Notes under the pieces: generated by a model
Database searches by the model: none
What the model saw: the letters and a program-made list of their open reading frames with translations, nothing else
What the model was told of the DNA's origin: nothing
Shown: positions 1-64,000 of the stretch, piece by piece
How the letters are laid out: every line of letters starts with the position of its first letter
Numbering within the stretch: the first letter of the stretch is position 1
DNA from: Phytopythium helicoides
Taxonomy: Eukaryota > Oomycota > Peronosporomycetes > Pythiales > Pythiaceae
Direction of reading: 5' to 3'
Assembly: GCA_024867545.1 (NCBI GenBank)
Contig: JANFNE010000016.1
Span: forward strand, 558,001-622,000
DNA length: 64,000 nt
Translations under genes and position numbers: made by a program

Positions 1-27
1 CTCGACCGTCGTTCGGAGGCCCGACAA

Positions 28-45
28 CTCACTCTTCAATTTATC
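28..45 (+). promoter_or_regulatory. Inr+FPR core promoter of the first type A gene
   Basis: The string CTCACTCTTCAATTTATC matches the oomycete initiator (YCAYTYY) followed by the flanking promoter region (CAWTTT). It lies 39 bp before the ATG at 84, giving a short 5' leader as is usual for oomycete genes. An identical copy is at 4204..4221. Confidence 0.7.
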
Positions 46-83
46 TCGAAGACAACAAGCTACCTATCTCCCACACAACAACC

Positions 84-611
84 ATGAAGACCTCCTTCCT
101 CGCTCTACTCGTCGCCGGAATCGTCGCCGTTGTCAACGCCGACGCCATTCTCGACCAGCAACCGGCCATTGACGTCGACGTCGACGCCGATGTCGACCCC
201 AACTTCAACGCCGACTTTGACTTCAACACCACCAGTCGCGAGCTCCAGGCGAAGGTCGCTCCGGGAGACGTCGCGTCTGTCGCCGTCAGCACCATCAGCA
301 TCGGCCAGAACATCGCGGCCGCCATCGGCAGCGCCAGCAAGAAGCAGTGCCACCAGCTCGCGTGCTGGGTCGCCAGTCCCACGTACGGCTGCCAGTTCGC
401 CGCCGCCAACTACGTGCAGCGAGAGATCACGCGCGGCCGCAACTCGTTCTCGGTCGAGAGCTCGGGAAACACCGGCATGTGGGTGCGCTACTGGCGCACG
501 GGATTCTACCCTCCGGACCGCGGCGACATCGCCAAGGGCACGTGCAACGACGGTCGCTCCTACACTGTGACGAACTGCCAGGCGACCAAGGACAAGTCGG
601 TGCACTGCTGA
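84..611 (+). CDS. Type A small secreted six-cysteine protein, acidic-spacer variant
   Basis: Product of 175 residues; function unknown. An N-terminal signal peptide (about residues 1-19, ending VVNA) is followed by an Asp-rich spacer with DVDVDADVD, then RELQ at 52-55, then the cysteine domain. Six cysteines begin at C89 with spacing C-x4-C-x8-C-x50-C-x10-C-x9-C, and the last residue is Cys, so three disulfides are plausible. Family landmarks are CHQLACW, CQFAAANYVQ, RGRNSF, GMWVRYWRT, PPDRGD and TVTNCQ. No intron is needed. I do not recognise a described domain. By architecture it is a secreted, possibly effector-like or surface-active protein; that is inference. Its head-to-head type B partner, if any, lies outside the window. 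Confidence 0.9.
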   Translation: MKTSFLALLVAGIVAVVNADAILDQQPAIDVDVDADVDPNFNADFDFNTTSRELQAKVAPGDVASVAVSTISIGQNIAAAIGSASKKQCHQLACWVASPTYGCQFAAANYVQREITRGRNSFSVESSGNTGMWVRYWRTGFYPPDRGDIAKGTCNDGRSYTVTNCQATKDKSVHC

Positions 612-884
612 TTGCTGTAGCCAACTCGGTTGGTTCATCCCCTCACCCACTTCACTTCGTTTCACTTCACCTCACGAGAGGTGTCATTCGGGAGACTCGA
701 GTGGCTCGCTCTAGAAAGAAGTCTGTTCATGACGATAATGTATGCGTTTGCAACTACGAAACACCTTTGACTGTTGCACAATTGATTTGTTTTGATTTGC
801 GTTTGCGTTTGCGTTTGTGTTTGCTTGTTGGTCCGATAATCGTTTGTAGTCCTCACCGAGCGTTATCATATCATATCTTGGTTG

Positions 885-1439
885 GCTCCGGAAAGCGAGA
901 TGGATGGATGAGGTTCGATGCAGCAGAGTACGTACATGATGCGCACACATCCGTGTCGTGGCTCCTCGAAGTCGACATTCCTACGTCATCCACCGACTAA
1001 ATCGCATATGTAATACATGTCGATTCGAGTGCGCTGCCGCTCACTCAAAGCCAGAGCGGAGCAACTCATCTTTTTGCATTTGTTTGTTTGTTTTCTTTTT
1101 TGCTTTTTTGCTTTTTTGCTTTTTTGCTTTGTGTTTTCTTCTCTTCGTGACCACTTCCTTCTTGCTTCATCGCCTAGCCAAAAATACAACCAAGCGACTG
1201 TGCTTTCTCATCACAAGTCCATGGGAAGAGAATAGAATAGAGAAAGAAAGAAAGATGATGATGATGATGATGATGTATTTCGCTTCGACCCACACTGATC
1301 ATACCGCGAACTCGAGAGATCGAAGCCAACAGATACGCTAGACACACTTTCTCTAGACGTGATTCGCCGATTCCACTCCCACGTCCATGCCGTGTCAACC
1401 CACACAGCTCCTCAAATCGCCACGCGTGGTGCAGAGTGC
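885..1439. other. Convergent spacer between A and B genes
   Basis: No supported gene. It contains a degenerate (CTTTTTTG)n stretch near 1090-1135 and a short (GAT)n microsatellite near 1254-1275. The first ~180 bp are a diverged match to 5061..5245. Confidence 0.6.
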
Positions 1440-2060
1440 TCAGCAGTGCACACGACCCGTCGACTGACAGTTGGTCACCACGAACCGGTTACCGTCCGAG
1501 CACTTGCCGCTCGCAATGTCGCCGCGGTCGATCGGCTCGAACTTGGTGCGCCAGTAGCGCACCCACATGCCGTTGCTCTGGATCTTCTCGTAGCGCCAGT
1601 TGTCACGGCCCTTGGTGATTTCTGCCTGCACCTTGGCGGCAGCACCGATGGCACACGTGCGCGAGGGAGTCGAGATCCAGCACGCGACCTGCTGGCACTC
1701 CTTCTTGTTCTTCATGAAGGCGTCTGTGATGAGAGGGGTGATGGCCGACGCGATCGAGAAGGCGGCCACGACGCCCTCGACCACTTGCAGTTCGCGACCC
1801 TCACCGTCCGTGACCTGGGTCAACTGCGTCTCGACATCGATGTTAGCGTCAGCGTCCGCATCGACGTCGATGTCAAAGTCGGTCGCGTTGGCGTGGTAGA
1901 CGTCCGCGTCGATGAACGGGACGTCGATGTTGACGGCGGCTTTGACGTCGTTGACGAAGTTGAGGTTGGTCGTGGCCGTCGCGGTGGCGTCGGCATCAGC
2001 GGTGGCAGAGTACGCGGCGACGGCGGCGAGCGCGGCGATGGTGGCGGTGAAGCACTTCAT
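1440..2060 (-). CDS. Type B small secreted six-cysteine protein, long acidic variant
   Basis: Product of 206 residues from the ATG at 2060, chosen because it opens a clear signal peptide (MKCFTATIAALAAVAAYSA) and lies behind a promoter-like element at 2137..2154; the frame stays open upstream to 2228 but that extension has no secretion signal. After the signal come an Asp/Ala-rich segment with PFIDADVYHANAT, RELQ at 89-92, a hydrophobic helix-like stretch (VVEGVVAAFSIASAITPL), and the cysteine domain: CQQVACW, STPSRTC, KGRDNW, GMWVRYWRT, DRGDIASGKC, VVTNCQSTGRVHC. Spacing is C-x4-C-x8-C-x50-C-x10-C-x7-C, the same frame as type A with a shorter last loop. It is head-to-head with the A gene at 4260. 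Confidence 0.88.
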   Translation of the reverse strand: MKCFTATIAALAAVAAYSATADADATATATTNLNFVNDVKAAVNIDVPFIDADVYHANATDFDIDVDADADANIDVETQLTQVTDGEGRELQVVEGVVAAFSIASAITPLITDAFMKNKKECQQVACWISTPSRTCAIGAAAKVQAEITKGRDNWRYEKIQSNGMWVRYWRTKFEPIDRGDIASGKCSDGNRFVVTNCQSTGRVHC

Positions 2061-4203
2061 GGTCGTGCCGGTGTTCTGGTCGGACTTGACTTGGCAGGGA
2101 AAGGAAGCTTGCTGGGCAGGCTTGTCCGGCTGATGTCGAGATGGAGAATGAAAGAACGCAGTACGGCAGCGAACGCAACCTGATGGGAAGGTCACTGCTT
2201 CCCTACTGGAGATCCATGCAATCTTCAAGCTGACAATCCGATGAAGCCTTTCTTCATCCGCACTGTACGGGTCTGTGAGGATTCACGCGAGGATTCACGC
2301 GAGGTGCGAGGTGCGAGGTGCAGCAGCAAGCGATCCTCCATCGATGTTACCTTTCGTCGACGCACTCGCACTCACTACTGCATAGTACAGTGCGCGTGCG
2401 ACCCGCGACTTGCGACCTGCGACCTGTGCACGCAACCAGTTCGCCATCGATTTGCACCAACTGGTTAGTCGACCGCTCTTCCACTCGGGTCTTGCGTTTT
2501 GTATTGAAGTAGGCTTGTCTATGTTTACCACCCTTTCACTGTTCGCGCGCAGCGTTATTCCCGTCCACAATCCTCCTCCTGCTCATCCCAAGATCGGCGC
2601 GACGCTTGCCCCGCTCCACCATCCGTGGACGTCGTGTGTATAAGTCATGCGGACGTTACAGTGAGGCGTGCTGCATTGAAGTACTACGGTACCATGTGTA
2701 GACAGTGTATCCTTGGATACTTGTAGCAAGCTCTCGTCCACGTACTCCAAAGCAAAACACTACATGTACCGTGCAAAATTGAAGCTCAAATCTCGCTTGG
2801 ATGAACTTGGCGATGCGGCTCCTTGCTGCCTTCCCGCCTGGAGAACATACGTTCAGCGACTACGTGCTCCGTGTCGTTGCTTTACCCAGCCTTGTGCTCT
2901 GTGATTCCCAATCGGAGCTGGTCGCTCCAGACATGATGCAATCCACGAGTACTATTTCCCTTACGCTACAATGCATGTGTTGGCTATTGTTGCTAGATAC
3001 GATACGACATGGGTGGGGGTAGTTGCTGTTGACGCTACTGTTGTCGGGGCCTTCCAACGCGTGCGTGTTGTGTCTGCCGTCCGAGAGACACGAGGAAATC
3101 CTGGGATCGGCAAATGGAGAACGAACCTCATGGATGACTCCAGTCGTGGACAGTACGGCTCTCTACATCGTATGTACGTGGTATCACATCACGCCGACCA
3201 AAGATCGATCGTCTCACAGACTCGCACCGCTGTTTCATCCACGACATCGATGAGAGATCACCATGAACATGGACTTTCCCTGTCCACTTGTTCATGGCTG
3301 GAGCGCGAGTATCCCATCGGCAAGTAACGACAGTGCAGTACATGAATGCACAAGAACACCTCCGATCCAGATCCAGATCTATATCCTTGCTGCACGGTAC
3401 TGTACCGTGTTATGATTGTAGAACCCATCCAGGCCGAGGTGCTTACTTTTACCGTCGTCGTTGAGTCGTCGATGTCAAGGTGCATTGAGCCTCAGGCGGG
3501 GGAACATGCTGTGCTCCCTTCTCCATTTAGACCTGCAGTTGGATGGTTCCATGAAGCAGGAAGTGAACCGTCCTTATCCTCCTCCTCCTCCTCCTCCTCC
3601 TCACTTCCTCGCCCTCACAACGCTCTCGACATCGATTTGCAACACTCGATAATCGAGCACCCATCCGCCACTGCAGTAACTTGAACGTTGTGTGTTTGCA
3701 CTGCCAACAAGAGCGCGTGTCTGGAGGAAGCAACTTGCTGGGTCTCCATGCGCCCCATATGATACGATCTTGGGATTTGATCAGACCGCGCTGCTGTGAT
3801 ACATGTATGGTATCACTCACTCCACTCTGGCACTGACAGAAATACCTATTGTGCATAGCTGCGACGAGACTTGTCGCCTAGCTGCCAGCGATCCGGATAC
3901 TGTAGTACTGTAGCTGGTAAAGATATATGTACTGCACTACAGTAGAACGATGCAACGCGGTCGTGGATGTGCGCGTGAACAGCAGACGGTGACCAACTTG
4001 CCGTTGGACGCCTTTCCATCACGCCATCGGCCCATCATCGCACCACAATCGGATCCTGGTCGACGTCCACTCGTGGCGCTGTGACGAATCATCCATGGTC
4101 TATCATAGCGGAGAGAAAGAGGGAGCACAACAATCTTGCCGCCAACAACAAACAAATCACCTCCAAGTGCTCGCGACTCGACCGTCGTTCGGAGGCCCGA
4201 CAA
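2061..4203. other. Divergent (B|A) intergenic region, about 2.2 kb
   Basis: Contains the Inr-like element for the B gene on the minus strand (CTTTCATTCTCCATCTCG, 2137..2154), a (TCC)n microsatellite near 3577-3601, and several short palindromic TACTGTA/TACAGTA motifs around 3898-3945. Open frames here are short, lack family resemblance and look like chance. Confidence 0.55.
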
Positions 4204-5060
4204 CTCACTCTTCAATTTATCTCGAAGACAACAAGCTACCTATCTCCCACACAACAACCATGAAGACCTCCTTCCTCGCTCTACTCGTCGCCGGAATCGT
4301 CGCCGTTGTCAACGCCGACGCCATTCTCGACCAGCAACCGGCCATTGACGTCGACGTCGACGCCGATGTCGACCCCAACTTCAACGCCGACTTTGACTTC
4401 AACACCACCAGTCGCGAGCTCCAGGCGAAGGTCGCTCCGGGAGACGTCGCGTCTGTCGCCGTCAGCACCATCAGCATCGGCCAGAACATCGCGGCCGCCA
4501 TCGGCAGCGCCAGCAAGAAGCAGTGCCACCAGCTCGCGTGCTGGGTCGCCAGTCCCACGTACGGCTGCCAGTTCGCCGCCGCCAACTACGTGCAGCGAGA
4601 GATCACGCGCGGCCGCAACTCGTTCTCGGTCGAGAGCTCGGGAAACACCGGCATGTGGGTGCGCTACTGGCGCACGGGATTCTACCCTCCGGACCGCGGC
4701 GACATCGCCAAGGGCACGTGCAACGACGGTCGCTCCTACACTGTGACGAACTGCCAGGCGACCAAGGACAAGTCGGTGCACTGCTGATTGCTGTAGCCAA
4801 CTCGGTTGGTTCATCCCCTCACCCACTTCACTTCGTTTCACTTCACCTCACGAGAGGTGTCATTCGGGAGACTCGAGTGGCTCGCTCTAGAAAGAAGTCT
4901 GTTCATGACGATAATGTATGCGTTTGCAACTACGAAACACCTTTGACTGTTGCACAATTGATTTGTTTTGATTTGCGTTTGCGTTTGCGTTTGTGTTTGC
5001 TTGTTGGTCCGATAATCGTTTGTAGTCCTCACCGAGCGTTATCATATCATATCTTGGTTG
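4177..5060 (+). repeat. Direct repeat copy 2 (perfect match to 1..884)
   Basis: Identical partner of 1..884; the match includes the promoter at 4204..4221, the coding region and about 270 bp of 3' flank, and ends sharply at 5060. Confidence 0.9.
4260..4787 (+). CDS. Type A small secreted six-cysteine protein (duplicate of 84..611)
   Basis: 175 residues, identical in sequence to the product of 84..611. The start at 4260 is preferred over upstream in-frame ATGs because it begins the signal peptide and lies 38 bp after the promoter element at 4204..4221. It is head-to-head with the type B gene at 1440..2060 and convergent with the type B gene at 5717..6190. Confidence 0.9.
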   Translation: MKTSFLALLVAGIVAVVNADAILDQQPAIDVDVDADVDPNFNADFDFNTTSRELQAKVAPGDVASVAVSTISIGQNIAAAIGSASKKQCHQLACWVASPTYGCQFAAANYVQREITRGRNSFSVESSGNTGMWVRYWRTGFYPPDRGDIAKGTCNDGRSYTVTNCQATKDKSVHC

Positions 5061-5333
5061 TCTCCGGGAAGCGAGATGGATGGATAAGATACGATGCAGT
5101 TGAGTACGTGCATGATGTACACACTTCCGTAGCGTGGCTCCTTGACGTCGACATTCCTACGTGATTCACCGACCAAATTGTATGCACAATACAAGTCGAT
5201 TCGAGCTCACTCTCACTGCCGCTGACTCAAAGTCAGAGCGGAGAAGTAATTCATCGTCATGTGAAGTTTGTTGTTTTTGTTGTTTATTTTTGTTTTGGGT
5301 TCTATTTTTGTTTTGGGGTTTCTTTCTTGCTCT

Positions 5334-5450
<117 letters not shown>

Positions 5451-5716
5451 ATCTAGCGTCTGGTGTTCTAAATCAGTGTTCAGCGAAGCAACACTGTTGA
5501 AGCCTGGAAAACGTGGGTTATGTACATGCCCTTGCTGATAACCTCGATGCCATGGTCCATCCAGCCATGGCAAGTTTGGCGGAATCTGTTGGCAAGAGCA
5601 TAAAGTTCTCCTTCTAGTGCTAGACATGCTGATTACGAATTTCAATGACTGAGTGAACAATTTCGTACGTCGTTGAGGAACATGCATTACGCTCAACGAC
5701 TATTTCGTAAAGGCGT

Positions 5717-6190
5717 CTAGCAGCGCACGCGCCCCGTCGATTGACAATTAGTCACCACAAATGTGCTGCCATCCGTGCAGTTGCCGCTCGCAATGTCGCC
5801 ACGGTCGACCGGCTCAAACTTCGTGCGCCAGTAGCGCACCCACATGCCGGTGTCCCCGATGCTTTCGTAGCCCCAGTTGTCGCGGCCCTTGGTGATCTCT
5901 GACTGCACCTCGGCAGCGGCAGCGATGGCACATGTACGCGAAGGCGTCGAGATCCAACACGCGAGCTGCTGGCACTCCTTCTTGTTGCCGTTAATGATGT
6001 CGGTAATTACTGGAGTGACTGCTGATGCGATGGAGAACGCGGCCAAGACGCCCTCGACTATCTGGAGGTGGCGATCGTCCCCGTCACCGGCTTCGATCTT
6101 GCTCTCCTGGCGGAAGACCGTGGCGCCAATGAAAGGCAAGTTGGCAGCGGCAATAGCGGCAGCAGTAACTGTTGCAATGAAGCACTTCAT
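5717..6190 (-). CDS. Type B small secreted six-cysteine protein, short-spacer variant
   Basis: 157 residues. Signal peptide MKCFIATVTAAAIAAANL, then a short spacer with RHLQ at 40-43 and IVEGVLAAFSIASAVTPV before the first Cys. It lacks the long acidic segment of the 1440 and 18513 types. Last loop is C-x7-C. Head-to-head with the A gene at 7200 across about 1.0 kb. Confidence 0.9.
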   Translation of the reverse strand: MKCFIATVTAAAIAAANLPFIGATVFRQESKIEAGDGDDRHLQIVEGVLAAFSIASAVTPVITDIINGNKKECQQLACWISTPSRTCAIAAAAEVQSEITKGRDNWGYESIGDTGMWVRYWRTKFEPVDRGDIASGNCTDGSTFVVTNCQSTGRVRC

Positions 6191-6233
6191 GGGTTGTAAG
6201 GTTGAGGCAGAGACGGGTGTGTTTGGTTGGAGT

Positions 6234-6250
6234 CACAATTGAAAATGACC
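6234..6250 (-). promoter_or_regulatory. Inr+FPR core promoter of the B gene 5717..6190
   Basis: On the minus strand the sequence reads GGTCATTTTCAATTGTG, a strong match to the oomycete Inr+FPR, 44 bp before the ATG. The duplicate is at 12190..12206. Confidence 0.7.
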
Positions 6251-6700
6251 ACCATCGTGATACTGCTAGCAAGGACTTCATGCAGCCTCTGAAGATACAC
6301 TGACACAGAGAGCGAGGGCAGTTAACGGACATCGTAAACGCATCAAGTAGATTACGCGTACAGTCGCGAGCTTCGCAGAACCAAGTGCCAGCAGATCATT
6401 CAATGGACATCTTTCGGTTCAAACCATAGTGTAAAGGTGTTTACAGAAGCCATTTCCGCTCTTGCAGAACGACGGACGACTCGCACGATCTCATGTCTGA
6501 CGAATCGTCGCGCACGCAGCACGTCAAAAAATGGCGAAGTCAAGTGGAACGCTACAGTGTAACTCACATCATCTGGTCGATCATGAGATCGGTATTGGTC
6601 CCGGCTCTCCCAATACCAAGACCATGATGTGAGGCTTCGCCGCTGGGATCACTCAGCGCTCAAGCCATCGCATCTGGTTATGAGCAAGAAGAAGAAGAAG

Positions 6701-6732
<32 letters not shown>

Positions 6733-7133
6733 ACCTTGGGATGATGTGGAACTGCAATTTCCTGGATCGTGGATGTGAGCATCAATGTGAACATCCACAC
6801 TATAGCGTTCTCGGGCGACAGATGTTGTTCGAGACGTTTGGCTGCAGCCGCAATCGAGGTGTTTCCTTTTGGTGGAGTATCTCGATATTGTATCTCTCTA
6901 TCTCTCCAGATGGTAAGGTGTCGGCATCGGGTCGGGTCGTGTGGGTACCCTGCTATTCACGCTCTCGAGTACAACTGAGCATGGCGATTGGCAGTGCTTG
7001 AAACGCACTCCCACGGTGCCTGTAGTTCGTCGCCAATCGTCTTCCGGAGCATAATCGCGCTCATCTGTAACTTAACGCCTTCAGTGTAGCGCATACCAGC
7101 GTGCTTTGGTTACTCAACTGCCCCGGATAGCAA
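6251..7133. other. Divergent (B|A) spacer with poly-A tract
   Basis: No supported gene. Contains a (GAA)n run leading into a 29-base A run at 6701..6729; the equivalent run in unit II (12656..12683) is one base shorter. The rest is unrecognised shared promoter region for the flanking B and A genes. Confidence 0.6.
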
Positions 7134-7151
7134 CCTCACTTTTCAATCTGC
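7134..7151 (+). promoter_or_regulatory. Inr+FPR core promoter of the A gene 7200..7691
   Basis: CCTCACTTTTCAATCTGC fits Inr plus FPR and sits about 50 bp before the ATG. The duplicate is at 13088..13105. Confidence 0.65.
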
Positions 7152-7199
7152 TCGCTCTTGGCGTCTCTGCAATACTTCAAGTTCCACGGTTTTTCCACA

Positions 7200-7691
7200 A
7201 TGAAGACGATCGTAGCGCTCGCTGTAGCCGGAGTCCTGGCTATCGGTAACGCAGAGGTCCAGCCTTCGGAGGCGCGAGTACTGCGCACTGCTGCTACTGG
7301 TACTAGCACGTCCACCACGAGCGGTACCAGCACGATCGGCTCGGTGTCGTCTATCGCTGTCAGCACCATCAACCTAGCTGCGGGAGTCACGGGTGCTGTT
7401 GTGTCGGCCGAGTCGCGAAGCAAGGGCTGCCACCAGCTTGCGTGCTGGATCGCCAGTCCTACATATGACTGCCAATTCGCTGCCGCCAACTGGGTCCAGC
7501 GTGAATTGACCAAGGGTCGCAACTCATTCGGCGTTGAGAGCTCTGGTGACACGGGGATGTGGGTTCGCTACTGGCGGACTACATTTTACCCTCCAGACCA
7601 GGGTGACATTGCTGCTGGAAACTGCACAGATGGCACGGTATACACGGTGACGAACTGCCAGCCGACCAAGGATCGCTCGGTCTACTGCTAA
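7200..7691 (+). CDS. Type A small secreted six-cysteine protein with a canonical RxLR
   Basis: 163 residues from the ATG that opens the signal peptide (MKTIVALAVAGVLAIGNA). RVLR occupies residues 26-29, about nine residues after the predicted cleavage site: a literal match to the oomycete host-translocation motif, at the place where paralogs have RELQ, RALE or RDLK. A Thr/Ser-rich linker (GTSTSTTSGTST) follows, then CHQLACW, YDCQFAAANWVQ, GMWVRYWRT, PPDQGD, TVTNCQ and terminal Cys. No EER motif is seen, so a classical RXLR-EER effector is not claimed. Confidence 0.9.
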   Translation: MKTIVALAVAGVLAIGNAEVQPSEARVLRTAATGTSTSTTSGTSTIGSVSSIAVSTINLAAGVTGAVVSAESRSKGCHQLACWIASPTYDCQFAAANWVQRELTKGRNSFGVESSGDTGMWVRYWRTTFYPPDQGDIAAGNCTDGTVYTVTNCQPTKDRSVYC

Positions 7692-8408
7692 CACTGCGCG
7701 TTTACTCAAGTGATTTTTCGCACAGTCGCAACAGTCTTGTTTACCATGGAAGGATGTAGACCTTAACAATCATGAGTGCAGTGTGTGGAGTTGCTGAAAC
7801 GAAGACTCGTTGATGTTATGCTGTTGTTCACGGCACTTGATGCAAGATCGTGTTGTAGCTCCTCCACCATGGATGTGGCGTGGAGAGTTTAGGAGATGTT
7901 CTCGAGGAGGCGAAAACAAAACTCACCTCGACGAAGTCTCAACGATGTCTTGGTTTTGCCTCCTCTAGAAAAGCTATTTTCAGCTTCTACGAATCTGAAA
8001 ACCACCTGTCACCCCCAAACCCATTTTCCATCTTCGCTGGAATATATGCAGGTGAGCTCGCTATTGTTGGAAAATTGGGGAATGAGATAAAAAGCTTGGA
8101 CATCAGGTTGGAGCTGCCCTATCTGAGGTTGAGCTGGGTATGCCTTATACGTAGAGGTGCTTCTTTCAACCGTAGAAGTAGCCTAAACAGGCCCGACCTG
8201 CATAGGTAATAAAGCAGCCTTACTGTATGCCGGTTCAATTTTGCGCAGCACATAGCACATCGTTACATTCGATGTGTAGCAAATGAGAAGTGTTCGCCAA
8301 CATCTGGGCCTTTCATCAGGCGCGAAGAAGTACAAACCCACAAAAAATCGAAACGAAGCGACACGAAACGGTATACATTTAGGCTCACACTACATGACCT
8401 TGAAATAG
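7692..8408. other. Convergent A/A spacer
   Basis: 717 bp between two convergent type A genes. An open frame of 109 codons at 7880..8209 is conserved at 13834..14163, but the DNA there is itself identical between units, so this is no evidence of coding. No known feature recognised. Confidence 0.5.
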
Positions 8409-8894
8409 TTAGCAGTACACGCTCCCATCTGGATACTGGCAGTTCGTCACCGTGTACGCCGTGCCATCTGTGCACGTGCCCTTGGCGATGTCGCCCTGGT
8501 CAGGAGGGTAGAAGAGTGTCCGCCAGTAGCGAACCCACATTCCCGTGTCATCAGAGCTCTCGACACCAAACGAGTTGCGGCCCTTCGTCAGATTATCCTG
8601 GACCCAGTTAGCGGCAGCGAATTGACAGTCGTACGTCGAGCTGGAAATCCAGCACGCGAGCTGGTGGCAGTCCTTGCTTGAGCTCGTGCTGTTGACGATA
8701 CTCGCAATGTCTGTCGCGAGAGTGATGGTGCTGACAGCAATCGAAGATACGTCGCTGGCGGTGATGCTGGCAGCGGACTTGAGGTCACGGTTGGCGGCAG
8801 CCTCTTCAACGCCACGTACGCTTGAAGCAGCAGCTCCGGTATTGTGCGCAACGACAATGCAGCCGGCAAAGACGAGCACGCTGGTGGTCTTCAT
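8409..8894 (-). CDS. Type A small secreted six-cysteine protein, RDLK variant
   Basis: 161 residues. Signal peptide MKTTSVLVFAGCIVVAHN, RDLK at 36-39, then SSIAVSTITLATDIASIV ahead of CHQLACW. The last inter-cysteine loop is x8 (QYPDGSVY), between type A x9 and type B x7. Convergent with the A gene at 7200 and head-to-head with the B gene at 9612 (717 bp). Confidence 0.9.
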   Translation of the reverse strand: MKTTSVLVFAGCIVVAHNTGAAASSVRGVEEAAANRDLKSAASITASDVSSIAVSTITLATDIASIVNSTSSSKDCHQLACWISSSTYDCQFAAANWVQDNLTKGRNSFGVESSDDTGMWVRYWRTLFYPPDQGDIAKGTCTDGTAYTVTNCQYPDGSVYC

Positions 8895-8936
8895 TGGTGG
8901 ACGATGGAGTCGAAGTCGATCGCTGTTGGAGTTGCT

Positions 8937-8955
8937 GGGAAATTGAAGAATGCGC
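8937..8955 (-). promoter_or_regulatory. Inr+FPR core promoter of the A gene 8409..8894
   Basis: Minus strand reads GCGCATTCTTCAATTTCCC, close to the consensus GCTCATTYYNCAWTTT, 43 bp before the ATG. The duplicate is at 14883..14901. Confidence 0.75.
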
Positions 8956-9555
8956 TTGGATATGAGGGCGGAACGCTAGAGCTTCACACCTCAATCCCTC
9001 AATAGGCTCTGTAGAGGCAGTCGCCTGCAGCCCCCCAAACACAGGTGGTACGACATACATTGGCATAGTATAGTAATGGTTCATAGGACCACTCCCAGAC
9101 TGCTACAAACACAGCTGGCTGCTATCGTGGAACTGCAATGGACGGTCATGGAGTACCATGCTACGCGTCGCACTGCTCCATTCGCTATGCTACGTATATA
9201 TAGCTTCGCCCGGAGTGAACCATAGTGATCTGTAAAGAACTGTCAGCATTGGGATGTGCTCCGGATATTGAAGTCGGGAATCGAGCCAGACACTTGGTCG
9301 ATCCCAAGATTTCATACATGCCACCAGATCGGCATAGCGTAGCGAAATGAAGTTGTAGGTGACGAACTTGTGGGCTCACGTGCGAATGGGATTCCCCCCG
9401 ATCCGAGCCGGTGTTCGAGTAGTCTTGTCTCTGCATGGCAGATGGAACGGAAGCACAATGCCCTCGGTCTGAAAATCCTGGTTTCTTTGAGTATCTTCAA
9501 CCACACCTTGGCGTTCCATGGCTCTCGAAGAGCTAGCCAAATGGCACGTAACGCC

Positions 9556-9574
9556 GCTCATTCCTCAACATTTC
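9556..9574 (+). promoter_or_regulatory. Inr+FPR core promoter of the B gene 9612..10088
   Basis: GCTCATTCCTCAACATTTC begins with an exact GCTCATTCC initiator and lies 38 bp before the ATG. The duplicate is at 15508..15526. With 8937..8955 it brackets a bidirectional promoter region of about 600 bp. Confidence 0.75.
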
Positions 9575-9611
9575 GCCTACCCACAAAGCACAACCCAGCG
9601 CGTAGACAAGC

Positions 9612-10088
9612 ATGAAGACTGTTACCAAGACTCTCGCTTTCATCTCTGCATCTGCCGCGGCAGTCTACGCCGCAAGCTCGATCGACGCCCACTTCGTCGA
9701 CGCTGACATCTACCACTCCGAGACTGCTGATCGCCAGCTCCAGGTGGTCGAGGGGATCATTGCCGCATTCACGATTGCCTCGGCAGTCGAGCCACTCATC
9801 GCGGACGCCATCGAGAGCAGCAAGAAGGAGTGTCAGCAAGTCGCCTGCTGGATTTCGACCAACTCGCGCACGTGCGCCATCAGCGCCGCAATGGAGGTGC
9901 AGACTGAGATCATGAAGGGTCGTGACCAGTACGGCTACGAGGATATCGAGGACAATGGGATGTGGGTGCGCTACTGGCGCACCACGTTCGAGCCGATTGA
10001 CCGGGGAGATATTGCGAGTGGCAACTGCACGGATGGCAGCAGTTTCGTAGTGACGAACTGCCAGTCTACGGGTTCTGTCTACTGTTAA
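9612..10088 (+). CDS. Type B small secreted six-cysteine protein, MKTV variant
   Basis: 158 residues. Signal peptide MKTVTKTLAFISASAAAVYA, then HFVDADIYHSETADRQLQ (RQLQ at 41-44), VVEGIIAAFTIASAVEPL, CQQVACW, STNSRTC, KGRDQYGYEDI, GMWVRYWRT, DRGDIASGNC, VVTNCQSTGSVYC. The FVDADIY segment is shared with the long type B proteins. Head-to-head with the A gene at 8409. Confidence 0.9.
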   Translation: MKTVTKTLAFISASAAAVYAASSIDAHFVDADIYHSETADRQLQVVEGIIAAFTIASAVEPLIADAIESSKKECQQVACWISTNSRTCAISAAMEVQTEIMKGRDQYGYEDIEDNGMWVRYWRTTFEPIDRGDIASGNCTDGSSFVVTNCQSTGSVYC

Positions 10089-11406
<1,318 letters not shown>

Positions 11407-11672
11407 ATCTAGCGTCTGGTGTTCTAAATCAGTGTTCAGCGAAGCAACACTGTTGAAGCCTGGAAAACGTGGGTTATGTACATGCCCTTGCTGATAACCT
11501 CGATGCCATGGTCCATCCAGCCATGGCAAGTTTGGCGGAATCTGTTGGCAAGAGCATAAAGTTCTCCTTCTAGTGCTAGACATGCTGATTACGAATTTCA
11601 ATGACTGAGTGAACAATTTCGTACGTCGTTGAGGAACATGCATTACGCTCAACGACTATTTCGTAAAGGCGT

Positions 11673-12146
11673 CTAGCAGCGCACGCGCCCCGTCGATTGA
11701 CAATTAGTCACCACAAATGTGCTGCCATCCGTGCAGTTGCCGCTCGCAATGTCGCCACGGTCGACCGGCTCAAACTTCGTGCGCCAGTAGCGCACCCACA
11801 TGCCGGTGTCCCCGATGCTTTCGTAGCCCCAGTTGTCGCGGCCCTTGGTGATCTCTGACTGCACCTCGGCAGCGGCAGCGATGGCACATGTACGCGAAGG
11901 CGTCGAGATCCAACACGCGAGCTGCTGGCACTCCTTCTTGTTGCCGTTAATGATGTCGGTAATTACTGGAGTGACTGCTGATGCGATGGAGAACGCGGCC
12001 AAGACGCCCTCGACTATCTGGAGGTGGCGATCGTCCCCGTCACCGGCTTCGATCTTGCTCTCCTGGCGGAAGACCGTGGCGCCAATGAAAGGCAAGTTGG
12101 CAGCGGCAATAGCGGCAGCAGTAACTGTTGCAATGAAGCACTTCAT
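11673..12146 (-). CDS. Type B six-cysteine protein (duplicate of 5717..6190)
   Basis: 157 residues, identical protein to the unit I copy, with the same promoter element at 12190..12206. Head-to-head with the A gene at 13154. Confidence 0.9.
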   Translation of the reverse strand: MKCFIATVTAAAIAAANLPFIGATVFRQESKIEAGDGDDRHLQIVEGVLAAFSIASAVTPVITDIINGNKKECQQLACWISTPSRTCAIAAAAEVQSEITKGRDNWGYESIGDTGMWVRYWRTKFEPVDRGDIASGNCTDGSTFVVTNCQSTGRVRC

Positions 12147-12206
12147 GGGTTGTAAGGTTGAGGCAGAGACGGGTGTGTTTGGTTGGAGTCACAATTGAAA
12201 ATGACC

Positions 12207-12655
12207 ACCATCGTGATACTGCTAGCAAGGACTTCATGCAGCCTCTGAAGATACACTGACACAGAGAGCGAGGGCAGTTAACGGACATCGTAAACGCATC
12301 AAGTAGATTACGCGTACAGTCGCGAGCTTCGCAGAACCAAGTGCCAGCAGATCATTCAATGGACATCTTTCGGTTCAAACCATAGTGTAAAGGTGTTTAC
12401 AGAAGCCATTTCCGCTCTTGCAGAACGACGGACGACTCGCACGATCTCATGTCTGACGAATCGTCGCGCACGCAGCACGTCAAAAATGGCGAAGTCAAGT
12501 GGAACGCTACAGTGTAACTCACATCATCTGGTCGATCATGAGATCGGTATTGGTCCCGGCTCTCCCAATACCAAGACCATGATGTGAGGCTTCGCCGCTG
12601 GGATCACTCAGCGCTCAAGCCATCGCATCTGGTTATGAGCAAGAAGAAGAAGAAG

Positions 12656-12686
<31 letters not shown>

Positions 12687-13087
12687 ACCTTGGGATGATG
12701 TGGAACTGCAATTTCCTGGATCGTGGATGTGAGCATCAATGTGAACATCCACACTATAGCGTTCTCGGGCGACAGATGTTGTTCGAGACGTTTGGCTGCA
12801 GCCGCAATCGAGGTGTTTCCTTTTGGTGGAGTATCTCGATATTGTATCTCTCTATCTCTCCAGATGGTAAGGTGTCGGCATCGGGTCGGGTCGTGTGGGT
12901 ACCCTGCTATTCACGCTCTCGAGTACAACTGAGCATGGCGATTGGCAGTGCTTGAAACGCACTCCCACGGTGCCTGTAGTTCGTCGCCAATCGTCTTCCG
13001 GAGCATAATCGCGCTCATCTGTAACTTAACGCCTTCAGTGTAGCGCATACCAGCGTGCTTTGGTTACTCAACTGCCCCGGATAGCAA
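12207..13087. other. Divergent (B|A) spacer of unit II
   Basis: Near-identical to 6251..7133; differs mainly in the poly-A run (12656..12683) and one A lost in a short A run near 12483. No gene seen. Confidence 0.6.
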
Positions 13088-13153
13088 CCTCACTTTTCAA
13101 TCTGCTCGCTCTTGGCGTCTCTGCAATACTTCAAGTTCCACGGTTTTTCCACA

Positions 13154-13645
13154 ATGAAGACGATCGTAGCGCTCGCTGTAGCCGGAGTCCTGGCTATCGG
13201 TAACGCAGAGGTCCAGCCTTCGGAGGCGCGAGTACTGCGCACTGCTGCTACTGGTACTAGCACGTCCACCACGAGCGGTACCAGCACGATCGGCTCGGTG
13301 TCGTCTATCGCTGTCAGCACCATCAACCTAGCTGCGGGAGTCACGGGTGCTGTTGTGTCGGCCGAGTCGCGAAGCAAGGGCTGCCACCAGCTTGCGTGCT
13401 GGATCGCCAGTCCTACATATGACTGCCAATTCGCTGCCGCCAACTGGGTCCAGCGTGAATTGACCAAGGGTCGCAACTCATTCGGCGTTGAGAGCTCTGG
13501 TGACACGGGGATGTGGGTTCGCTACTGGCGGACTACATTTTACCCTCCAGACCAGGGTGACATTGCTGCTGGAAACTGCACAGATGGCACGGTATACACG
13601 GTGACGAACTGCCAGCCGACCAAGGATCGCTCGGTCTACTGCTAA
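13154..13645 (+). CDS. Type A six-cysteine protein with RVLR (duplicate of 7200..7691)
   Basis: 163 residues, identical protein to the unit I copy including RVLR at 26-29; promoter element at 13088..13105. Confidence 0.9.
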   Translation: MKTIVALAVAGVLAIGNAEVQPSEARVLRTAATGTSTSTTSGTSTIGSVSSIAVSTINLAAGVTGAVVSAESRSKGCHQLACWIASPTYDCQFAAANWVQRELTKGRNSFGVESSGDTGMWVRYWRTTFYPPDQGDIAAGNCTDGTVYTVTNCQPTKDRSVYC

Positions 13646-14354
13646 CACTGCGCGTTTACTCAAGTGATTTTTCGCACAGTCGCAACAGTCTTGTTTACCA
13701 TGGAAGGATGTAGACCTTAACAATCATGAGTGCAGTGTGTGGAGTTGCTGAAACGAAGACTCGTTGATGTTATGCTGTTGTTCACGGCACTTGATGCAAG
13801 ATCGTGTTGTAGCTCCTCCACCATGGATGTGGCGTGGAGAGTTTAGGAGATGTTCTCGAGGAGGCGAAAACAAAACTCACCTCGACGAAGTCTCAACGAT
13901 GTCTTGGTTTTGCCTCCTCTAGAAAAGCTATTTTCAGCTTCTACGAATCTGAAAACCACCTGTCACCCCCAAACCCATTTTCCATCTTCGCTGGAATATA
14001 TGCAGGTGAGCTCGCTATTGTTGGAAAATTGGGGAATGAGATAAAAAGCTTGGACATCAGGTTGGAGCTGCCCTATCTGAGGTTGAGCTGGGTATGCCTT
14101 ATACGTAGAGGTGCTTCTTTCAACCGTAGAAGTAGCCTAAACAGGCCCGACCTGCATAGGTAATAAAGCAGCCTTACTGTATGCCGGTTCAATTTTGCGC
14201 AGCACATAGCACATCGTTACATTCGATGTGTAGCAAATGTGAAGCGTTCGCCAACATCTGGGCCTTTCACCAGGCACGAAGAAGTACAAACTCGCAACAA
14301 ATCGAAACGAAGTACAGTATGCATTTAGGCTCACACTACATAACCTCGAAATAG
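13646..14354. other. Convergent A/A spacer of unit II
   Basis: Counterpart of 7692..8408. Identity is near complete to about 14235 and then drops, marking the start of the diverged middle section of the duplication. Confidence 0.5.
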
Positions 14355-14840
14355 TTAGCAGTACACGCTCCCATCTGGATACTGACAGTTCGTCACCGTG
14401 TACGCCGTGCCATCTGTGCACGTGCCCTTGGCGATGTCGCCCTGGTCAGGAGGGTAGAAGAGTGTTCGCCAGTAGCGAACCCACATTCCTGTGTCTCCAG
14501 AGCTCTCGACACCAAACGAGTTGCGACCCTTCGTCAGATTATCCTGGACCCAGTTAGCGGCAGCGAATTGACAGTCGTATGTCGAGCTGGAAATCCAGCA
14601 CGCGAGCTGGTGGCAGTCCTTGCTTGAGCTCGTGCTGTTGACGATACTCGCAATGTCTGTCGCGAGAGTGATCGTACTGACCGCAATCGAAGATACGTCG
14701 CTGGCGGTGATGCTGGTAGCGGACTTGAGGTCACGATTGGCAGCAGCCTCTTCAACGCCACGTACGCTTGAGGCAGCAGCTCCGGCATTGTGCGCAACGA
14801 CAATGCAGCCGGCAAAGACGAGCACGCTGGTGATTTTCAT
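14355..14840 (-). CDS. Type A six-cysteine protein, RDLK variant (duplicate of 8409..8894)
   Basis: 161 residues, four substitutions from the unit I copy (T3I, T19A, A42T, and Asp to Gly before DTGMW), all outside the cysteines. Promoter element at 14883..14901; head-to-head with the B gene at 15564. Confidence 0.9.
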   Translation of the reverse strand: MKITSVLVFAGCIVVAHNAGAAASSVRGVEEAAANRDLKSATSITASDVSSIAVSTITLATDIASIVNSTSSSKDCHQLACWISSSTYDCQFAAANWVQDNLTKGRNSFGVESSGDTGMWVRYWRTLFYPPDQGDIAKGTCTDGTAYTVTNCQYPDGSVYC

Positions 14841-15563
14841 TGGTGGACGATGGAGTCGAAGTCGATCGCTGTTGGAGTTGCTGGGAAATTGAAGAATGCT
14901 CTTGGATACGAGGGCGGAACGCTAGAGCTTCACTCCTCAATCCCTCAATAGGTGCTGTAGAGGCAGCCGTCTGCAGCCCCTCAAGCACAGATACAGTATA
15001 GTGGTATGATATAGTATAGGAATGGTTCACAGGACCACTCCCAGACTGCTACAAACACAGCTGGCTGATATCGTGGAACAGCAATGGACGGTCATGGAGT
15101 ACCATGTTACGCGTCGCACTTCTCCATTCGCTGTGCTACGTATATATGGCTTCGCCCGGAGTGAGCCATACTGTAGTGATCTGTTAAGAGCTGTCAGCAT
15201 CAGGATGTGCTCCATATATATTGAAGTCGGGAATCGAGCCAGACACTTGGCCGATCCCAAGATTTCATACATACCACAAGATCGGCATAGCGTGGCGAAA
15301 TGAAGTTGTAGGTGACGAACTTGTGGGCTCACGTGCGAATGGGATTCCCCCGATCCGAGCCAGTGTCCGAATAGTCTTGCCTCTGCACGGCAGATGGAAC
15401 GAAAGCACATTGCCCTCGGTCTGAAAATCCTGGTTTCTTTGAGTATCTTCAACCACACCTTGGCGTTCCATGGCTCTCGGAGACCTAGCCAAATGGCACG
15501 TAACGCCGCTCATTCCTCAACATTTCGCCTACCCACAAAGCACAACCCAGCGCGTAGACAAAC

Positions 15564-16040
15564 ATGAAGACTGTTACCAAGACTCTCGCTTTCATCACTG
15601 CATCTGCCGCGGCAGTCTACGCCGCAAGTTCGATCGACGCCCACTTTGTCGACGCTGACATCTATCACTCCGAGACTGCTGACCGCCAGCTCCAGGTGGT
15701 CGAGGGGATCATTGCCGCATTCACGATTGCCTCGGCAGTCGAGCCACTCATCGCGGACGCCATCGAGAGCAGCAAGAAGGAGTGTCAGCAAGTCGCCTGC
15801 TGGATTTCGACCAACTCGCGCACTTGCGCCATCAGCGCCGCAATGGAGGTGCAGACTGAGATCATGAAGGGTCGTGACCAGTACGGCTACGAGGATATCG
15901 AGGACAATGGGATGTGGGTGCGCTACTGGCGCACCACGTTCGAGCCGATTGACCGGGGAGATATTGCGAGTGGCAACTGCACGGATGGCAGCAGTTTTGT
16001 TGTGACGAACTGCCAGTCTACGGGTTCTGTCTACTGTTAA
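15564..16040 (+). CDS. Type B six-cysteine protein (duplicate of 9612..10088)
   Basis: 158 residues, one substitution (S12T, in the signal peptide) from the unit I copy; promoter element at 15508..15526. It is the last gene of the B-A-A-B units, and the next family locus (17540) is on the same strand, the only break in the alternating-strand pattern. Confidence 0.9.
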   Translation: MKTVTKTLAFITASAAAVYAASSIDAHFVDADIYHSETADRQLQVVEGIIAAFTIASAVEPLIADAIESSKKECQQVACWISTNSRTCAISAAMEVQTEIMKGRDQYGYEDIEDNGMWVRYWRTTFEPIDRGDIASGNCTDGSSFVVTNCQSTGSVYC

Positions 16041-16792
16041 CGCTTTAGTTTGTTCTTTGTAGTGTGTAATGCACGTGTCAGTATTGCTTTCCGTGCTTTT
16101 GTGCGTCGTTTGACATCGAAAGGTGAATTAGGCTCATCGCATATTCGCAGCCATGCGCCGAATGGACGGTACGGTAGTGGCGCAGCTGAGCTTGTAACTG
16201 ACAATCGCGTCTGCGTCACAATCTTCAACCGAGGTATCCCGGCCAGCTCGGAATTCACGAGCAAGAGCCGCTCTGGGATCAGACAATTCGTAGTGTGGTC
16301 CACATTCAAAATCAACCTTGCTCAGAGAGTTTCGCCACAGAGGGCTCTGGATCGAGTCTGGTGCCGACTGCGGTGTTCTCGTAGGCTGTCAGTAGGTCAT
16401 TGCAAACTCCAACACCAGATCTGGACGTGTATTGGTAACTGATCTGAGATCAGGTAGTGACACGTCATCCTTATTTCAAGACAATCTTTTTGGAGGAAGC
16501 TAGATCGTTCAAAACAATGCAGGTCTGCTGCGGAGAAGGTGGCCAGTTTTCTGTTGCAGCAGAAGCGCTTCGTTGCCTCCCCAAGGGAAACTACGTCGGT
16601 TACAAGCTGGCGCCTCTCCATAGCTAGTAGTTGTAGTAGGGTTGTTCATTTCCCTTTTCGATACCCTCCACGCCACACCCAGGCTGGAGGCTCTTAATGC
16701 TCCTAATGGATAATCCTTGCAACCCCCAAGCGCGATAGCAAAAGGCGGAACACTGTTCATTACCCATATGGTGGATAGACAATTCCAGCCAG

Positions 16793-17539
16793 AACACGTC
16801 CCGCTGTAGACTGCATTTTCTAGTCTCCAACACACACCTGCGTGGTAGAGCCTGACAGAAATCATCAACACACACGTGAGCGCACTCAAATATTACTTGT
16901 TACTCGCTTCATTGACTACAAACTGCAATGAGAGGCCAAGCGCAAGTTTCCATTCGTCTCGGCGGGACCTTTCTACCATCACGCCTACTGTTGGATTACT
17001 TATGCCAATAAGCCAACACATTGGTCAACCAACATCGCAGTCTGGGCCGGACAAACCATTAACGATGCAGTCGGGTCCTACCCAACTGTCGAAAACCCAC
17101 AACCTTGTGAGATGCTCTAGACAAAACAAGCAGTACCGGAATAACAAACTGTAAGAATTGAAAGGTGATGACATGTGAATGACTTCTCTATTGACCGCGT
17201 GCCAGACGCGTTTCGGCCCCGACCAGGGCCTCGTCAGTGATTTCGTCAATCTAGAAGTGAGAATTTCGTGCTAAGGCCATCCTGGCCCTCGCCCAACCAA
17301 TCCTGCCTACTGCAACTTTCTAGAACACTCCAAAGACCTACTGCAGGATAACACTCTGACGTCGACAAATGCATGTCGTGTACGACACACGACCTGACTT
17401 CCAACACAAACTACACTAGTGCCATGGTTGCGAGCGAACAAGCGCGTGCGTAGTACCACAAGAACGGTTATCATCGGTGTAACCATGTAAGACAGAAGGT
17501 CCCCATGTGGTGGTCAAAACAGTTTGTGCCGCACACGCA
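16793..17539. other. Unrelated segment separating the two arrays
   Basis: Non-family DNA between the end of unit II homology and the truncated A copy. Apart from the hammerhead-like motif, nothing is recognisable; the minus-strand frame at 17025..17249 has no identifiable domain. The segment may be the remnant of a mobile element that inserted at, or bridged, a rearrangement junction. Confidence 0.5.
17182..17258 (-). ncRNA. Hammerhead-ribozyme-like motif
   Basis: Reading the minus strand: core CUGACGA (17231-17237), stem II GGCCC/GGGCC (17226-17230 with 17215-17219) with a 6-nt loop, core GAAA (17211-17214), stem III CGCGU/ACGCG (17206-17210 with 17196-17200) with a 5-nt loop, then GUC (17193-17195), the usual cleavage triplet. 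All conserved core pieces are present in the right order. Stem I is weak: ACUUCU/AGAAGU (17253-17258 with 17182-17187) can pair distally, but about 15 nt on one side and 5 on the other stay mostly unpaired and the proximal pair is A-A. Such motifs occur in retrozymes and Penelope-like elements. Activity is not certain. Confidence 0.5.
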
Positions 17540-17923
17540 AGGCGGACGCAGAGGCAGCCGGCAAGGTCTCGCCGGGTGACGTCTCGTCCGTCGTTGTCAA
17601 CTCGATCAACATCGGCAGCAGCATCGCGGGAGCCATCAGTGCTGCTGGCAAGAAGGAGTGCCATCAGCTCGCATGCTGGATCGCCAGTCCCACCTATGGC
17701 TGCCAGTTCGCCGCTGCCAACTACGGTCCAGCGCGAGCTCACGCGCGGCCGCAACTCGTTCGGTGTGCTCAGCTCGGCCAACAACGGTATGTGGGTTCGC
17801 TACTGGCGTACGACCTTCTACCCGCCGGACCAGGGTGATGTCGCCAAGGGAACGTGCAGCGACGGACACTCGTACACGGTGACGAACTGCCAGCCGACCA
17901 AGGACAAGTCTGTCTACTGCTAA
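17540..17923 (+). pseudogene. Truncated and frameshifted type A copy
   Basis: Family homology starts abruptly at 17540 within the ADAEAAGKV segment, so the promoter, signal peptide and RALE motif are missing. An extra G at about 17725-17726 (CTACGGTCC here, CTACGTCC in intact copies) shifts the frame before the QREL segment; downstream sequence to the terminal Cys codon is otherwise intact and the usual 3' flank follows. Convergent with the B gene at 18513. Confidence 0.9.
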
Positions 17924-18512
17924 TTTCTCGCCGTCACTTCGATCGGCGTCACTTCGATTGGAGTCATTTTGATCGGAGTCATTTCGTGGTCAGTAAGAGC
18001 ATGTGTGGTATGTTTATACGAATGAATAGCGTTGAGAGATGTGAAGTTGGAAGCATTGAGATGATGATCACGTACTTTCGTTGTGGGTAGCTTGAGTGCT
18101 GCAGCATATCACGAGTCAATACAACGCAAAGCTCACGGCGGCGACTCCGCGCGCATACATAAGAGTCCTTCGCCCAATCAGCGTCAATATGAGGGAAGAC
18201 CAAACTACTACAACAACTAGAGCAGAGCACAGTACTGCGATGTCTGTACCTAGTATATGAATACTCGAGAGTATGAGACTCTGTCGATAACGGACCTGGT
18301 ACAGTATCACTCAACTCGACTCCACACATCGCGCGAAAGCGAATGCGAAAGCAAAACCAAAACGAATAAGCTGTCCAAAACGGAAGGCATCTCATCGACT
18401 CGACATGCATATGACATTTGATATTACGATTCGTAATTTACGAACCAACACGCAATACCCGGTCTCACAAGACAGATACCACGGAACAACGAGCCAACCT
18501 CTCACGACCCAT

Positions 18513-19094
18513 CTAGCAGTGCACACGGCCCGTTGACTGACAGTTGGTCACCACGAACCGGTTGCCGTCCGTGCACTTGCCGCTCGCGATGTCACCACGG
18601 TCGGCCGGCTCGAACTTGGTGCGCCAGTAGCGCACCCACATGCCGTTGCTCTGGATGCTCTCGTATCCCCAGTTGTCACGGCCCTTGGTGATCTTGGCCT
18701 GCACCTGTGCGGCCGCACCGATGGCGCACGTGCGCGAAGGAGTGGAGATCCAACACGCGAGCTGCTGGCACTCCTTCTTGTTGTTCTTGATGGCATCCGT
18801 GATGAGTGGCACAACAGCCGACGCGATAGTGAAGGCAGCCACGACACCCTCGACCACCTGCAGCTGGCGGTCCTCGCCATCGTCGTCGTCCTCGGACACC
18901 TCCATCAGCTGCGAGTCGGTGGCGTTCGTGTAGTAGACGTCGGCGTCGACGAACGGGACGTCGATCTCCGTGAGGCCGGTGTTCGGGACCGAGTCGGCAA
19001 GGTTGGTCTCTGCGGCGATGGCGGCGACAGCAGGCGTGGAGGTGATGGCGAGTGCGGCGAGTGCGGCGGTGGCGGCGGCGAAGAAGCACTTCAT
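18513..19094 (-). CDS. Type B six-cysteine protein, array form 1
   Basis: 193 residues from the ATG at 19094, which begins the signal peptide (MKCFFAAATAALAALAITST). Then IDVPFVDADVYYTNAT with one N-glycosylation sequon, an acidic run (SEDDDDGED), RQLQ at 76-79, VVEGVVAAFTIASAVVPL and cysteines at 109, 114, 123, 174, 185, 193. The frame is open upstream to 19394, but that stretch lies in the promoter spacer and is rejected. Head-to-head with the A gene at 20670. Confidence 0.9.
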   Translation of the reverse strand: MKCFFAAATAALAALAITSTPAVAAIAAETNLADSVPNTGLTEIDVPFVDADVYYTNATDSQLMEVSEDDDDGEDRQLQVVEGVVAAFTIASAVVPLITDAIKNNKKECQQLACWISTPSRTCAIGAAAQVQAKITKGRDNWGYESIQSNGMWVRYWRTKFEPADRGDIASGKCTDGNRFVVTNCQSTGRVHC

Positions 19095-20570
19095 TATGAG
19101 AGTTGTTGAGAGAAGAGGAGAGAAGCTTGGAGGCTTGTTCTTCTTGGTTGGAGGGTCGGTGGCGGATTTGGGAATGGTGGGTGTCGTCTGGTGGGATTTG
19201 GTTGGGGGTCGAGACGCGCTGTCCGTGTGAGCGAGCACGAGTGTCGGAGCTGTGACGATTATGGCTGCAAGAGGAGGTGGCGGCGAGTGGAATGATGCGT
19301 TGTGCTGCTCGTGCTGCACTGTATGTACCGGTAGAGGGCGACGTTGTACACGCTCAGGTGATTTGTTGAATCTCGCTTTTACTGTACAGTTCAAGTGGTC
19401 AAGCGTTCAAGCGCAGCGTGCGTGAGCGTGAGGATAGCCGCGGTGCAATTCGATCCGAATCCTTGCTCGGCCTGTAGATGAGTACAATACAGTATCAACG
19501 GTTGCTCATAGTCAGCATCTTGCTGTGCGAACAGCGCACACGACACACGACCAGTCTGTGGTGACTGTGAAGAGCGGCGCATCTTCCGATTTGCACCATC
19601 CGGTAATCGAGCGTGATTCAGTTGATGACTTGGCGTTTGTAAGGGAGAAGACTCGTCTTTGTTCGCCACCCTTTCACTGTTCGCGCCGCAGTTGGCCCGT
19701 CGATGGACGCGTTGAAGCACCGGTGTCCGTTCGCGCGCTCCCAGGACCTCGCTTTGTCTAGGAGTGGCTTCCGCGGCAGCCATCGGCTGCGCTCACGGCG
19801 TATCTTGGGATCGGCACACCAGTGGCTCAGCCAGTGGCTGGCTGTGTGTCATGACGTGGTCCGGTACATGTACTGTAGCGCATTGGTTGAAACTGCGGTG
19901 CAATTTTATCCTGCAGAGGGAGCTAGCATCCGTGATGCATCGCATCATCCAAGAGTCCATCTGACAGATCGTCGTGGCAAGTTGCCACATCCAGAACACC
20001 ATTCTCACGTGCTGTAGACACTGCTCTACACTGATCCAGGACGTGCAATCGGCAAGCTCGACTTCATGCCGGAAGTGGAGTCTTCATTTGTGGCGCGTGG
20101 TGAACAGACCAATTGCGTGAGGTAAAGCGGGTCCCTCCACGCGCTCGCACCCCTCCGTCAGCCGTCAGTGCAACCTTACAGTACTATGTACTGTATGCCA
20201 GCAAGCGAGATATGTTTGGTCTGCCTGTCACGTCGTGAGTGACACGACACAGGACACTGTGATGGCCGATCCTGGATGATCCAACAACAGCCTGCACTGC
20301 ATCCCCGCATTGTAACGTTGTTATTGGATCTTTGCATCCCCGCTCGCATGGTTCCTAGGATTTGTTGATGCACACAGCCGTTGCAATGGACACAAGAGTG
20401 CGTGCGAGGACAACCGGCCCATTCTCTCTGTCCGAACCGTACGTCAACAGAACAGTAGGATTTGTGATGTGCCGTCTGCAAAGTGGATATAGTACAGGAG
20501 AGAAACCAACGCCGACCTTCGACTGCTCCACGAGTCGCGAGCTCCGGGCCAGCGCCGATCTTGTCATCTA
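19095..20570. other. Long-class divergent (B|A) spacer 1
   Basis: Shared 5' region of the B gene at 18513 and the A gene at 20670; no gene seen. Long-class spacers also lie at 22327..23892 and 37630..39112. The B-proximal ~465 bp are identical to the spacer at 37630, whereas the A-proximal part is nearly identical to the spacer at 22327, so it is a mosaic. Confidence 0.7.
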
Positions 20571-20587
20571 TCACTTTCGAATTTCAC
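20571..20587 (+). promoter_or_regulatory. Inr+FPR-like core promoter, long-class A genes
   Basis: TCACTTTCGAATTTCAC, about 85-105 bp before the ATG, resembles Inr plus FPR. Equivalent sites: 23794..23810 and 39010..39026. Confidence 0.55.
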
Positions 20588-20669
20588 TCGAAGCAAGCAA
20601 GTAAGCAAGCGACCAACCGACTTCCAGACGCCAACCGACCGTCTCCTCGTCACCAAGGACTTCTACACA

Positions 20670-21158
20670 ATGAAGACTTTCGTCGCTCTGCTCGTCGCCG
20701 GCCTCGTCGCCATCGTCAACGCCGAGGTCCCTGTCGACATCAACCTCGACCTCAACACCACGACTCGCGCGCTCGAGGCGGACGCAGAGGCAGCCGGCAA
20801 GGTCTCGCCGGGTGACGTCTCGTCCGTCGTTGTCAACTCGATCAACATCGGCAAGAGCATCGCTGGCGCCATCAGTGCTGCTGGCAAGAAGGAGTGCCAT
20901 CAGCTCGCATGCTGGATCGCCAGTCCCACCTATGGCTGCCAGTTCGCCGCTGCCAACTACGTCCAGCGCGAGCTCACGCGCGGCCGCAACTCGTTCGGTG
21001 TGCTCAGCTCGGCCAACAACGGTATGTGGGTTCGCTACTGGCGTACGACCTTCTACCCGCCGGACCAGGGTGATGTCGCCAAGGGAACGTGCAGCGACGG
21101 ACACTCGTACACGGTGACGAACTGCCAGCCGACCAAGGACAAGTCTGTCTACTGCTAA
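20670..21158 (+). CDS. Type A six-cysteine protein, array form (GKS/NYVQ)
   Basis: 162 residues. Signal peptide MKTFVALLVAGLVAIVNA, then EVPVDINLDLNTTTRALEAD with one Asn-Thr-Thr sequon and RALE at 33-36, then a Val/Ser-rich helix-like stretch and cysteines at 76, 81, 90, 141, 152, 162. It carries GKSIAGA before the cysteine domain and AANYVQ after the third Cys, distinguishing it from later array copies (GSSIAGA, AANWVQ). Confidence 0.92.
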   Translation: MKTFVALLVAGLVAIVNAEVPVDINLDLNTTTRALEADAEAAGKVSPGDVSSVVVNSINIGKSIAGAISAAGKKECHQLACWIASPTYGCQFAAANYVQRELTRGRNSFGVLSSANNGMWVRYWRTTFYPPDQGDVAKGTCSDGHSYTVTNCQPTKDKSVYC

Positions 21159-21747
21159 TTTCCCGGCGTCACTTCGATCGGCGTCACTTCGATTGGAGTC
21201 ATTTTGATCGGAGTCATTTCGTGGTCAATAAGAGCATGTGTGGTATGTTTATACGAATGAATAGCGTTGAGAGATGTGAAGTTGGAAGCATTGAGATGAT
21301 GATCACGTACTTTCGTTGTGGGTAGCTTGAGTGCTGCAGCATATCACGAGTCAATACAACGCAAAGCTCACGGCGGCGACTCCGCGCGCATACATAAGAG
21401 TCCTTCGCCCAATCAGCGTCAATATGAGGGAAGACCAAACTACTACAACAACTAGAGCAGAGCACAGTACTGCGATGTCTGTACCTAGTATATGAATACT
21501 CGAGAGTATGAGACTCTGTCGATAACGGACCTGGTACAGTATCACTCAACTCGACTCCACACATCGCGCGAAAGCGAATGCGAAAGCAAAACCAAAACGA
21601 ATAAGCTGTCCAAAACGGAAGGCATCTCATCGACTCGACATGCATATGACATTTGATATTACGATTCGTAATTTACGAACCAACACGCAATACCCGGTCT
21701 CACAAGACAGATACCACGGAACAACGAGCCAACCTCTCACGACCCAT
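21159..21747. other. Convergent A/B spacer of the array (typical)
   Basis: 589 bp separating stop codons of an A and a B gene, repeated in every unit. After the 15-bp tandem repeat nothing coding is recognised. In the units at 30.4, 33.4 and 36.5 kb the B-proximal part has an expanded AAAACC tandem run (about four copies) where earlier units have about two, a useful unit marker. Confidence 0.65.
21165..21224 (+). repeat. Four-copy 15-bp tandem repeat in the A-gene 3' flank
   Basis: Units GGCGTCACTTCGATC, GGCGTCACTTCGATT, GGAGTCATTTTGATC and GGAGTCATTTCGTGG start 7 bp after the stop codon. The same block follows every array A copy, starting at 17930, 24388, 27397, 30408, 33434, 36460 and 39608. 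It would lie in the 3' UTR. Confidence 0.85.
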
Positions 21748-22326
21748 CTAGCAGTGCACACGGCCCGTTGACTGACAGTTGGTCACCACGAACCGGTTGC
21801 CGTCCGTGCACTTGCCGCTCGCGATGTCACCACGGTCGGCCGGCTCGAACTTGGTGCGCCAGTAGCGCACCCACATGCCGTTGCTCTGGATGCTCTCGTA
21901 TCCCCAGTTGTCACGGCCCTTGGTGATCTTGGCCTGCACCTGTGCGGCCGCACCGATGGCGCACGTGCGCGAAGGAGTGGAGATCCAACACGCGAGCTGC
22001 TGGCACTCCTTCTTGTTGTTCTTGATGGCATCCGTGATGAGTGGCACAACAGCCGACGCGATAGTGAAGGCAGCCACGACACCCTCGACCACCTGCAGCT
22101 GGCGGTCCTCGCCATCGTCGTCGTCCTCGGACACCTCCATCAGCTGCGAGTCGGTGGCGTTCGTGTAGTAGACGTCGGCGTCGACGAACGGGACGTCGAT
22201 CTCCGTGAGGCCGGTGTTCGGGACCGAGTCGGCAAGGTTGGTCTCTGCGGCGATGGCGGCGACAGCAGGCGTGGAGGTGATGGCGAATGCGGCGAGCGCG
22301 GCGGCGGCAGCGAAGAAGCACTTCAT
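21748..22326 (-). CDS. Type B six-cysteine protein, array form 2
   Basis: 192 residues from the ATG at 22326; one residue shorter than form 1 in the signal peptide (MKCFFAAAAALAAFAITS). The mature region equals form 1. Head-to-head with the A gene at 23893. Confidence 0.9.
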   Translation of the reverse strand: MKCFFAAAAALAAFAITSTPAVAAIAAETNLADSVPNTGLTEIDVPFVDADVYYTNATDSQLMEVSEDDDDGEDRQLQVVEGVVAAFTIASAVVPLITDAIKNNKKECQQLACWISTPSRTCAIGAAAQVQAKITKGRDNWGYESIQSNGMWVRYWRTKFEPADRGDIASGKCTDGNRFVVTNCQSTGRVHC

Positions 22327-23793
22327 TATGGGAGTTGTTGAGAGACGAGGAGAGAAGCTTGGAGGCTTGTTCTTCTTGGTTGGAGGGTCGGTGGCGGATT
22401 TGGGAATGAAGGGTGTCGTCTGGCGGGAGTCGGGTGGGGGTCTAGCCGCGTTGTCCGTGTGAACGAGCACGAGTGTCAGAGCTGTGACGATCGTGGCTGC
22501 AAGAGGAGGTAGCGGCGAGTGGAATGATGTGGTGTGCTGCTCCTGCTGCACTGTACGTACCGGTAAAGGGCGACGTTGTACACGCTCATGTGATTTGTTG
22601 AATCTCGCTTTTACTGTACAGTTCAAGCGCAGCGTGCGTGAGCGTGAGGATAGTCGCGGTGCAATTCGATCCGAATTCATGTACACCATATACTGTAGAT
22701 GAGTACAATACAGTTGGCCAACTGTTGCTCATAGTCAGCATCTTGCTGTGCGAACAGCACACACTATTGATAGCAGTCTGCTGGTGACTGTGAAGAGCGG
22801 CGCATCTTCCGATTTGCACCATCCGGTAATCGAGCGTGATTCAGTTGATGACTTGGCGTTTGTAAGGGAGAAGACTCGTCTTTGTTCGCCACCCTTTCAC
22901 TGTTCGCGCCGCAGTTGGCCCGTCGATGGACGCGTTGAAGCACCGGTGTCCGTTCGCGCGCTCCCAGGACCTCGCTTTGTCTAGGAGTGGCTTCCGCGGC
23001 AGCCATCGGCTGCGCTCACGGCGTATCTTGGGATCGGCACACCAGTGGCTCAGCCAGTGGCTGGCTGTGTGTCATGACGTGGTCCGGTACATGTACTGTA
23101 GCGCATTGGTTGAAACTGCGGTGCAATTTTATCCTGCAGAGGGAGCTAGCATCCGTGATGCATCGCATCATCCAAGAGTCCATCTGACAGATCGTCGTGG
23201 CAAGTTGCCACATCCAGAACACCATTCTCACGTGCTGTAGACACTGCTCTACACTGATCCAGGACGTGCAATCGGCAAGCTCGACTTCATGCCGGAAGTG
23301 GAGTCTTCATTTGTGGCGCGTGGTGAACAGACCAATTGCGTGAGGTAAAGCGGGTCCCTCCACGCGCTCGCACCCCTCCGTCAGCCGTCAGTGCAACCTT
23401 ACAGTACTATGTACTGTATGCCAGCAAGCGAGATATGTTTGGTCTGCCTGTCACGTCGTGAGTGACACGACACAGGACACTGTGATGGCCGATCCTGGAT
23501 GATCCAACAACAGCCTGCACTGCATCCCCGCATTGTAACGTTGTTATTGGATCTTTGCATCCCCGCTCGCATGGTTCCTAGGATTTGTTGATGCACACAG
23601 CCGTTGCAATGGACACAAGAGTGCGTGCGAGGACAACCGGCCCATTCTCTCTGTCCGAACCGTACGTCAACAGAACAGTAGGATTTGTGATGTGCCGTCT
23701 GCAAAGTGGATATAGTACAGGAGAGAAACCAACGCCGACCTTCGACTGCTCCACGAGTCGTGGGCTTCGAACCAGCTCCGATCTTGTCATCTA
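22327..23793. other. Long-class divergent (B|A) spacer 2
   Basis: No gene seen. The A-proximal kilobase is nearly identical to 19560..20669. The B-proximal part carries its own substitutions relative to spacer 1. Confidence 0.65.
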
Positions 23794-23892
23794 TCACTTT
23801 CGAATTTCACTCCAAGCAAGCAAGTAAGCAAGCGACCAACCGACTTCCAGACGCCAACCGACCGTCTCCTCGTCACCAAGGACTTCTACACA

Positions 23893-24381
23893 ATGAAGAC
23901 CTTCGTCGCTCTGTTCGTCGCCGGCCTCGTCGCCATCGTCAACGCCGAGGTCCCTGTCGACATCAACCTCGACCTCAACACCACGACTCGCGCACTCGAG
24001 GCGGACGCAGAGGCAGCCGGCAAGGTCTCGCCGGGTGACGTCTCGTCCGTCGTTGTCAACTCGATCAACATCGGCAAGAGCATCGCTGGCGCCATCAGCG
24101 CTGCTGGCAAGAAGGAGTGCCATCAGCTCGCATGCTGGATCGCCAGTCCCACCTATGGCTGCCAGTTCGCCGCTGCCAACTACGTCCAGCGCGAGCTCAC
24201 GCGCGGCCGCAACTCGTTCGGTGTGCTCAGCTCGGCCAACAACGGTATGTGGGTTCGCTACTGGCGTACGACCTTCTACCCGCCGGACCAGGGTGATGTC
24301 GCCAAGGGAACGTGCAGCGACGGACACTCGTACACGGTGACGAACTGCCAGCCGACCAAGGACAAGTCTGTCTACTGCTAA
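23893..24381 (+). CDS. Type A six-cysteine protein, array form (GKS/NYVQ)
   Basis: 162 residues; differs from the 20670 product only by Phe for Leu at residue 8 in the signal peptide. Promoter-like site at 23794..23810. Confidence 0.92.
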   Translation: MKTFVALFVAGLVAIVNAEVPVDINLDLNTTTRALEADAEAAGKVSPGDVSSVVVNSINIGKSIAGAISAAGKKECHQLACWIASPTYGCQFAAANYVQRELTRGRNSFGVLSSANNGMWVRYWRTTFYPPDQGDVAKGTCSDGHSYTVTNCQPTKDKSVYC

Positions 24382-24970
24382 TTTCCCGGCGTCACTTCGA
24401 TCGGCGTCACTTCGATTGGAGTCATTTTGATCGGAGTCATTTCGTGGTCAATAAGAGCATGTGTGGTATGTTTATACGAATGAATAGCGTTGAGAGATGT
24501 GAAGTTGGAAGCATTGAGATGATGATCACGTACTTTCGTTGTGGGTAGCTTGAGTGCTGCAGCATATCACGAGTCAATACAACGCAAAGCTCACGGCGGC
24601 GACTCCGCGCGCATACATAAGAGTCCTTCGCCCAATCAGCGTCAATATGAGGGAAGACCAAACTACTACAACAACTAGAGCAGAGCACAGTACTGCGATG
24701 TCTGTACCTAGTATATGAATACTCGAGAGTATGAGACTCTGTCGATAACGGACCTGGTACAGTATCACTCAACTCGACTCCACACATCGCGCGAAAGCGA
24801 ATGCGAAAGCAAAACCAAAACGAATAAGCTGTCCAAAACGGAAGGCATCTCATCGACTCGACATGCATATGACATTTGATATTACGATTCGTAATTTACG
24901 AACCAACACGCAATACCCGGTCTCACAAGACAGATACCACGGAACAACGAGCCAACCTCTCACGACCCAT

Positions 24971-25549
24971 CTAGCAGTGCACACGGCCCGTTGACTGACA
25001 GTTGGTCACCACGAACCGGTTGCCGTCCGTGCACTTGCCGCTCGCGATGTCACCACGGTCGGCCGGCTCGAACTTGGTGCGCCAGTAGCGCACCCACATG
25101 CCGTTGCTCTGGATGCTCTCGTATCCCCAGTTGTCACGGCCCTTGGTGATCTTGGCCTGCACCTGTGCGGCCGCACCGATGGCGCACGTGCGCGAAGGAG
25201 TGGAGATCCAACACGCGAGCTGCTGGCACTCCTTCTTGTTGTTCTTGATGGCATCCGTGATGAGTGGCACAACAGCCGACGCGATGGTGAAGGCAGCCAC
25301 GACACCCTCGACCACCTGCAGCTGGCGGTCCTCGCCATCGTCGTCGTCCTCGGACACCTCCATCAGCTGCGAGTCGGTGGCGTTCGTGTAGTAGACGTCG
25401 GCGTCGACGAACGGGACGTCGATCTCCGTGAGGCCGGTGTTCGGGACCGAGTCGGCAAGGTTGGTCTCTGCGGCGATGGCGGCGACAGCAGGCGTGGAGG
25501 TGATGGCGAATGCGGCGAGCGCGGCGGCGGCAGCGAAGAAGCACTTCAT
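24971..25549 (-). CDS. Type B six-cysteine protein, array form 2
   Basis: 192 residues, same protein as 21748..22326. This is the first B gene with a short-class 5' spacer: upstream of about 25660 its flank switches to sequence not found beside the 21748 gene. Confidence 0.9.
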   Translation of the reverse strand: MKCFFAAAAALAAFAITSTPAVAAIAAETNLADSVPNTGLTEIDVPFVDADVYYTNATDSQLMEVSEDDDDGEDRQLQVVEGVVAAFTIASAVVPLITDAIKNNKKECQQLACWISTPSRTCAIGAAAQVQAKITKGRDNWGYESIQSNGMWVRYWRTKFEPADRGDIASGKCTDGNRFVVTNCQSTGRVHC

Positions 25550-26826
25550 TATGGGAGTTGTTGGGATAAGAGGAGAGAAGCTTGGAGGCTTGTTCTTCTT
25601 GGTTGGAGGGTCGGTGGCGGATTTGGGAATGAAGGGTGTCGTCTGGCGGGAGTCGGGCGGCGTGCCTCTTGGCCGCAAGTGGAATGCGAGTGATAGGACA
25701 GCCGCGGTGCACGTTTATCCGAATTCTTTTACGGCGCTCTGCGCTGTTGTAGATTCAACATCTAACGTTTTGCTCATACAGTAGTCAGCAACTTGTTGTA
25801 CGAATAGCCCACAATGCCAGTCTGCTACGATAGTACAGTGCTGCAGTCACAGTACAGTACTGAAGCAGAGAGCTGCGCATCCTTCTTCGCTCTCGATTTG
25901 CACCATCCGGTAGTCGAGCGTGATTCAATTGATGACTTGGCGTTTGTAAGGAAGGAGACTCGTCTACGCTCACCACCCTCTCACTGTTCGTGGTACAGCG
26001 ATCCATCGACGAGCACACATTGAACCTCGTGTCCGTTCGTGCGAAGCTTGAGCTCTCCGGCACCACAAGTGATCTCACCCGCCGCGTATCTTGGGATCGG
26101 CACACCTCCAGCTGTGTGTAGCCATGCTGCGTGAGACGAGCCGGGCCAAATCATACTAAATCCAAGATGTGAGGAGGGGATCTGCCTCTTTGGACCGGAT
26201 CGATCACATCAACGCGTCATTGCGCGACCAATGCATCCACCAAGTGCAATCCTTCAGCTGATGGTGATTGCGCACCAGAGTCAACGATTTCAGGCTCTGC
26301 AGATAGAATTGCAGGAACTGTAGCTTTGCACCGTGGACAATGCAGCGCTGCGCCATAGCCTTTGTTCGGTGAGACGCTCCTCTTCACAGAAATAGTGATT
26401 GTAGAGTACGGTGGTTGCAGTGGAGAGCTGTAAATCCATCTCGTTCACGTTCAAGGAGGCTGCTCAGATGGTGTGATTGCGTGAAGGGAAGGGAAGATTG
26501 TTGAGTCCCTTCACGCCGTCGCGTGGCTCCTGCCTGTCCGACCGACTGACAGCTGTAAGCAAGCAATTATCGACACGCTAGTGTGTATGGGTTGCACAAT
26601 GCTAACTGGTACAGTGCGTGGTTATCGGTTGCGGCACCGCCCACAAAAATATGCGTGTGTCCGGTCCATTTTCTCTGTCCGGAGTATGTGCGTCAACAGG
26701 GCCTTCGAGGTTCAGGATTTGCAGGGGAAGATACGAGAGAGAAGCCAGTCAGCGTACCTACGTGATCTGCATTGTGGTGTCTTCAGTACACATAACATGA
26801 GCTTACTCCACGCTCCGATTTGCGTA
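25550..26826. other. Short-class divergent (B|A) spacer 1
   Basis: Shared 5' region of the B gene at 24971 and the A gene at 26902. Copies lie at 28559..29911, 31578..32938 and 34604..35964. No gene seen; the frame upstream of the A start (from 26581) is open by chance. Confidence 0.7.
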
Positions 26827-26843
26827 TCACTCTCGAATTCCAT
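26827..26843 (+). promoter_or_regulatory. Inr+FPR-like core promoter, short-class A genes
   Basis: TCACTCTCGAATTCCAT, 59-75 bp before the ATG. Equivalent sites: 29837..29853, 32864..32880 and 35890..35906. Confidence 0.55.
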
Positions 26844-26901
26844 TCGAAGCAAGCAAGTGACCTCCCCTTCTACCCGACCTCTTCCTACCAAATACTACAT
26901 C

Positions 26902-27390
26902 ATGAAGACCTTTGTCGCTCTGCTCATCGCCGGCCTCGTCGCCATCGTCAACGCCGAGGTCCCTGTCGACATCAACCTCGACCTCAACACCACGACTCGC
27001 GCGCTCGAGGCGGACGCAGAGGCAGCCGGCAAGGTCTCGCCGGGTGACGTCTCGTCCGTCGTTGTCAACTCGATCAACATCGGCAAGAGCATCGCTGGCG
27101 CCATCAGTGCTGCTGGCAAGAAGGAGTGCCATCAGCTCGCATGCTGGATCGCCAGTCCCACCTATGGCTGCCAGTTCGCCGCTGCCAACTACGTCCAGCG
27201 CGAGCTCACGCGCGGCCGCAACTCGTTCGGTGTGCTCAGCTCGGCCAACAACGGTATGTGGGTTCGCTACTGGCGTACGACCTTCTACCCGCCGGACCAG
27301 GGTGATGTCGCCAAGGGAACGTGCAGCGACGGACACTCGTACACGGTGACGAACTGCCAGCCGACCAAGGACAAGTCTGTCTACTGCTAA
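26902..27390 (+). CDS. Type A six-cysteine protein, array form (GKS/NYVQ)
   Basis: 162 residues; Ile for Val at residue 9 of the signal peptide compared with 20670, otherwise the same. The start at 26902 is chosen over in-frame ATGs back to 26581 because only it opens a signal peptide. Confidence 0.92.
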   Translation: MKTFVALLIAGLVAIVNAEVPVDINLDLNTTTRALEADAEAAGKVSPGDVSSVVVNSINIGKSIAGAISAAGKKECHQLACWIASPTYGCQFAAANYVQRELTRGRNSFGVLSSANNGMWVRYWRTTFYPPDQGDVAKGTCSDGHSYTVTNCQPTKDKSVYC

Positions 27391-27979
27391 TTTCCCGGCG
27401 TCACTTCGATCGGCGTCACTTCGATTGGAGTCATTTTGATCGGAGTCATTTCGTGGTCAGTAAGAGCATGTGTGGTATGTTTATACGAATGAATAGCGTT
27501 GAGAGATGTGAAGTTGGAAGCATTGAGATGATGATCACGTACTTTCGTTGTGGGTAGCTTGAGTGCTGCAGCATATCACGAGTCAATACAACGCAAAGCT
27601 CACGGCGGCGACTCCGCGCGCATACATAAGAGTCCTTCGCCCAATCAGCGTCAATATGAGGGAAGACCAAACTACTACAACAACTAGAGCAGAGCACAGT
27701 ACTGCGATGTCTGTACCTAGTATATGAATACTCGAGAGTATGAGACTCTGTCGATAACGGACCTGGTACAGTATCACTCAACTCGACTCCACACATCGCG
27801 CGAAAGCGAATGCGAAAGCAAAACCAAAACGAATAAGCTGTCCAAAACGGAAGGCATCTCATCGACTCGACATGCATATGACATTTGATATTACGATTCG
27901 TAATTTACGAACCAACACGCAATACCCGGTCTCACAAGACAGATACCACGGAACAACGAGCCAACCTCTCACGACCCAT

Positions 27980-28558
27980 CTAGCAGTGCACACGGCCCGT
28001 TGACTGACAGTTGGTCACCACGAACCGGTTGCCGTCCGTGCACTTGCCGCTCGCGATGTCACCACGGTCGGCCGGCTCGAACTTGGTGCGCCAGTAGCGC
28101 ACCCACATGCCGTTGCTCTGGATGCTCTCGTATCCCCAGTTGTCACGGCCCTTGGTGATCTTGGCCTGCACCTGTGCGGCCGCACCGATGGCGCACGTGC
28201 GCGAAGGAGTGGAGATCCAACACGCGAGCTGCTGGCACTCCTTCTTGTTGTTCTTGATGGCATCCGTGATGAGTGGCACAACAGCCGACGCGATGGTGAA
28301 GGCAGCCACGACACCCTCGACCACCTGCAGCTGGCGGTCCTCGCCATCGTCGTCGTCCTCGGACACCTCCATCAGCTGCGAGTCGGTGGCGTTCGTGTAG
28401 TAGACGTCGGCGTCGACGAACGGGACGTCGATCTCCGTGAGGCCGGTGTTCGGGACCGAGTCGGCAAGGTTGGTCTCTGCGGCGATGGCGGCGACAGCAG
28501 GCGTGGAGGTGATGGCGAATGCGGCGAGCGCGGCGGCGGCAGCGAAGAAGCACTTCAT
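27980..28558 (-). CDS. Type B six-cysteine protein, array form 2
   Basis: 192 residues, same protein as 21748 and 24971. Its 5' spacer is nearly identical to that of 24971 (offset 3009). Head-to-head with the frameshifted A copy at 29912. Confidence 0.9.
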   Translation of the reverse strand: MKCFFAAAAALAAFAITSTPAVAAIAAETNLADSVPNTGLTEIDVPFVDADVYYTNATDSQLMEVSEDDDDGEDRQLQVVEGVVAAFTIASAVVPLITDAIKNNKKECQQLACWISTPSRTCAIGAAAQVQAKITKGRDNWGYESIQSNGMWVRYWRTKFEPADRGDIASGKCTDGNRFVVTNCQSTGRVHC

Positions 28559-29911
28559 TATGGGAGTTGTTGGGATAAGAGGAGAGAAGCTTGGAGGCTT
28601 GTTCTTCTTGGTTGGAGGGTCGGTGGCGGATTTGGGAATGAAGGGTGTCGTCTGGCGGGAGTCGGGCGGCGTGCCTCTTGGCCGCAAGTGGAATGCGAGT
28701 GATAGGACAGCCGCGGTGCACGTTTATCCGAATCCTTTTACGGCGCTCTGCGCTGTTGTAGATTCAACATCTAACGTTTTGCTCATACAGTAGTCAGCAA
28801 CTTGTTGTACGAATAGCCCACAATGCCAGTCTGCTACGATAGTACAGTGCTGCAGTCACAGACACAGTACTGCAGCAGAGAGCTGCGCATCCTTCTTCGC
28901 TCTCGATTTGCACCATCCGGTAGTCGAGCGTGATTCAATTGATGACTTGGCGTTTGTAAGGAAGGAGACTCGTCTACGCTCACCACCCTCTCACTGTTCG
29001 TGGTACAGCGATCCATCGACGAGCACACATTGAACCTCGTGTCCGTTCGTGCGAAGCTTGAGCTCTCCGGCACCACAAGTGATCTCACCCGCCGCGTATC
29101 TTGGGATCGGCACACCTCCAGCTGTGTGTAGCCATGCTGCGTGAGACGAGCCGGGCCAAATCATACTAAATCCAAGATGTGAGGAGGGGATCTGCCTCTT
29201 TGGACCGGATCGATCACATCAACGCGTCATTGCGCGACCAATGCATCCACCAAGTGCAATCCTTCAGCTGATGGTGATCGCGCACCAGAGTCAACGATTT
29301 CAGGCTCTGCAGATAGAATTGCAGGAACTGTAGCTTTGCACCGTGGACAATGCAGCGCTGCGCCATAGCCTGTGTTCGGTGAGACGCTCCTCTTCACAGA
29401 AATAGTGATTGTAGAGTACGGTGGTTGCAGTGGAGAGCTGTAGATCCATCTCGTTCACGCTCAAGGAGGCTGCTCAGATGGTGTGATTGCGTGAAGGGAA
29501 GGGAAGATTGTTGAGTCCCTTCACGCCGTCGCGTGGCTCCTGCCTGTCCGACCGACTGACAGCTGTAAGCAAGCAATTATCGACACGCTAGTGTGTATGG
29601 GTTGCACAATGCTAACTGGTACAGTGCGTGGTTATCGGTTGCGGCACCGCCCACAAAAATATGCGTGTGTCCGGTCCATTTTCTCTGTCCGGAGTATGTG
29701 CGTCAACAGGGCCTTCGAGGTTCAGGATTTGCAGGGGAAGATACGAGAGAGAAGCCAGTCAGCGTACCTACGTGATCTGCATTGTGGTGTCTTCAGTACA
29801 CATAACATGAGCTTACTCCACGCTCCGATTTGCGTATCACTCTCGAATTCCATTCGAAGCAAGCAAGTGACCTCCCCTTCTACCCGACCTCTTCCTACCA
29901 AATACTACATC

Positions 29912-30401
29912 ATGAAGACCTTCGTCGCTCTGCTCGTCGCCGGCCTCGTCGCCATCGTCAACGCCGAGGTCCCTGTCGACATCAACCTCGACCTCAACAC
30001 CACGACTCGTGCGCTCGAGGCGGACGCAGAGGCAGCCGGCAAGGTCTCGCCGGGTGACGTCTCGTCCGTCGTTGTCAACTCGATCAACATCGGCAAGCAG
30101 CATCGCGGGAGCCATCAGTGCTGCTGGCAAGAAGGAGTGCCACCAGCTCGCTTGCTGGATCGCCAGTCCCACCTACGGCTGTCAGTTCGCCGCTGCCAAC
30201 TGGGTCCAGCGCGAGCTCACGCGCGGTCGTAACTCGTTCGGTGTGCTCAGCTCGGCCAACAACGGCATGTGGGTTCGCTACTGGCGTACGACCTTCTACC
30301 CGCCGGACCAGGGCGATGTCGCCAAGGGAACGTGCAGCGACGGACACTCGTACACGGTGACGAACTGCCAGCCGACCAAGGACAAGTCTGTCTACTGTTA
30401 A
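29912..30401 (+). pseudogene. Type A copy frameshifted at a chimeric junction
   Basis: The reading frame starts normally at 29912 with an intact signal peptide and RALE, but length is 490 bp, one more than intact copies. At about 30093-30100 the sequence reads GGCAAGCAGCATCGCGGG, a blend of GGCAAGAGC (GKS form) and GGCAGCAGC (GSS form) with one surplus base. Upstream the gene matches the 26902 form; downstream it matches the 35965 form (GCTTGCTGG, AANWVQ, TGTTAA stop). Translation would leave frame just before the first Cys and run to a stop near 30232. Either a recombination scar or an assembly join. Confidence 0.88.
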
Positions 30402-30995
30402 TTTCTCGCCGTCACTTCGATCGGCGTCACTTCGATTGGAGTCATTTTGATCGGAGTCATTTCGTGGTCAGTAAGAGCATGAGTGGTATGTTTATACGAA
30501 TGAATAGCGTTGAGAGATGTGAAGTTGGAAGCATTGAGATGATGATCGTGTACGTTCATTGTGGGTAGTTGGAGTGCTGCAGCATATCACGAGTCAATAC
30601 AACGTAAAGCTCACGGCGGTGACTACAGTCGTTCGCCCAATCAGCGTCAATATGAGGGAAGACCAAACTACTACACAACACTAGACCAGAGCACAGTATA
30701 TACTATGAAGTCTGTACCTATATGAATACTCGAGAGTATGAGACTCTGTCGATAACGGGCCTGGTACAGTATCACTACACTACACTACACTCCACTCGCT
30801 CATCGCGCGAAAGCGAAAGTGAAGGCGAAAACCAAAACCAAAACCAAAACCAAAAAGCTATCCAAAAACGGAAGGCATCTCATCGACTCGATATGCATAT
30901 GACATTTGATAGTACGAACCAACACGCAATACCCGGTCTCACAAGACAGATACCACGGAACACGGCGGCCAACTCCTCACGACCCATCGACCCAT

Positions 30996-31577
30996 CTAGC
31001 AGTGCACGCGGCCCGTCGACTGGCAGTTGGTCACCACGAACCGGTTGCCGTCCGTGCACTTGCCGCTCGCGATGTCACCACGGTCCGCCGGCTCGAAGCG
31101 CGTGCGCCAGTAGCGCACCCACATGCCGTTGCTCTGGATGCTCTCGTATCCCCAGTTGTCACGGCCCTTGGTGATCTTGGCCTGCACCTGTGCGGCCGCA
31201 CCGATGGCACACGTGCGCGAGGGAGTGGAGATCCAGCACGCGAGCTGCTGGCACTCTTTCTTGTTGTTCTTGATGGCGTCCGTGATGAGCGGCACAACAG
31301 CCGACGCGATGGTGAAGGCGGCCACGACACCCTCGACCACCTGCAGCTGGCGGTCCTCGCCATCGTCGTTGTCCTCGGACACCTCCATCAGCTGCGAGTC
31401 GGTGGCGTTTGTGTAGTAGACGTCGGCGTCGACGAACGGGACGTCGATCTCCGTGAGACCGGTGTCCGGGACCGAGTCGACGAGGTTGGTCTCTGTGGCG
31501 GTGGCGGCGACAGCAGGCGTGGAGGTGATGGCGAGTGCGGCGAGTGCGGCGGTGGCGGCGGCGAAGAAGCACTTCAT
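30996..31577 (-). CDS. Type B six-cysteine protein, array form 3
   Basis: 193 residues. Distinguished from form 1 by ATATETNLVDSVPDTG near residues 25-40, SEDNDDGED, and Arg for Lys in RTRFEP. Head-to-head with the A gene at 32939 via a short-class spacer. Confidence 0.92.
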   Translation of the reverse strand: MKCFFAAATAALAALAITSTPAVAATATETNLVDSVPDTGLTEIDVPFVDADVYYTNATDSQLMEVSEDNDDGEDRQLQVVEGVVAAFTIASAVVPLITDAIKNNKKECQQLACWISTPSRTCAIGAAAQVQAKITKGRDNWGYESIQSNGMWVRYWRTRFEPADRGDIASGKCTDGNRFVVTNCQSTGRVHC

Positions 31578-32938
31578 TATGAGAGTTGTTGAGAGAAGAG
31601 GAGAGAAGCTTGGAGGCTTGTTCTTCTTGGTTGGAGGGTCGGTGGCGGATTTGGGAATGGTGGGTGTCGTCTGGCGGGAGTCTGGCGGGGGGTGAATACA
31701 TGCCTCTTGGTCGTAAGTGGAGTATGAGTGATGGGACAGTCGCGATGCACGTTTATCCGAATCCTTTTACGGCGCTCTGCACTGTTGTAGATTCAACACC
31801 TAACGTTTGCTCATACAGTAGTTAGCAACTTGTTGTGCGAATAGCTCACAATGCCAGTCTGCTACGATAGTATCGTGCTGCAGTCACAACACAGTACTGC
31901 AGCAGAGAGCTGCGCATCTTCCTTCGCTCTCGATTTGCACCATCCGGTAGTCGAGCGTGATTCAATTGATGACTTGGCGTTTGTAAGGAAGGAGACTCGT
32001 CTACGCTCACCACCCTCTCACTGTTCGTGGTACAGCGATCCATCGACGAGCACACATTGAACCTCGTGTCCGTTCGTGCGCAGCTTGAGCTCTCCAGCAC
32101 CACAAGTGGCCTCACCCGCCGCGTATCTTGGGATCGGCAAACCTCCAGCTGTGTGTAGCCATGCCGCGTGAGACGAGCCGGGCCAAATCATACTAAATCC
32201 AAGATATGGGGAGGGGATCTGCTTCTTGGGACCGGATCGATCACATCAACGCGTCATTGCGCGACCAATGCATGCACCAAGTGCAATCCTTCAGCTGATG
32301 GTGATCGCGCACCAGAGTCAACGATTTCAGGCTCTGCAGATAGAATTGCAGGAACTGTAGCTTGGCACCGTGGACAATGCAGCGCTGCGCCATAGACTGT
32401 GTTCGGTGAGACGTTCCTCTTCACAGAAATAGTGAGTGTAGAGTACGGTGGTTGCAGTGGAGAGCTGTAGATCCATCTCGTTCACGCGCAAGGAGGCTGC
32501 TCAGATGGTGTGATTGCGTGAAGGGAAGGGAAGATTGTTGAGTCCCTTCACGCCGTCGCGTGGCTCCTGCCTGTCCTACCGACTGACAGCTGTAAGCAAG
32601 CAATGATCGACACGCTTGTGTGTATGGGTTGCACAATGCTCACTGGTACAGTGCGTGGTTATCGGTTGCGGCGCCGTCCACAAAAATATGCGTGTGGCCG
32701 GTCCATTTTCTCTGTCCGGAGTATGTGCGTCAACAGGGCCTTCGAGGTTCAGGATTTGCAGGGGAAGATACGAGAGAGAAGCCAGCCAGCGTATCTACGT
32801 GATCTGCGTTGTGGTGCCTTCAGTACCCATAACATGAGCTCACTCCACGCTCCGATTTGCGTATCACTCTCGAATTCCATTCGAAGCAAGCAAGTGACCT
32901 CCCCTTCCACCCGACCTCTTCCTACCAAATACTACATC

Positions 32939-33427
32939 ATGAAGACCTTCGTCGCTCTGCTCGTCGCCGGCCTCGTCGCCATCGTCAACGCCGAGGTCCC
33001 TGTTGACATCAATCTCGACCTCAACACCACGACTCGTGCGCTCGAGGCGGACGCAGAGGCAGCCGGCAAGGTCTCGCCGGGTGACGTCTCGTCCGTCGTT
33101 GTCAACTCGATCAACATCGGCAGCAGCATCGCGGGAGCCATCAGTGCTGCTGGCAAGAAGGAGTGCCACCAGCTCGCATGCTGGATCGCCAGTCCCACCT
33201 ATGGCTGTCAGTTCGCCGCTGCCAACTGGGTCCAGCGCGAGCTCACGCGCGGTCGTAACTCGTTCGGTGTGCTCAGCTCGGCCAACAACGGCATGTGGGT
33301 TCGCTACTGGCGTACGACCTTCTACCCGCCGGACCAGGGCGATGTCGCCAAGGGAACGTGCAGCGACGGACACTCGTACACGGTGACGAACTGCCAGCCG
33401 ACCAAGGACAAGTCTGTCTACTGTTAA
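32939..33427 (+). CDS. Type A six-cysteine protein, array form (GSS/NWVQ)
   Basis: 162 residues, with GSSIAGA before the cysteine domain and AANWVQ after the third Cys. Protein identical to those at 35965 and 39113, although the coding DNA differs at silent sites (for example GCATGCTGG against GCTTGCTGG). Confidence 0.92.
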   Translation: MKTFVALLVAGLVAIVNAEVPVDINLDLNTTTRALEADAEAAGKVSPGDVSSVVVNSINIGSSIAGAISAAGKKECHQLACWIASPTYGCQFAAANWVQRELTRGRNSFGVLSSANNGMWVRYWRTTFYPPDQGDVAKGTCSDGHSYTVTNCQPTKDKSVYC

Positions 33428-34021
33428 TTTCTCGCCGTCACTTCGATCGGCGTCACTTCGATTGGAGTCATTTTGATCGGAGTCATTTCGTGGTCAGTAA
33501 GAGCATGAGTGGTATGTTTATACGAATGAATAGCGTTGAGAGATGTGAAGTTGGAAGCATTGAGATGATGATCGTGTACGTTCATTGTGGGTAGTTGGAG
33601 TGCTGCAGCATATCACGAGTCAATACAACGTAAAGCTCACGGCGGTGACTACAGTCGTTCGCCCAATCAGCGTCAATATGAGGGAAGACCAAACTACTAC
33701 ACAACACTAGACCAGAGCACAGTATATACTATGAAGTCTGTACCTATATGAATACTCGAGAGTATGAGACTCTGTCGATAACGGGCCTGGTACAGTATCA
33801 CTACACTACACTACACTCCACTCGCTCATCGCGCGAAAGCGAAAGCGAAGGCGAAAACCAAAACCAAAACCAAAACCAAAAAGCTATCCAAAAACGGAAG
33901 GCATCTCATCGACTCGATATGCATATGACATTTGATAGTACGAACCAACACGCAATACCCGGTCTCACAAGACAGATACCACGGAACACGGCGGCCAACT
34001 CCTCACGACCCATCGACCCAT

Positions 34022-34603
34022 CTAGCAGTGCACGCGGCCCGTCGACTGGCAGTTGGTCACCACGAACCGGTTGCCGTCCGTGCACTTGCCGCTCGCGATG
34101 TCACCACGGTCCGCCGGCTCGAAGCGCGTGCGCCAGTAGCGCACCCACATGCCGTTGCTCTGGATGCTCTCGTATCCCCAGTTGTCACGGCCCTTGGTGA
34201 TCTTGGCCTGCACCTGTGCGGCCGCACCGATGGCACACGTGCGCGAGGGAGTGGAGATCCAGCACGCGAGCTGCTGGCACTCTTTCTTGTTGTTCTTGAT
34301 GGCGTCCGTGATGAGCGGCACAACAGCCGACGCGATGGTGAAGGCGGCCACGACACCCTCGACTACCTGCAGCTGGCGGTCCTCGCCATCGTCGTTGTCC
34401 TCGGACACCTCCATCAGCTGCGAGTCGGTGGCGTTTGTGTAGTAGACGTCGGCGTCGACGAACGGGACGTCGATCTCCGTGAGACCGGTGTCCGGGACCG
34501 AGTCGACGAGGTTGGTCTCTGTGGCGGTGGCGGCGACAGCAGGCGTGGAGGTGATGGCGAGTGCGGCGAGTGCGGCGGTGGCGGCGGCGAAGAAGCACTT
34601 CAT
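34022..34603 (-). CDS. Type B six-cysteine protein, array form 3
   Basis: 193 residues, same protein as 30996..31577 from a unit offset by 3026 bp. The two units are almost base-identical; one visible difference is a silent C/T in the VVEG segment near 34364. Confidence 0.92.
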   Translation of the reverse strand: MKCFFAAATAALAALAITSTPAVAATATETNLVDSVPDTGLTEIDVPFVDADVYYTNATDSQLMEVSEDNDDGEDRQLQVVEGVVAAFTIASAVVPLITDAIKNNKKECQQLACWISTPSRTCAIGAAAQVQAKITKGRDNWGYESIQSNGMWVRYWRTRFEPADRGDIASGKCTDGNRFVVTNCQSTGRVHC

Positions 34604-35964
34604 TATGAGAGTTGTTGAGAGAAGAGGAGAGAAGCTTGGAGGCTTGTTCTTCTTGGTTGGAGGGTCGGTGGCGGATTTGGGAATGGTGGGTGTCGTCTGG
34701 CGGGAGTCTGGCGGGGGGTGAATACATGCCTCTTGGTCGTAAGTGGAGTATGAGTGATGGGACAGTCGCGATGCACGTTTATCCGAATCCTTTTACGGCG
34801 CTCTGCACTGTTGTAGATTCAACACCTAACGTTTGCTCATACAGTAGTTAGCAACTTGTTGTGCGAATAGCTCACAATGCCAGTCTGCTACGATAGTATC
34901 GTGCTGCAGTCACAACACAGTACTGCAGCAGAGAGCTGCGCATCTTCCTTCGCTCTCGATTTGCACCATCCGGTAGTCGAGCGTGATTCAATTGATGACT
35001 TGGCGTTTGTAAGGAAGGAGACTCGTCTACGCTCACCACCCTCTCACTGTTCGTGGTACAGCGATCCATCGACGAGCACACATTGAACCTCGTGTCCGTT
35101 CGTGCGCAGCTTGAGCTCTCCAGCACCACAAGTGGCCTCACCCGCCGCGTATCTTGGGATCGGCAAACCTCCAGCTGTGTGTAGCCATGCCGCGTGAGAC
35201 GAGCCGGGCCAAATCATACTAAATCCAAGATATGGGGAGGGGATCTGCTTCTTGGGACCGGATCGATCACATCAACGCGTCATTGCGCGACCAATGCATG
35301 CACCAAGTGCAATCCTTCAGCTGATGGTGATCGCGCACCAGAGTCAACGATTTCAGGCTCTGCAGATAGAATTGCAGGAACTGTAGCTTGGCACCGTGGA
35401 CAATGCAGCGCTGCGCCATAGACTGTGTTCGGTGAGACGTTCCTCTTCACAGAAATAGTGAGTGTAGAGTACGGTGGTTGCAGTGGAGAGCTGTAGATCC
35501 ATCTCGTTCACGCGCAAGGAGGCTGCTCAGATGGTGTGATTGCGTGAAGGGAAGGGAAGATTGTTGAGTCCCTTCACGCCGTCGCGTGGCTCCTGCCTGT
35601 CCTACCGACTGACAGCTGTAAGCAAGCAATGATCGACACGCTTGTGTGTATGGGTTGCACAATGCTCACTGGTACAGTGCGTGGTTATCGGTTGCGGCGC
35701 CGTCCACAAAAATATGCGTGTGGCCGGTCCATTTTCTCTGTCCGGAGTATGTGCGTCAACAGGGCCTTCGAGGTTCAGGATTTGCAGGGGAAGATACGAG
35801 AGAGAAGCCAGCCAGCGTATCTACGTGATCTGCGTTGTGGTGCCTTCAGTACCCATAACATGAGCTCACTCCACGCTCCGATTTGCGTATCACTCTCGAA
35901 TTCCATTCGAAGCAAGCAAGTGACCTCCCCTTCCACCCGACCTCTTCCTACCAAATACTACATC

Positions 35965-36453
35965 ATGAAGACCTTCGTCGCTCTGCTCGTCGCCGGCCTC
36001 GTCGCCATCGTCAACGCCGAGGTCCCTGTTGACATCAATCTCGACCTCAACACCACGACTCGTGCGCTCGAGGCGGACGCAGAGGCAGCCGGCAAGGTCT
36101 CGCCGGGTGACGTCTCGTCCGTCGTTGTCAACTCGATCAACATCGGCAGCAGCATCGCGGGAGCCATCAGTGCTGCTGGCAAGAAGGAGTGCCACCAGCT
36201 CGCTTGCTGGATCGCCAGTCCCACCTACGGCTGTCAGTTCGCCGCTGCCAACTGGGTCCAGCGCGAGCTCACGCGCGGTCGTAACTCGTTCGGTGTGCTC
36301 AGCTCGGCCAACAACGGCATGTGGGTTCGCTACTGGCGTACAACCTTCTACCCGCCGGACCAGGGCGATGTCGCCAAGGGAACGTGCAGCGACGGACACT
36401 CGTACACGGTGACGAACTGCCAGCCGACCAAGGACAAGTCTGTCTACTGTTAA
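35965..36453 (+). CDS. Type A six-cysteine protein, array form (GSS/NWVQ)
   Basis: 162 residues, protein identical to 32939; differs by silent changes around 36204-36230 and at 36342 (ACA for ACG in WRTT). Confidence 0.92.
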   Translation: MKTFVALLVAGLVAIVNAEVPVDINLDLNTTTRALEADAEAAGKVSPGDVSSVVVNSINIGSSIAGAISAAGKKECHQLACWIASPTYGCQFAAANWVQRELTRGRNSFGVLSSANNGMWVRYWRTTFYPPDQGDVAKGTCSDGHSYTVTNCQPTKDKSVYC

Positions 36454-37047
36454 TTTCTCGCCGTCACTTCGATCGGCGTCACTTCGATTGGAGTCATTTT
36501 GATCGGAGTCATTTCGTGGTCAGTAAGAGCATGAGTGGTATGTTTATACGAATGAATAGCGTTGAGAGATGTGAAGTTGGAAGCATTGAGATGATGATCG
36601 TGTACGTTCATTGTGGGTAGTTGGAGTGCTGCAGCATATCACGAGTCAATACAACGTAAAGCTCACGGCGGTGACTACAGTCGTTCGCCCAATCAGCGTC
36701 AATATGAGGGAAGACCAAACTACTACACAACACTAGACCAGAGCACAGTATATACTATGAAGTCTGTACCTATATGAATACTCGAGAGTATGAGACTCTG
36801 TCGATAACGGGCCTGGTACAGTATCACTACACTACACTACACTCCACTCGCTCATCGCGCGAAAGCGAAAGCGAAGGCGAAAACCAAAACCAAAACCAAA
36901 ACCAAAAAGCTATCCAAAAACGGAAGGCATCTCATCGACTCGATATGCATATGACATTTGATAGTACGAACCAACACGCAATACCCGGTCTCACAAGACA
37001 GATACCACGGAACACGGCGGCCAACTCCTCACGACCCATCGACCCAT

Positions 37048-37629
37048 CTAGCAGTGCACGCGGCCCGTCGACTGGCAGTTGGTCACCACGAACCGGTTGC
37101 CGTCCGTGCACTTGCCGCTCGCGATGTCACCACGGTCCGCCGGCTCGAAGCGCGTGCGCCAGTAGCGCACCCACATGCCGTTGCTCTGGATGCTCTCGTA
37201 TCCCCAGTTGTCACGGCCCTTGGTGATCTTGGCCTGCACCTGTGCGGCCGCACCGATGGCACACGTGCGCGAGGGAGTGGAGATCCAGCACGCGAGCTGC
37301 TGGCACTCTTTCTTGTTGTTCTTGATGGCGTCCGTGATGAGCGGCACAACAGCCGACGCGATGGTGAAGGCGGCCACGACACCCTCGACCACCTGCAGCT
37401 GGCGGTCCTCGCCATCGTCGTTGTCCTCGGACACCTCCATCAGCTGCGAGTCGGTGGCGTTTGTGTAGTAGACGTCGGCGTCGACGAACGGGACGTCGAT
37501 CTCCGTGAGACCGGTGTCCGGGACCGAGTCGACGAGGTTGGTCTCTGTGGCGGTGGCGGCGACAGCAGGCGTGGAGGTGATGGCGAGTGCGGCGAGTGCG
37601 GCGGTGGCGGCGGCGAAGAAGCACTTCAT
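37048..37629 (-). CDS. Type B six-cysteine protein, array form 3
   Basis: 193 residues, same protein as 30996 and 34022, but it has a long-class 5' spacer whose first ~465 bp are identical to that of the form 1 gene at 18513. Gene body and promoter therefore have different recombination histories. The open frame to 37929 is an artefact of this spacer. Confidence 0.92.
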   Translation of the reverse strand: MKCFFAAATAALAALAITSTPAVAATATETNLVDSVPDTGLTEIDVPFVDADVYYTNATDSQLMEVSEDNDDGEDRQLQVVEGVVAAFTIASAVVPLITDAIKNNKKECQQLACWISTPSRTCAIGAAAQVQAKITKGRDNWGYESIQSNGMWVRYWRTRFEPADRGDIASGKCTDGNRFVVTNCQSTGRVHC

Positions 37630-39009
37630 TATGAGAGTTGTTGAGAGAAGAGGAGAGAAGCTTGGAGGCTTGTTCTTCTTGGTTGGAGGGTCGGTGGCGG
37701 ATTTGGGAATGGTGGGTGTCGTCTGGTGGGATTTGGTTGGGGGTCGAGACGCGCTGTCCGTGTGAGCGAGCACGAGTGTCGGAGCTGTGACGATTATGGC
37801 TGCAAGAGGAGGTGGCGGCGAGTGGAATGATGCGTTGTGCTGCTCGTGCTGCACTGTATGTACCGGTAGAGGGCGACGTTGTACACGCTCAGGTGATTTG
37901 TTGAATCTCGCTTTTACTGTACAGTTCAAGTGGTCAAGCGTTCAAGCGCAGCGTGCGTGAGCGTGAGGATAGCCGCGGTGCAATTCGATCCGAATCCTTG
38001 CTCGGCCTGTAGATGAGTACAATACAGTATCAACGGTTGCTCATAGTCAGCATCTTGCTGTGCGAACAGCGCACACGACACACGACCAGTCTGTTGATGA
38101 AGAGCTGCGCATCTTCCGATTTGCACCATCCGGTAATCGAGCGTGTTTGAGTTGGTGACTTGTCATTTGTAGGGAAGAAGACTCGTCTTTGTTCCCCACC
38201 CTTTCACTGTTCGCACCGCAGTTGGCCCGTCGATGGACGCGTTGAAGCGCCGGTGTCGGTTCGCGCGCTCCCAGGACCTCGCTTTGTCTAGGAGTGGCTT
38301 CCGCGGGAGCCATCGGCTGCGCTCACGGCATATCTTGGGATCGGCACACCAGTGGCTCAGCCTGTGGCTGACTGTGCGTCATGGCACGATCCGGTACATG
38401 CATTGGTGGAAGCTGCGGTGCCATTTTATCCTACAGACGGAGCTACCGGTAGCATCAGTGATCCATCACATCATGTAAGAGTCCATCTGACAGATCTGAC
38501 AGATCGTTGTGGCAAGTTGTCACATCCAGAACACCATTCTCACATGCTGTAGACACTGCTCCACACTGATCCAGGACGAGTAATCGACATGCTAGACTTC
38601 ATGCTGGAAGTGGAGTACTTCGTTTGCGGCGTGTGATGAACAGACCGATTGCGTGAGGTAAAGCGGGTGCCTCCACACACTCGCTTTTCCCCGTCAGTCG
38701 TCAGTACAATGTATGCCAGCAAGCGAGATATGTTTGGTCTGCCTGTCACGTCGTCAAACGTTGCTATTGAATCTTTGCATCCCCGCTCGCATGGTTCCTA
38801 GGATTTGTTGATGCACACAGTCGTTGCAGTGGACACAAGAGTGCGCGCGAGGACAACCGGTCCATTCTCTCTGTCCGAACCGTACGTCAACAGAACAGTA
38901 GGATTTGTGATGTGCCGTCTGCAAAGTGGGTATACAAGAGAGAAACTACGCCAACCTTCGACCGCTCCACGAGTCGTGAGCTCCGTACCAGCGCTGATCT
39001 TGTCAACTA
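37630..39009. other. Long-class divergent (B|A) spacer 3
   Basis: The B-proximal ~465 bp match 19095..19559 exactly; from about 38095 the sequence is a diverged and partly deleted relative of the other long-class spacers. No gene seen. Confidence 0.65.
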
Positions 39010-39112
39010 TCACTTTCGAATTTCACTCGAACCAACCAAGCAAGCGACCAAGCGACCAAGCGACTTCCAGACGCCAACTATCCGTTTCCTCGTCACCAAG
39101 CACTTCTACACC

Positions 39113-39601
39113 ATGAAGACCTTCGTCGCTCTGCTCGTCGCCGGCCTCGTCGCCATCGTCAACGCCGAGGTCCCTGTTGACATCAATCTCGACCTCAACA
39201 CCACGACTCGTGCGCTCGAGGCAGACGCAGAGGCAGCCGGCAAGGTCTCGCCGGGTGACGTCTCGTCCGTCGTTGTCAACTCGATCAACATCGGCAGCAG
39301 CATCGCGGGAGCCATCAGTGCTGCTGGCAAGAAGGAGTGCCATCAGCTCGCTTGCTGGATCGCCAGTCCCACCTACGGCTGTCAGTTCGCCGCTGCCAAC
39401 TGGGTCCAGCGCGAGCTCACGCGCGGTCGTAACTCGTTCGGTGTGCTCAGCTCGGCCAACAACGGCATGTGGGTTCGCTACTGGCGTACGACCTTCTACC
39501 CGCCGGACCAGGGCGATGTCGCCAAGGGAACGTGCAGCGACGGACACTCGTACACGGTGACGAACTGCCAGCCGACCAAGGACAAGTCTGTCTACTGTTA
39601 A
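39113..39601 (+). CDS. Type A six-cysteine protein, last copy of the array
   Basis: 162 residues, same protein as 32939 and 35965. Head-to-head with the B gene at 37048. Array homology ends about 165 bp after its stop codon; no B gene follows. Confidence 0.92.
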   Translation: MKTFVALLVAGLVAIVNAEVPVDINLDLNTTTRALEADAEAAGKVSPGDVSSVVVNSINIGSSIAGAISAAGKKECHQLACWIASPTYGCQFAAANWVQRELTRGRNSFGVLSSANNGMWVRYWRTTFYPPDQGDVAKGTCSDGHSYTVTNCQPTKDKSVYC

Positions 39602-39856
39602 TTTCTCGCCGTCACTTCGATCGGCGTCACTTCGATTGGAGCCATTTTGATCGGAGTCATTTCGTGGTCAGTAAGAGCATGAGTGGTATGTTTATACGAA
39701 TGAATAGCGTTGAGAGATGTGAAGTTGGAAGCATTGAGATGATGATCGTGTACGTTCATTGTGGGTAGTTTGACTGCTGCATGTGGATGTGTTTGTGTGA
39801 TCGAGAGAGAAAGAGAGCATCGTAGCTGTTTGTGCTTGTCGATCGCACTCGGGGTT

Positions 39857-40801
39857 TCACTGATGAGGTTCTTGTGTAGCCATGCTTACTTTCGCCAGCA
39901 CCAAGTAGACTTCAAGCCCGATTGGCATTCCCTTGGAGTCGAGCCACTCGTTTGCCATGCGCTCTGCGACTTGGAACCGCCTCGCACGCACTCCTTCGTC
40001 TTCCACTGGACGCGCAATGTCCATGTACTTTGCAAGTCCGTCCCCGCTCCAGCACTCGACCGGTGCGATATACGGCCAAAGGCGCACCTCGGAGAATCCA
40101 GCAGCCTTGAATTTACTTCGAAGCCCACTTACATCCTTGCCGAGCGCAAAATAGGGGTGTTCTTCGCCACCTTCGAGTCCCAACTCCGCGTTGACTGCCG
40201 AGAAAATGGTGAACGTGCTGCTGAACTCAGGTCTCCCCCAAATGACAAAGCCCGCAACCCCGTTTGGTGCCAACACGCGCCGTGCCTCGCGAATCATGGC
40301 GTCCGGGTCAGGCACGAGCTGCAGGCCGAGGCTGGAGATATATCGATCGATCGATCCAGTTGGGATCAACGTCAGGTCTTGCCCTGCATCCACCGGTGTA
40401 CAATCAGGTAAGGGAAAACTCGGCGACGACAACCGGGCGACGGCAACCGTACCATTGGCTTCCACGCACGAGACTTCCAGTCTATCCGCAGCCTTGAGCT
40501 CACGAAGACCTTCGTCCATGTTGGCACGCGCGAGCTCGACCATGGCAGGCGAGAAGTCGGAGACCGTGAGTGACTTTTTCTTCTGTTCTGGGTCGTTGCT
40601 CTGTAACATCCGTGCTGCAATGTCAAGTGCGCCAAGACCAGGTCCGGCAGCCACCTCCAGCACTCGCAACGCGCTCGGGAGCTGCATGTGAGCATGCAGC
40701 TGGGTCGCCGCCTGCAGCGTGAGCCGCTTGTTCGGGCCGTCGGTGTATCCTGCCGCTCGTCCGTCCCACTGCGCTCGGAGCGCCGCCAACGTCGCGTCCA
40801 T
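39857..40801 (-). CDS. Class I SAM-dependent methyltransferase
   Basis: 314 residues, single exon. SAM-binding motif I is VLEVAAGPGLG at about 47-57, followed by a Rossmann-type order: VSDFSPAMVELA (about 81-92) as the second strand, then an Asp/Ile region ending in ISSLGLQLVPDPDAMIREARRVLAPNG, typical of the motif III region with the LKPGG-like turn. The acceptor substrate cannot be told; general similarity is to the methyltransferase 11/25 superfamily. No signal peptide or membrane span, so probably cytosolic. It lies just outside the secreted-protein array and runs toward it. Confidence 0.85.
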   Translation of the reverse strand: MDATLAALRAQWDGRAAGYTDGPNKRLTLQAATQLHAHMQLPSALRVLEVAAGPGLGALDIAARMLQSNDPEQKKKSLTVSDFSPAMVELARANMDEGLRELKAADRLEVSCVEANGTVAVARLSSPSFPLPDCTPVDAGQDLTLIPTGSIDRYISSLGLQLVPDPDAMIREARRVLAPNGVAGFVIWGRPEFSSTFTIFSAVNAELGLEGGEEHPYFALGKDVSGLRSKFKAAGFSEVRLWPYIAPVECWSGDGLAKYMDIARPVEDEGVRARRFQVAERMANEWLDSKGMPIGLEVYLVLAKVSMATQEPHQ

Positions 40802-41520
40802 CCTCGCCGCAGTCCCAAAGTGAAAGTGTGAGGAGGAAGGCTCTGCTGCAGAGTCTGCATGAAGGGTGGTGGTGGTTTACGAGAGCCGAGCGGCACCGGT
40901 CCAGCATCGCATCATCACACTCACGACTACCAAAACGGAAGTCTTCGTGTCCGCATGCTAATAGTGGCCCCTGCACCGATGGTGTCCAAGCTGTCGCTCA
41001 AGCTAGAGCAGCTGAGCATCGCGAGCGACCTGTTGCATAGGGTTCGTAATGGTGAAGTCATGAAGTGGCGGCGCTCCAACGGTCTTTGTATTTGGTCGAG
41101 TATCCTGTATGCAGTGGATCAAGTACATTGTTGGGTAAGGTAGTCTCATGCGGCCTCAGAGGTAGTGGATGTTGACGATGCAGTTGGTGCAAAATGTAAA
41201 GGATCATCATCGCCGGCTTGCATACCATAAGCCCAGCGTGCGTACACAATTGCCAAGGCTACATTGGCCAACATTGTTGCTGTCCTGAGTTTTCTGCACT
41301 GAGAGGTTTCAACTGAGCGGCCGCCGCCTCAGCCGCATGTAACTACCCTCACCCAACATCGTCTATCAGAATGATCTTGGTCGGTTGACTGAAGGATACT
41401 CGATCGAATACAAAGACAGTTGGAGCGCCGGCACACTTCAACACAAACGAAGCTTCTTGCTGGCGGCACCCGGCAGCTCTCAACGCCGTGCCGGTCTTGC
41501 TTGAGTCGTGAATTTGCAAG
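40802..41520. other. Spacer upstream of the Fanzor locus
   Basis: No supported gene. Holds the inverted repeat at 41069..41431. A minus-strand frame at 41349..41588 shows a weak nucleotide-binding-like pattern (SSKTGTAL, then TKIILIDDVG), too degraded to name. Confidence 0.5.
41069..41431. repeat. Imperfect inverted repeat, arms about 90-100 bp
   Basis: Arm 1 (about 41069-41159, with GGCGCTCCAAC, GTCTTTGTATT and TCGAGTATCC) reappears reverse-complemented in arm 2 (about 41328-41431), with mismatches; the gap is about 170 bp. It could be the terminal or subterminal repeat of a mobile element, or a small inverted duplication. Confidence 0.7.
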
Positions 41521-42543
41521 ATGAAGTCCAAGCGGCCACACTTTCCCCCTGATGATGACCCAGGACCACGGAGCGAGCTGGAGCACAATGCAACTGAGTG
41601 TTTTGAAGCGCCCGGGCTGAGAATGCTGGCCGAAGTTGCTGGGGATCTGAACGCAAATCTAACAGCACCTCATCGAGCTGCTGAACCTGATGATATGCCA
41701 CCACAACGGACTCCGCTCGAGTTGCTAACCTCTTCTACCCTTCGTGTGCGAGCTCTTGCGCCCGTGACTACCAAAGATTTCGACCAATTGTGTAATCGCT
41801 TCGGAGAATTGACTATCCACGACGAAGACGTTAGCTCCATCTCGTGCACGCTCTCACAGTTTTTCATCAAGGACTCGATAAAGCAACCCCAGCAGCGTCT
41901 TATTAGAGACGAAATTGAGCAAAGTGTTCGAACACTCCATCAAATCCAAATAGAAACCACACACTTGGCAAACTATCATGTTTTGCGGTGTTTGGCGAGT
42001 CGACAAGTCGACAGAAACTTCTACAATAGATGCGTGTCGGGTGTTGGGCTGCATACACAGCACGTTTCTGGTGATGTTCATCTCGACGACACTATTTGAA
42101 TGTATCGACGCGAACGGAATCTGCTATCCACCTACGAATCTCCTCACATCAACCTCTGGATCACTCTAAGAGCCAGCTGAGTAAAGCGATGCTTGTCAAC
42201 GCGCGGAATGCGCTCTTGCTCGAGTTCTACCCGCGTCTTACCAAGTATGTAAGTCTGCGCTACAATATTAGTGCTCGTGGACTCGTTAACGCTCTGATCA
42301 AAGAGGCTTTTGAAAGCTGGGGCCCGAAGCGCAAGATCGCATTGGGTTTACATGATTGGCTGGAGATTCAGCCCAGTGAGAATAACATCAAGAACAATGA
42401 TGCTCACTTCTACACAAAGTTATTCGACATGCTAGAGTAAAGAGTCTTTGCAAGACAAAAACCCTAAGCTTGTCGGAAACCGCATGTACTCGCTGCTGCC
42501 TCTATCGAGATCCTTTGTTCCTGGTCATATTGGGATTGATTGA
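41521..42543 (+). pseudogene. N-terminal part of the Fanzor gene, interrupted
   Basis: Three reading-frame pieces precede the catalytic ORF: 41521-42099, 42096-42440, and a piece in the frame of the catalytic half (about 42442-42540) encoding YSLLPLSRSFVPGHIGID, ended by TGA at 42541. The content (LANYHVLRCLASRQVDRNFYNRC, NARNALLLEFYPRLTKYV) resembles helical Fanzor N-terminal regions. A phase-consistent 107-bp GT-AG intron at 42064..42170 could join the first two pieces. No equally good intron removes the later frame change near 42436 and the TGA without losing conserved-looking sequence, so decay is the simpler reading. Confidence 0.6.
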
Positions 42544-43830
42544 TTAGTTCTGCTCCAGATATGGGCTCGCATTAGGCAACAACTTGGTGCATTGGGAGAC
42601 GACCACGACCCGTTCAAGAGATTCTTGGCGAGACGTGATGACGGCTCAATGAGAATTCTACACAGCACAGAGTTTCAACGTATACGCGATGATGTATGGC
42701 GTGAACACTTCAATATTGATCAGTTCGAGGATGCTGGGTGGATGTTCAAGCACTACATCACTACAAATGGTTATGATGTATCAATATTACGAGCACGTCC
42801 GATCAGTGGTAATGAAAACCCGTTCTTGTCTACGCGAGCTTTTGATCCAAAGCTTTCGAGCGCCTTTGTAGCAACCAAGATTATCGGAATAGATCCGGGT
42901 TCTCGTATGTTGTGCACTGCTGCGAGCATTTCTTCTGATGAAGACGCAAATCTCTCTCCTCGCACTAAATATCGATTCTTCAAGAAGAAACAAGTGTCAA
43001 CTACACGGACAATGAGGTGGAGACGGAAGCGAGCCGTTCAACGCCGAAAAAGAAGACGTCGCAGGTTGATCAAGCGCAAGATGTTTGGACCTGTAACGTT
43101 GAGAGAATTTGTCCGAGAGCGAAAAGGCGAGCATGTTCATCACAGAACCTCGTTGAACATGTTCACTGTGATCCAAGTATCGACTAAGGAGTACCGTCAT
43201 ATTGCTGGATTCAACAAGGCGCGTGCGTGGCGCGAAGGTATCAAGGCGAGAGAGGACGATTACGCAAATGCCATTCGCTCAATACCATCATTTAAAACGG
43301 CCTCTGCAGCTCGGTTCTGGGAAAGGATGCCGCTGCTCTGGGCAAATTTGAATCGGCTCGTCGAGTTTTCAGCGATTCATGCATTCCGGAAGTGGCGATT
43401 TTTTTCTTTCGTGTACAAGGCGAGGGCCATGAGTCAAATAGCTGCACGAGTTGTTCCGGTCGTAAGTCGTTCAGTGTTCGTGGGATATGGGAATTGGAGT
43501 AATCGCGGCAGAGTCAGAGGTCATCCCAAAAGTCCTGTCAAGGGCTTTATGAAATATCTTTCTCGGCGCGCAGTCGTTCGGCGCATCGATGAATTTCGGA
43601 CTAGTAAGCGATGCTACAGCTGTCATGCAGATCTATGCTCTACTCGCTTTCCCATGGTTGAGAATGGCGTTGTTGTCGGCATTACCAAATCCAAATCTGT
43701 ATTGCACTGTCCAACCAGTACTTGCAATGCACATTGGGACCGTGATGTCAACGCATCCCTTGACATTATGCATACTGCATCCAAGCTTCTTCAATCCAGA
43801 CCTCGACCGATCTATCTGCGACGAAATTAA
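42544..43830 (+). CDS. Fanzor (eukaryotic TnpB-like RNA-guided nuclease), catalytic half
   Basis: Open from just after the TGA at 42541. Residue numbers count from the TTG codon at 42592 (412 residues to the end). RuvC-I is IIGIDPGSRM with Asp101. A basic cluster (KRAVQRRKRRRRRLIKRK, about 146-163) may contact nucleic acid or serve nuclear import. The YGNWS...GRVRGHPKSP segment leads to RIDEFRTSKRC with Glu334, the Fanzor-style catalytic glutamate. The zinc ribbon is CYSC (341/344) with C-x4-C at 373/378, and RuvC-III is HWDRDVNASLDIM with Asp385. The whole DED triad and all four zinc cysteines are present. Family members use a guide RNA to cut DNA and are usually mobile-element cargo. There is no normal ATG in frame with the upstream part, so expression as a full protein is doubtful. 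Confidence 0.82.
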   Translation, partial: LVLLQIWARIRQQLGALGDDHDPFKRFLARRDDGSMRILHSTEFQRIRDDVWREHFNIDQFEDAGWMFKHYITTNGYDVSILRARPISGNENPFLSTRAFDPKLSSAFVATKIIGIDPGSRMLCTAASISSDEDANLSPRTKYRFFKKKQVSTTRTMRWRRKRAVQRRKRRRRRLIKRKMFGPVTLREFVRERKGEHVHHRTSLNMFTVIQVSTKEYRHIAGFNKARAWREGIKAREDDYANAIRSIPSFKTASAARFWERMPLLWANLNRLVEFSAIHAFRKWRFFSFVYKARAMSQIAARVVPVVSRSVFVGYGNWSNRGRVRGHPKSPVKGFMKYLSRRAVVRRIDEFRTSKRCYSCHADLCSTRFPMVENGVVVGITKSKSVLHCPTSTCNAHWDRDVNASLDIMHTASKLLQSRPRPIYLRRN

Positions 43831-44815
43831 TGTTCATCTGCACTGAAATTCAGCAGCTCATAGGACAAACAAGCGAGGAACATTGACCAAGGCGCAAGCA
43901 AGATGATGAAGGGACCGAAGGTGCCGCGGACGTCTTCAACTGCGTTTCTATTCAAGCGTGTCGAGTGACTACAATCCAGCCACACAACTGAGCCAAGCCA
44001 TCGGGGACATATCCGACATCGCGAGCTGTCGAGAGGTCCTCTGGGTCTTCCCGGAGAGCCTTAGCGTGAGTCCAGGTGTTCTTCAACACGAACTTGCTCA
44101 CACGGTATCCAGCCCGATACTCTAGGTGTACCAGGTACTGACGGTTCTTCTGGTCGTTAGACGGTCGGGGCCGTGATCCCGGGTCGTCTAGCTCTGCGGT
44201 CGTACTTTGCTGTTACAGATCACCTCAACTCGAACACAAGCGGGCGGTTGGGGCACCCTCCGTGCCACCGCCGGTGTCTCCACCTATTTATTCGTCCTTC
44301 AACCATCCACTCCGTGCGACTTTACTGGCCTACCGCTACCGCGTTCGCCAGGGGGCACTAAGCTCGCTCGACTTCTTCTCCTGCTCGCGAATCTGAGACT
44401 GCCAGTTAGGCTTGCTTCCTTCGCTCCCTCGTCTCAGGCCTAGTCGCCCCAGCCTGATCGGCACCCATTCCACTCTGGTACTTTGCGGGATCTCGGGGCA
44501 CAGCTGCTCGTGGCTTCGAAGCCGTCCGTTCTGCTAGTCGCTCCTCTTCATCGTCATCACTGGTGGCTGTCAGTACCTCGCGCTCGCGGCTGTCCACCTC
44601 GACCCTCAGCACTTGCTCGTCGCGGCTCCCATCACTAGGTGGTAGGCGCACTCACGTAAGCGAGTGTGGTTGATATCTATTCGCATCATCACCTTGAAGT
44701 CGACTTGAAGGTGCTTGCTTGGTCGAAATACTGTTGACAACCCAGCCCCCCATCGTCCATGACTACCTGGACTTCATTTTGTTTTACCCTTCGTTGAGCT
44801 CCACCCGCGACCGTC
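43831..44815. other. Spacer with degenerate minus-strand coding-like remnants
   Basis: A minus-strand frame at 43952..44218 is open for 88 codons without any ATG (contains NDQKNRQYLVHLEYRAGYRV) and another at 44406..44651 is charged and Gag-like in composition. They may be parts of one decayed retroelement; neither matches a domain I can name. The first 150 bp after the Fanzor stop are where a guide RNA would be expected. Confidence 0.4.
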
Positions 44816-45700
44816 ATGGAGCGGCGCGGCGTGGGCAAGCGGCTGACGGACGGGCAGCGCGTGGAGATCCTCAAGCTGTTCGAGAGCGGGGCGGCCGTGA
44901 CGGAGGCCGACGTGGCGCGGCGCTACGGCGTGACGCGCTCGGCCATCTGGCGGCTGCGGCGCGCGGGCTCGAGCATCATGGAGCGCTACCAGGAGGGCGA
45001 CGTCGAGTCTCGCGACGAGCGGCGGCGCGGGGCCTCGTCGGCTTCCAGGGCGGCGGCGGCGGCGGGGAGAGGGGATCACGTGGCGGTGGACGCGGCGGCC
45101 GTGGGCGAGCAGGCGGCGCTGGCGGCCGTCGGCATGCGGCCGGTGATGGGGGACTTGGCGCTGGTGCCGGCCGTGGAGCTCGGGCTCCCGCAGATGCAGA
45201 TGCAGCTGGCTGCGGCGCAGGCGGGAGTGGCGCCGACCGCTGCTGCGTCGAATAGCAACGCGAGCAGCAGCAGTAGCGTGGTGGCGCCGGACGCGCCGCC
45301 GGAGCAGACCGACCCGCTGGTCTTCCTCAGCGTCAAGGCCATCGGTAGTGTGCAGTCGCCAGGGACGGTCAACTGGGAGCGCGTCAGCGGTGCGCTCGAC
45401 GAGGAGCACTTCGAGGTGGTGAATGACGGCATCGTCGTGCGGCGGGAGGGCAGCTACCAGCTCAACGTCGACCTGCAGCACTCGCAGCCGCGGCAGAACT
45501 TCCGCTTCACGTTCAAGGTCTGGCACGGCAAGAAGCTGCTGGGCCAGTGCTCGTGCCCGCTGCGCACCAAGAAGGAGGTATCGCTCAGTGTGCTCGAGCT
45601 ACGCTGTCGCCTGCCTGCGCTCGCCAAGCTGCGGGTCGAGTTCCTCGCACCGGGGTTCGCCTTCCACGAGAGCCGCGCCACCATCCGCTTGCTACCGTGA
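44816..45700 (+). CDS. Helix-turn-helix protein with jelly-roll-like C-terminus
   Basis: 294 residues. Residues about 7-55 (KRLTDGQRVEILKLFE to RAGSSIMERY, with VARRYGVTRSAIWRLR as recognition helix) look like a CENP-B/Psq-type transposase-derived HTH. A low-complexity Ala/Ser/Gln linker (about 60-165) follows. Residues about 170-294 are beta-rich (FEVVNDGIVVRREGSYQLNVDLQ, FRFTFKVWHGKKLLGQCSC, LAKLRVEFLAPG) and resemble a C1q/TNF-type jelly roll; that assignment is by pattern only. Likely a nuclear DNA-binding protein, possibly oligomerising through the C-terminal domain. Convergent with the aspartate kinase gene. Confidence 0.75.
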   Translation: MERRGVGKRLTDGQRVEILKLFESGAAVTEADVARRYGVTRSAIWRLRRAGSSIMERYQEGDVESRDERRRGASSASRAAAAAGRGDHVAVDAAAVGEQAALAAVGMRPVMGDLALVPAVELGLPQMQMQLAAAQAGVAPTAAASNSNASSSSSVVAPDAPPEQTDPLVFLSVKAIGSVQSPGTVNWERVSGALDEEHFEVVNDGIVVRREGSYQLNVDLQHSQPRQNFRFTFKVWHGKKLLGQCSCPLRTKKEVSLSVLELRCRLPALAKLRVEFLAPGFAFHESRATIRLLP

Positions 45701-45839
45701 TGAGTGCGGCGCTGTCAATATCTACTGCGTTCATGTGAGTTTCTCGTGACAAGTGCAGTCTCTCTATTGCGATGATGATCAGGATGCGGCATCTCTATAT
45801 ACAAAGGACTGGTCGAGCCTCTTGTACCTCGCATGCGCT

Positions 45840-47624
45840 CTAGGAGTTGTTGGTTTGCTCCAGCAGCGACTGCCACGTCGGACCGAGCAGGGCATCACGT
45901 GACGGCGACCGCCGGATGGGCGACGCGATCGGCACTTGCGCCGGCATAGCAACGGTGGACGCACCGTTGCTCGGGTGCAGCGGTGGTGTGCTCGAACCTG
46001 ACGCGCTGTGGTTGGCAGTGGACGCTGTCGCGCTCGTCGGGCTCGCACTGCCAAAGAAGAAGGCGTGCATGCGCGCGACGATGTCGTCAGCGTTCTTCTG
46101 CTGCAGCACGAACGACAGGTTCAGGTCTTCGGCCGACTCGCTGAGTAGCAGCACGTCGTAGCCCTCGAGCACCTCGAAGACATGTCCAAGCTCAGCAAGA
46201 GCCTTGCGCAGACCGCGGCCGACAACCGACACGACCGAGCACTCCTCGAACACTTCGACCTTGGAGTGCGCGTTGAGCTCGTCGAGCAGCTGGCGGAATG
46301 GAGCACCCTCGATACCTCCAGGGATGTGGTCGAGCGTCACGGTGACCGAAAACTGCGAGGTAGCAATGAGATCGACCGAAATGCCGCACTTCTCGAACGG
46401 CGCAAACACCTTGGAAAGGAATCCCGCGGTGCCCCACATGTCAAGCGCCGTGATGCTGATCGTCGTCATGTTTTGGCGCTTGACGACCGCGAGGATCTTG
46501 GGGCTGTCGCCAGCAGCGGCGGTCGACTTCACCGGGGGGTGAATGACCGTGCGCGCTCCCTTAGGGTCGTTCGTGTTGCGGATCTCGACAGGCACGCGCG
46601 CCGACTGCGCCGGCATGATGCAGCGCGGGTGGAGCACCTTGGCTCCCATGGCGGCCAGCTCCTGTGCCTCACGGTAGTCGAGGCTCGTGATAAGCCTTGC
46701 GTCGCGCACGTAGCGCGGGTCGCTCGTGAACATGCCGTGCACGTCTGTCCAGATCTCGTACTTGGCGGCTTGCAGCATGGCCGCGAAGAGCGCGCCAGAG
46801 GTGTCGCTGCCACCCCGGCCGAGCACACAGGTCGCGCCGTCGGCAGTGCTGGCGATGAAGCCCTGCGTGAGCACAACGCGCTTGCCGTTGGCCTTGGCCG
46901 TAGCCTGCGCGATGTTCTCACCCGGCAGCACGTCCGCCTGCAGGTACCGGTCCTCTTCGGACTTGGCGCGCGCCGAGTCGCTCACCAGCAGCTCTCGCGC
47001 GTCCACGCGCTGCACGTCCTGCAGTCCGTTGCGGGCCATGATGCACACGCCCAGGTGCGTCGAGAGCAGCTCTCCGAACGCGAGCACGCGCGCCTGGATG
47101 CGCGGGGAGGCCTCCTGCGTGAGCTTGACGCCCTCCAGGATGCGCGCCAGGTTCTGAAGCATATTCGGAGGGCCGTCCACATGAGTATCCTCACCACAAC
47201 CACTACCTCATCGCCCTGCGTTGCCTACCTTGAGCTCCTGCAGCAGCGGGTGCAGCGCGGCGGGGATCGCGGCGTCGATGGCGGCGGGCGCCACGAAGGA
47301 CTCGTCAAAGACCGAGGCCATCCACCTGCGCTCCCAGTCGTCCGCGTGGGCCGCCGCGTCGAAGAGCCCCACGTCGTAGGCGAGCGCGAAGTGCTGGCGC
47401 ACGACGGCCTCCACGATGGGCACGTGGCTCGCGTCGGCGCGGCTGGCGGCCTCGAGCGCCGCCGTGAGCTTGTTGGTCACCTGCGTGAGCGCCGAGATGG
47501 TCACCCACACGCTCGGCGCGCCATCCGCGCGCAGGTTCGCGTCGATCTGCTCGCAGATGCTGCGCCAGCGCGCGGCGGTCGACACGCTCGTGCCGCCGAA
47601 CTTGAGCACGACCCAGGCCACCAT
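45840..47624 (-). CDS. Aspartate kinase (2 exons)
   Basis: Phosphorylates L-aspartate, the first step toward lysine, threonine and methionine. Exon 1 is 47229..47624 and exon 2 most likely 45840..47153, with a 75-bp GT-AG intron (47154..47228, phase 0), giving 569 residues; a 39-bp intron ending at 47190 is in frame too but would insert 12 residues. Exon 1 starts with LKFGGTSVST (kinase nucleotide site). Exon 2 has GRGGSDTSGALFA and ELAAMGAKVLHPRC (substrate and catalytic region), then two ACT-like parts (ISITALDMWGTAGFLSKVF and VVSVVGRGLRKALAELG) expected to mediate allosteric amino-acid inhibition. A Ser/Thr/Pro-rich tail ends the protein. Absence of a homoserine dehydrogenase domain makes it monofunctional. 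Confidence 0.93.
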
Positions 47625-47842
47625 GATGCGAGGTCGAGGTCGAGAAAGGCACTGGTGGCGGATGCTTGCTGATGGTTGCCGACCACAGGAAAAAGCGGGA
47701 AATGACCTCTGGGACGAGATACCCCTGCGAAATAGAGGTGGGTAAGGTAGTTTTTTCTATACTATTTTAACTGTGGGGCTTCATATCGTGGAGGGGTGGT
47801 TTCCTTTCTTTTTTTTTTCCGACGGCTGACTAGTGAACGAGG

Positions 47843-47983
47843 ATGGCTTCGGTGATGGCGGTGGCGTGCGGCGGCGTACGCGCGGCGCTGGACGGGCTCC
47901 TGCTGGGGCTGCCGGGGCTGCTGGCGGTGCTCGTGCTGGCGTCGCTGGCGTTCCTGCCGGAGGGCGCGGCGCGGGATTTCTAG
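47843..47983 (+). CDS. Possible 46-residue single-pass membrane microprotein
   Basis: ATG at 47843 opens a 46-codon frame ending TAG. The product is a short N-terminus (MASVMAVACGGVRAAL), one strongly hydrophobic stretch (LLLGLPGLLAVLVLASLAFL, about 19-38) and a short charged tail (PEGAARDF). Single-pass orientation cannot be told. Codon use is GC-rich like neighbouring genes. It sits in the gap between the aspartate kinase start and the PX gene end. No homolog is recognised, and chance cannot be excluded at this length. Confidence 0.4.
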   Translation: MASVMAVACGGVRAALDGLLLGLPGLLAVLVLASLAFLPEGAARDF

Positions 47984-48040
47984 GCTAATTTTTGTGCGAG
48001 TTATGGGCGTCGGAGTTGTGGGCGGAGGCGCCGCCGCGAG

Positions 48041-48808
48041 TCACAGCAGCTTGTCCTCGGCGGCCACCTGCACGGCGAAGATGTCGAGCATGAGGAAGTC
48101 GCGCACGGCAGGGAGCGTCGCGGCTGGCTCGAGCGCCAGCAGCGCCTGCAGGCTGCGCTCCAGCCGCGTGCGGCGCTCCTCGAGCGCAGCGGCCTGCGTC
48201 ACGCGGAACCAGGTCTTGGGCGGCAGCTCCCAGCGCGCGCCGCCCTCGAGCTGCGCGTTGACACTCTGCGCGAGCGCCACGAACTCGGAGAAGCGCCGCT
48301 CGACCGTCAGCTCGCGCCGCGGCTCGTCCAGCGTCGCCACCTGCACCGAGAAGGCCACGAAGCCCGCGTCCGTCTCGCGGAACGAGGTGACGCGCAGCGT
48401 GAACGGGCGCCGGTCGGGCGCGCCGTGCTCCTTGCGAGCGGCTCGCAGCGCGTGCAGCACGCCCTCCTCGTCGTCGAGCGCCACGAAGCGCGAGCAAGCG
48501 TCGCGCGGCGCCTCGCGGCACACGATGACCAGCTCGTCGTCCTCGTCGTCTTCGTCGTTCTCCTCGGCGCTGTCGCTCTCGCACGTGTCAGTGGCGCTGG
48601 GCCCGTCGTCGTGGTGGTCGTCGCCCTGGCGCAGGATGGTGATCTCGGGCAGCTTGGCGCGCAGCTTGTCGCCCGTGGGGGTGAGCGCGGCGCCTCCATC
48701 TACGGCCAGCGCCAGCGCTGCGGCCGTGGCGCGCTCCTTCTGCATGGCCTTCTTCCTGCGGCCGCGCGCGCGCTTGGACGACAGGATGGTGCGCTTGTCG
48801 CTCGCCAT
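48041..48808 (-). CDS. PX (phox homology) domain protein
   Basis: 255 residues from the ATG at 48808; the open frame upstream is low-complexity SLSL sequence from an AG/CT tract. N-terminus is basic (KRARGRRKKAMQK, possible nuclear or nucleolar signal), followed by an acidic run (SAEENDEDDEDDE). The C-terminal ~120 residues form a PX domain: FTLRVTSFRETDAGFVAFSVQV, RRFSEFVALAQSV (phosphoinositide-contacting Arg), LPPKTWFRV, and LEERRTRLERSLQALLAL. PX domains bind PtdIns3P and place proteins on endosomes; without a second domain the protein is probably a sorting or adaptor factor. Confidence 0.85.
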   Translation of the reverse strand: MASDKRTILSSKRARGRRKKAMQKERATAAALALAVDGGAALTPTGDKLRAKLPEITILRQGDDHHDDGPSATDTCESDSAEENDEDDEDDELVIVCREAPRDACSRFVALDDEEGVLHALRAARKEHGAPDRRPFTLRVTSFRETDAGFVAFSVQVATLDEPRRELTVERRFSEFVALAQSVNAQLEGGARWELPPKTWFRVTQAAALEERRTRLERSLQALLALEPAATLPAVRDFLMLDIFAVQVAAEDKLL

Positions 48809-49762
48809 GGCTTCAACGTGGGCGATCGAGAGCGATTGAGAGCGATCGAGAGCGATCAAGAGGGAGAGAGAGAGAGAGAGACCGGCTGGACAGTCGGCGG
48901 GAAGCGGAGAGAAAGCGCGAGTGAGCACGCCACGCCGACGGCGCGCGCCGATTGTCCGGAGGCGCGCTGCTGATGCGCAGCGAGTGCGTCAGCGGGCGCT
49001 GAATGCGCAGCCGCCTGATATTCTCGGCGGCTACGACGCCTTGCAGGCCGCGCCACAACCCCACGTCGAGAAACGGGTGAGAACACCGAGGTCGGTTGCC
49101 TCTGTTAATGAATATACTTCAGTTTGAACTGAATAGGAAATGATAATCATCTTGATGGTTCTATTGATCTGGTCTGAATACTCCTGTAAGTTATGATATC
49201 AAATGGTGACTATTTGGGAGTCGGATGGAACGCTGAACGACCTGACAAGATACGCCAATTCAGTTCAGATCACTTACTCCAGTGCGTCAGTCCACTACGT
49301 CACCTAAACCAGTGCTATATGGAATGATAACATACAATTAGCAAGTCAAATTGCGCACCCATCAGATTTCTCTACTCATTGCAAATAATACGTGGTGACG
49401 ACGACCGCGTCACGCCACCCCACCCTCTACGAATCTCGGCGAGAACCTCACCTTGAAGAAGCCTACAAATGAGACCGCCCCGCGCCGACAGCTGCGATGT
49501 GACGCGATGCGTGTACTCGCAGCCACGTACGTGGCGCCAAAGATGGCTCCGCCGCGCCGACACGTCGCATTGGCGGCTTCAACGTGCAATGGAATCTGCC
49601 GCGAATCTGCGATCTCTGCGCGTCCCAGCTGGATCTTGGCAGAGGCTGGTCGCTCGATTGATGATGCCTCCGAGTGCTTGAGTCACCCACGCAGCATGAT
49701 GGGCATTGAAGGAGGCCCGCAATCACTATGCTATCTGGGGATCTCTCTGCGCGCCGTCAGCT
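48809..49762. other. Intergenic region without a recognised gene
   Basis: Contains short (GA)n and GAGAGCGAT-type repeats at 48820-48885 next to the PX start. The AT-richer stretch 49100-49380 contrasts with GC-rich flanks. Short open frames only. Confidence 0.5.
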
Positions 49763-50505
49763 TCAGCTCGCGCTCGGGTTCGTGCGGTAGCTGAACGACG
49801 ACAGGTACAGCCCCCGCAGCAGCTCATAGTCGTCGTCCTCGCTGCCGCGCATGCGCCGCAAAAGTGCCTCCTCCTTTGCCAGCTCGCGCCGTCGGTGACG
49901 CCGGAACGCCGCGTAAGCCACGCACAGAACGACTGATGCGACGCACAAGCTGCCCACGACGATCACCGCCACGCGGTAACGGTTCCGAGACGCCGACAGA
50001 CTGTCGATTTCGGCCTCGAGAGATGATGACCCGGCATTTACCATCGAAGACGCCTGACTGCTCCCGCCCTCTGTCTCGGTGCTGGACGACGTGCTGCTGT
50101 CCGCTGGAGGTACAGTCCCGGCCTCACCGTCGTACGCGTCCGTCACGTTCAGCAATAGCGAGCTCAGCTCCGTCGACACAATCAACCTCGCAGACGGGAG
50201 CTCCTCCATGCAGGACGCATCCACCGATGTGAGAGCACCATCGGAGGCAATGAACGAGGCAACCACCTGTCTACCACAGGAGGACCCATCGGCGAGCACC
50301 GCGCTGTCAACCACGTTGTGTGTGCCATTGGCGACTATGATCAGGCGCTTTCCGCCATCCGCGACGATGGCGTTGTCAAGCGCCATCGCGAACTTGGTTG
50401 GCGCTTGTCCATCCATGTCCCCACTCAGGATCAGCACGGTGGTAGACGCTGGGAGAGATACGTTGGCGTTGCCTAAGCCGTCTCGCTCGAAGGCTAGCAA
50501 GCACG
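49763..50505 (-). pseudogene. Inverted 3' fragment of the membrane hydrolase gene at 56311
   Basis: About 740 bp match the last ~245 codons of 56311..58737 in inverted orientation at roughly 98-99 percent identity, including the Asp and His positions, the Ser/Thr-rich stalk, the C-terminal membrane span and the cytoplasmic tail. Homology begins at the GCTTGCTAGCC junction (about 50505 here, 58000 there) and ends just past the stop codon. The frame is open, but there is no promoter, N-terminal membrane span or first catalytic half. The few substitutions (Ser for Pro near the SELSSLL segment, for example) show it is a real second locus. Confidence 0.85.
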
Positions 50506-50800
50506 CTGTCGTGGCTAGTTGATCGTGCCCGTCTGCAGGAGTACCGTGGCCTGTTCACGAAGAGTGTGCGATGGCGCTACGCCACGTTACCGTCTCCTAT
50601 AGATGTCACTTGGCGTGAGGCTCAACGAACATTGAGTGGCGGTCGGCATGACCAATCTTCTTTTCCTCTCGCCCGCGAGTGTCTACACACAGCCGCTACT
50701 GCCAAGACTATTGCATTCATCTGATGATTCATGTGATGCATTCGTATCGCCAACGTCATGCGCTACCGGGCGTGCAGCAAGTCGTGCGACCTGCATCCAT
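50506..50800. other. Short intergenic region
   Basis: No gene recognised between the hydrolase fragment and the end of the glutathione reductase gene. Confidence 0.5.
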
Positions 50801-52486
50801 CTATGCCCGGCCGCTGAGCCCCCAAGGTGCGAGGGTTACAAACTCCTCCGCTGCCGTCGGGTGGATCGCCACGCAATTGTCAAAGTCCGCCTTGGTCGCA
50901 CCCATCTTGACGGCCACGCCGAAGCCCTGTAGCATCTCGTCCGCACCCATGCCAATCACGTGCAACCCCACAACCTTTTCGTCCGCACCAGTGCACACGA
51001 GCTTCATGGCCGTCATGGGTTTGGGCTTCAACCCCGTGCCGTTCACGTCTTCCTCGCCTTCACCCAGTGGCTCGTTGATGATCCCGTAGTACATGTTGAC
51101 AAAGCGGCTCGTGTACACCTTGATTTGGTCGTCGCCGAACTTGGCACGCGCCTGCTGCTCCGTCAGTCCGATCGTGCCGATGGGCGGGTGGCTAAACACA
51201 ACCGTTGGCACGTTCTCGTACGAGATCTTCGCGTCCGGGATGTCTCCGAACAAACGGTCGGCCAGGCGGCGACCAGCGGCTATCGCGACGGGGGTTAGCG
51301 CGACCGTCCCGCACGCATCACCCACGGCAAACACGTTTGGACGCGTCGTGGCCTGGTACTCATCAATCTTGATGTGGCCCTGCGCGTCCGTTTGCACTCC
51401 CGCAGCCTCCAATCCCAGCTCCGACGTGAGTGGCACGCGTCCTGCGGCGTAGATGACCTCCTCGAACCCCGAGTGCGTCGTTCCGTCTGCGAGCACGAGC
51501 GTCTTGGTGCCATCTGCAGCACGCTCAACGCGGGTCACGTTTGACTGTGGGCGTAGGTGGACTCCATCGCGCTTCAGCGCGTCGTGCAGCGTCGTCCGCA
51601 CCAGCTCCTACGCATCACAGGACCGTCAATGCTACTCTTTCAGCTCAAGGCAGACGCAGACGTACATCGAACGAGCGCAGCACACCGTCGCGGCGGGTGA
51701 AGATAGTGGTGTCAGATCCAAACGAGTTGAGCACGCCTGCGAGTTCCACAGCAATGTAGCCCGCGCCGACGACCGCCACCTTCTTCGGCAGGTACTCCAG
51801 CTCGAAGAAGCCGTCCGAGTCGATGCAGAGCTCCTTGCCTGCCACAATCCCTTCCATCAGCGCTGCACCAGCAAGCCCACCAAAGAAAAACAGCGTCCCC
51901 ACGAACCTGGGATGTCTGGGATCAGTGGCTTGCCGCCCACGGCGATGAGCACGTTCTTGGCGCGCAGCTCTCGGCCGTCCACCTCGACTTGTCCGTCCGC
52001 GTTGAAGCGCGCCGTGCCCTGGATGACCTCCACGTTGGCGTTCGCCAGGTTCCTGCTCGCGTGTCAGCACCCATCCACCGTCGCGCGGCCTGCAGCGCTG
52101 CCTCACCGCTCGTAGATGCCGTTAAGGCGGCGCACGTAGGCGTCGCGGCGGTCCTTGAGCGCGCGCCAGTCGAAGCCCCGCGCGTCGCCCACTTGGTAGC
52201 CGTAGTACGCCGCGTCACGGTGCAGCACGTGGCCCAAGCTGGCGCCGAGGAACATGATCTTCTTGGGCACGCAGCCCACGTTCACGCACGTGCCGCCCAG
52301 CCGCGCCTGCTCCACCACCGCCACGCGCGCGCCGTGTGCCGCCGCGCGCCTGGACGCCGCCACGCCGCCGCTGCCGGCGCCGATGACGAGGAAGTCGAGC
52401 TCTGGCGCGGCCTGTGAGCGCGAGGAGAGCGCGCGGGCGAGCGGCGAGCGCCGCGTGGAGCGGAGGGCGCGAGCAGCGAGCGCCAT
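50801..52486 (-). CDS. Glutathione reductase (4 exons, probably mitochondrial form)
   Basis: NADPH-dependent flavoenzyme reducing glutathione disulfide. Exons on the minus strand: 52107..52486, 51907..52052, 51666..51838, 50801..51607; introns of 54, 68 and 58 bp are all GT-AG and the joined length is an exact 502 codons (501 residues). Residues 1-24 ([20 protein letters not shown]) are Arg-rich with no acids, as in mitochondrial presequences. FAD-binding [11 protein letters not shown] starts at about 34; the redox disulfide is [13 protein letters not shown] (Cys67/Cys72). Exon 3 carries the NADPH fold [15 protein letters not shown], exon 4 the [11 protein letters not shown] contact and HPTAAEE with the active-site His-Glu pair. 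The start at 52486 is preferred over 52549 because it begins the presequence. Confidence 0.95.
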
Positions 52487-52775
52487 GGAGATCGGCTGGG
52501 GATTGTGGCGACGACACCTTCGGCGAAGGTGTCGCGGGGGGTTGGCCAATCAGATGGAGGTATTTGGGGAAATGGACCAATCAGATGGATGCATTGGATG
52601 TGAACGGACCAATCGGAGAAAGGGAAAGATCGGACGCGACGACAGCCACAGGGCGACGAGCTTCAACTTGGACGTGATTGATTGATTGATGGCATACAGC
52701 TTACCTTGGAACTCTACTCACTACTGGCTGGATTCGAGATGATTGATGGATGTACACTGCTACACTCTAGACGCG

Positions 52776-54476
52776 TCAGAGCTCGGTGTGGCACAGGATG
52801 GACGAGATGGACCCGCGCTTGCCCCGGTTCGTCGTAGTTGCTGGTCGCACGCAGTGTAAGGACGACGGAGAGTGGCCGCTGCCGCTGGCTAGTCGATCGC
52901 TGCTGCGCAGGACTCGCTTCTTGTCGGTTCGTCGCTCGGGGGCGCTGTGGCATCGTGATCGGGTCGACGACTGCTCGTCCAGGCGCGGGATCTTGATGGG
53001 AGGAGGAGGCAGCGTTTTGCCAAAGCATCGACCGACACGCTTGCGCTTCTTGCCTGGTCGGATGGTGGGTGAAAGAGCGGGTGACGGATCGGCGAGATCG
53101 CTCACGCATCGCGGACTCTCGTCGTCTTCATCATCGTCAATTGCTGCTGAACTCGTGTCGAGCTCTCGCTTTTTGCCTTTGCTCTTCTTGCTCTTCTTGC
53201 CCTTCTTCTTGGGTTTTGACTCGCTCATCGAGCTCTTTGAAGGCTGTTCCAGCTCCTGCTGCTCGATCTTTTCTACGATCTCAATCTTCTCAGTTTTCTC
53301 GAGCGGCTCGGGCCGCACCGCAGCCTCCATCTGCTCGTCGTCTTCATTGTCGTCGTCTTGCAGCATGATATCGCCTCCGCAATCCCGGAGCATGGCTGAC
53401 ATGCTTGCGTTCACCTCGGCAGTAGTTGGTATCATCTGCCCTGGCATGAAGCGGTTGCGTGCGTCTGCTTGGGCTTTGCGGCTCTTCTCGTTCGGGTTCT
53501 GGATGACTGCGGACAGCTCTTCTCGCAGCGCTGCGATCTGTGCCTGGAAACGCTTCTTCTCGGCGCCGACAGCACTTGCTGCGATGACCTGTAGCGAGGT
53601 GATGCGGTTGACAAGGCTGCGGATGCGGCGGTGGGGCCACCGCACGAGTCCGTTGCGTCGGCAGATCTTCTTCATGAGCGTGATGCAGACGCCAAGCTCC
53701 TTGGCGACAACCGCCATGGGCTTGTTGAAGTGCGGCCGCAGCTCGTTGAGCGTCATGTCCTTGACGTTGGCTGGTGCCGGCGGCATGCTCATGAGGATGG
53801 ACGGCGACACTGCAGTGGGTGGTGCCATGGCCGCCGACGACGGCGGCATTGACGCTGCGGAAGCTGCCGCCGAGGGCGGATGCGGCGAGGCGAACGGCGG
53901 GAGCAGGTGCTTGAGCATGCTGGCCGTGGGGCTGGGCTGTGTGAACAGCAGCATGGGGTCCGCCATCATGTCCGCCATGGTGATGATGGGCGTCGGCGCG
54001 TTCGAGAAGGAGGCTCCACCCGAGGGCGAGGCGACCGACCCGGCGGGTCCGAAGCCCATGGCCGCGTGCAGCGGCGACAGCAGCGCGGGGTGGTGCGGGT
54101 GCGGGCTGAGCGCCGTGAAGAAGGGCAGCCCCGCGAGGTCCGCGGCCGCGTCGGCGCCCTGCTCGCCCTGCGCGTGCAGCTGGTGCATGAGCAGCGACGA
54201 GGCCGTGGGCGAGGGCAGCAGCCCGCTGGTGGCGATGGGCGGCGGCAGCAGCGACCCTGGCGCCGCGCCTAGCAGCATGGCGTACACGCTCTGCGGGCTC
54301 TCAAAGACCCCCCAGGCGCCTTCGTCCCGCCCGAGCGCCGCGTCGGCGGCCCATCCCGGTGCCTCGAGGAACGCGGCGCCCTGCGGCTTGGAGGCGTCGG
54401 CGGCTGCGACTGCTGCGGGGGCTTCGCGCTTGATCGGCGCCGCGTTCTCGTCGCGGTTCTCGCTGGTCGCGTCCAT
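52776..54476 (-). CDS. RWP-RK domain transcription factor
   Basis: 566 residues, single exon. N-terminal ~235 residues are Ala/Pro/Met-rich and low in complexity (likely activation or interaction region). The RWP-RK domain spans about 240-292: LNELRPHFNKPMAVVAKELG, then VCITLMKKICRRNGLVRWP, with the signature as RWPHRRIRSL (279-288), Arg replacing the usual Lys of RWPxRK. A short coiled-coil-prone segment (KKRFQAQIAALREELSAV, about 307-324) follows. The C-terminal half has acidic runs and a Lys-rich nuclear-localisation-like block (KPKKKGKKSKKSKGKKRE). RWP-RK proteins bind DNA and regulate nitrogen response or development in plants; roles in oomycetes are largely inferred. Confidence 0.9.
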   Translation of the reverse strand: MDATSENRDENAAPIKREAPAAVAAADASKPQGAAFLEAPGWAADAALGRDEGAWGVFESPQSVYAMLLGAAPGSLLPPPIATSGLLPSPTASSLLMHQLHAQGEQGADAAADLAGLPFFTALSPHPHHPALLSPLHAAMGFGPAGSVASPSGGASFSNAPTPIITMADMMADPMLLFTQPSPTASMLKHLLPPFASPHPPSAAASAASMPPSSAAMAPPTAVSPSILMSMPPAPANVKDMTLNELRPHFNKPMAVVAKELGVCITLMKKICRRNGLVRWPHRRIRSLVNRITSLQVIAASAVGAEKKRFQAQIAALREELSAVIQNPNEKSRKAQADARNRFMPGQMIPTTAEVNASMSAMLRDCGGDIMLQDDDNEDDEQMEAAVRPEPLEKTEKIEIVEKIEQQELEQPSKSSMSESKPKKKGKKSKKSKGKKRELDTSSAAIDDDEDDESPRCVSDLADPSPALSPTIRPGKKRKRVGRCFGKTLPPPPIKIPRLDEQSSTRSRCHSAPERRTDKKRVLRSSDRLASGSGHSPSSLHCVRPATTTNRGKRGSISSILCHTEL

Positions 54477-56310
54477 GGCGGGCGCGGGAAGGAAGAGACT
54501 GGCGGCGCGGGCCGGCGCGGGCTTGGACGCTTCGCTTTCGGTTGGATCTTTTGGCGGAAGGAAGGAAAGATTTCCGTACGGTACAAACAGGCAGCTTCAA
54601 CCTGCGAGTCGGCGACTTTTCCGTGGGCGGCGAAACGACTCGGCTGCCCCTTGGGGAGGGCATACTGGGGGCAAGAGGTTTCCCAGAACGGGATCTTACG
54701 CTGGCGTGCGCGGGAATTATTACGGAAATACGCGCGACTGACTTTTTTTCTAAATTTGCCCCCGACGGCGAGGCTTTCTCTTCTGCCCCATGGACACCAC
54801 GAGGGCTCTGCGCAGGCCTCCATGGGGCAACAGGTGGAGAGGCTTGCCGCAGGATTGCAGGGCGAGAGAGAGCGCCGCCGTGGATAGTGCAGCGATGACC
54901 GTCGACGCCAGAATCCGAAGGCGTCAAGACAGACAGCGACCTTTCGTTCGTGCAGTGGTGTGGGCCACATTTAGTTGTTTTCGCCTCAGTTGCCTCCACC
55001 GACCTGTTCTTTTATTATGTACGACTTGCTGCAAGTTGTGAGCAACTCACTCGTGAGCAACGCGCTGTGTGCTGCGTGTCTCGATGCTGGCCCGAACGCT
55101 CGAAATCGAAGCGCCGATCTTCAGTCGAGATCCGACTCTAGGGGGTCGGTGCCTGCCGGGCTCTGCTACTGCGCGTTGCTGCCCCCACGACATGATTTGC
55201 CTCTTTGATGGTTGGTAGCCGAGCAGTGCAAGCCAGGACCGATGGCGAGTGAGCTTCGGCAACCACCACCGTCTCCGAAAGAAGCCTCGAGAAACGAGCA
55301 CCGCTGGACGCAAAGTGCTGATACATTCGCTCGAGGCTCGAGCGATTTCTGGCCGTCGAACGGACACTTATTCCCTCCATTCCGCGTAAAGCGCCTGATG
55401 AGTCAAGCATGTACTGGCTCAAATCCCTTCAAGAGACGCTTCGATTCGACCAAAAGATCCCGGGAACCGGCCCAGAAAGTGCCGGTCAGAGCTGAATTTT
55501 CCGCCCAGACTGTAGCCATCTGCGTGGCGAGTCGCACATGGCGCTGGCGCTGCTGGCTCGGCGACACCAGCCCACGACTCGCTGCCTGCAGTGCGGTGCA
55601 CTTGCATTTGCACTGCAATTGCGTACCGTAGAGAGCAAGCCGCAATGTTGAACCCTTTCGTCCACGTGTGGCCGACTGCGGCGTCGTCGTGGTCCGGCGC
55701 GCTGCTCGCCATCGGCTACGGGCGAGTTCGCCAGTTGAGGCTCGGCGCAAATCAGCGCGAGGAGCTACAGTGGGCTCGAGTGCCGGTGGCTGTGTTTCTC
55801 GCGTGGCTAGGTTTGAACGTGCGACGCCGGGCCAATTGGCGAGACGACGAGTGTGCGAAAGAGAGAGAAAGCTCCAGGGTGAAGGGCGGACCAGGGCCAG
55901 GCTGCCATTCCGCTGCGCTCCTTCACTCACAGACGCTCTTGCCAGCCGACGCGCGCAGCGAGACCAGCGAGATCCCCGTCGCTTGCGACACGAGCTCGGC
56001 CGCGTTCAGCCGGCCGCGGGGAACAAATTTGCTCGCGGATAAAAAAGCGGCTGGCGAGCAGCAGGCTAGCACCAGTCGCTAACGCTGCAGCTCAAGCAGC
56101 GGCACCTCTGCCGCCATTAAAGGCGCTGCGCAACGCGAGTGAGAGGCGACTGACTAGCCCCTCGCGCGCACCGACCGCCCGAGCCAGGCTGGTACCATTC
56201 AAGGCCGAGCCTCGCTGCGGAAGCGGAGCTGGCGACGCCAAGAGCTCAACGCCCACCCGATCGGGCCTGTCGGCGAGCAAGGCGAGCCCGACAGCAACAG
56301 CTACTCGTTT
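54477..56310. other. Divergent intergenic region, 1.8 kb
   Basis: Lies between the 5' ends of the RWP-RK gene and the membrane hydrolase gene. Several open frames exist because the DNA is GC-rich, but none has a recognisable domain. Promoters for both genes are expected here. Confidence 0.5.
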
Positions 56311-58737
56311 ATGCGCTTCAGCGACGACAGCAACTCGTCCGACGATTGCAGCACCCCGCGCTTCGCGACGGACGAGCTTCCGACTGGCGCCACCACTGCC
56401 TTCGACTCGACTGCCCTCTCCATCTCGTTCGGCCAATTCGACACATACGACTTCATCGAAGACTCCTCCAGCTCCCAGCCACTGTCAGCTCCTGTATCAA
56501 CTACACCGTCGATACCACCACCAGAACCCACCCCACCTCTTGTGCCGCCACCGTCCATGCCAAGTCATGTGCGCTGCCGTATTGCAGTGTGTCGATGGGC
56601 GCCTCTCGTACTGCCAGTCGGGCTGCTCAGCACATTCATCATTTTACTCATCTCGGATCTCACACAGGCAGACACAAGTGCCAACTCGGCAGGATCAGAC
56701 GGCAGCAATACTCCAACCATCATTACCGATTGGAATACTTGCGAGCTCAAGAGTGCGGCAGCGAATGCAGCAAACCTCACTGCGCAATGCACGCTCATTG
56801 CAATGCCTCTTTGTCACGAAGATGTGTGCTCGGACCCCGACAACCACACCATCAATGTGTTTGTCAAGCGCATCCCGGCGTCGGAAACAACAGACGGACC
56901 CTCTACAGCCGTGTGGTACATCCCCGATCGACCAGACTCTCAGACGCCGGCCGAGGCAGACAATCAAATGGCACTGCTCTTCGAGCAACTCAACGCGACC
57001 ACCAGCATTTACAGAATGGATATGCGCGGAACCGGGCAAAGCTCGCCTCTTGTATGCAGTGTCGACTTGGCAGCATCAGTTTTTCGAAACGATCAGGAAC
57101 CAACGCTCGAGGACGTCCAGCAGTGTTCTCAGGATGTGCGCGCCATGTACGGTGACCGATTGGCAGCATTTTCACTCACGAGCTCAGCATACGACCTGAA
57201 AGCAGCGATCGAGACGTACCAAACCGAGACATCAAGCGACGTGGGTGAACACATGTCGGTCGTTGTGTATGCTTTGGGGTACGGAACTCTCGTCGCCCAG
57301 CGAATGATGCAGCTCGAAACGGCTGGAGTCGTCGGGTACGCACTAGACAGCCCGCTTGCGACTGCAAACTCTCAGACTGCCTGGAGCGAGTCCCAGAGCG
57401 ATGCTGAATTCGGCGAAGTGGGAGATGCATTCTTGCTCTGGTGTGCAAATGACTCGGACTGTGCTGCACGGTTCCCAAACACTAGTCTCACGAATGTGTC
57501 AGCCACACTTGAAGCGACTTTTGTGCGCTTGGATGCGGAAAATGGATCGAGTGTGTGCTCTGAATTGCTTTACAACGCAACCAGCACGTCCAGTGATTCT
57601 GGTTCATCTTCAGGTTCAGGCACTGCAGAATTTTCACCATCGTACACTCTTCGTGAACAGCTTGCGGTGCTCATGGAGAATGCAACGCTGCGGCCACTCA
57701 TCCCAGTCATGATCTACCGCTTCAGTCGATGCGGCGCTCAGGATATTAACGCACTCACTCGACTGACCGAAACACTCGCATCAACGATTGAACAGCGTGA
57801 AAACGAGCTCGAGTTGGTGTTTGCCATCCAGGCATTCAGCGAGCTGTGGGAGACTCCGTCGCCAAACGAGACTGAGATGCTAGAGCGCTTCACGACTGCC
57901 AAAATCAGTGACGGACGCGTCTATGATAAGCTGAAGGCGTACTGCCTCTTCTCAGGCGACTCCACGTCAGCATGTGAGGGCGTGACATCGGCAGGAAGCT
58001 TGCTAGCCTTCGAGCGAGACGGCTTAGGCAACGCCAACGTATCTCTCCCAGCGTCTACCACCGTGCTGATCCTGAGTGGGGACATGGATGGACAAGCGCC
58101 AACCAAGTTCGCGATGGCGCTTGACAACGCCATCGTCGCGGATGGCGGAAAGCGCCTGATCGTAGTCGCCAATGGCACACACAACGTGGTTGACAGCGCG
58201 GTGCTCGCCGATGGGTCCTCCTGTGGTAGACAGGTGGTTGCCTCGTTCATTGCCTCCGATGGTGCTCTCACATCGGTGGATGCGTCCTGCATGGAGGAGC
58301 TCCCGCCTGCGAGGTTGATTGTGTCGACGGAGCTGAGCCCGCTATTGCTGAACGTGACGGACGCGTACGACGGTGAGGCCGGGACTGTACCTCCAGCGGA
58401 CAGCAGCACGTCGTCCAGCACCGAGACAGAGGGCGGGAGCAGTCAGGCGTCTTCGATGGTAAATGCCGGGTCATCATCTCTCGAGGCCGAAATCGACAGT
58501 CTGTCGGCGTCTCGGAACCGTTACCGCGTGGCGGTGATCGTCGTGGGCAGCTTGTGCGTCGCATCAGTCGTTCTGTGCATGGCGTACGCGGCGTTCCGGC
58601 GTCACCGACGGCGCGAGCTGGCAAAGGAGGAGGCACTGCTTCGGCGCATGCGCGGCAGCGAGGACGACGACTATGAGCTGCTGCGGGGGTTGTACCTGTC
58701 GTCGTTCAGCTACCGCACGGACCCGAGCGCGAGCTGA
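56311..58737 (+). CDS. Membrane-anchored S33-like alpha/beta-hydrolase, nucleophile lost
   Basis: 808 residues, one exon. Cytoplasmic-type Ser/Pro-rich N-terminus, membrane span at about 96-115 (WAPLVLPVGLLSTFIILLIS), large lumenal/extracellular region with many N-glycosylation sequons and cysteines, a Ser/Thr-rich stalk (about 690-720), second membrane span at about 739-762, and a basic then acidic tail. The hydrolase fold shows RMDMRGTGQSSP (239 region), the elbow VVVYALGYGTLVAQR, LILSGDMDGQAP (Asp593) and VANGTHNVV (His624). In the S33/TAP-like pattern the elbow is GxSYGT; here the serine position is Gly323 (codon GGG at 57277). Asp and His remain, so it is probably a pseudoenzyme with a binding or structural role. 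Confidence 0.8.
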   Translation: MRFSDDSNSSDDCSTPRFATDELPTGATTAFDSTALSISFGQFDTYDFIEDSSSSQPLSAPVSTTPSIPPPEPTPPLVPPPSMPSHVRCRIAVCRWAPLVLPVGLLSTFIILLISDLTQADTSANSAGSDGSNTPTIITDWNTCELKSAAANAANLTAQCTLIAMPLCHEDVCSDPDNHTINVFVKRIPASETTDGPSTAVWYIPDRPDSQTPAEADNQMALLFEQLNATTSIYRMDMRGTGQSSPLVCSVDLAASVFRNDQEPTLEDVQQCSQDVRAMYGDRLAAFSLTSSAYDLKAAIETYQTETSSDVGEHMSVVVYALGYGTLVAQRMMQLETAGVVGYALDSPLATANSQTAWSESQSDAEFGEVGDAFLLWCANDSDCAARFPNTSLTNVSATLEATFVRLDAENGSSVCSELLYNATSTSSDSGSSSGSGTAEFSPSYTLREQLAVLMENATLRPLIPVMIYRFSRCGAQDINALTRLTETLASTIEQRENELELVFAIQAFSELWETPSPNETEMLERFTTAKISDGRVYDKLKAYCLFSGDSTSACEGVTSAGSLLAFERDGLGNANVSLPASTTVLILSGDMDGQAPTKFAMALDNAIVADGGKRLIVVANGTHNVVDSAVLADGSSCGRQVVASFIASDGALTSVDASCMEELPPARLIVSTELSPLLLNVTDAYDGEAGTVPPADSSTSSSTETEGGSSQASSMVNAGSSSLEAEIDSLSASRNRYRVAVIVVGSLCVASVVLCMAYAAFRRHRRRELAKEEALLRRMRGSEDDDYELLRGLYLSSFSYRTDPSAS

Positions 58738-59669
58738 AGCTGGCGGGTCGTAGAGTATCCTATCAGGCGGCGCGCAGATAGAGTCCCCATGTAACATAGC
58801 AATTGCAGCGCCGCTGGAGCCCATTCTCTCCCTCGCCACGCACGCGCACGCCACCCACAGGCCCCGCTGAGCGTCCACCCGAGGCGCAGGCCGCGAGTCG
58901 CAGCGCCGAGGCGCTGGACTGGCGCGTGATCCCGCGGCCGCCGCCCGGCAGCGCAGAGAAGGGCGGCGTCAACTCGCTTCGAGGCGCGTTCCCGGTGCCG
59001 CGCATCCTCCGAGTGATGCTTTGAGATTCCGACGTTTCTGCTGGACTGATGGCTGAAGGTCGCTGACTCGGGGGAGTGACGGCTGCAGAACCTGCAGAAT
59101 TGGATTGGAGCGGCGGTACGCTGCGACATGTTGGAGGCGAACGCGTTACGAAATGCCTGCGAGAGTTGATACTGCAGTTCGAATCGGCTGCTCCAGCCAC
59201 AGCGCTTCGATGACAGGATGGGTTGAGTCGACTTTGGGCCAATCAGCCGCCGATGGGCAGGATCGCATCGATGTGATTGGCGCGAACTTCGAGATGTGAA
59301 GCGGGTTCAACCCGCTGCTTTGGTTCGACCCACGGGTCGACAGCGCCGTTCATGCTGGTTTTTGTATGTAAAAGTTATGCCGCGGGTCGTGGCGCAACCC
59401 GCGCTCCCTTTCTCCATGCGGTGATGGGCGTCAAAGTCTTCAGGAACCACTACTCTTTCTCGCAATCCTGGGAAACGGGCCTCCATGTAGGCTTTTTTGC
59501 CAGTTGAACCACGCAACTCACCGTTTCCAAATCAGGGAAACAGGCGAAAAGGCCTGCGCCTCCCCCCAGCCCTACCGTACGTAGTTGCCCCTGAATTCAG
59601 GCAAGTCACGCAACCAAGCGCCCAGTATCAGCGCCCACAGTGCGCGAGGAGCGAGGAAGAGAGGAGACC
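58738..59669. other. Intergenic region before the TAZ gene
   Basis: No gene recognised. An Inr+FPR-like sequence CTCACCGTTTCCAAATC at 59517..59533 is a plausible core promoter for the TAZ gene, about 140 bp before its ATG. Confidence 0.5.
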
Positions 59670-62248
59670 ATGGCGCGCTCCCGCCGCGGCTCCCGCCACG
59701 CGCACATTCCCCCCGAAGCGCCCATGCCCTACTCGGCCTCCTGCCCGAGCCTCTCGGCCATGTACGACGGGCCCGACGAGCTGCTGCGCGCGCTGGCGGA
59801 CGACGACCGCGCCGTGCACGGCGGCCAGTCGGCCGGCAACCTCATGGCGGCGCTGGCGCACGACGCGTCCGGCCTGGGCGTGGCGCCTGCCGTGCTTGGG
59901 CTGCAACCCGCGGGGCTGCACCTGGACGAGGAGCCGCTGGGCGAGCCCTCGACCTCGGCCGAGCTGCTCGGGCCCGACAAGGGATACGACTTTTTGCTGC
60001 AGCTCCAGCAGGACCACCTGGACGCCTCGCAGCGGCTCTTCCCGCACCAAGCGCCCGCCTTCCTCAATGACGACGTCGACGGACTGCTAATGTCGCCCCC
60101 CGCGGGCAACGCCAAGCGCGCGGGCTTCCACGGATCCGCGTCCTTCACCAACCTCGCCAGCATGGAGGCCGAGCTGCAGCGCCGCCAGCAGGCCGCCAGC
60201 AAGCGCAAGAAGGGCGGCAGCGAGCGCTGGCACAAGCTACAGCGCCACAAGTCCTTCGACTCGACCGTCATGCCCGAGCTGGACTTCACGCAGCCCTCCT
60301 TCTCCGCCCCGCCGGGAAGCAACTTTTTCGGACCCAACGCGCCGCCCATCGCCATGCCATCGTCGATTCCCAACGCCGTGCCGTTCATGCAAAGGTGCGT
60401 TTGCGAATAGTCTTGCTGCTGCAGTGTGTTGAATGTTCATTGACGTTATCGTTCTACTGGACGAGCAGTAGCGCCAATCCGGACGCCGACATGCTTGGGA
60501 TGGAAGACTTCCCGACCAACTTTACGTCCGAGCCCTCGTGGCCAGCGACATCGATGGCGCTCGGTGGCGGTATGATGATCGATGCATTCGGAGGAGCCGA
60601 CGAAGCTAGTCTCATCAACGACATGAACGCACTCGCGGCTTCCTCTCCACATGACCCAGACGGTTTTATGAGGTCAATGGCCGCCGCCACCCAGCAAGTG
60701 CCCGACGACAGCAATGTCCAGAGCTCTGCTGCGCTCGACTTGCTGCTATCCGAGAAGGAGCGCGACAACATGTTTGATGCCATCCGCGACTTCTCGGCTC
60801 CGAATGAATCGGCGGTGAGCGCTGCCATGTCGACGCCGCTGTCATCGTCTGCCCCTACGACGAGCTACATGGATGCGTCGCCACGAGAGCGCAGGGGCGT
60901 CATGCGTCGGAGAGATTCGCGCAACGGCGTTATGGGAAAGAGGAAAACGACGCACAGCCCACCGCTACACCCGTACGCGCGCAACCGTGAAGACTCCAAC
61001 CATGGCAAGCCGTTCTCTCTCAACTCGGGCTCTCCCCCGACTGGCCTCCCGCCTCAGCGACCTCAGGAGCCACCCTCGGTGCCCATGCGGAAACGCCTGG
61101 AACAAATCCTTGTGCATTCGGTGCAAAACTCCGATGCGGGTGCGATGCTGTCGGTAATCGAGATGGAGTTCCTGAAGCAGTCGCCGCTCTTTTCCGCCGA
61201 CAAGGCAGCCGAGACTGCAGGGTCGCTGTGGCTTCTGCTGCACGCAGCACAGTGCGATGATAGTTCGTGCGAGATTGGTGGCTGCGATGTCATGCGTCGA
61301 GTGCTCAGCCACTGCATGGGTTGTGATCTGCTTGTTGGCAAGTGCAAACAGCCCTGCAACGACGCGAAGGCGATGCTGCTCCACTACGGCTCGTGCAACA
61401 GCAAGGGCAGTATGCATGGCAAGTCGTGCGCTGTCTGCTGGAATCTACTGGAGATCGACCATGCTCACCAAGCGGCAATGGATAACAGCGGAAAGCCGGC
61501 TGCTCCACCTGCTGCGCCGATGATGTCGACGACTCCTCCTGTGATGGGAGGGACGCCTCTGCTGCCGATGCCGATGAACCCTCTGTCGGCGTCGTCGTTT
61601 GTGTCGCCGAGTCTTCGACCGTCAGCTGGACCAAACGCTTCATCTGGTGGTAGCTCCACTTCCAAGCATGTGCCGATCCAGCCGAACCCGCTCCCGACAG
61701 CGTCGAACCCGATGGGTCTCATGGGCTCGTTCCCCCATTTTGGTTACTCGCTGTCGCTGTACTTGGAGCAAACGTCGGCGCCGTTCCGTGCTGAGGTCAA
61801 GTCTCGAGTGGAAAAGCGCGTCACGGCTGCTGCAAGCCAGGATTTGATCCAACATATGCAGAAGAAGACTCGGCTGCGGTCCCTCGACGACCTACGCTCA
61901 GAGGCTCGCACAATTGTTCTCGGCGAGATGGAGCGTGAGCTGCACTTTCATATGCAAGCGTACAGCTGGGCGACCGCGAGTGGCAAAAGCATGGGTGACC
62001 CAAGCGCAACATATCCCGGTGGAATGCCTGGCGACAATGCGCTACCGCCATACCTGCTGAGCGTTGCTGCCGCAGGATTCGCGGCTCTCTACGCGCAGCA
62101 GGCAACGCTGCAGGCGGCTGCCATGACGTCAGGGCGACCTGCTCAGCCCGCCACATCGGCTTCATCCTCGGGACCTTCGCGGCGCAAGAGCGACGCGTCT
62201 TCCAAGAAGAAGAAGGCTGAAGGCGAGCCCACCACCGTCGCGTCGTGA
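59670..62248 (+). CDS. TAZ zinc-finger protein (2 exons)
   Basis: 834 residues from exons 59670..60394 and 60469..62248; the 74-bp intron is GT-AG, phase 2, and the joined length is exactly 835 codons. The TAZ domain spans about 497-567 with three HCCC sites: His500-Cys504-Cys509-Cys514, His523-Cys527-Cys534-Cys538 and His547-Cys551-Cys562-Cys565. TAZ domains of CBP/p300 bind transactivation domains of transcription factors. The flanks are Ser/Pro/Met-rich; basic stretches (RRQQAASKRKKGG, RRKSDASSKKKKAEGE) may be nuclear localisation signals. No HAT, bromodomain or KIX sequence is seen, so it is a stand-alone TAZ protein, probably a nuclear adaptor or regulator. Confidence 0.9.
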
Positions 62249-62926
62249 TGCGGACTCGGCTCGTCCGATTCCGTGTTATTTATCGTCTACTCCAGGGTGG
62301 ACGGTGTTCGAGATGGCTCGAGCGCGTGGGGGTCGCGTGTTCGTGGCGGCATCTCCCAATGTGTTGCGAGCGCAACGCAACGCCGCGTTCGAGTCGGCCT
62401 CGCGAAGACGAGCGTGGGCGGTGGTGCTTCGCCACCGAGTGTTTTTGTTTTTTGATCCGCTTCAAGATGCTCAAGTTGTAGCCATTTCGACAAGCGAAAT
62501 CCAGTACATGTGTACACTGACTGACTGTACTGTAGTCTCTGCAATGATAATGAAAGTCCCACTCGCTGAACCGTTCAGAACCGCGGTTCACACTAATATC
62601 AGTACAACTAGCATATTCATCCCAAAAATCACTGATACAAGGGGCTGACAGCCCAGCGCGAAAATGATTTGGGGCACAAGGAAGACAGGTGTCGACGTGG
62701 AGCGGCTCGTCTCTCCTTTTGCGCCAAAGGTTGGTTCTTTTCATCCTGCTCAGCCGCGCTTTTGCAGTCCAAACGCTGCATCTTCCGACATTTTTCGGCC
62801 GTAAATCACTTTTTCGCTGACGGCCAAGGCCAGTTGCTGTCACGCTCGCCGACATGGAGCGCTCCAGGCCGCGGCATTCGCCGATTCCTCGGCTCCCGCT
62901 GGCTCTCGGGACCTCCGCGCGTGCTC
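62249..62926. other. Intergenic region before the mucin-like gene
   Basis: No gene recognised. Short ACTGACTG/TACTGTA motifs near 62515-62535. A long open frame precedes the mucin ATG but lacks a signal peptide until residue 87. Confidence 0.5.
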
Positions 62927-64000
62927 ATGCGGCGACTGGCGACGCTCGCGCTCGCGGCGGCCGTGTTCGCTTCGAACGCGTCCGCGCAGCTGACTTCGGG
63001 CTGCGAGACGTGGGAGTTCGACGGCCAGGACATTGTGAGCTACGACGACACGACCGTCTCAGCGAGCGGCAGCGGCAGCGGCGGCGTGCAGGAGACGTGG
63101 TTCGAGCAGGACTCGTCCTTCACGACGCTCTACTACTGCGGCACCACGGTCGAGTCCACCTACGATGCGTCCGCGTCTGACAGCGGCTCCACGGCGGCGT
63201 CTGCGTCGTCGTCGTCGGCGTCCACTTCTTCGCCAGTGACAGTCACGCCAACGACAGCTCCATCCACGTCATCGACAGGCTCGACTAGTAGTTCAGGATC
63301 GACTGGTACAAGCGCGCCAGCAACATCATCGTCAGGATCAACAGCGACGGATGCTCCGTCGACTGAGTCGCCTACGGAGTCTCCGACCGAGTCGCCTACG
63401 AACGCGCCTGTGACGTCGTCGTCGGGTTCTTCGGACGGCTCTAGCTCATCTTCGACTACTGCTCCGTCGACTGAGTCGCCTACGGAGTCGCCTACTGAGT
63501 CGCCTACGGAGTCTCCTACGGAGTCCCCGACCGAGTCTCCGACGAACGCGCCTACGGATTCCCCGACCGAGTCTCCGACCGAGTCTCCTACGAACGCGCC
63601 TACGGAGTCCCCGACCGAGTCTCCGACCGAGTCTCCTACGAACGCGCCTGTGACGTCGTCGTCGGGTTCTTCGGACGGCTCTAGCTCATCTTCGAACTAC
63701 TGCTCCGTCGACTGAGTCGCCTACGGAGTCGCCTACTGAGGTCGCCTACGGAGTCTCCTACGAACGCGCCTGTGACGTCGTCCGTCGGGTTTCTTCGGAC
63801 GGCTCTAGCTCATCTTCGACTACTGCTCCGTCGACTGAGTCGCCTACGGAGTCGCCTACTGAGTCGCCTACGGAGTCTCCTACGGAGTCCCCGACCGAGT
63901 CTCCGACGAACGCGCCTACGGATTCCCCGACCGAGTCTCCGACCGAGTCTCCGACCGAGTCTCCTACGAACGCGCCTACGGAGTCTCCGACCGAGTCGCC
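62927..64000 (+). CDS. Mucin-like secreted protein with TESP repeats, partial
   Basis: Start chosen at 62927 because it opens a signal peptide (MRRLATLALAAAVFASNASA). A short N-terminal domain with two cysteines (SGCETWEF, LYYCGTTVE) is followed by a Ser/Thr-rich region and repeats of PTESPTESPTNAP type with VTSSSGSSDGSSSSS blocks, typical of O-glycosylated oomycete surface proteins. As written, the frame ends at 63715 (NYCSVD), but this is caused by single-base insertions near 63695, 63740, 63781 and 63792 relative to the equivalent repeat; the TESP frame then continues to the window edge, shifted by one. Probably one long ORF with sequence errors or slippage. Confidence 0.75.

Follow-up and report, generated by a model that had tools for sequence, protein, structure and literature searches.

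Secreted proteins of oomycetes, among them the elicitins, which are small proteins with six cysteines, are usually studied singly. In the silkmoth chorion, according to the description in PMC4639761, the related secreted families HcA and HcB are encoded by strict head-to-head pairs that share a common 5' region, include an inverted block and pseudogenes, and are coordinately expressed. Adjacent and divergently transcribed genes also encode the Fusarium secreted proteins Avr2-SIX5 and SIX8-PSL1, which act together, and the start codons of a possible further pair, SIX7/SIX12, are described as lying 2319 bp apart (PMC10942635). RXLR effectors are reported to be cleaved between the leucine and the second arginine (PMC11754927). 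Here we describe gene arrays of the oomycete Phytopythium helicoides, sampled by a 64,000-nt stretch of DNA (the window), in which two gene types, A and B, recur as divergent neighbours. We regard it as moderately probable that every unit forms a single module of divergent transcription, encoding two paralogous, secreted, six-cysteine proteins that are co-regulated and co-evolving, with A and B as putative physical partners.

A sequence-only reading had claimed that all 12 B genes of the window stand head-to-head with an A gene, and this was confirmed by the coordinates and strands in the list of open reading frames (12/12); genome-wide the same holds for 22 of 22 B genes at two loci, C9 and C18, one of the A partners, on C18, being only a remnant that adjoins a retroelement-like insertion. 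All 16 head-to-head contacts on C9 and all six on C18, including the one with the A remnant, are A-B, whereas the tail-to-tail contacts comprise 12 A-B, two A-A and one B-B on C9 and five A-B on C18; a single same-strand contact occurs, on C9. Given that tail-to-tail neighbours vary in this way, the head-to-head arrangement is the conserved relation, and the A-A and B-B tail contacts led us to reject tail-to-tail pairing or plain alternation as the true unit. Solitary A or B genes were not found outside the two clusters of this genome within the sensitivity of the search, genome-wide match counts being lower bounds.

The 22 pairs collapse to five diverged lineages because most of them are recent tandem copies. 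Four lineages (I-IV) are present in the window and the fifth (V, with a 2.74-kb unit) is on C18. Lineage I consists of 4.2-kb units and is represented by one full pair (B at 1440..2060, minus strand; A at 4260..4787, plus strand) and by an A gene (84..611, plus) whose head-to-head B partner lies to the left of the window (C9:555264-555884). Lineages II and III jointly form one 5.95-kb unit that is present twice, lineage II as B 5717..6190 (minus) with A 7200..7691 (plus) and, in the second copy, B 11673..12146 (minus) with A 13154..13645 (plus), and lineage III, as an inverted pair, A 8409..8894 (minus) with B 9612..10088 (plus) and then A 14355..14840 (minus) with B 15564..16040 (plus). Lineage IV comprises seven units of 3.0-3.2 kb, with B on the minus and A on the plus strand: B 18513..19094 with A 20670..21158, B 21748-22326 with A 23893-24381, B 24971-25549 with A 26902-27390, B 27980-28558 with A 29912-30401, B 30996-31577 with A 32939-33427, B 34022-34603 with A 35965-36453, and B 37048-37629 with A 39113-39601, up to whose stop codon array homology was detected. 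A29912 is indeed frameshifted, as had been noted earlier, its matches being split over two frames. A 5'-truncated A remnant of lineage IV without head-to-head partner (about 17540..17923, plus) is the sole A-type copy of either array that has no B at its 5' side; this remnant and A84-611 were absent from the first list of genes. The earlier view that three repeat architectures provide independent evidence for the pairing is not supported, the 12 pairs of the window being four lineages that were probably copied as units.

Each head-to-head spacer (717-2296 nt) contains one copy of a dyad element, ATCNTGGGATCG, in 22 of 22 cases genome-wide (20 exact, two with one mismatch), always on the strand of A and, in the 21 intact spacers, always at 0.39-0.48 of the distance from B. 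All 12 spacers of the window carry it: at 3098..3109 (plus) in pair B1440/A4260, at 6580..6591 and 12535..12546 (both plus, with one mismatch) in B5717/A7200 and B11673/A13154, at 9299..9310 and 15252..15263 (both minus) in A8409/B9612 and A14355/B15564, at 19802..19813 (plus) in B18513/A20670, and in the remaining six lineage IV pairs with starts at 23025, 26088, 29098, 32125, 35151 and 38332 (all plus). It was detected neither in the other array spacers (17,040 bp) nor in the coding regions, and of 58 exact matches in the 49-Mb genome 20 are in A/B head-to-head spacers. In de novo word searches (lengths 12, 14 and 16) the element of the head-to-head spacers beat each of 40 shuffles, and since the dyad pattern was derived from these same spacers, this shuffle test alone corrects for its choice; the same search of tail spacers was negative, with five stretches as the control set, to which the B-B spacer contributed its first 900 bases. 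As in divergent co-regulated secreted pairs of the chorion or Avr2-SIX5 kind, the 5' region common to A and B holds a conserved element, which we take as a candidate regulatory element. No common theme emerged among dyad matches elsewhere, in 11 stretches covering 14 of the 38 outside matches. Several outside matches fall within long frames, three surround a long frame that looks copia-like by eye, and in one case a frame that looks secreted begins 197 nt downstream.

Because all spacers carry what seems to be one homologous element, the head-to-head arrangement was probably inherited once and then copied as a unit. Such a single origin also suits an explanation in which an ancestral pair was block-copied and the pairing is purely historical, with A and B acting separately; most copies are near-identical tandem units, and inversion of a whole unit automatically preserves head-to-head order. 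Against it, the element persists even though eight of ten between-lineage spacer comparisons are at shuffle level outside it, and the maintenance of both proteins and the co-variation of their core charges (see below) also speak against it, so that we consider a merely historical pairing unlikely. Longer shared spacer blocks were found between lineages I and IV (~106 nt) and II and V (~95 nt). The tail flanks are not entirely free of conservation, the A 3' flank scoring 50 for II-V (shuffle maximum 31) and 56 for II-III (shuffle maximum 33), with tail-flank scores compared with plain shuffles and head-to-head scores with dinucleotide shuffles.

INR-like sites of the oomycete type were present within 110 nt of the start at 13 of the 14 gene starts examined (3.35 expected), 54-103 nt upstream of the ATG, and on the opposite strand at none of the 14; the A gene of lineage III has no YCAYTYY site. 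A 16-nt INR+FPR consensus block reached a shuffle p <0.05 at only seven of the 14 starts. A single bidirectional core promoter is not favoured, with 13 of the 14 starts having an INR-like site of their own. For a promoter common to both genes, 0.7-2.3 kb of spacer is long, which counts against the module reading. The single common central element, together with INR-like sites near most starts, makes co-expression of A and B likely, as judged from sequence. In the model that we propose, the central element is the binding site of a regulator, probably a dimer in view of the ATC-NTGG-GAT dyad, and this regulator would activate A and B, each at an INR-type start of its own.

The A and B cores contain six cysteines each and are predicted to adopt one fold, a compact six-Cys alpha/beta domain (beta-alpha-beta4). 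Core dN/dS is 0.05-0.23 in A and in B, indicating strong purifying selection on both, and the survival of both members with such low values across all five lineages is not what a merely historical pairing would lead one to expect. The sequence-only reading had also proposed a consistent charge difference between A and B; instead, partners are near-equal in core net charge (A/B: +5/+6, 0/0, -4/-5, +3/+5 and -3/-3), with a correlation (r 0.99) that was the best of 120 permutations and as high with 0.5% of random residue scales. Five lineages are few, the statistics on them are weak, and correlations are inflated by shared descent; which way to test charge was, like the dyad pattern and the set of fourth RxL residues, settled after the data were seen. 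The mirror-tree correlation was only 0.63 (4 of 120 permutations as high), and partners were only slightly more similar than non-partners (58.5% vs 57.2%; 6 of 120 permutations as high). In view of the near-equal core charges we reject opposite charges on A and B, and electrostatic docking of A with B is not favoured by charges of equal sign. Within-pair gene conversion is not favoured as the cause of the matched charge, since charge varies in 12 core columns of A and in 12 of B and only three are common to both. Some gene conversion may have occurred, as two of the three common columns adjoin each other within a loop and pair II shows local similarity.

All 23 sequences with a readable N-terminus contain a processing-like RxL[RQEKL] site (0.5 expected), located in a low-confidence and probably disordered part of the predicted structures. 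Strict RxLR is confined to C-type proteins and part of the A proteins and was seen in no B protein; in the remaining A proteins the fourth residue is E, Q or K, and in B it is mostly Q. The protein tree was built without P0016 and held the C group together only weakly (59/0). A and B, whose signal peptides were read by eye, would enter the secretory route, would probably be cleaved behind the RxL motif in the manner of oomycete RXLR effectors, and would be released as partners of one fold that act in a complex or on a common target. The module rather than the single gene would have been duplicated, inverted and moved, with A and B shifting charge in step.

An alternative is that A and B are bulk coat, adhesive or spore-wall proteins needed in fixed ratio, like chorion A and B, and not effectors. 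The arrays closely parallel the HcA/HcB arrangement described in PMC4639761 (strict head-to-head order, one inverted block, pseudogenes) and the many near-identical copies recall high-dose genes; the predicted core is a compact domain and not a repetitive protein, and an RXLR-like processing site would be unusual in wall proteins, so that we find this explanation rather doubtful. Damaged copies bear on both the module reading and another alternative: one of the 22 B genes is frame-disrupted, and one A copy is frameshifted and two are truncated. Partner loss is thus possible in recent copies, which counts against the module reading. Since there are copies in which B is intact and the adjoining A broken, and one in which A is intact and the adjoining B disrupted, neither member strictly needs the one next to it. 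These same copies argue against a reading in which one member is an active secreted protein and its partner, also secreted, serves as an inhibitor or carrier to hold it harmless or stable up to the time of use, an idea that we judge quite improbable in spite of the matched yet distinct members of one predicted fold, their likely co-regulation and the hydrophobic stretch that precedes the core in both A and B.

Many RXLR effectors escape the RXLR family models, and Pfam searches with eight A and B proteins (E up to 1) gave no RXLR family match and no match to elicitin PF00964. The same genome has 64 elicitin, 27 NPP1 and 40 Crinkler matches, which mark it as that of an oomycete; a search of it for 5.8S rRNA gave no match. 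An NCBIfam scan of 24 members identified no family, and comparison of the core with solved structures gave no clear match to a fold family; KP6 killer-toxin-like folds, which were also considered, were not among the fold matches listed, which excludes nothing. Relatives were found in metagenomes, and for four of them (A-type P0003; B-type P0006, P0007 and P0008) the longest contig has the same length, 16,501 bases; there was no relative among 52 pattern matches in a viral and 16 in a prokaryotic contig collection. The peptide string mwvryw had no match in the PMC literature searched, and none of the papers listed in topic searches there gives an account of the A/B family or of such pairs in oomycetes. 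The A/B pair is apparently undescribed and of no known family, and an RxL processing-like site is here placed on a protein family without an RXLR model match.

Returning to the module reading, the genome itself suggests which two secreted proteins belong together, in five diverged versions, and the cis-element can be deleted, which opens the pairing to direct test. A bolder proposal, possible and put forward tentatively, is an undescribed two-subunit oomycete system in which RxL-processed A and B are co-expressed via the dyad, duplicate only as a pair, and exist as charge-matched "flavours" of one heteromer for different surfaces or environments. If the pairing is functional, it would be an oomycete counterpart to the Fusarium divergent effector pairs, a further eukaryotic case, beside the insect chorion, of maintained arrays of head-to-head paralogs, and a natural series of co-evolved partners in which to study what keeps secreted heteromers matched.

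Compared with these systems, the A/B arrays resemble chorion HcA/HcB, as described in PMC4639761, in their head-to-head paralog pairs with common 5' region, inverted block and pseudogenes, and differ in spacer length (330 nt in chorion vs 717-2296 nt); the proteins and organisms are unrelated, and coordinate expression, reported for chorion A and B, is a prediction for the A/B pairs. Like RXLR effectors as described in PMC11754927, A and B have a secretion signal (by eye) followed by an RxL site in a probably disordered region; they are unlike them in the variable fourth residue, the six-Cys core and the lack of an RXLR-family Pfam match. They differ from elicitins in having no PF00964 match (eight proteins) and in the predicted beta-alpha-beta4 core, the 64 elicitin matches lying elsewhere in the genome. 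The 2319 bp of SIX7/SIX12 resemble the longest A/B spacers, whereas the Fusarium partners belong to different structural families and A and B are paralogs of one predicted fold; in SIX8-PSL1 free cysteines of the partners form a disulfide that links them, and A and B have six-cysteine cores (Fusarium data as given in PMC10942635). The Fusarium pairs are fungal and single, whereas the A/B pairs form oomycete arrays.

The six-Cys secreted proteins A and B are encoded in two arrays of the assembly (49.06 Mb in 100 contigs), one on contig C9, which carries the window (C9:558001-622000), and the other on C18. Within the window, the places and strands that the sequence-only reading gave for these genes agree with the ORF list (A29912 having a broken frame). 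Two copies missing from that reading are added: A84-611 and, at ~17540-17923, an A remnant truncated at its 5' end. By gene order, C9 holds 16 B copies (one, outside the window, frame-disrupted) and 17 A copies (15 intact, one frameshifted and one truncated), and C18 holds six B and five A copies plus an A remnant of 25 matching residues adjoining an insertion of ~18.9 kb. Head-to-head contacts are A-B in 16 of 16 cases on C9 and 6 of 6 on C18 (one with the remnant), which confirms the pairing reported for the window and extends it beyond. Tail-to-tail contacts comprise 12 A-B, two A-A and one B-B on C9 and five A-B on C18, and one contact is same-strand. Since head-to-head gaps are 717-2296 bp long (the insertion excepted) and tail gaps 589-1584 bp, head-to-head order is not merely that of the tightest neighbourhood. 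Array homology, considering matches of at least 60 or at least 200 bases only, ends at a B stop codon (C9:542537) and an A stop codon (C9:597601), as if the head-to-head module itself were the duplicated unit.

The C18 insertion (C18:313550-332434) contains gag-, RT/RNaseH- and integrase-like frames and was judged by eye to be retroelement-like; it replaces most of one A gene, the adjoining B gene and the central spacer element still being present. In the window, the B-B tail-to-tail spacer contains a very long CT/GA microsatellite at ~10900-11500, and a shorter repeat of this kind is present near 5200-5540. Immediately to the right of the array, a frame at 42649-43830 (+) with a C-terminal Cas12f1-like TNB zinc domain (PF07282, E 2e-7) looks like a Fanzor/TnpB-type eukaryotic nuclease, and the product of 62927-63715 (+), which by eye looks secreted, carries long PT/SPTE repeats (PF04886).

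Genome searches, whose counts are lower bounds, returned 47 matches for one A query and 45 for one B query (some genes split in two pieces), all confined to C9:542.5-597.6 kb and C18:310.7-344.4 kb. With P0010, a distant relative, as query, 46 matches were obtained: 45 fall at these same places and the other, stop-containing, is on C23 (E 0.09). Within the sensitivity of the tool, searches with A, B and P0010 found no solitary family member outside the two clusters. P0010 belongs to a third group, intermediate between A and B (C-type: P0009-P0014 and P0016), in which a strict RxLR occurs in all five members with the N-terminus present and also in the partial P0012. Across the assembly, elicitin, NPP1 and Crinkler gave 64, 27 and 40 matches, a content that identifies the genome as an oomycete's. 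The NPP1 clusters at C37:228-251 kb and C41:206-232 kb, with many equal-score matches at constant offset, are possibly uncollapsed haplotypes.

The copies form five lineages, of which V is on C18 and the others (I to IV) are on C9. Counting short words common to all lineages in head-to-head spacers identified a 12-nt dyad element, ATCNTGGGATCG. When lineage III served as the reference, mismatches of the best 12-mer summed to 4 across the other four lineages, against 8 for the best of 40 shuffles; all 40 were also beaten, narrowly, at word lengths 14 (9 against 10) and 16 (13 against 14). Applied to tail spacers, the same search yielded nothing of note: between 3 and 8 of the 40 shuffles did as well. 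The element occurs once in each of the 22 head-to-head spacers (20 exact, lineage II's two with one mismatch), always on the coding strand of A and, in the 21 intact spacers, at 0.39-0.48 of spacer length from B; allowing one mismatch, there is no occurrence in the coding regions or in the other spacers (17,040 bp). The window has 12 matches, one per head-to-head spacer, against 1.28 expected, a number reached by 0 of 100 shuffles. Exact matches number 58 in the whole genome, of which 20 lie in head-to-head spacers, and the reversed pattern has 9. One match outside the arrays (L025, G000:C82:17701-20700, at 1527-1538) lies 197 nt upstream of a secreted-looking frame.

Compared whole, head-to-head spacers were at shuffle level in eight of ten between-lineage comparisons. 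Common blocks were found between I and IV (Smith-Waterman 92; shuffle maximum 46) and between II and V (165; maximum 35). The tail flanks of I-IV scored 30 on the A side (maximum 31) and 30 on the B side (maximum 30), and those of II-V 50 (maximum 31) and 28 (maximum 35), indicating that a weaker block is retained in the 3' flank of A.

Of the 14 gene starts examined (all five lineages, with three spacers for IV), 13 have an INR-like site (YCAYTYY, as defined in section 6 of PMC3599244) at a distance of 54-103 nt upstream, against 3.35 expected by shuffling, and none of the 14 has one on the opposite strand; with one spacer per lineage, it is present at 9 of 10 starts against 2.27 expected. 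The 16-nt INR+FPR block gave shuffle p <0.05 at 7 of 14 starts. Together, these features suggest a spacer layout of two start sites and one common central element. A regulator that bound the central dyad as a dimer would activate both members of a module, and the A and B of a module are quite probably co-regulated.

Core (six-Cys domain) dN/dS between lineages is 0.05-0.23 in A and B alike, indicating that both genes are maintained for their proteins; synonymous differences per site are 0.27-0.72 among the five main lineages and 0.14-0.15 between two IV sub-groups. The N-terminal half is less constrained (0.09-0.90). The core net charges of lineages I-V are +5, 0, -4, +3 and -3 in A and +6, 0, -5, +5 and -3 in B. 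Over the five pairs they correlate with r 0.99, a value that among 120 permutations only the observed arrangement attains and that 0.5% of 20,000 random residue scales also give; the mean r over those scales, 0.39, indicates the size attributable to common descent alone. On four independent contrasts r is 0.985. Twelve charge-varying core columns were found in A and 12 in B, with three in common. Agreement between the distance trees of A and B is no more than moderate (r 0.63, reached in 4 of 120 permutations). The sequence-only reading had A and B differing consistently in charge; this is reversed. Its two-component interpretation is supported in part and gains a concrete common spacer element. 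If it holds in more lineages than these five pairs, matched charge is the best sign of A-B co-adaptation. We infer that both proteins would be secreted, then trimmed after RxL and used together; from sequence, we consider the chances that they are functional partners to be evenly balanced.

The likeness to known systems is one of architecture, the family being a member of neither of the following by the tests run. The nearest architecture is that of the silkmoth HcA/HcB chorion array (PMC4639761), which has pseudogenes and 21 strict head-to-head pairs with 330 nt between partners; eighteen pairs are B(-)/A(+) and the remaining three are inverted. In function, A and B may by analogy be nearer to the divergent Fusarium effector pairs described in PMC10942635.
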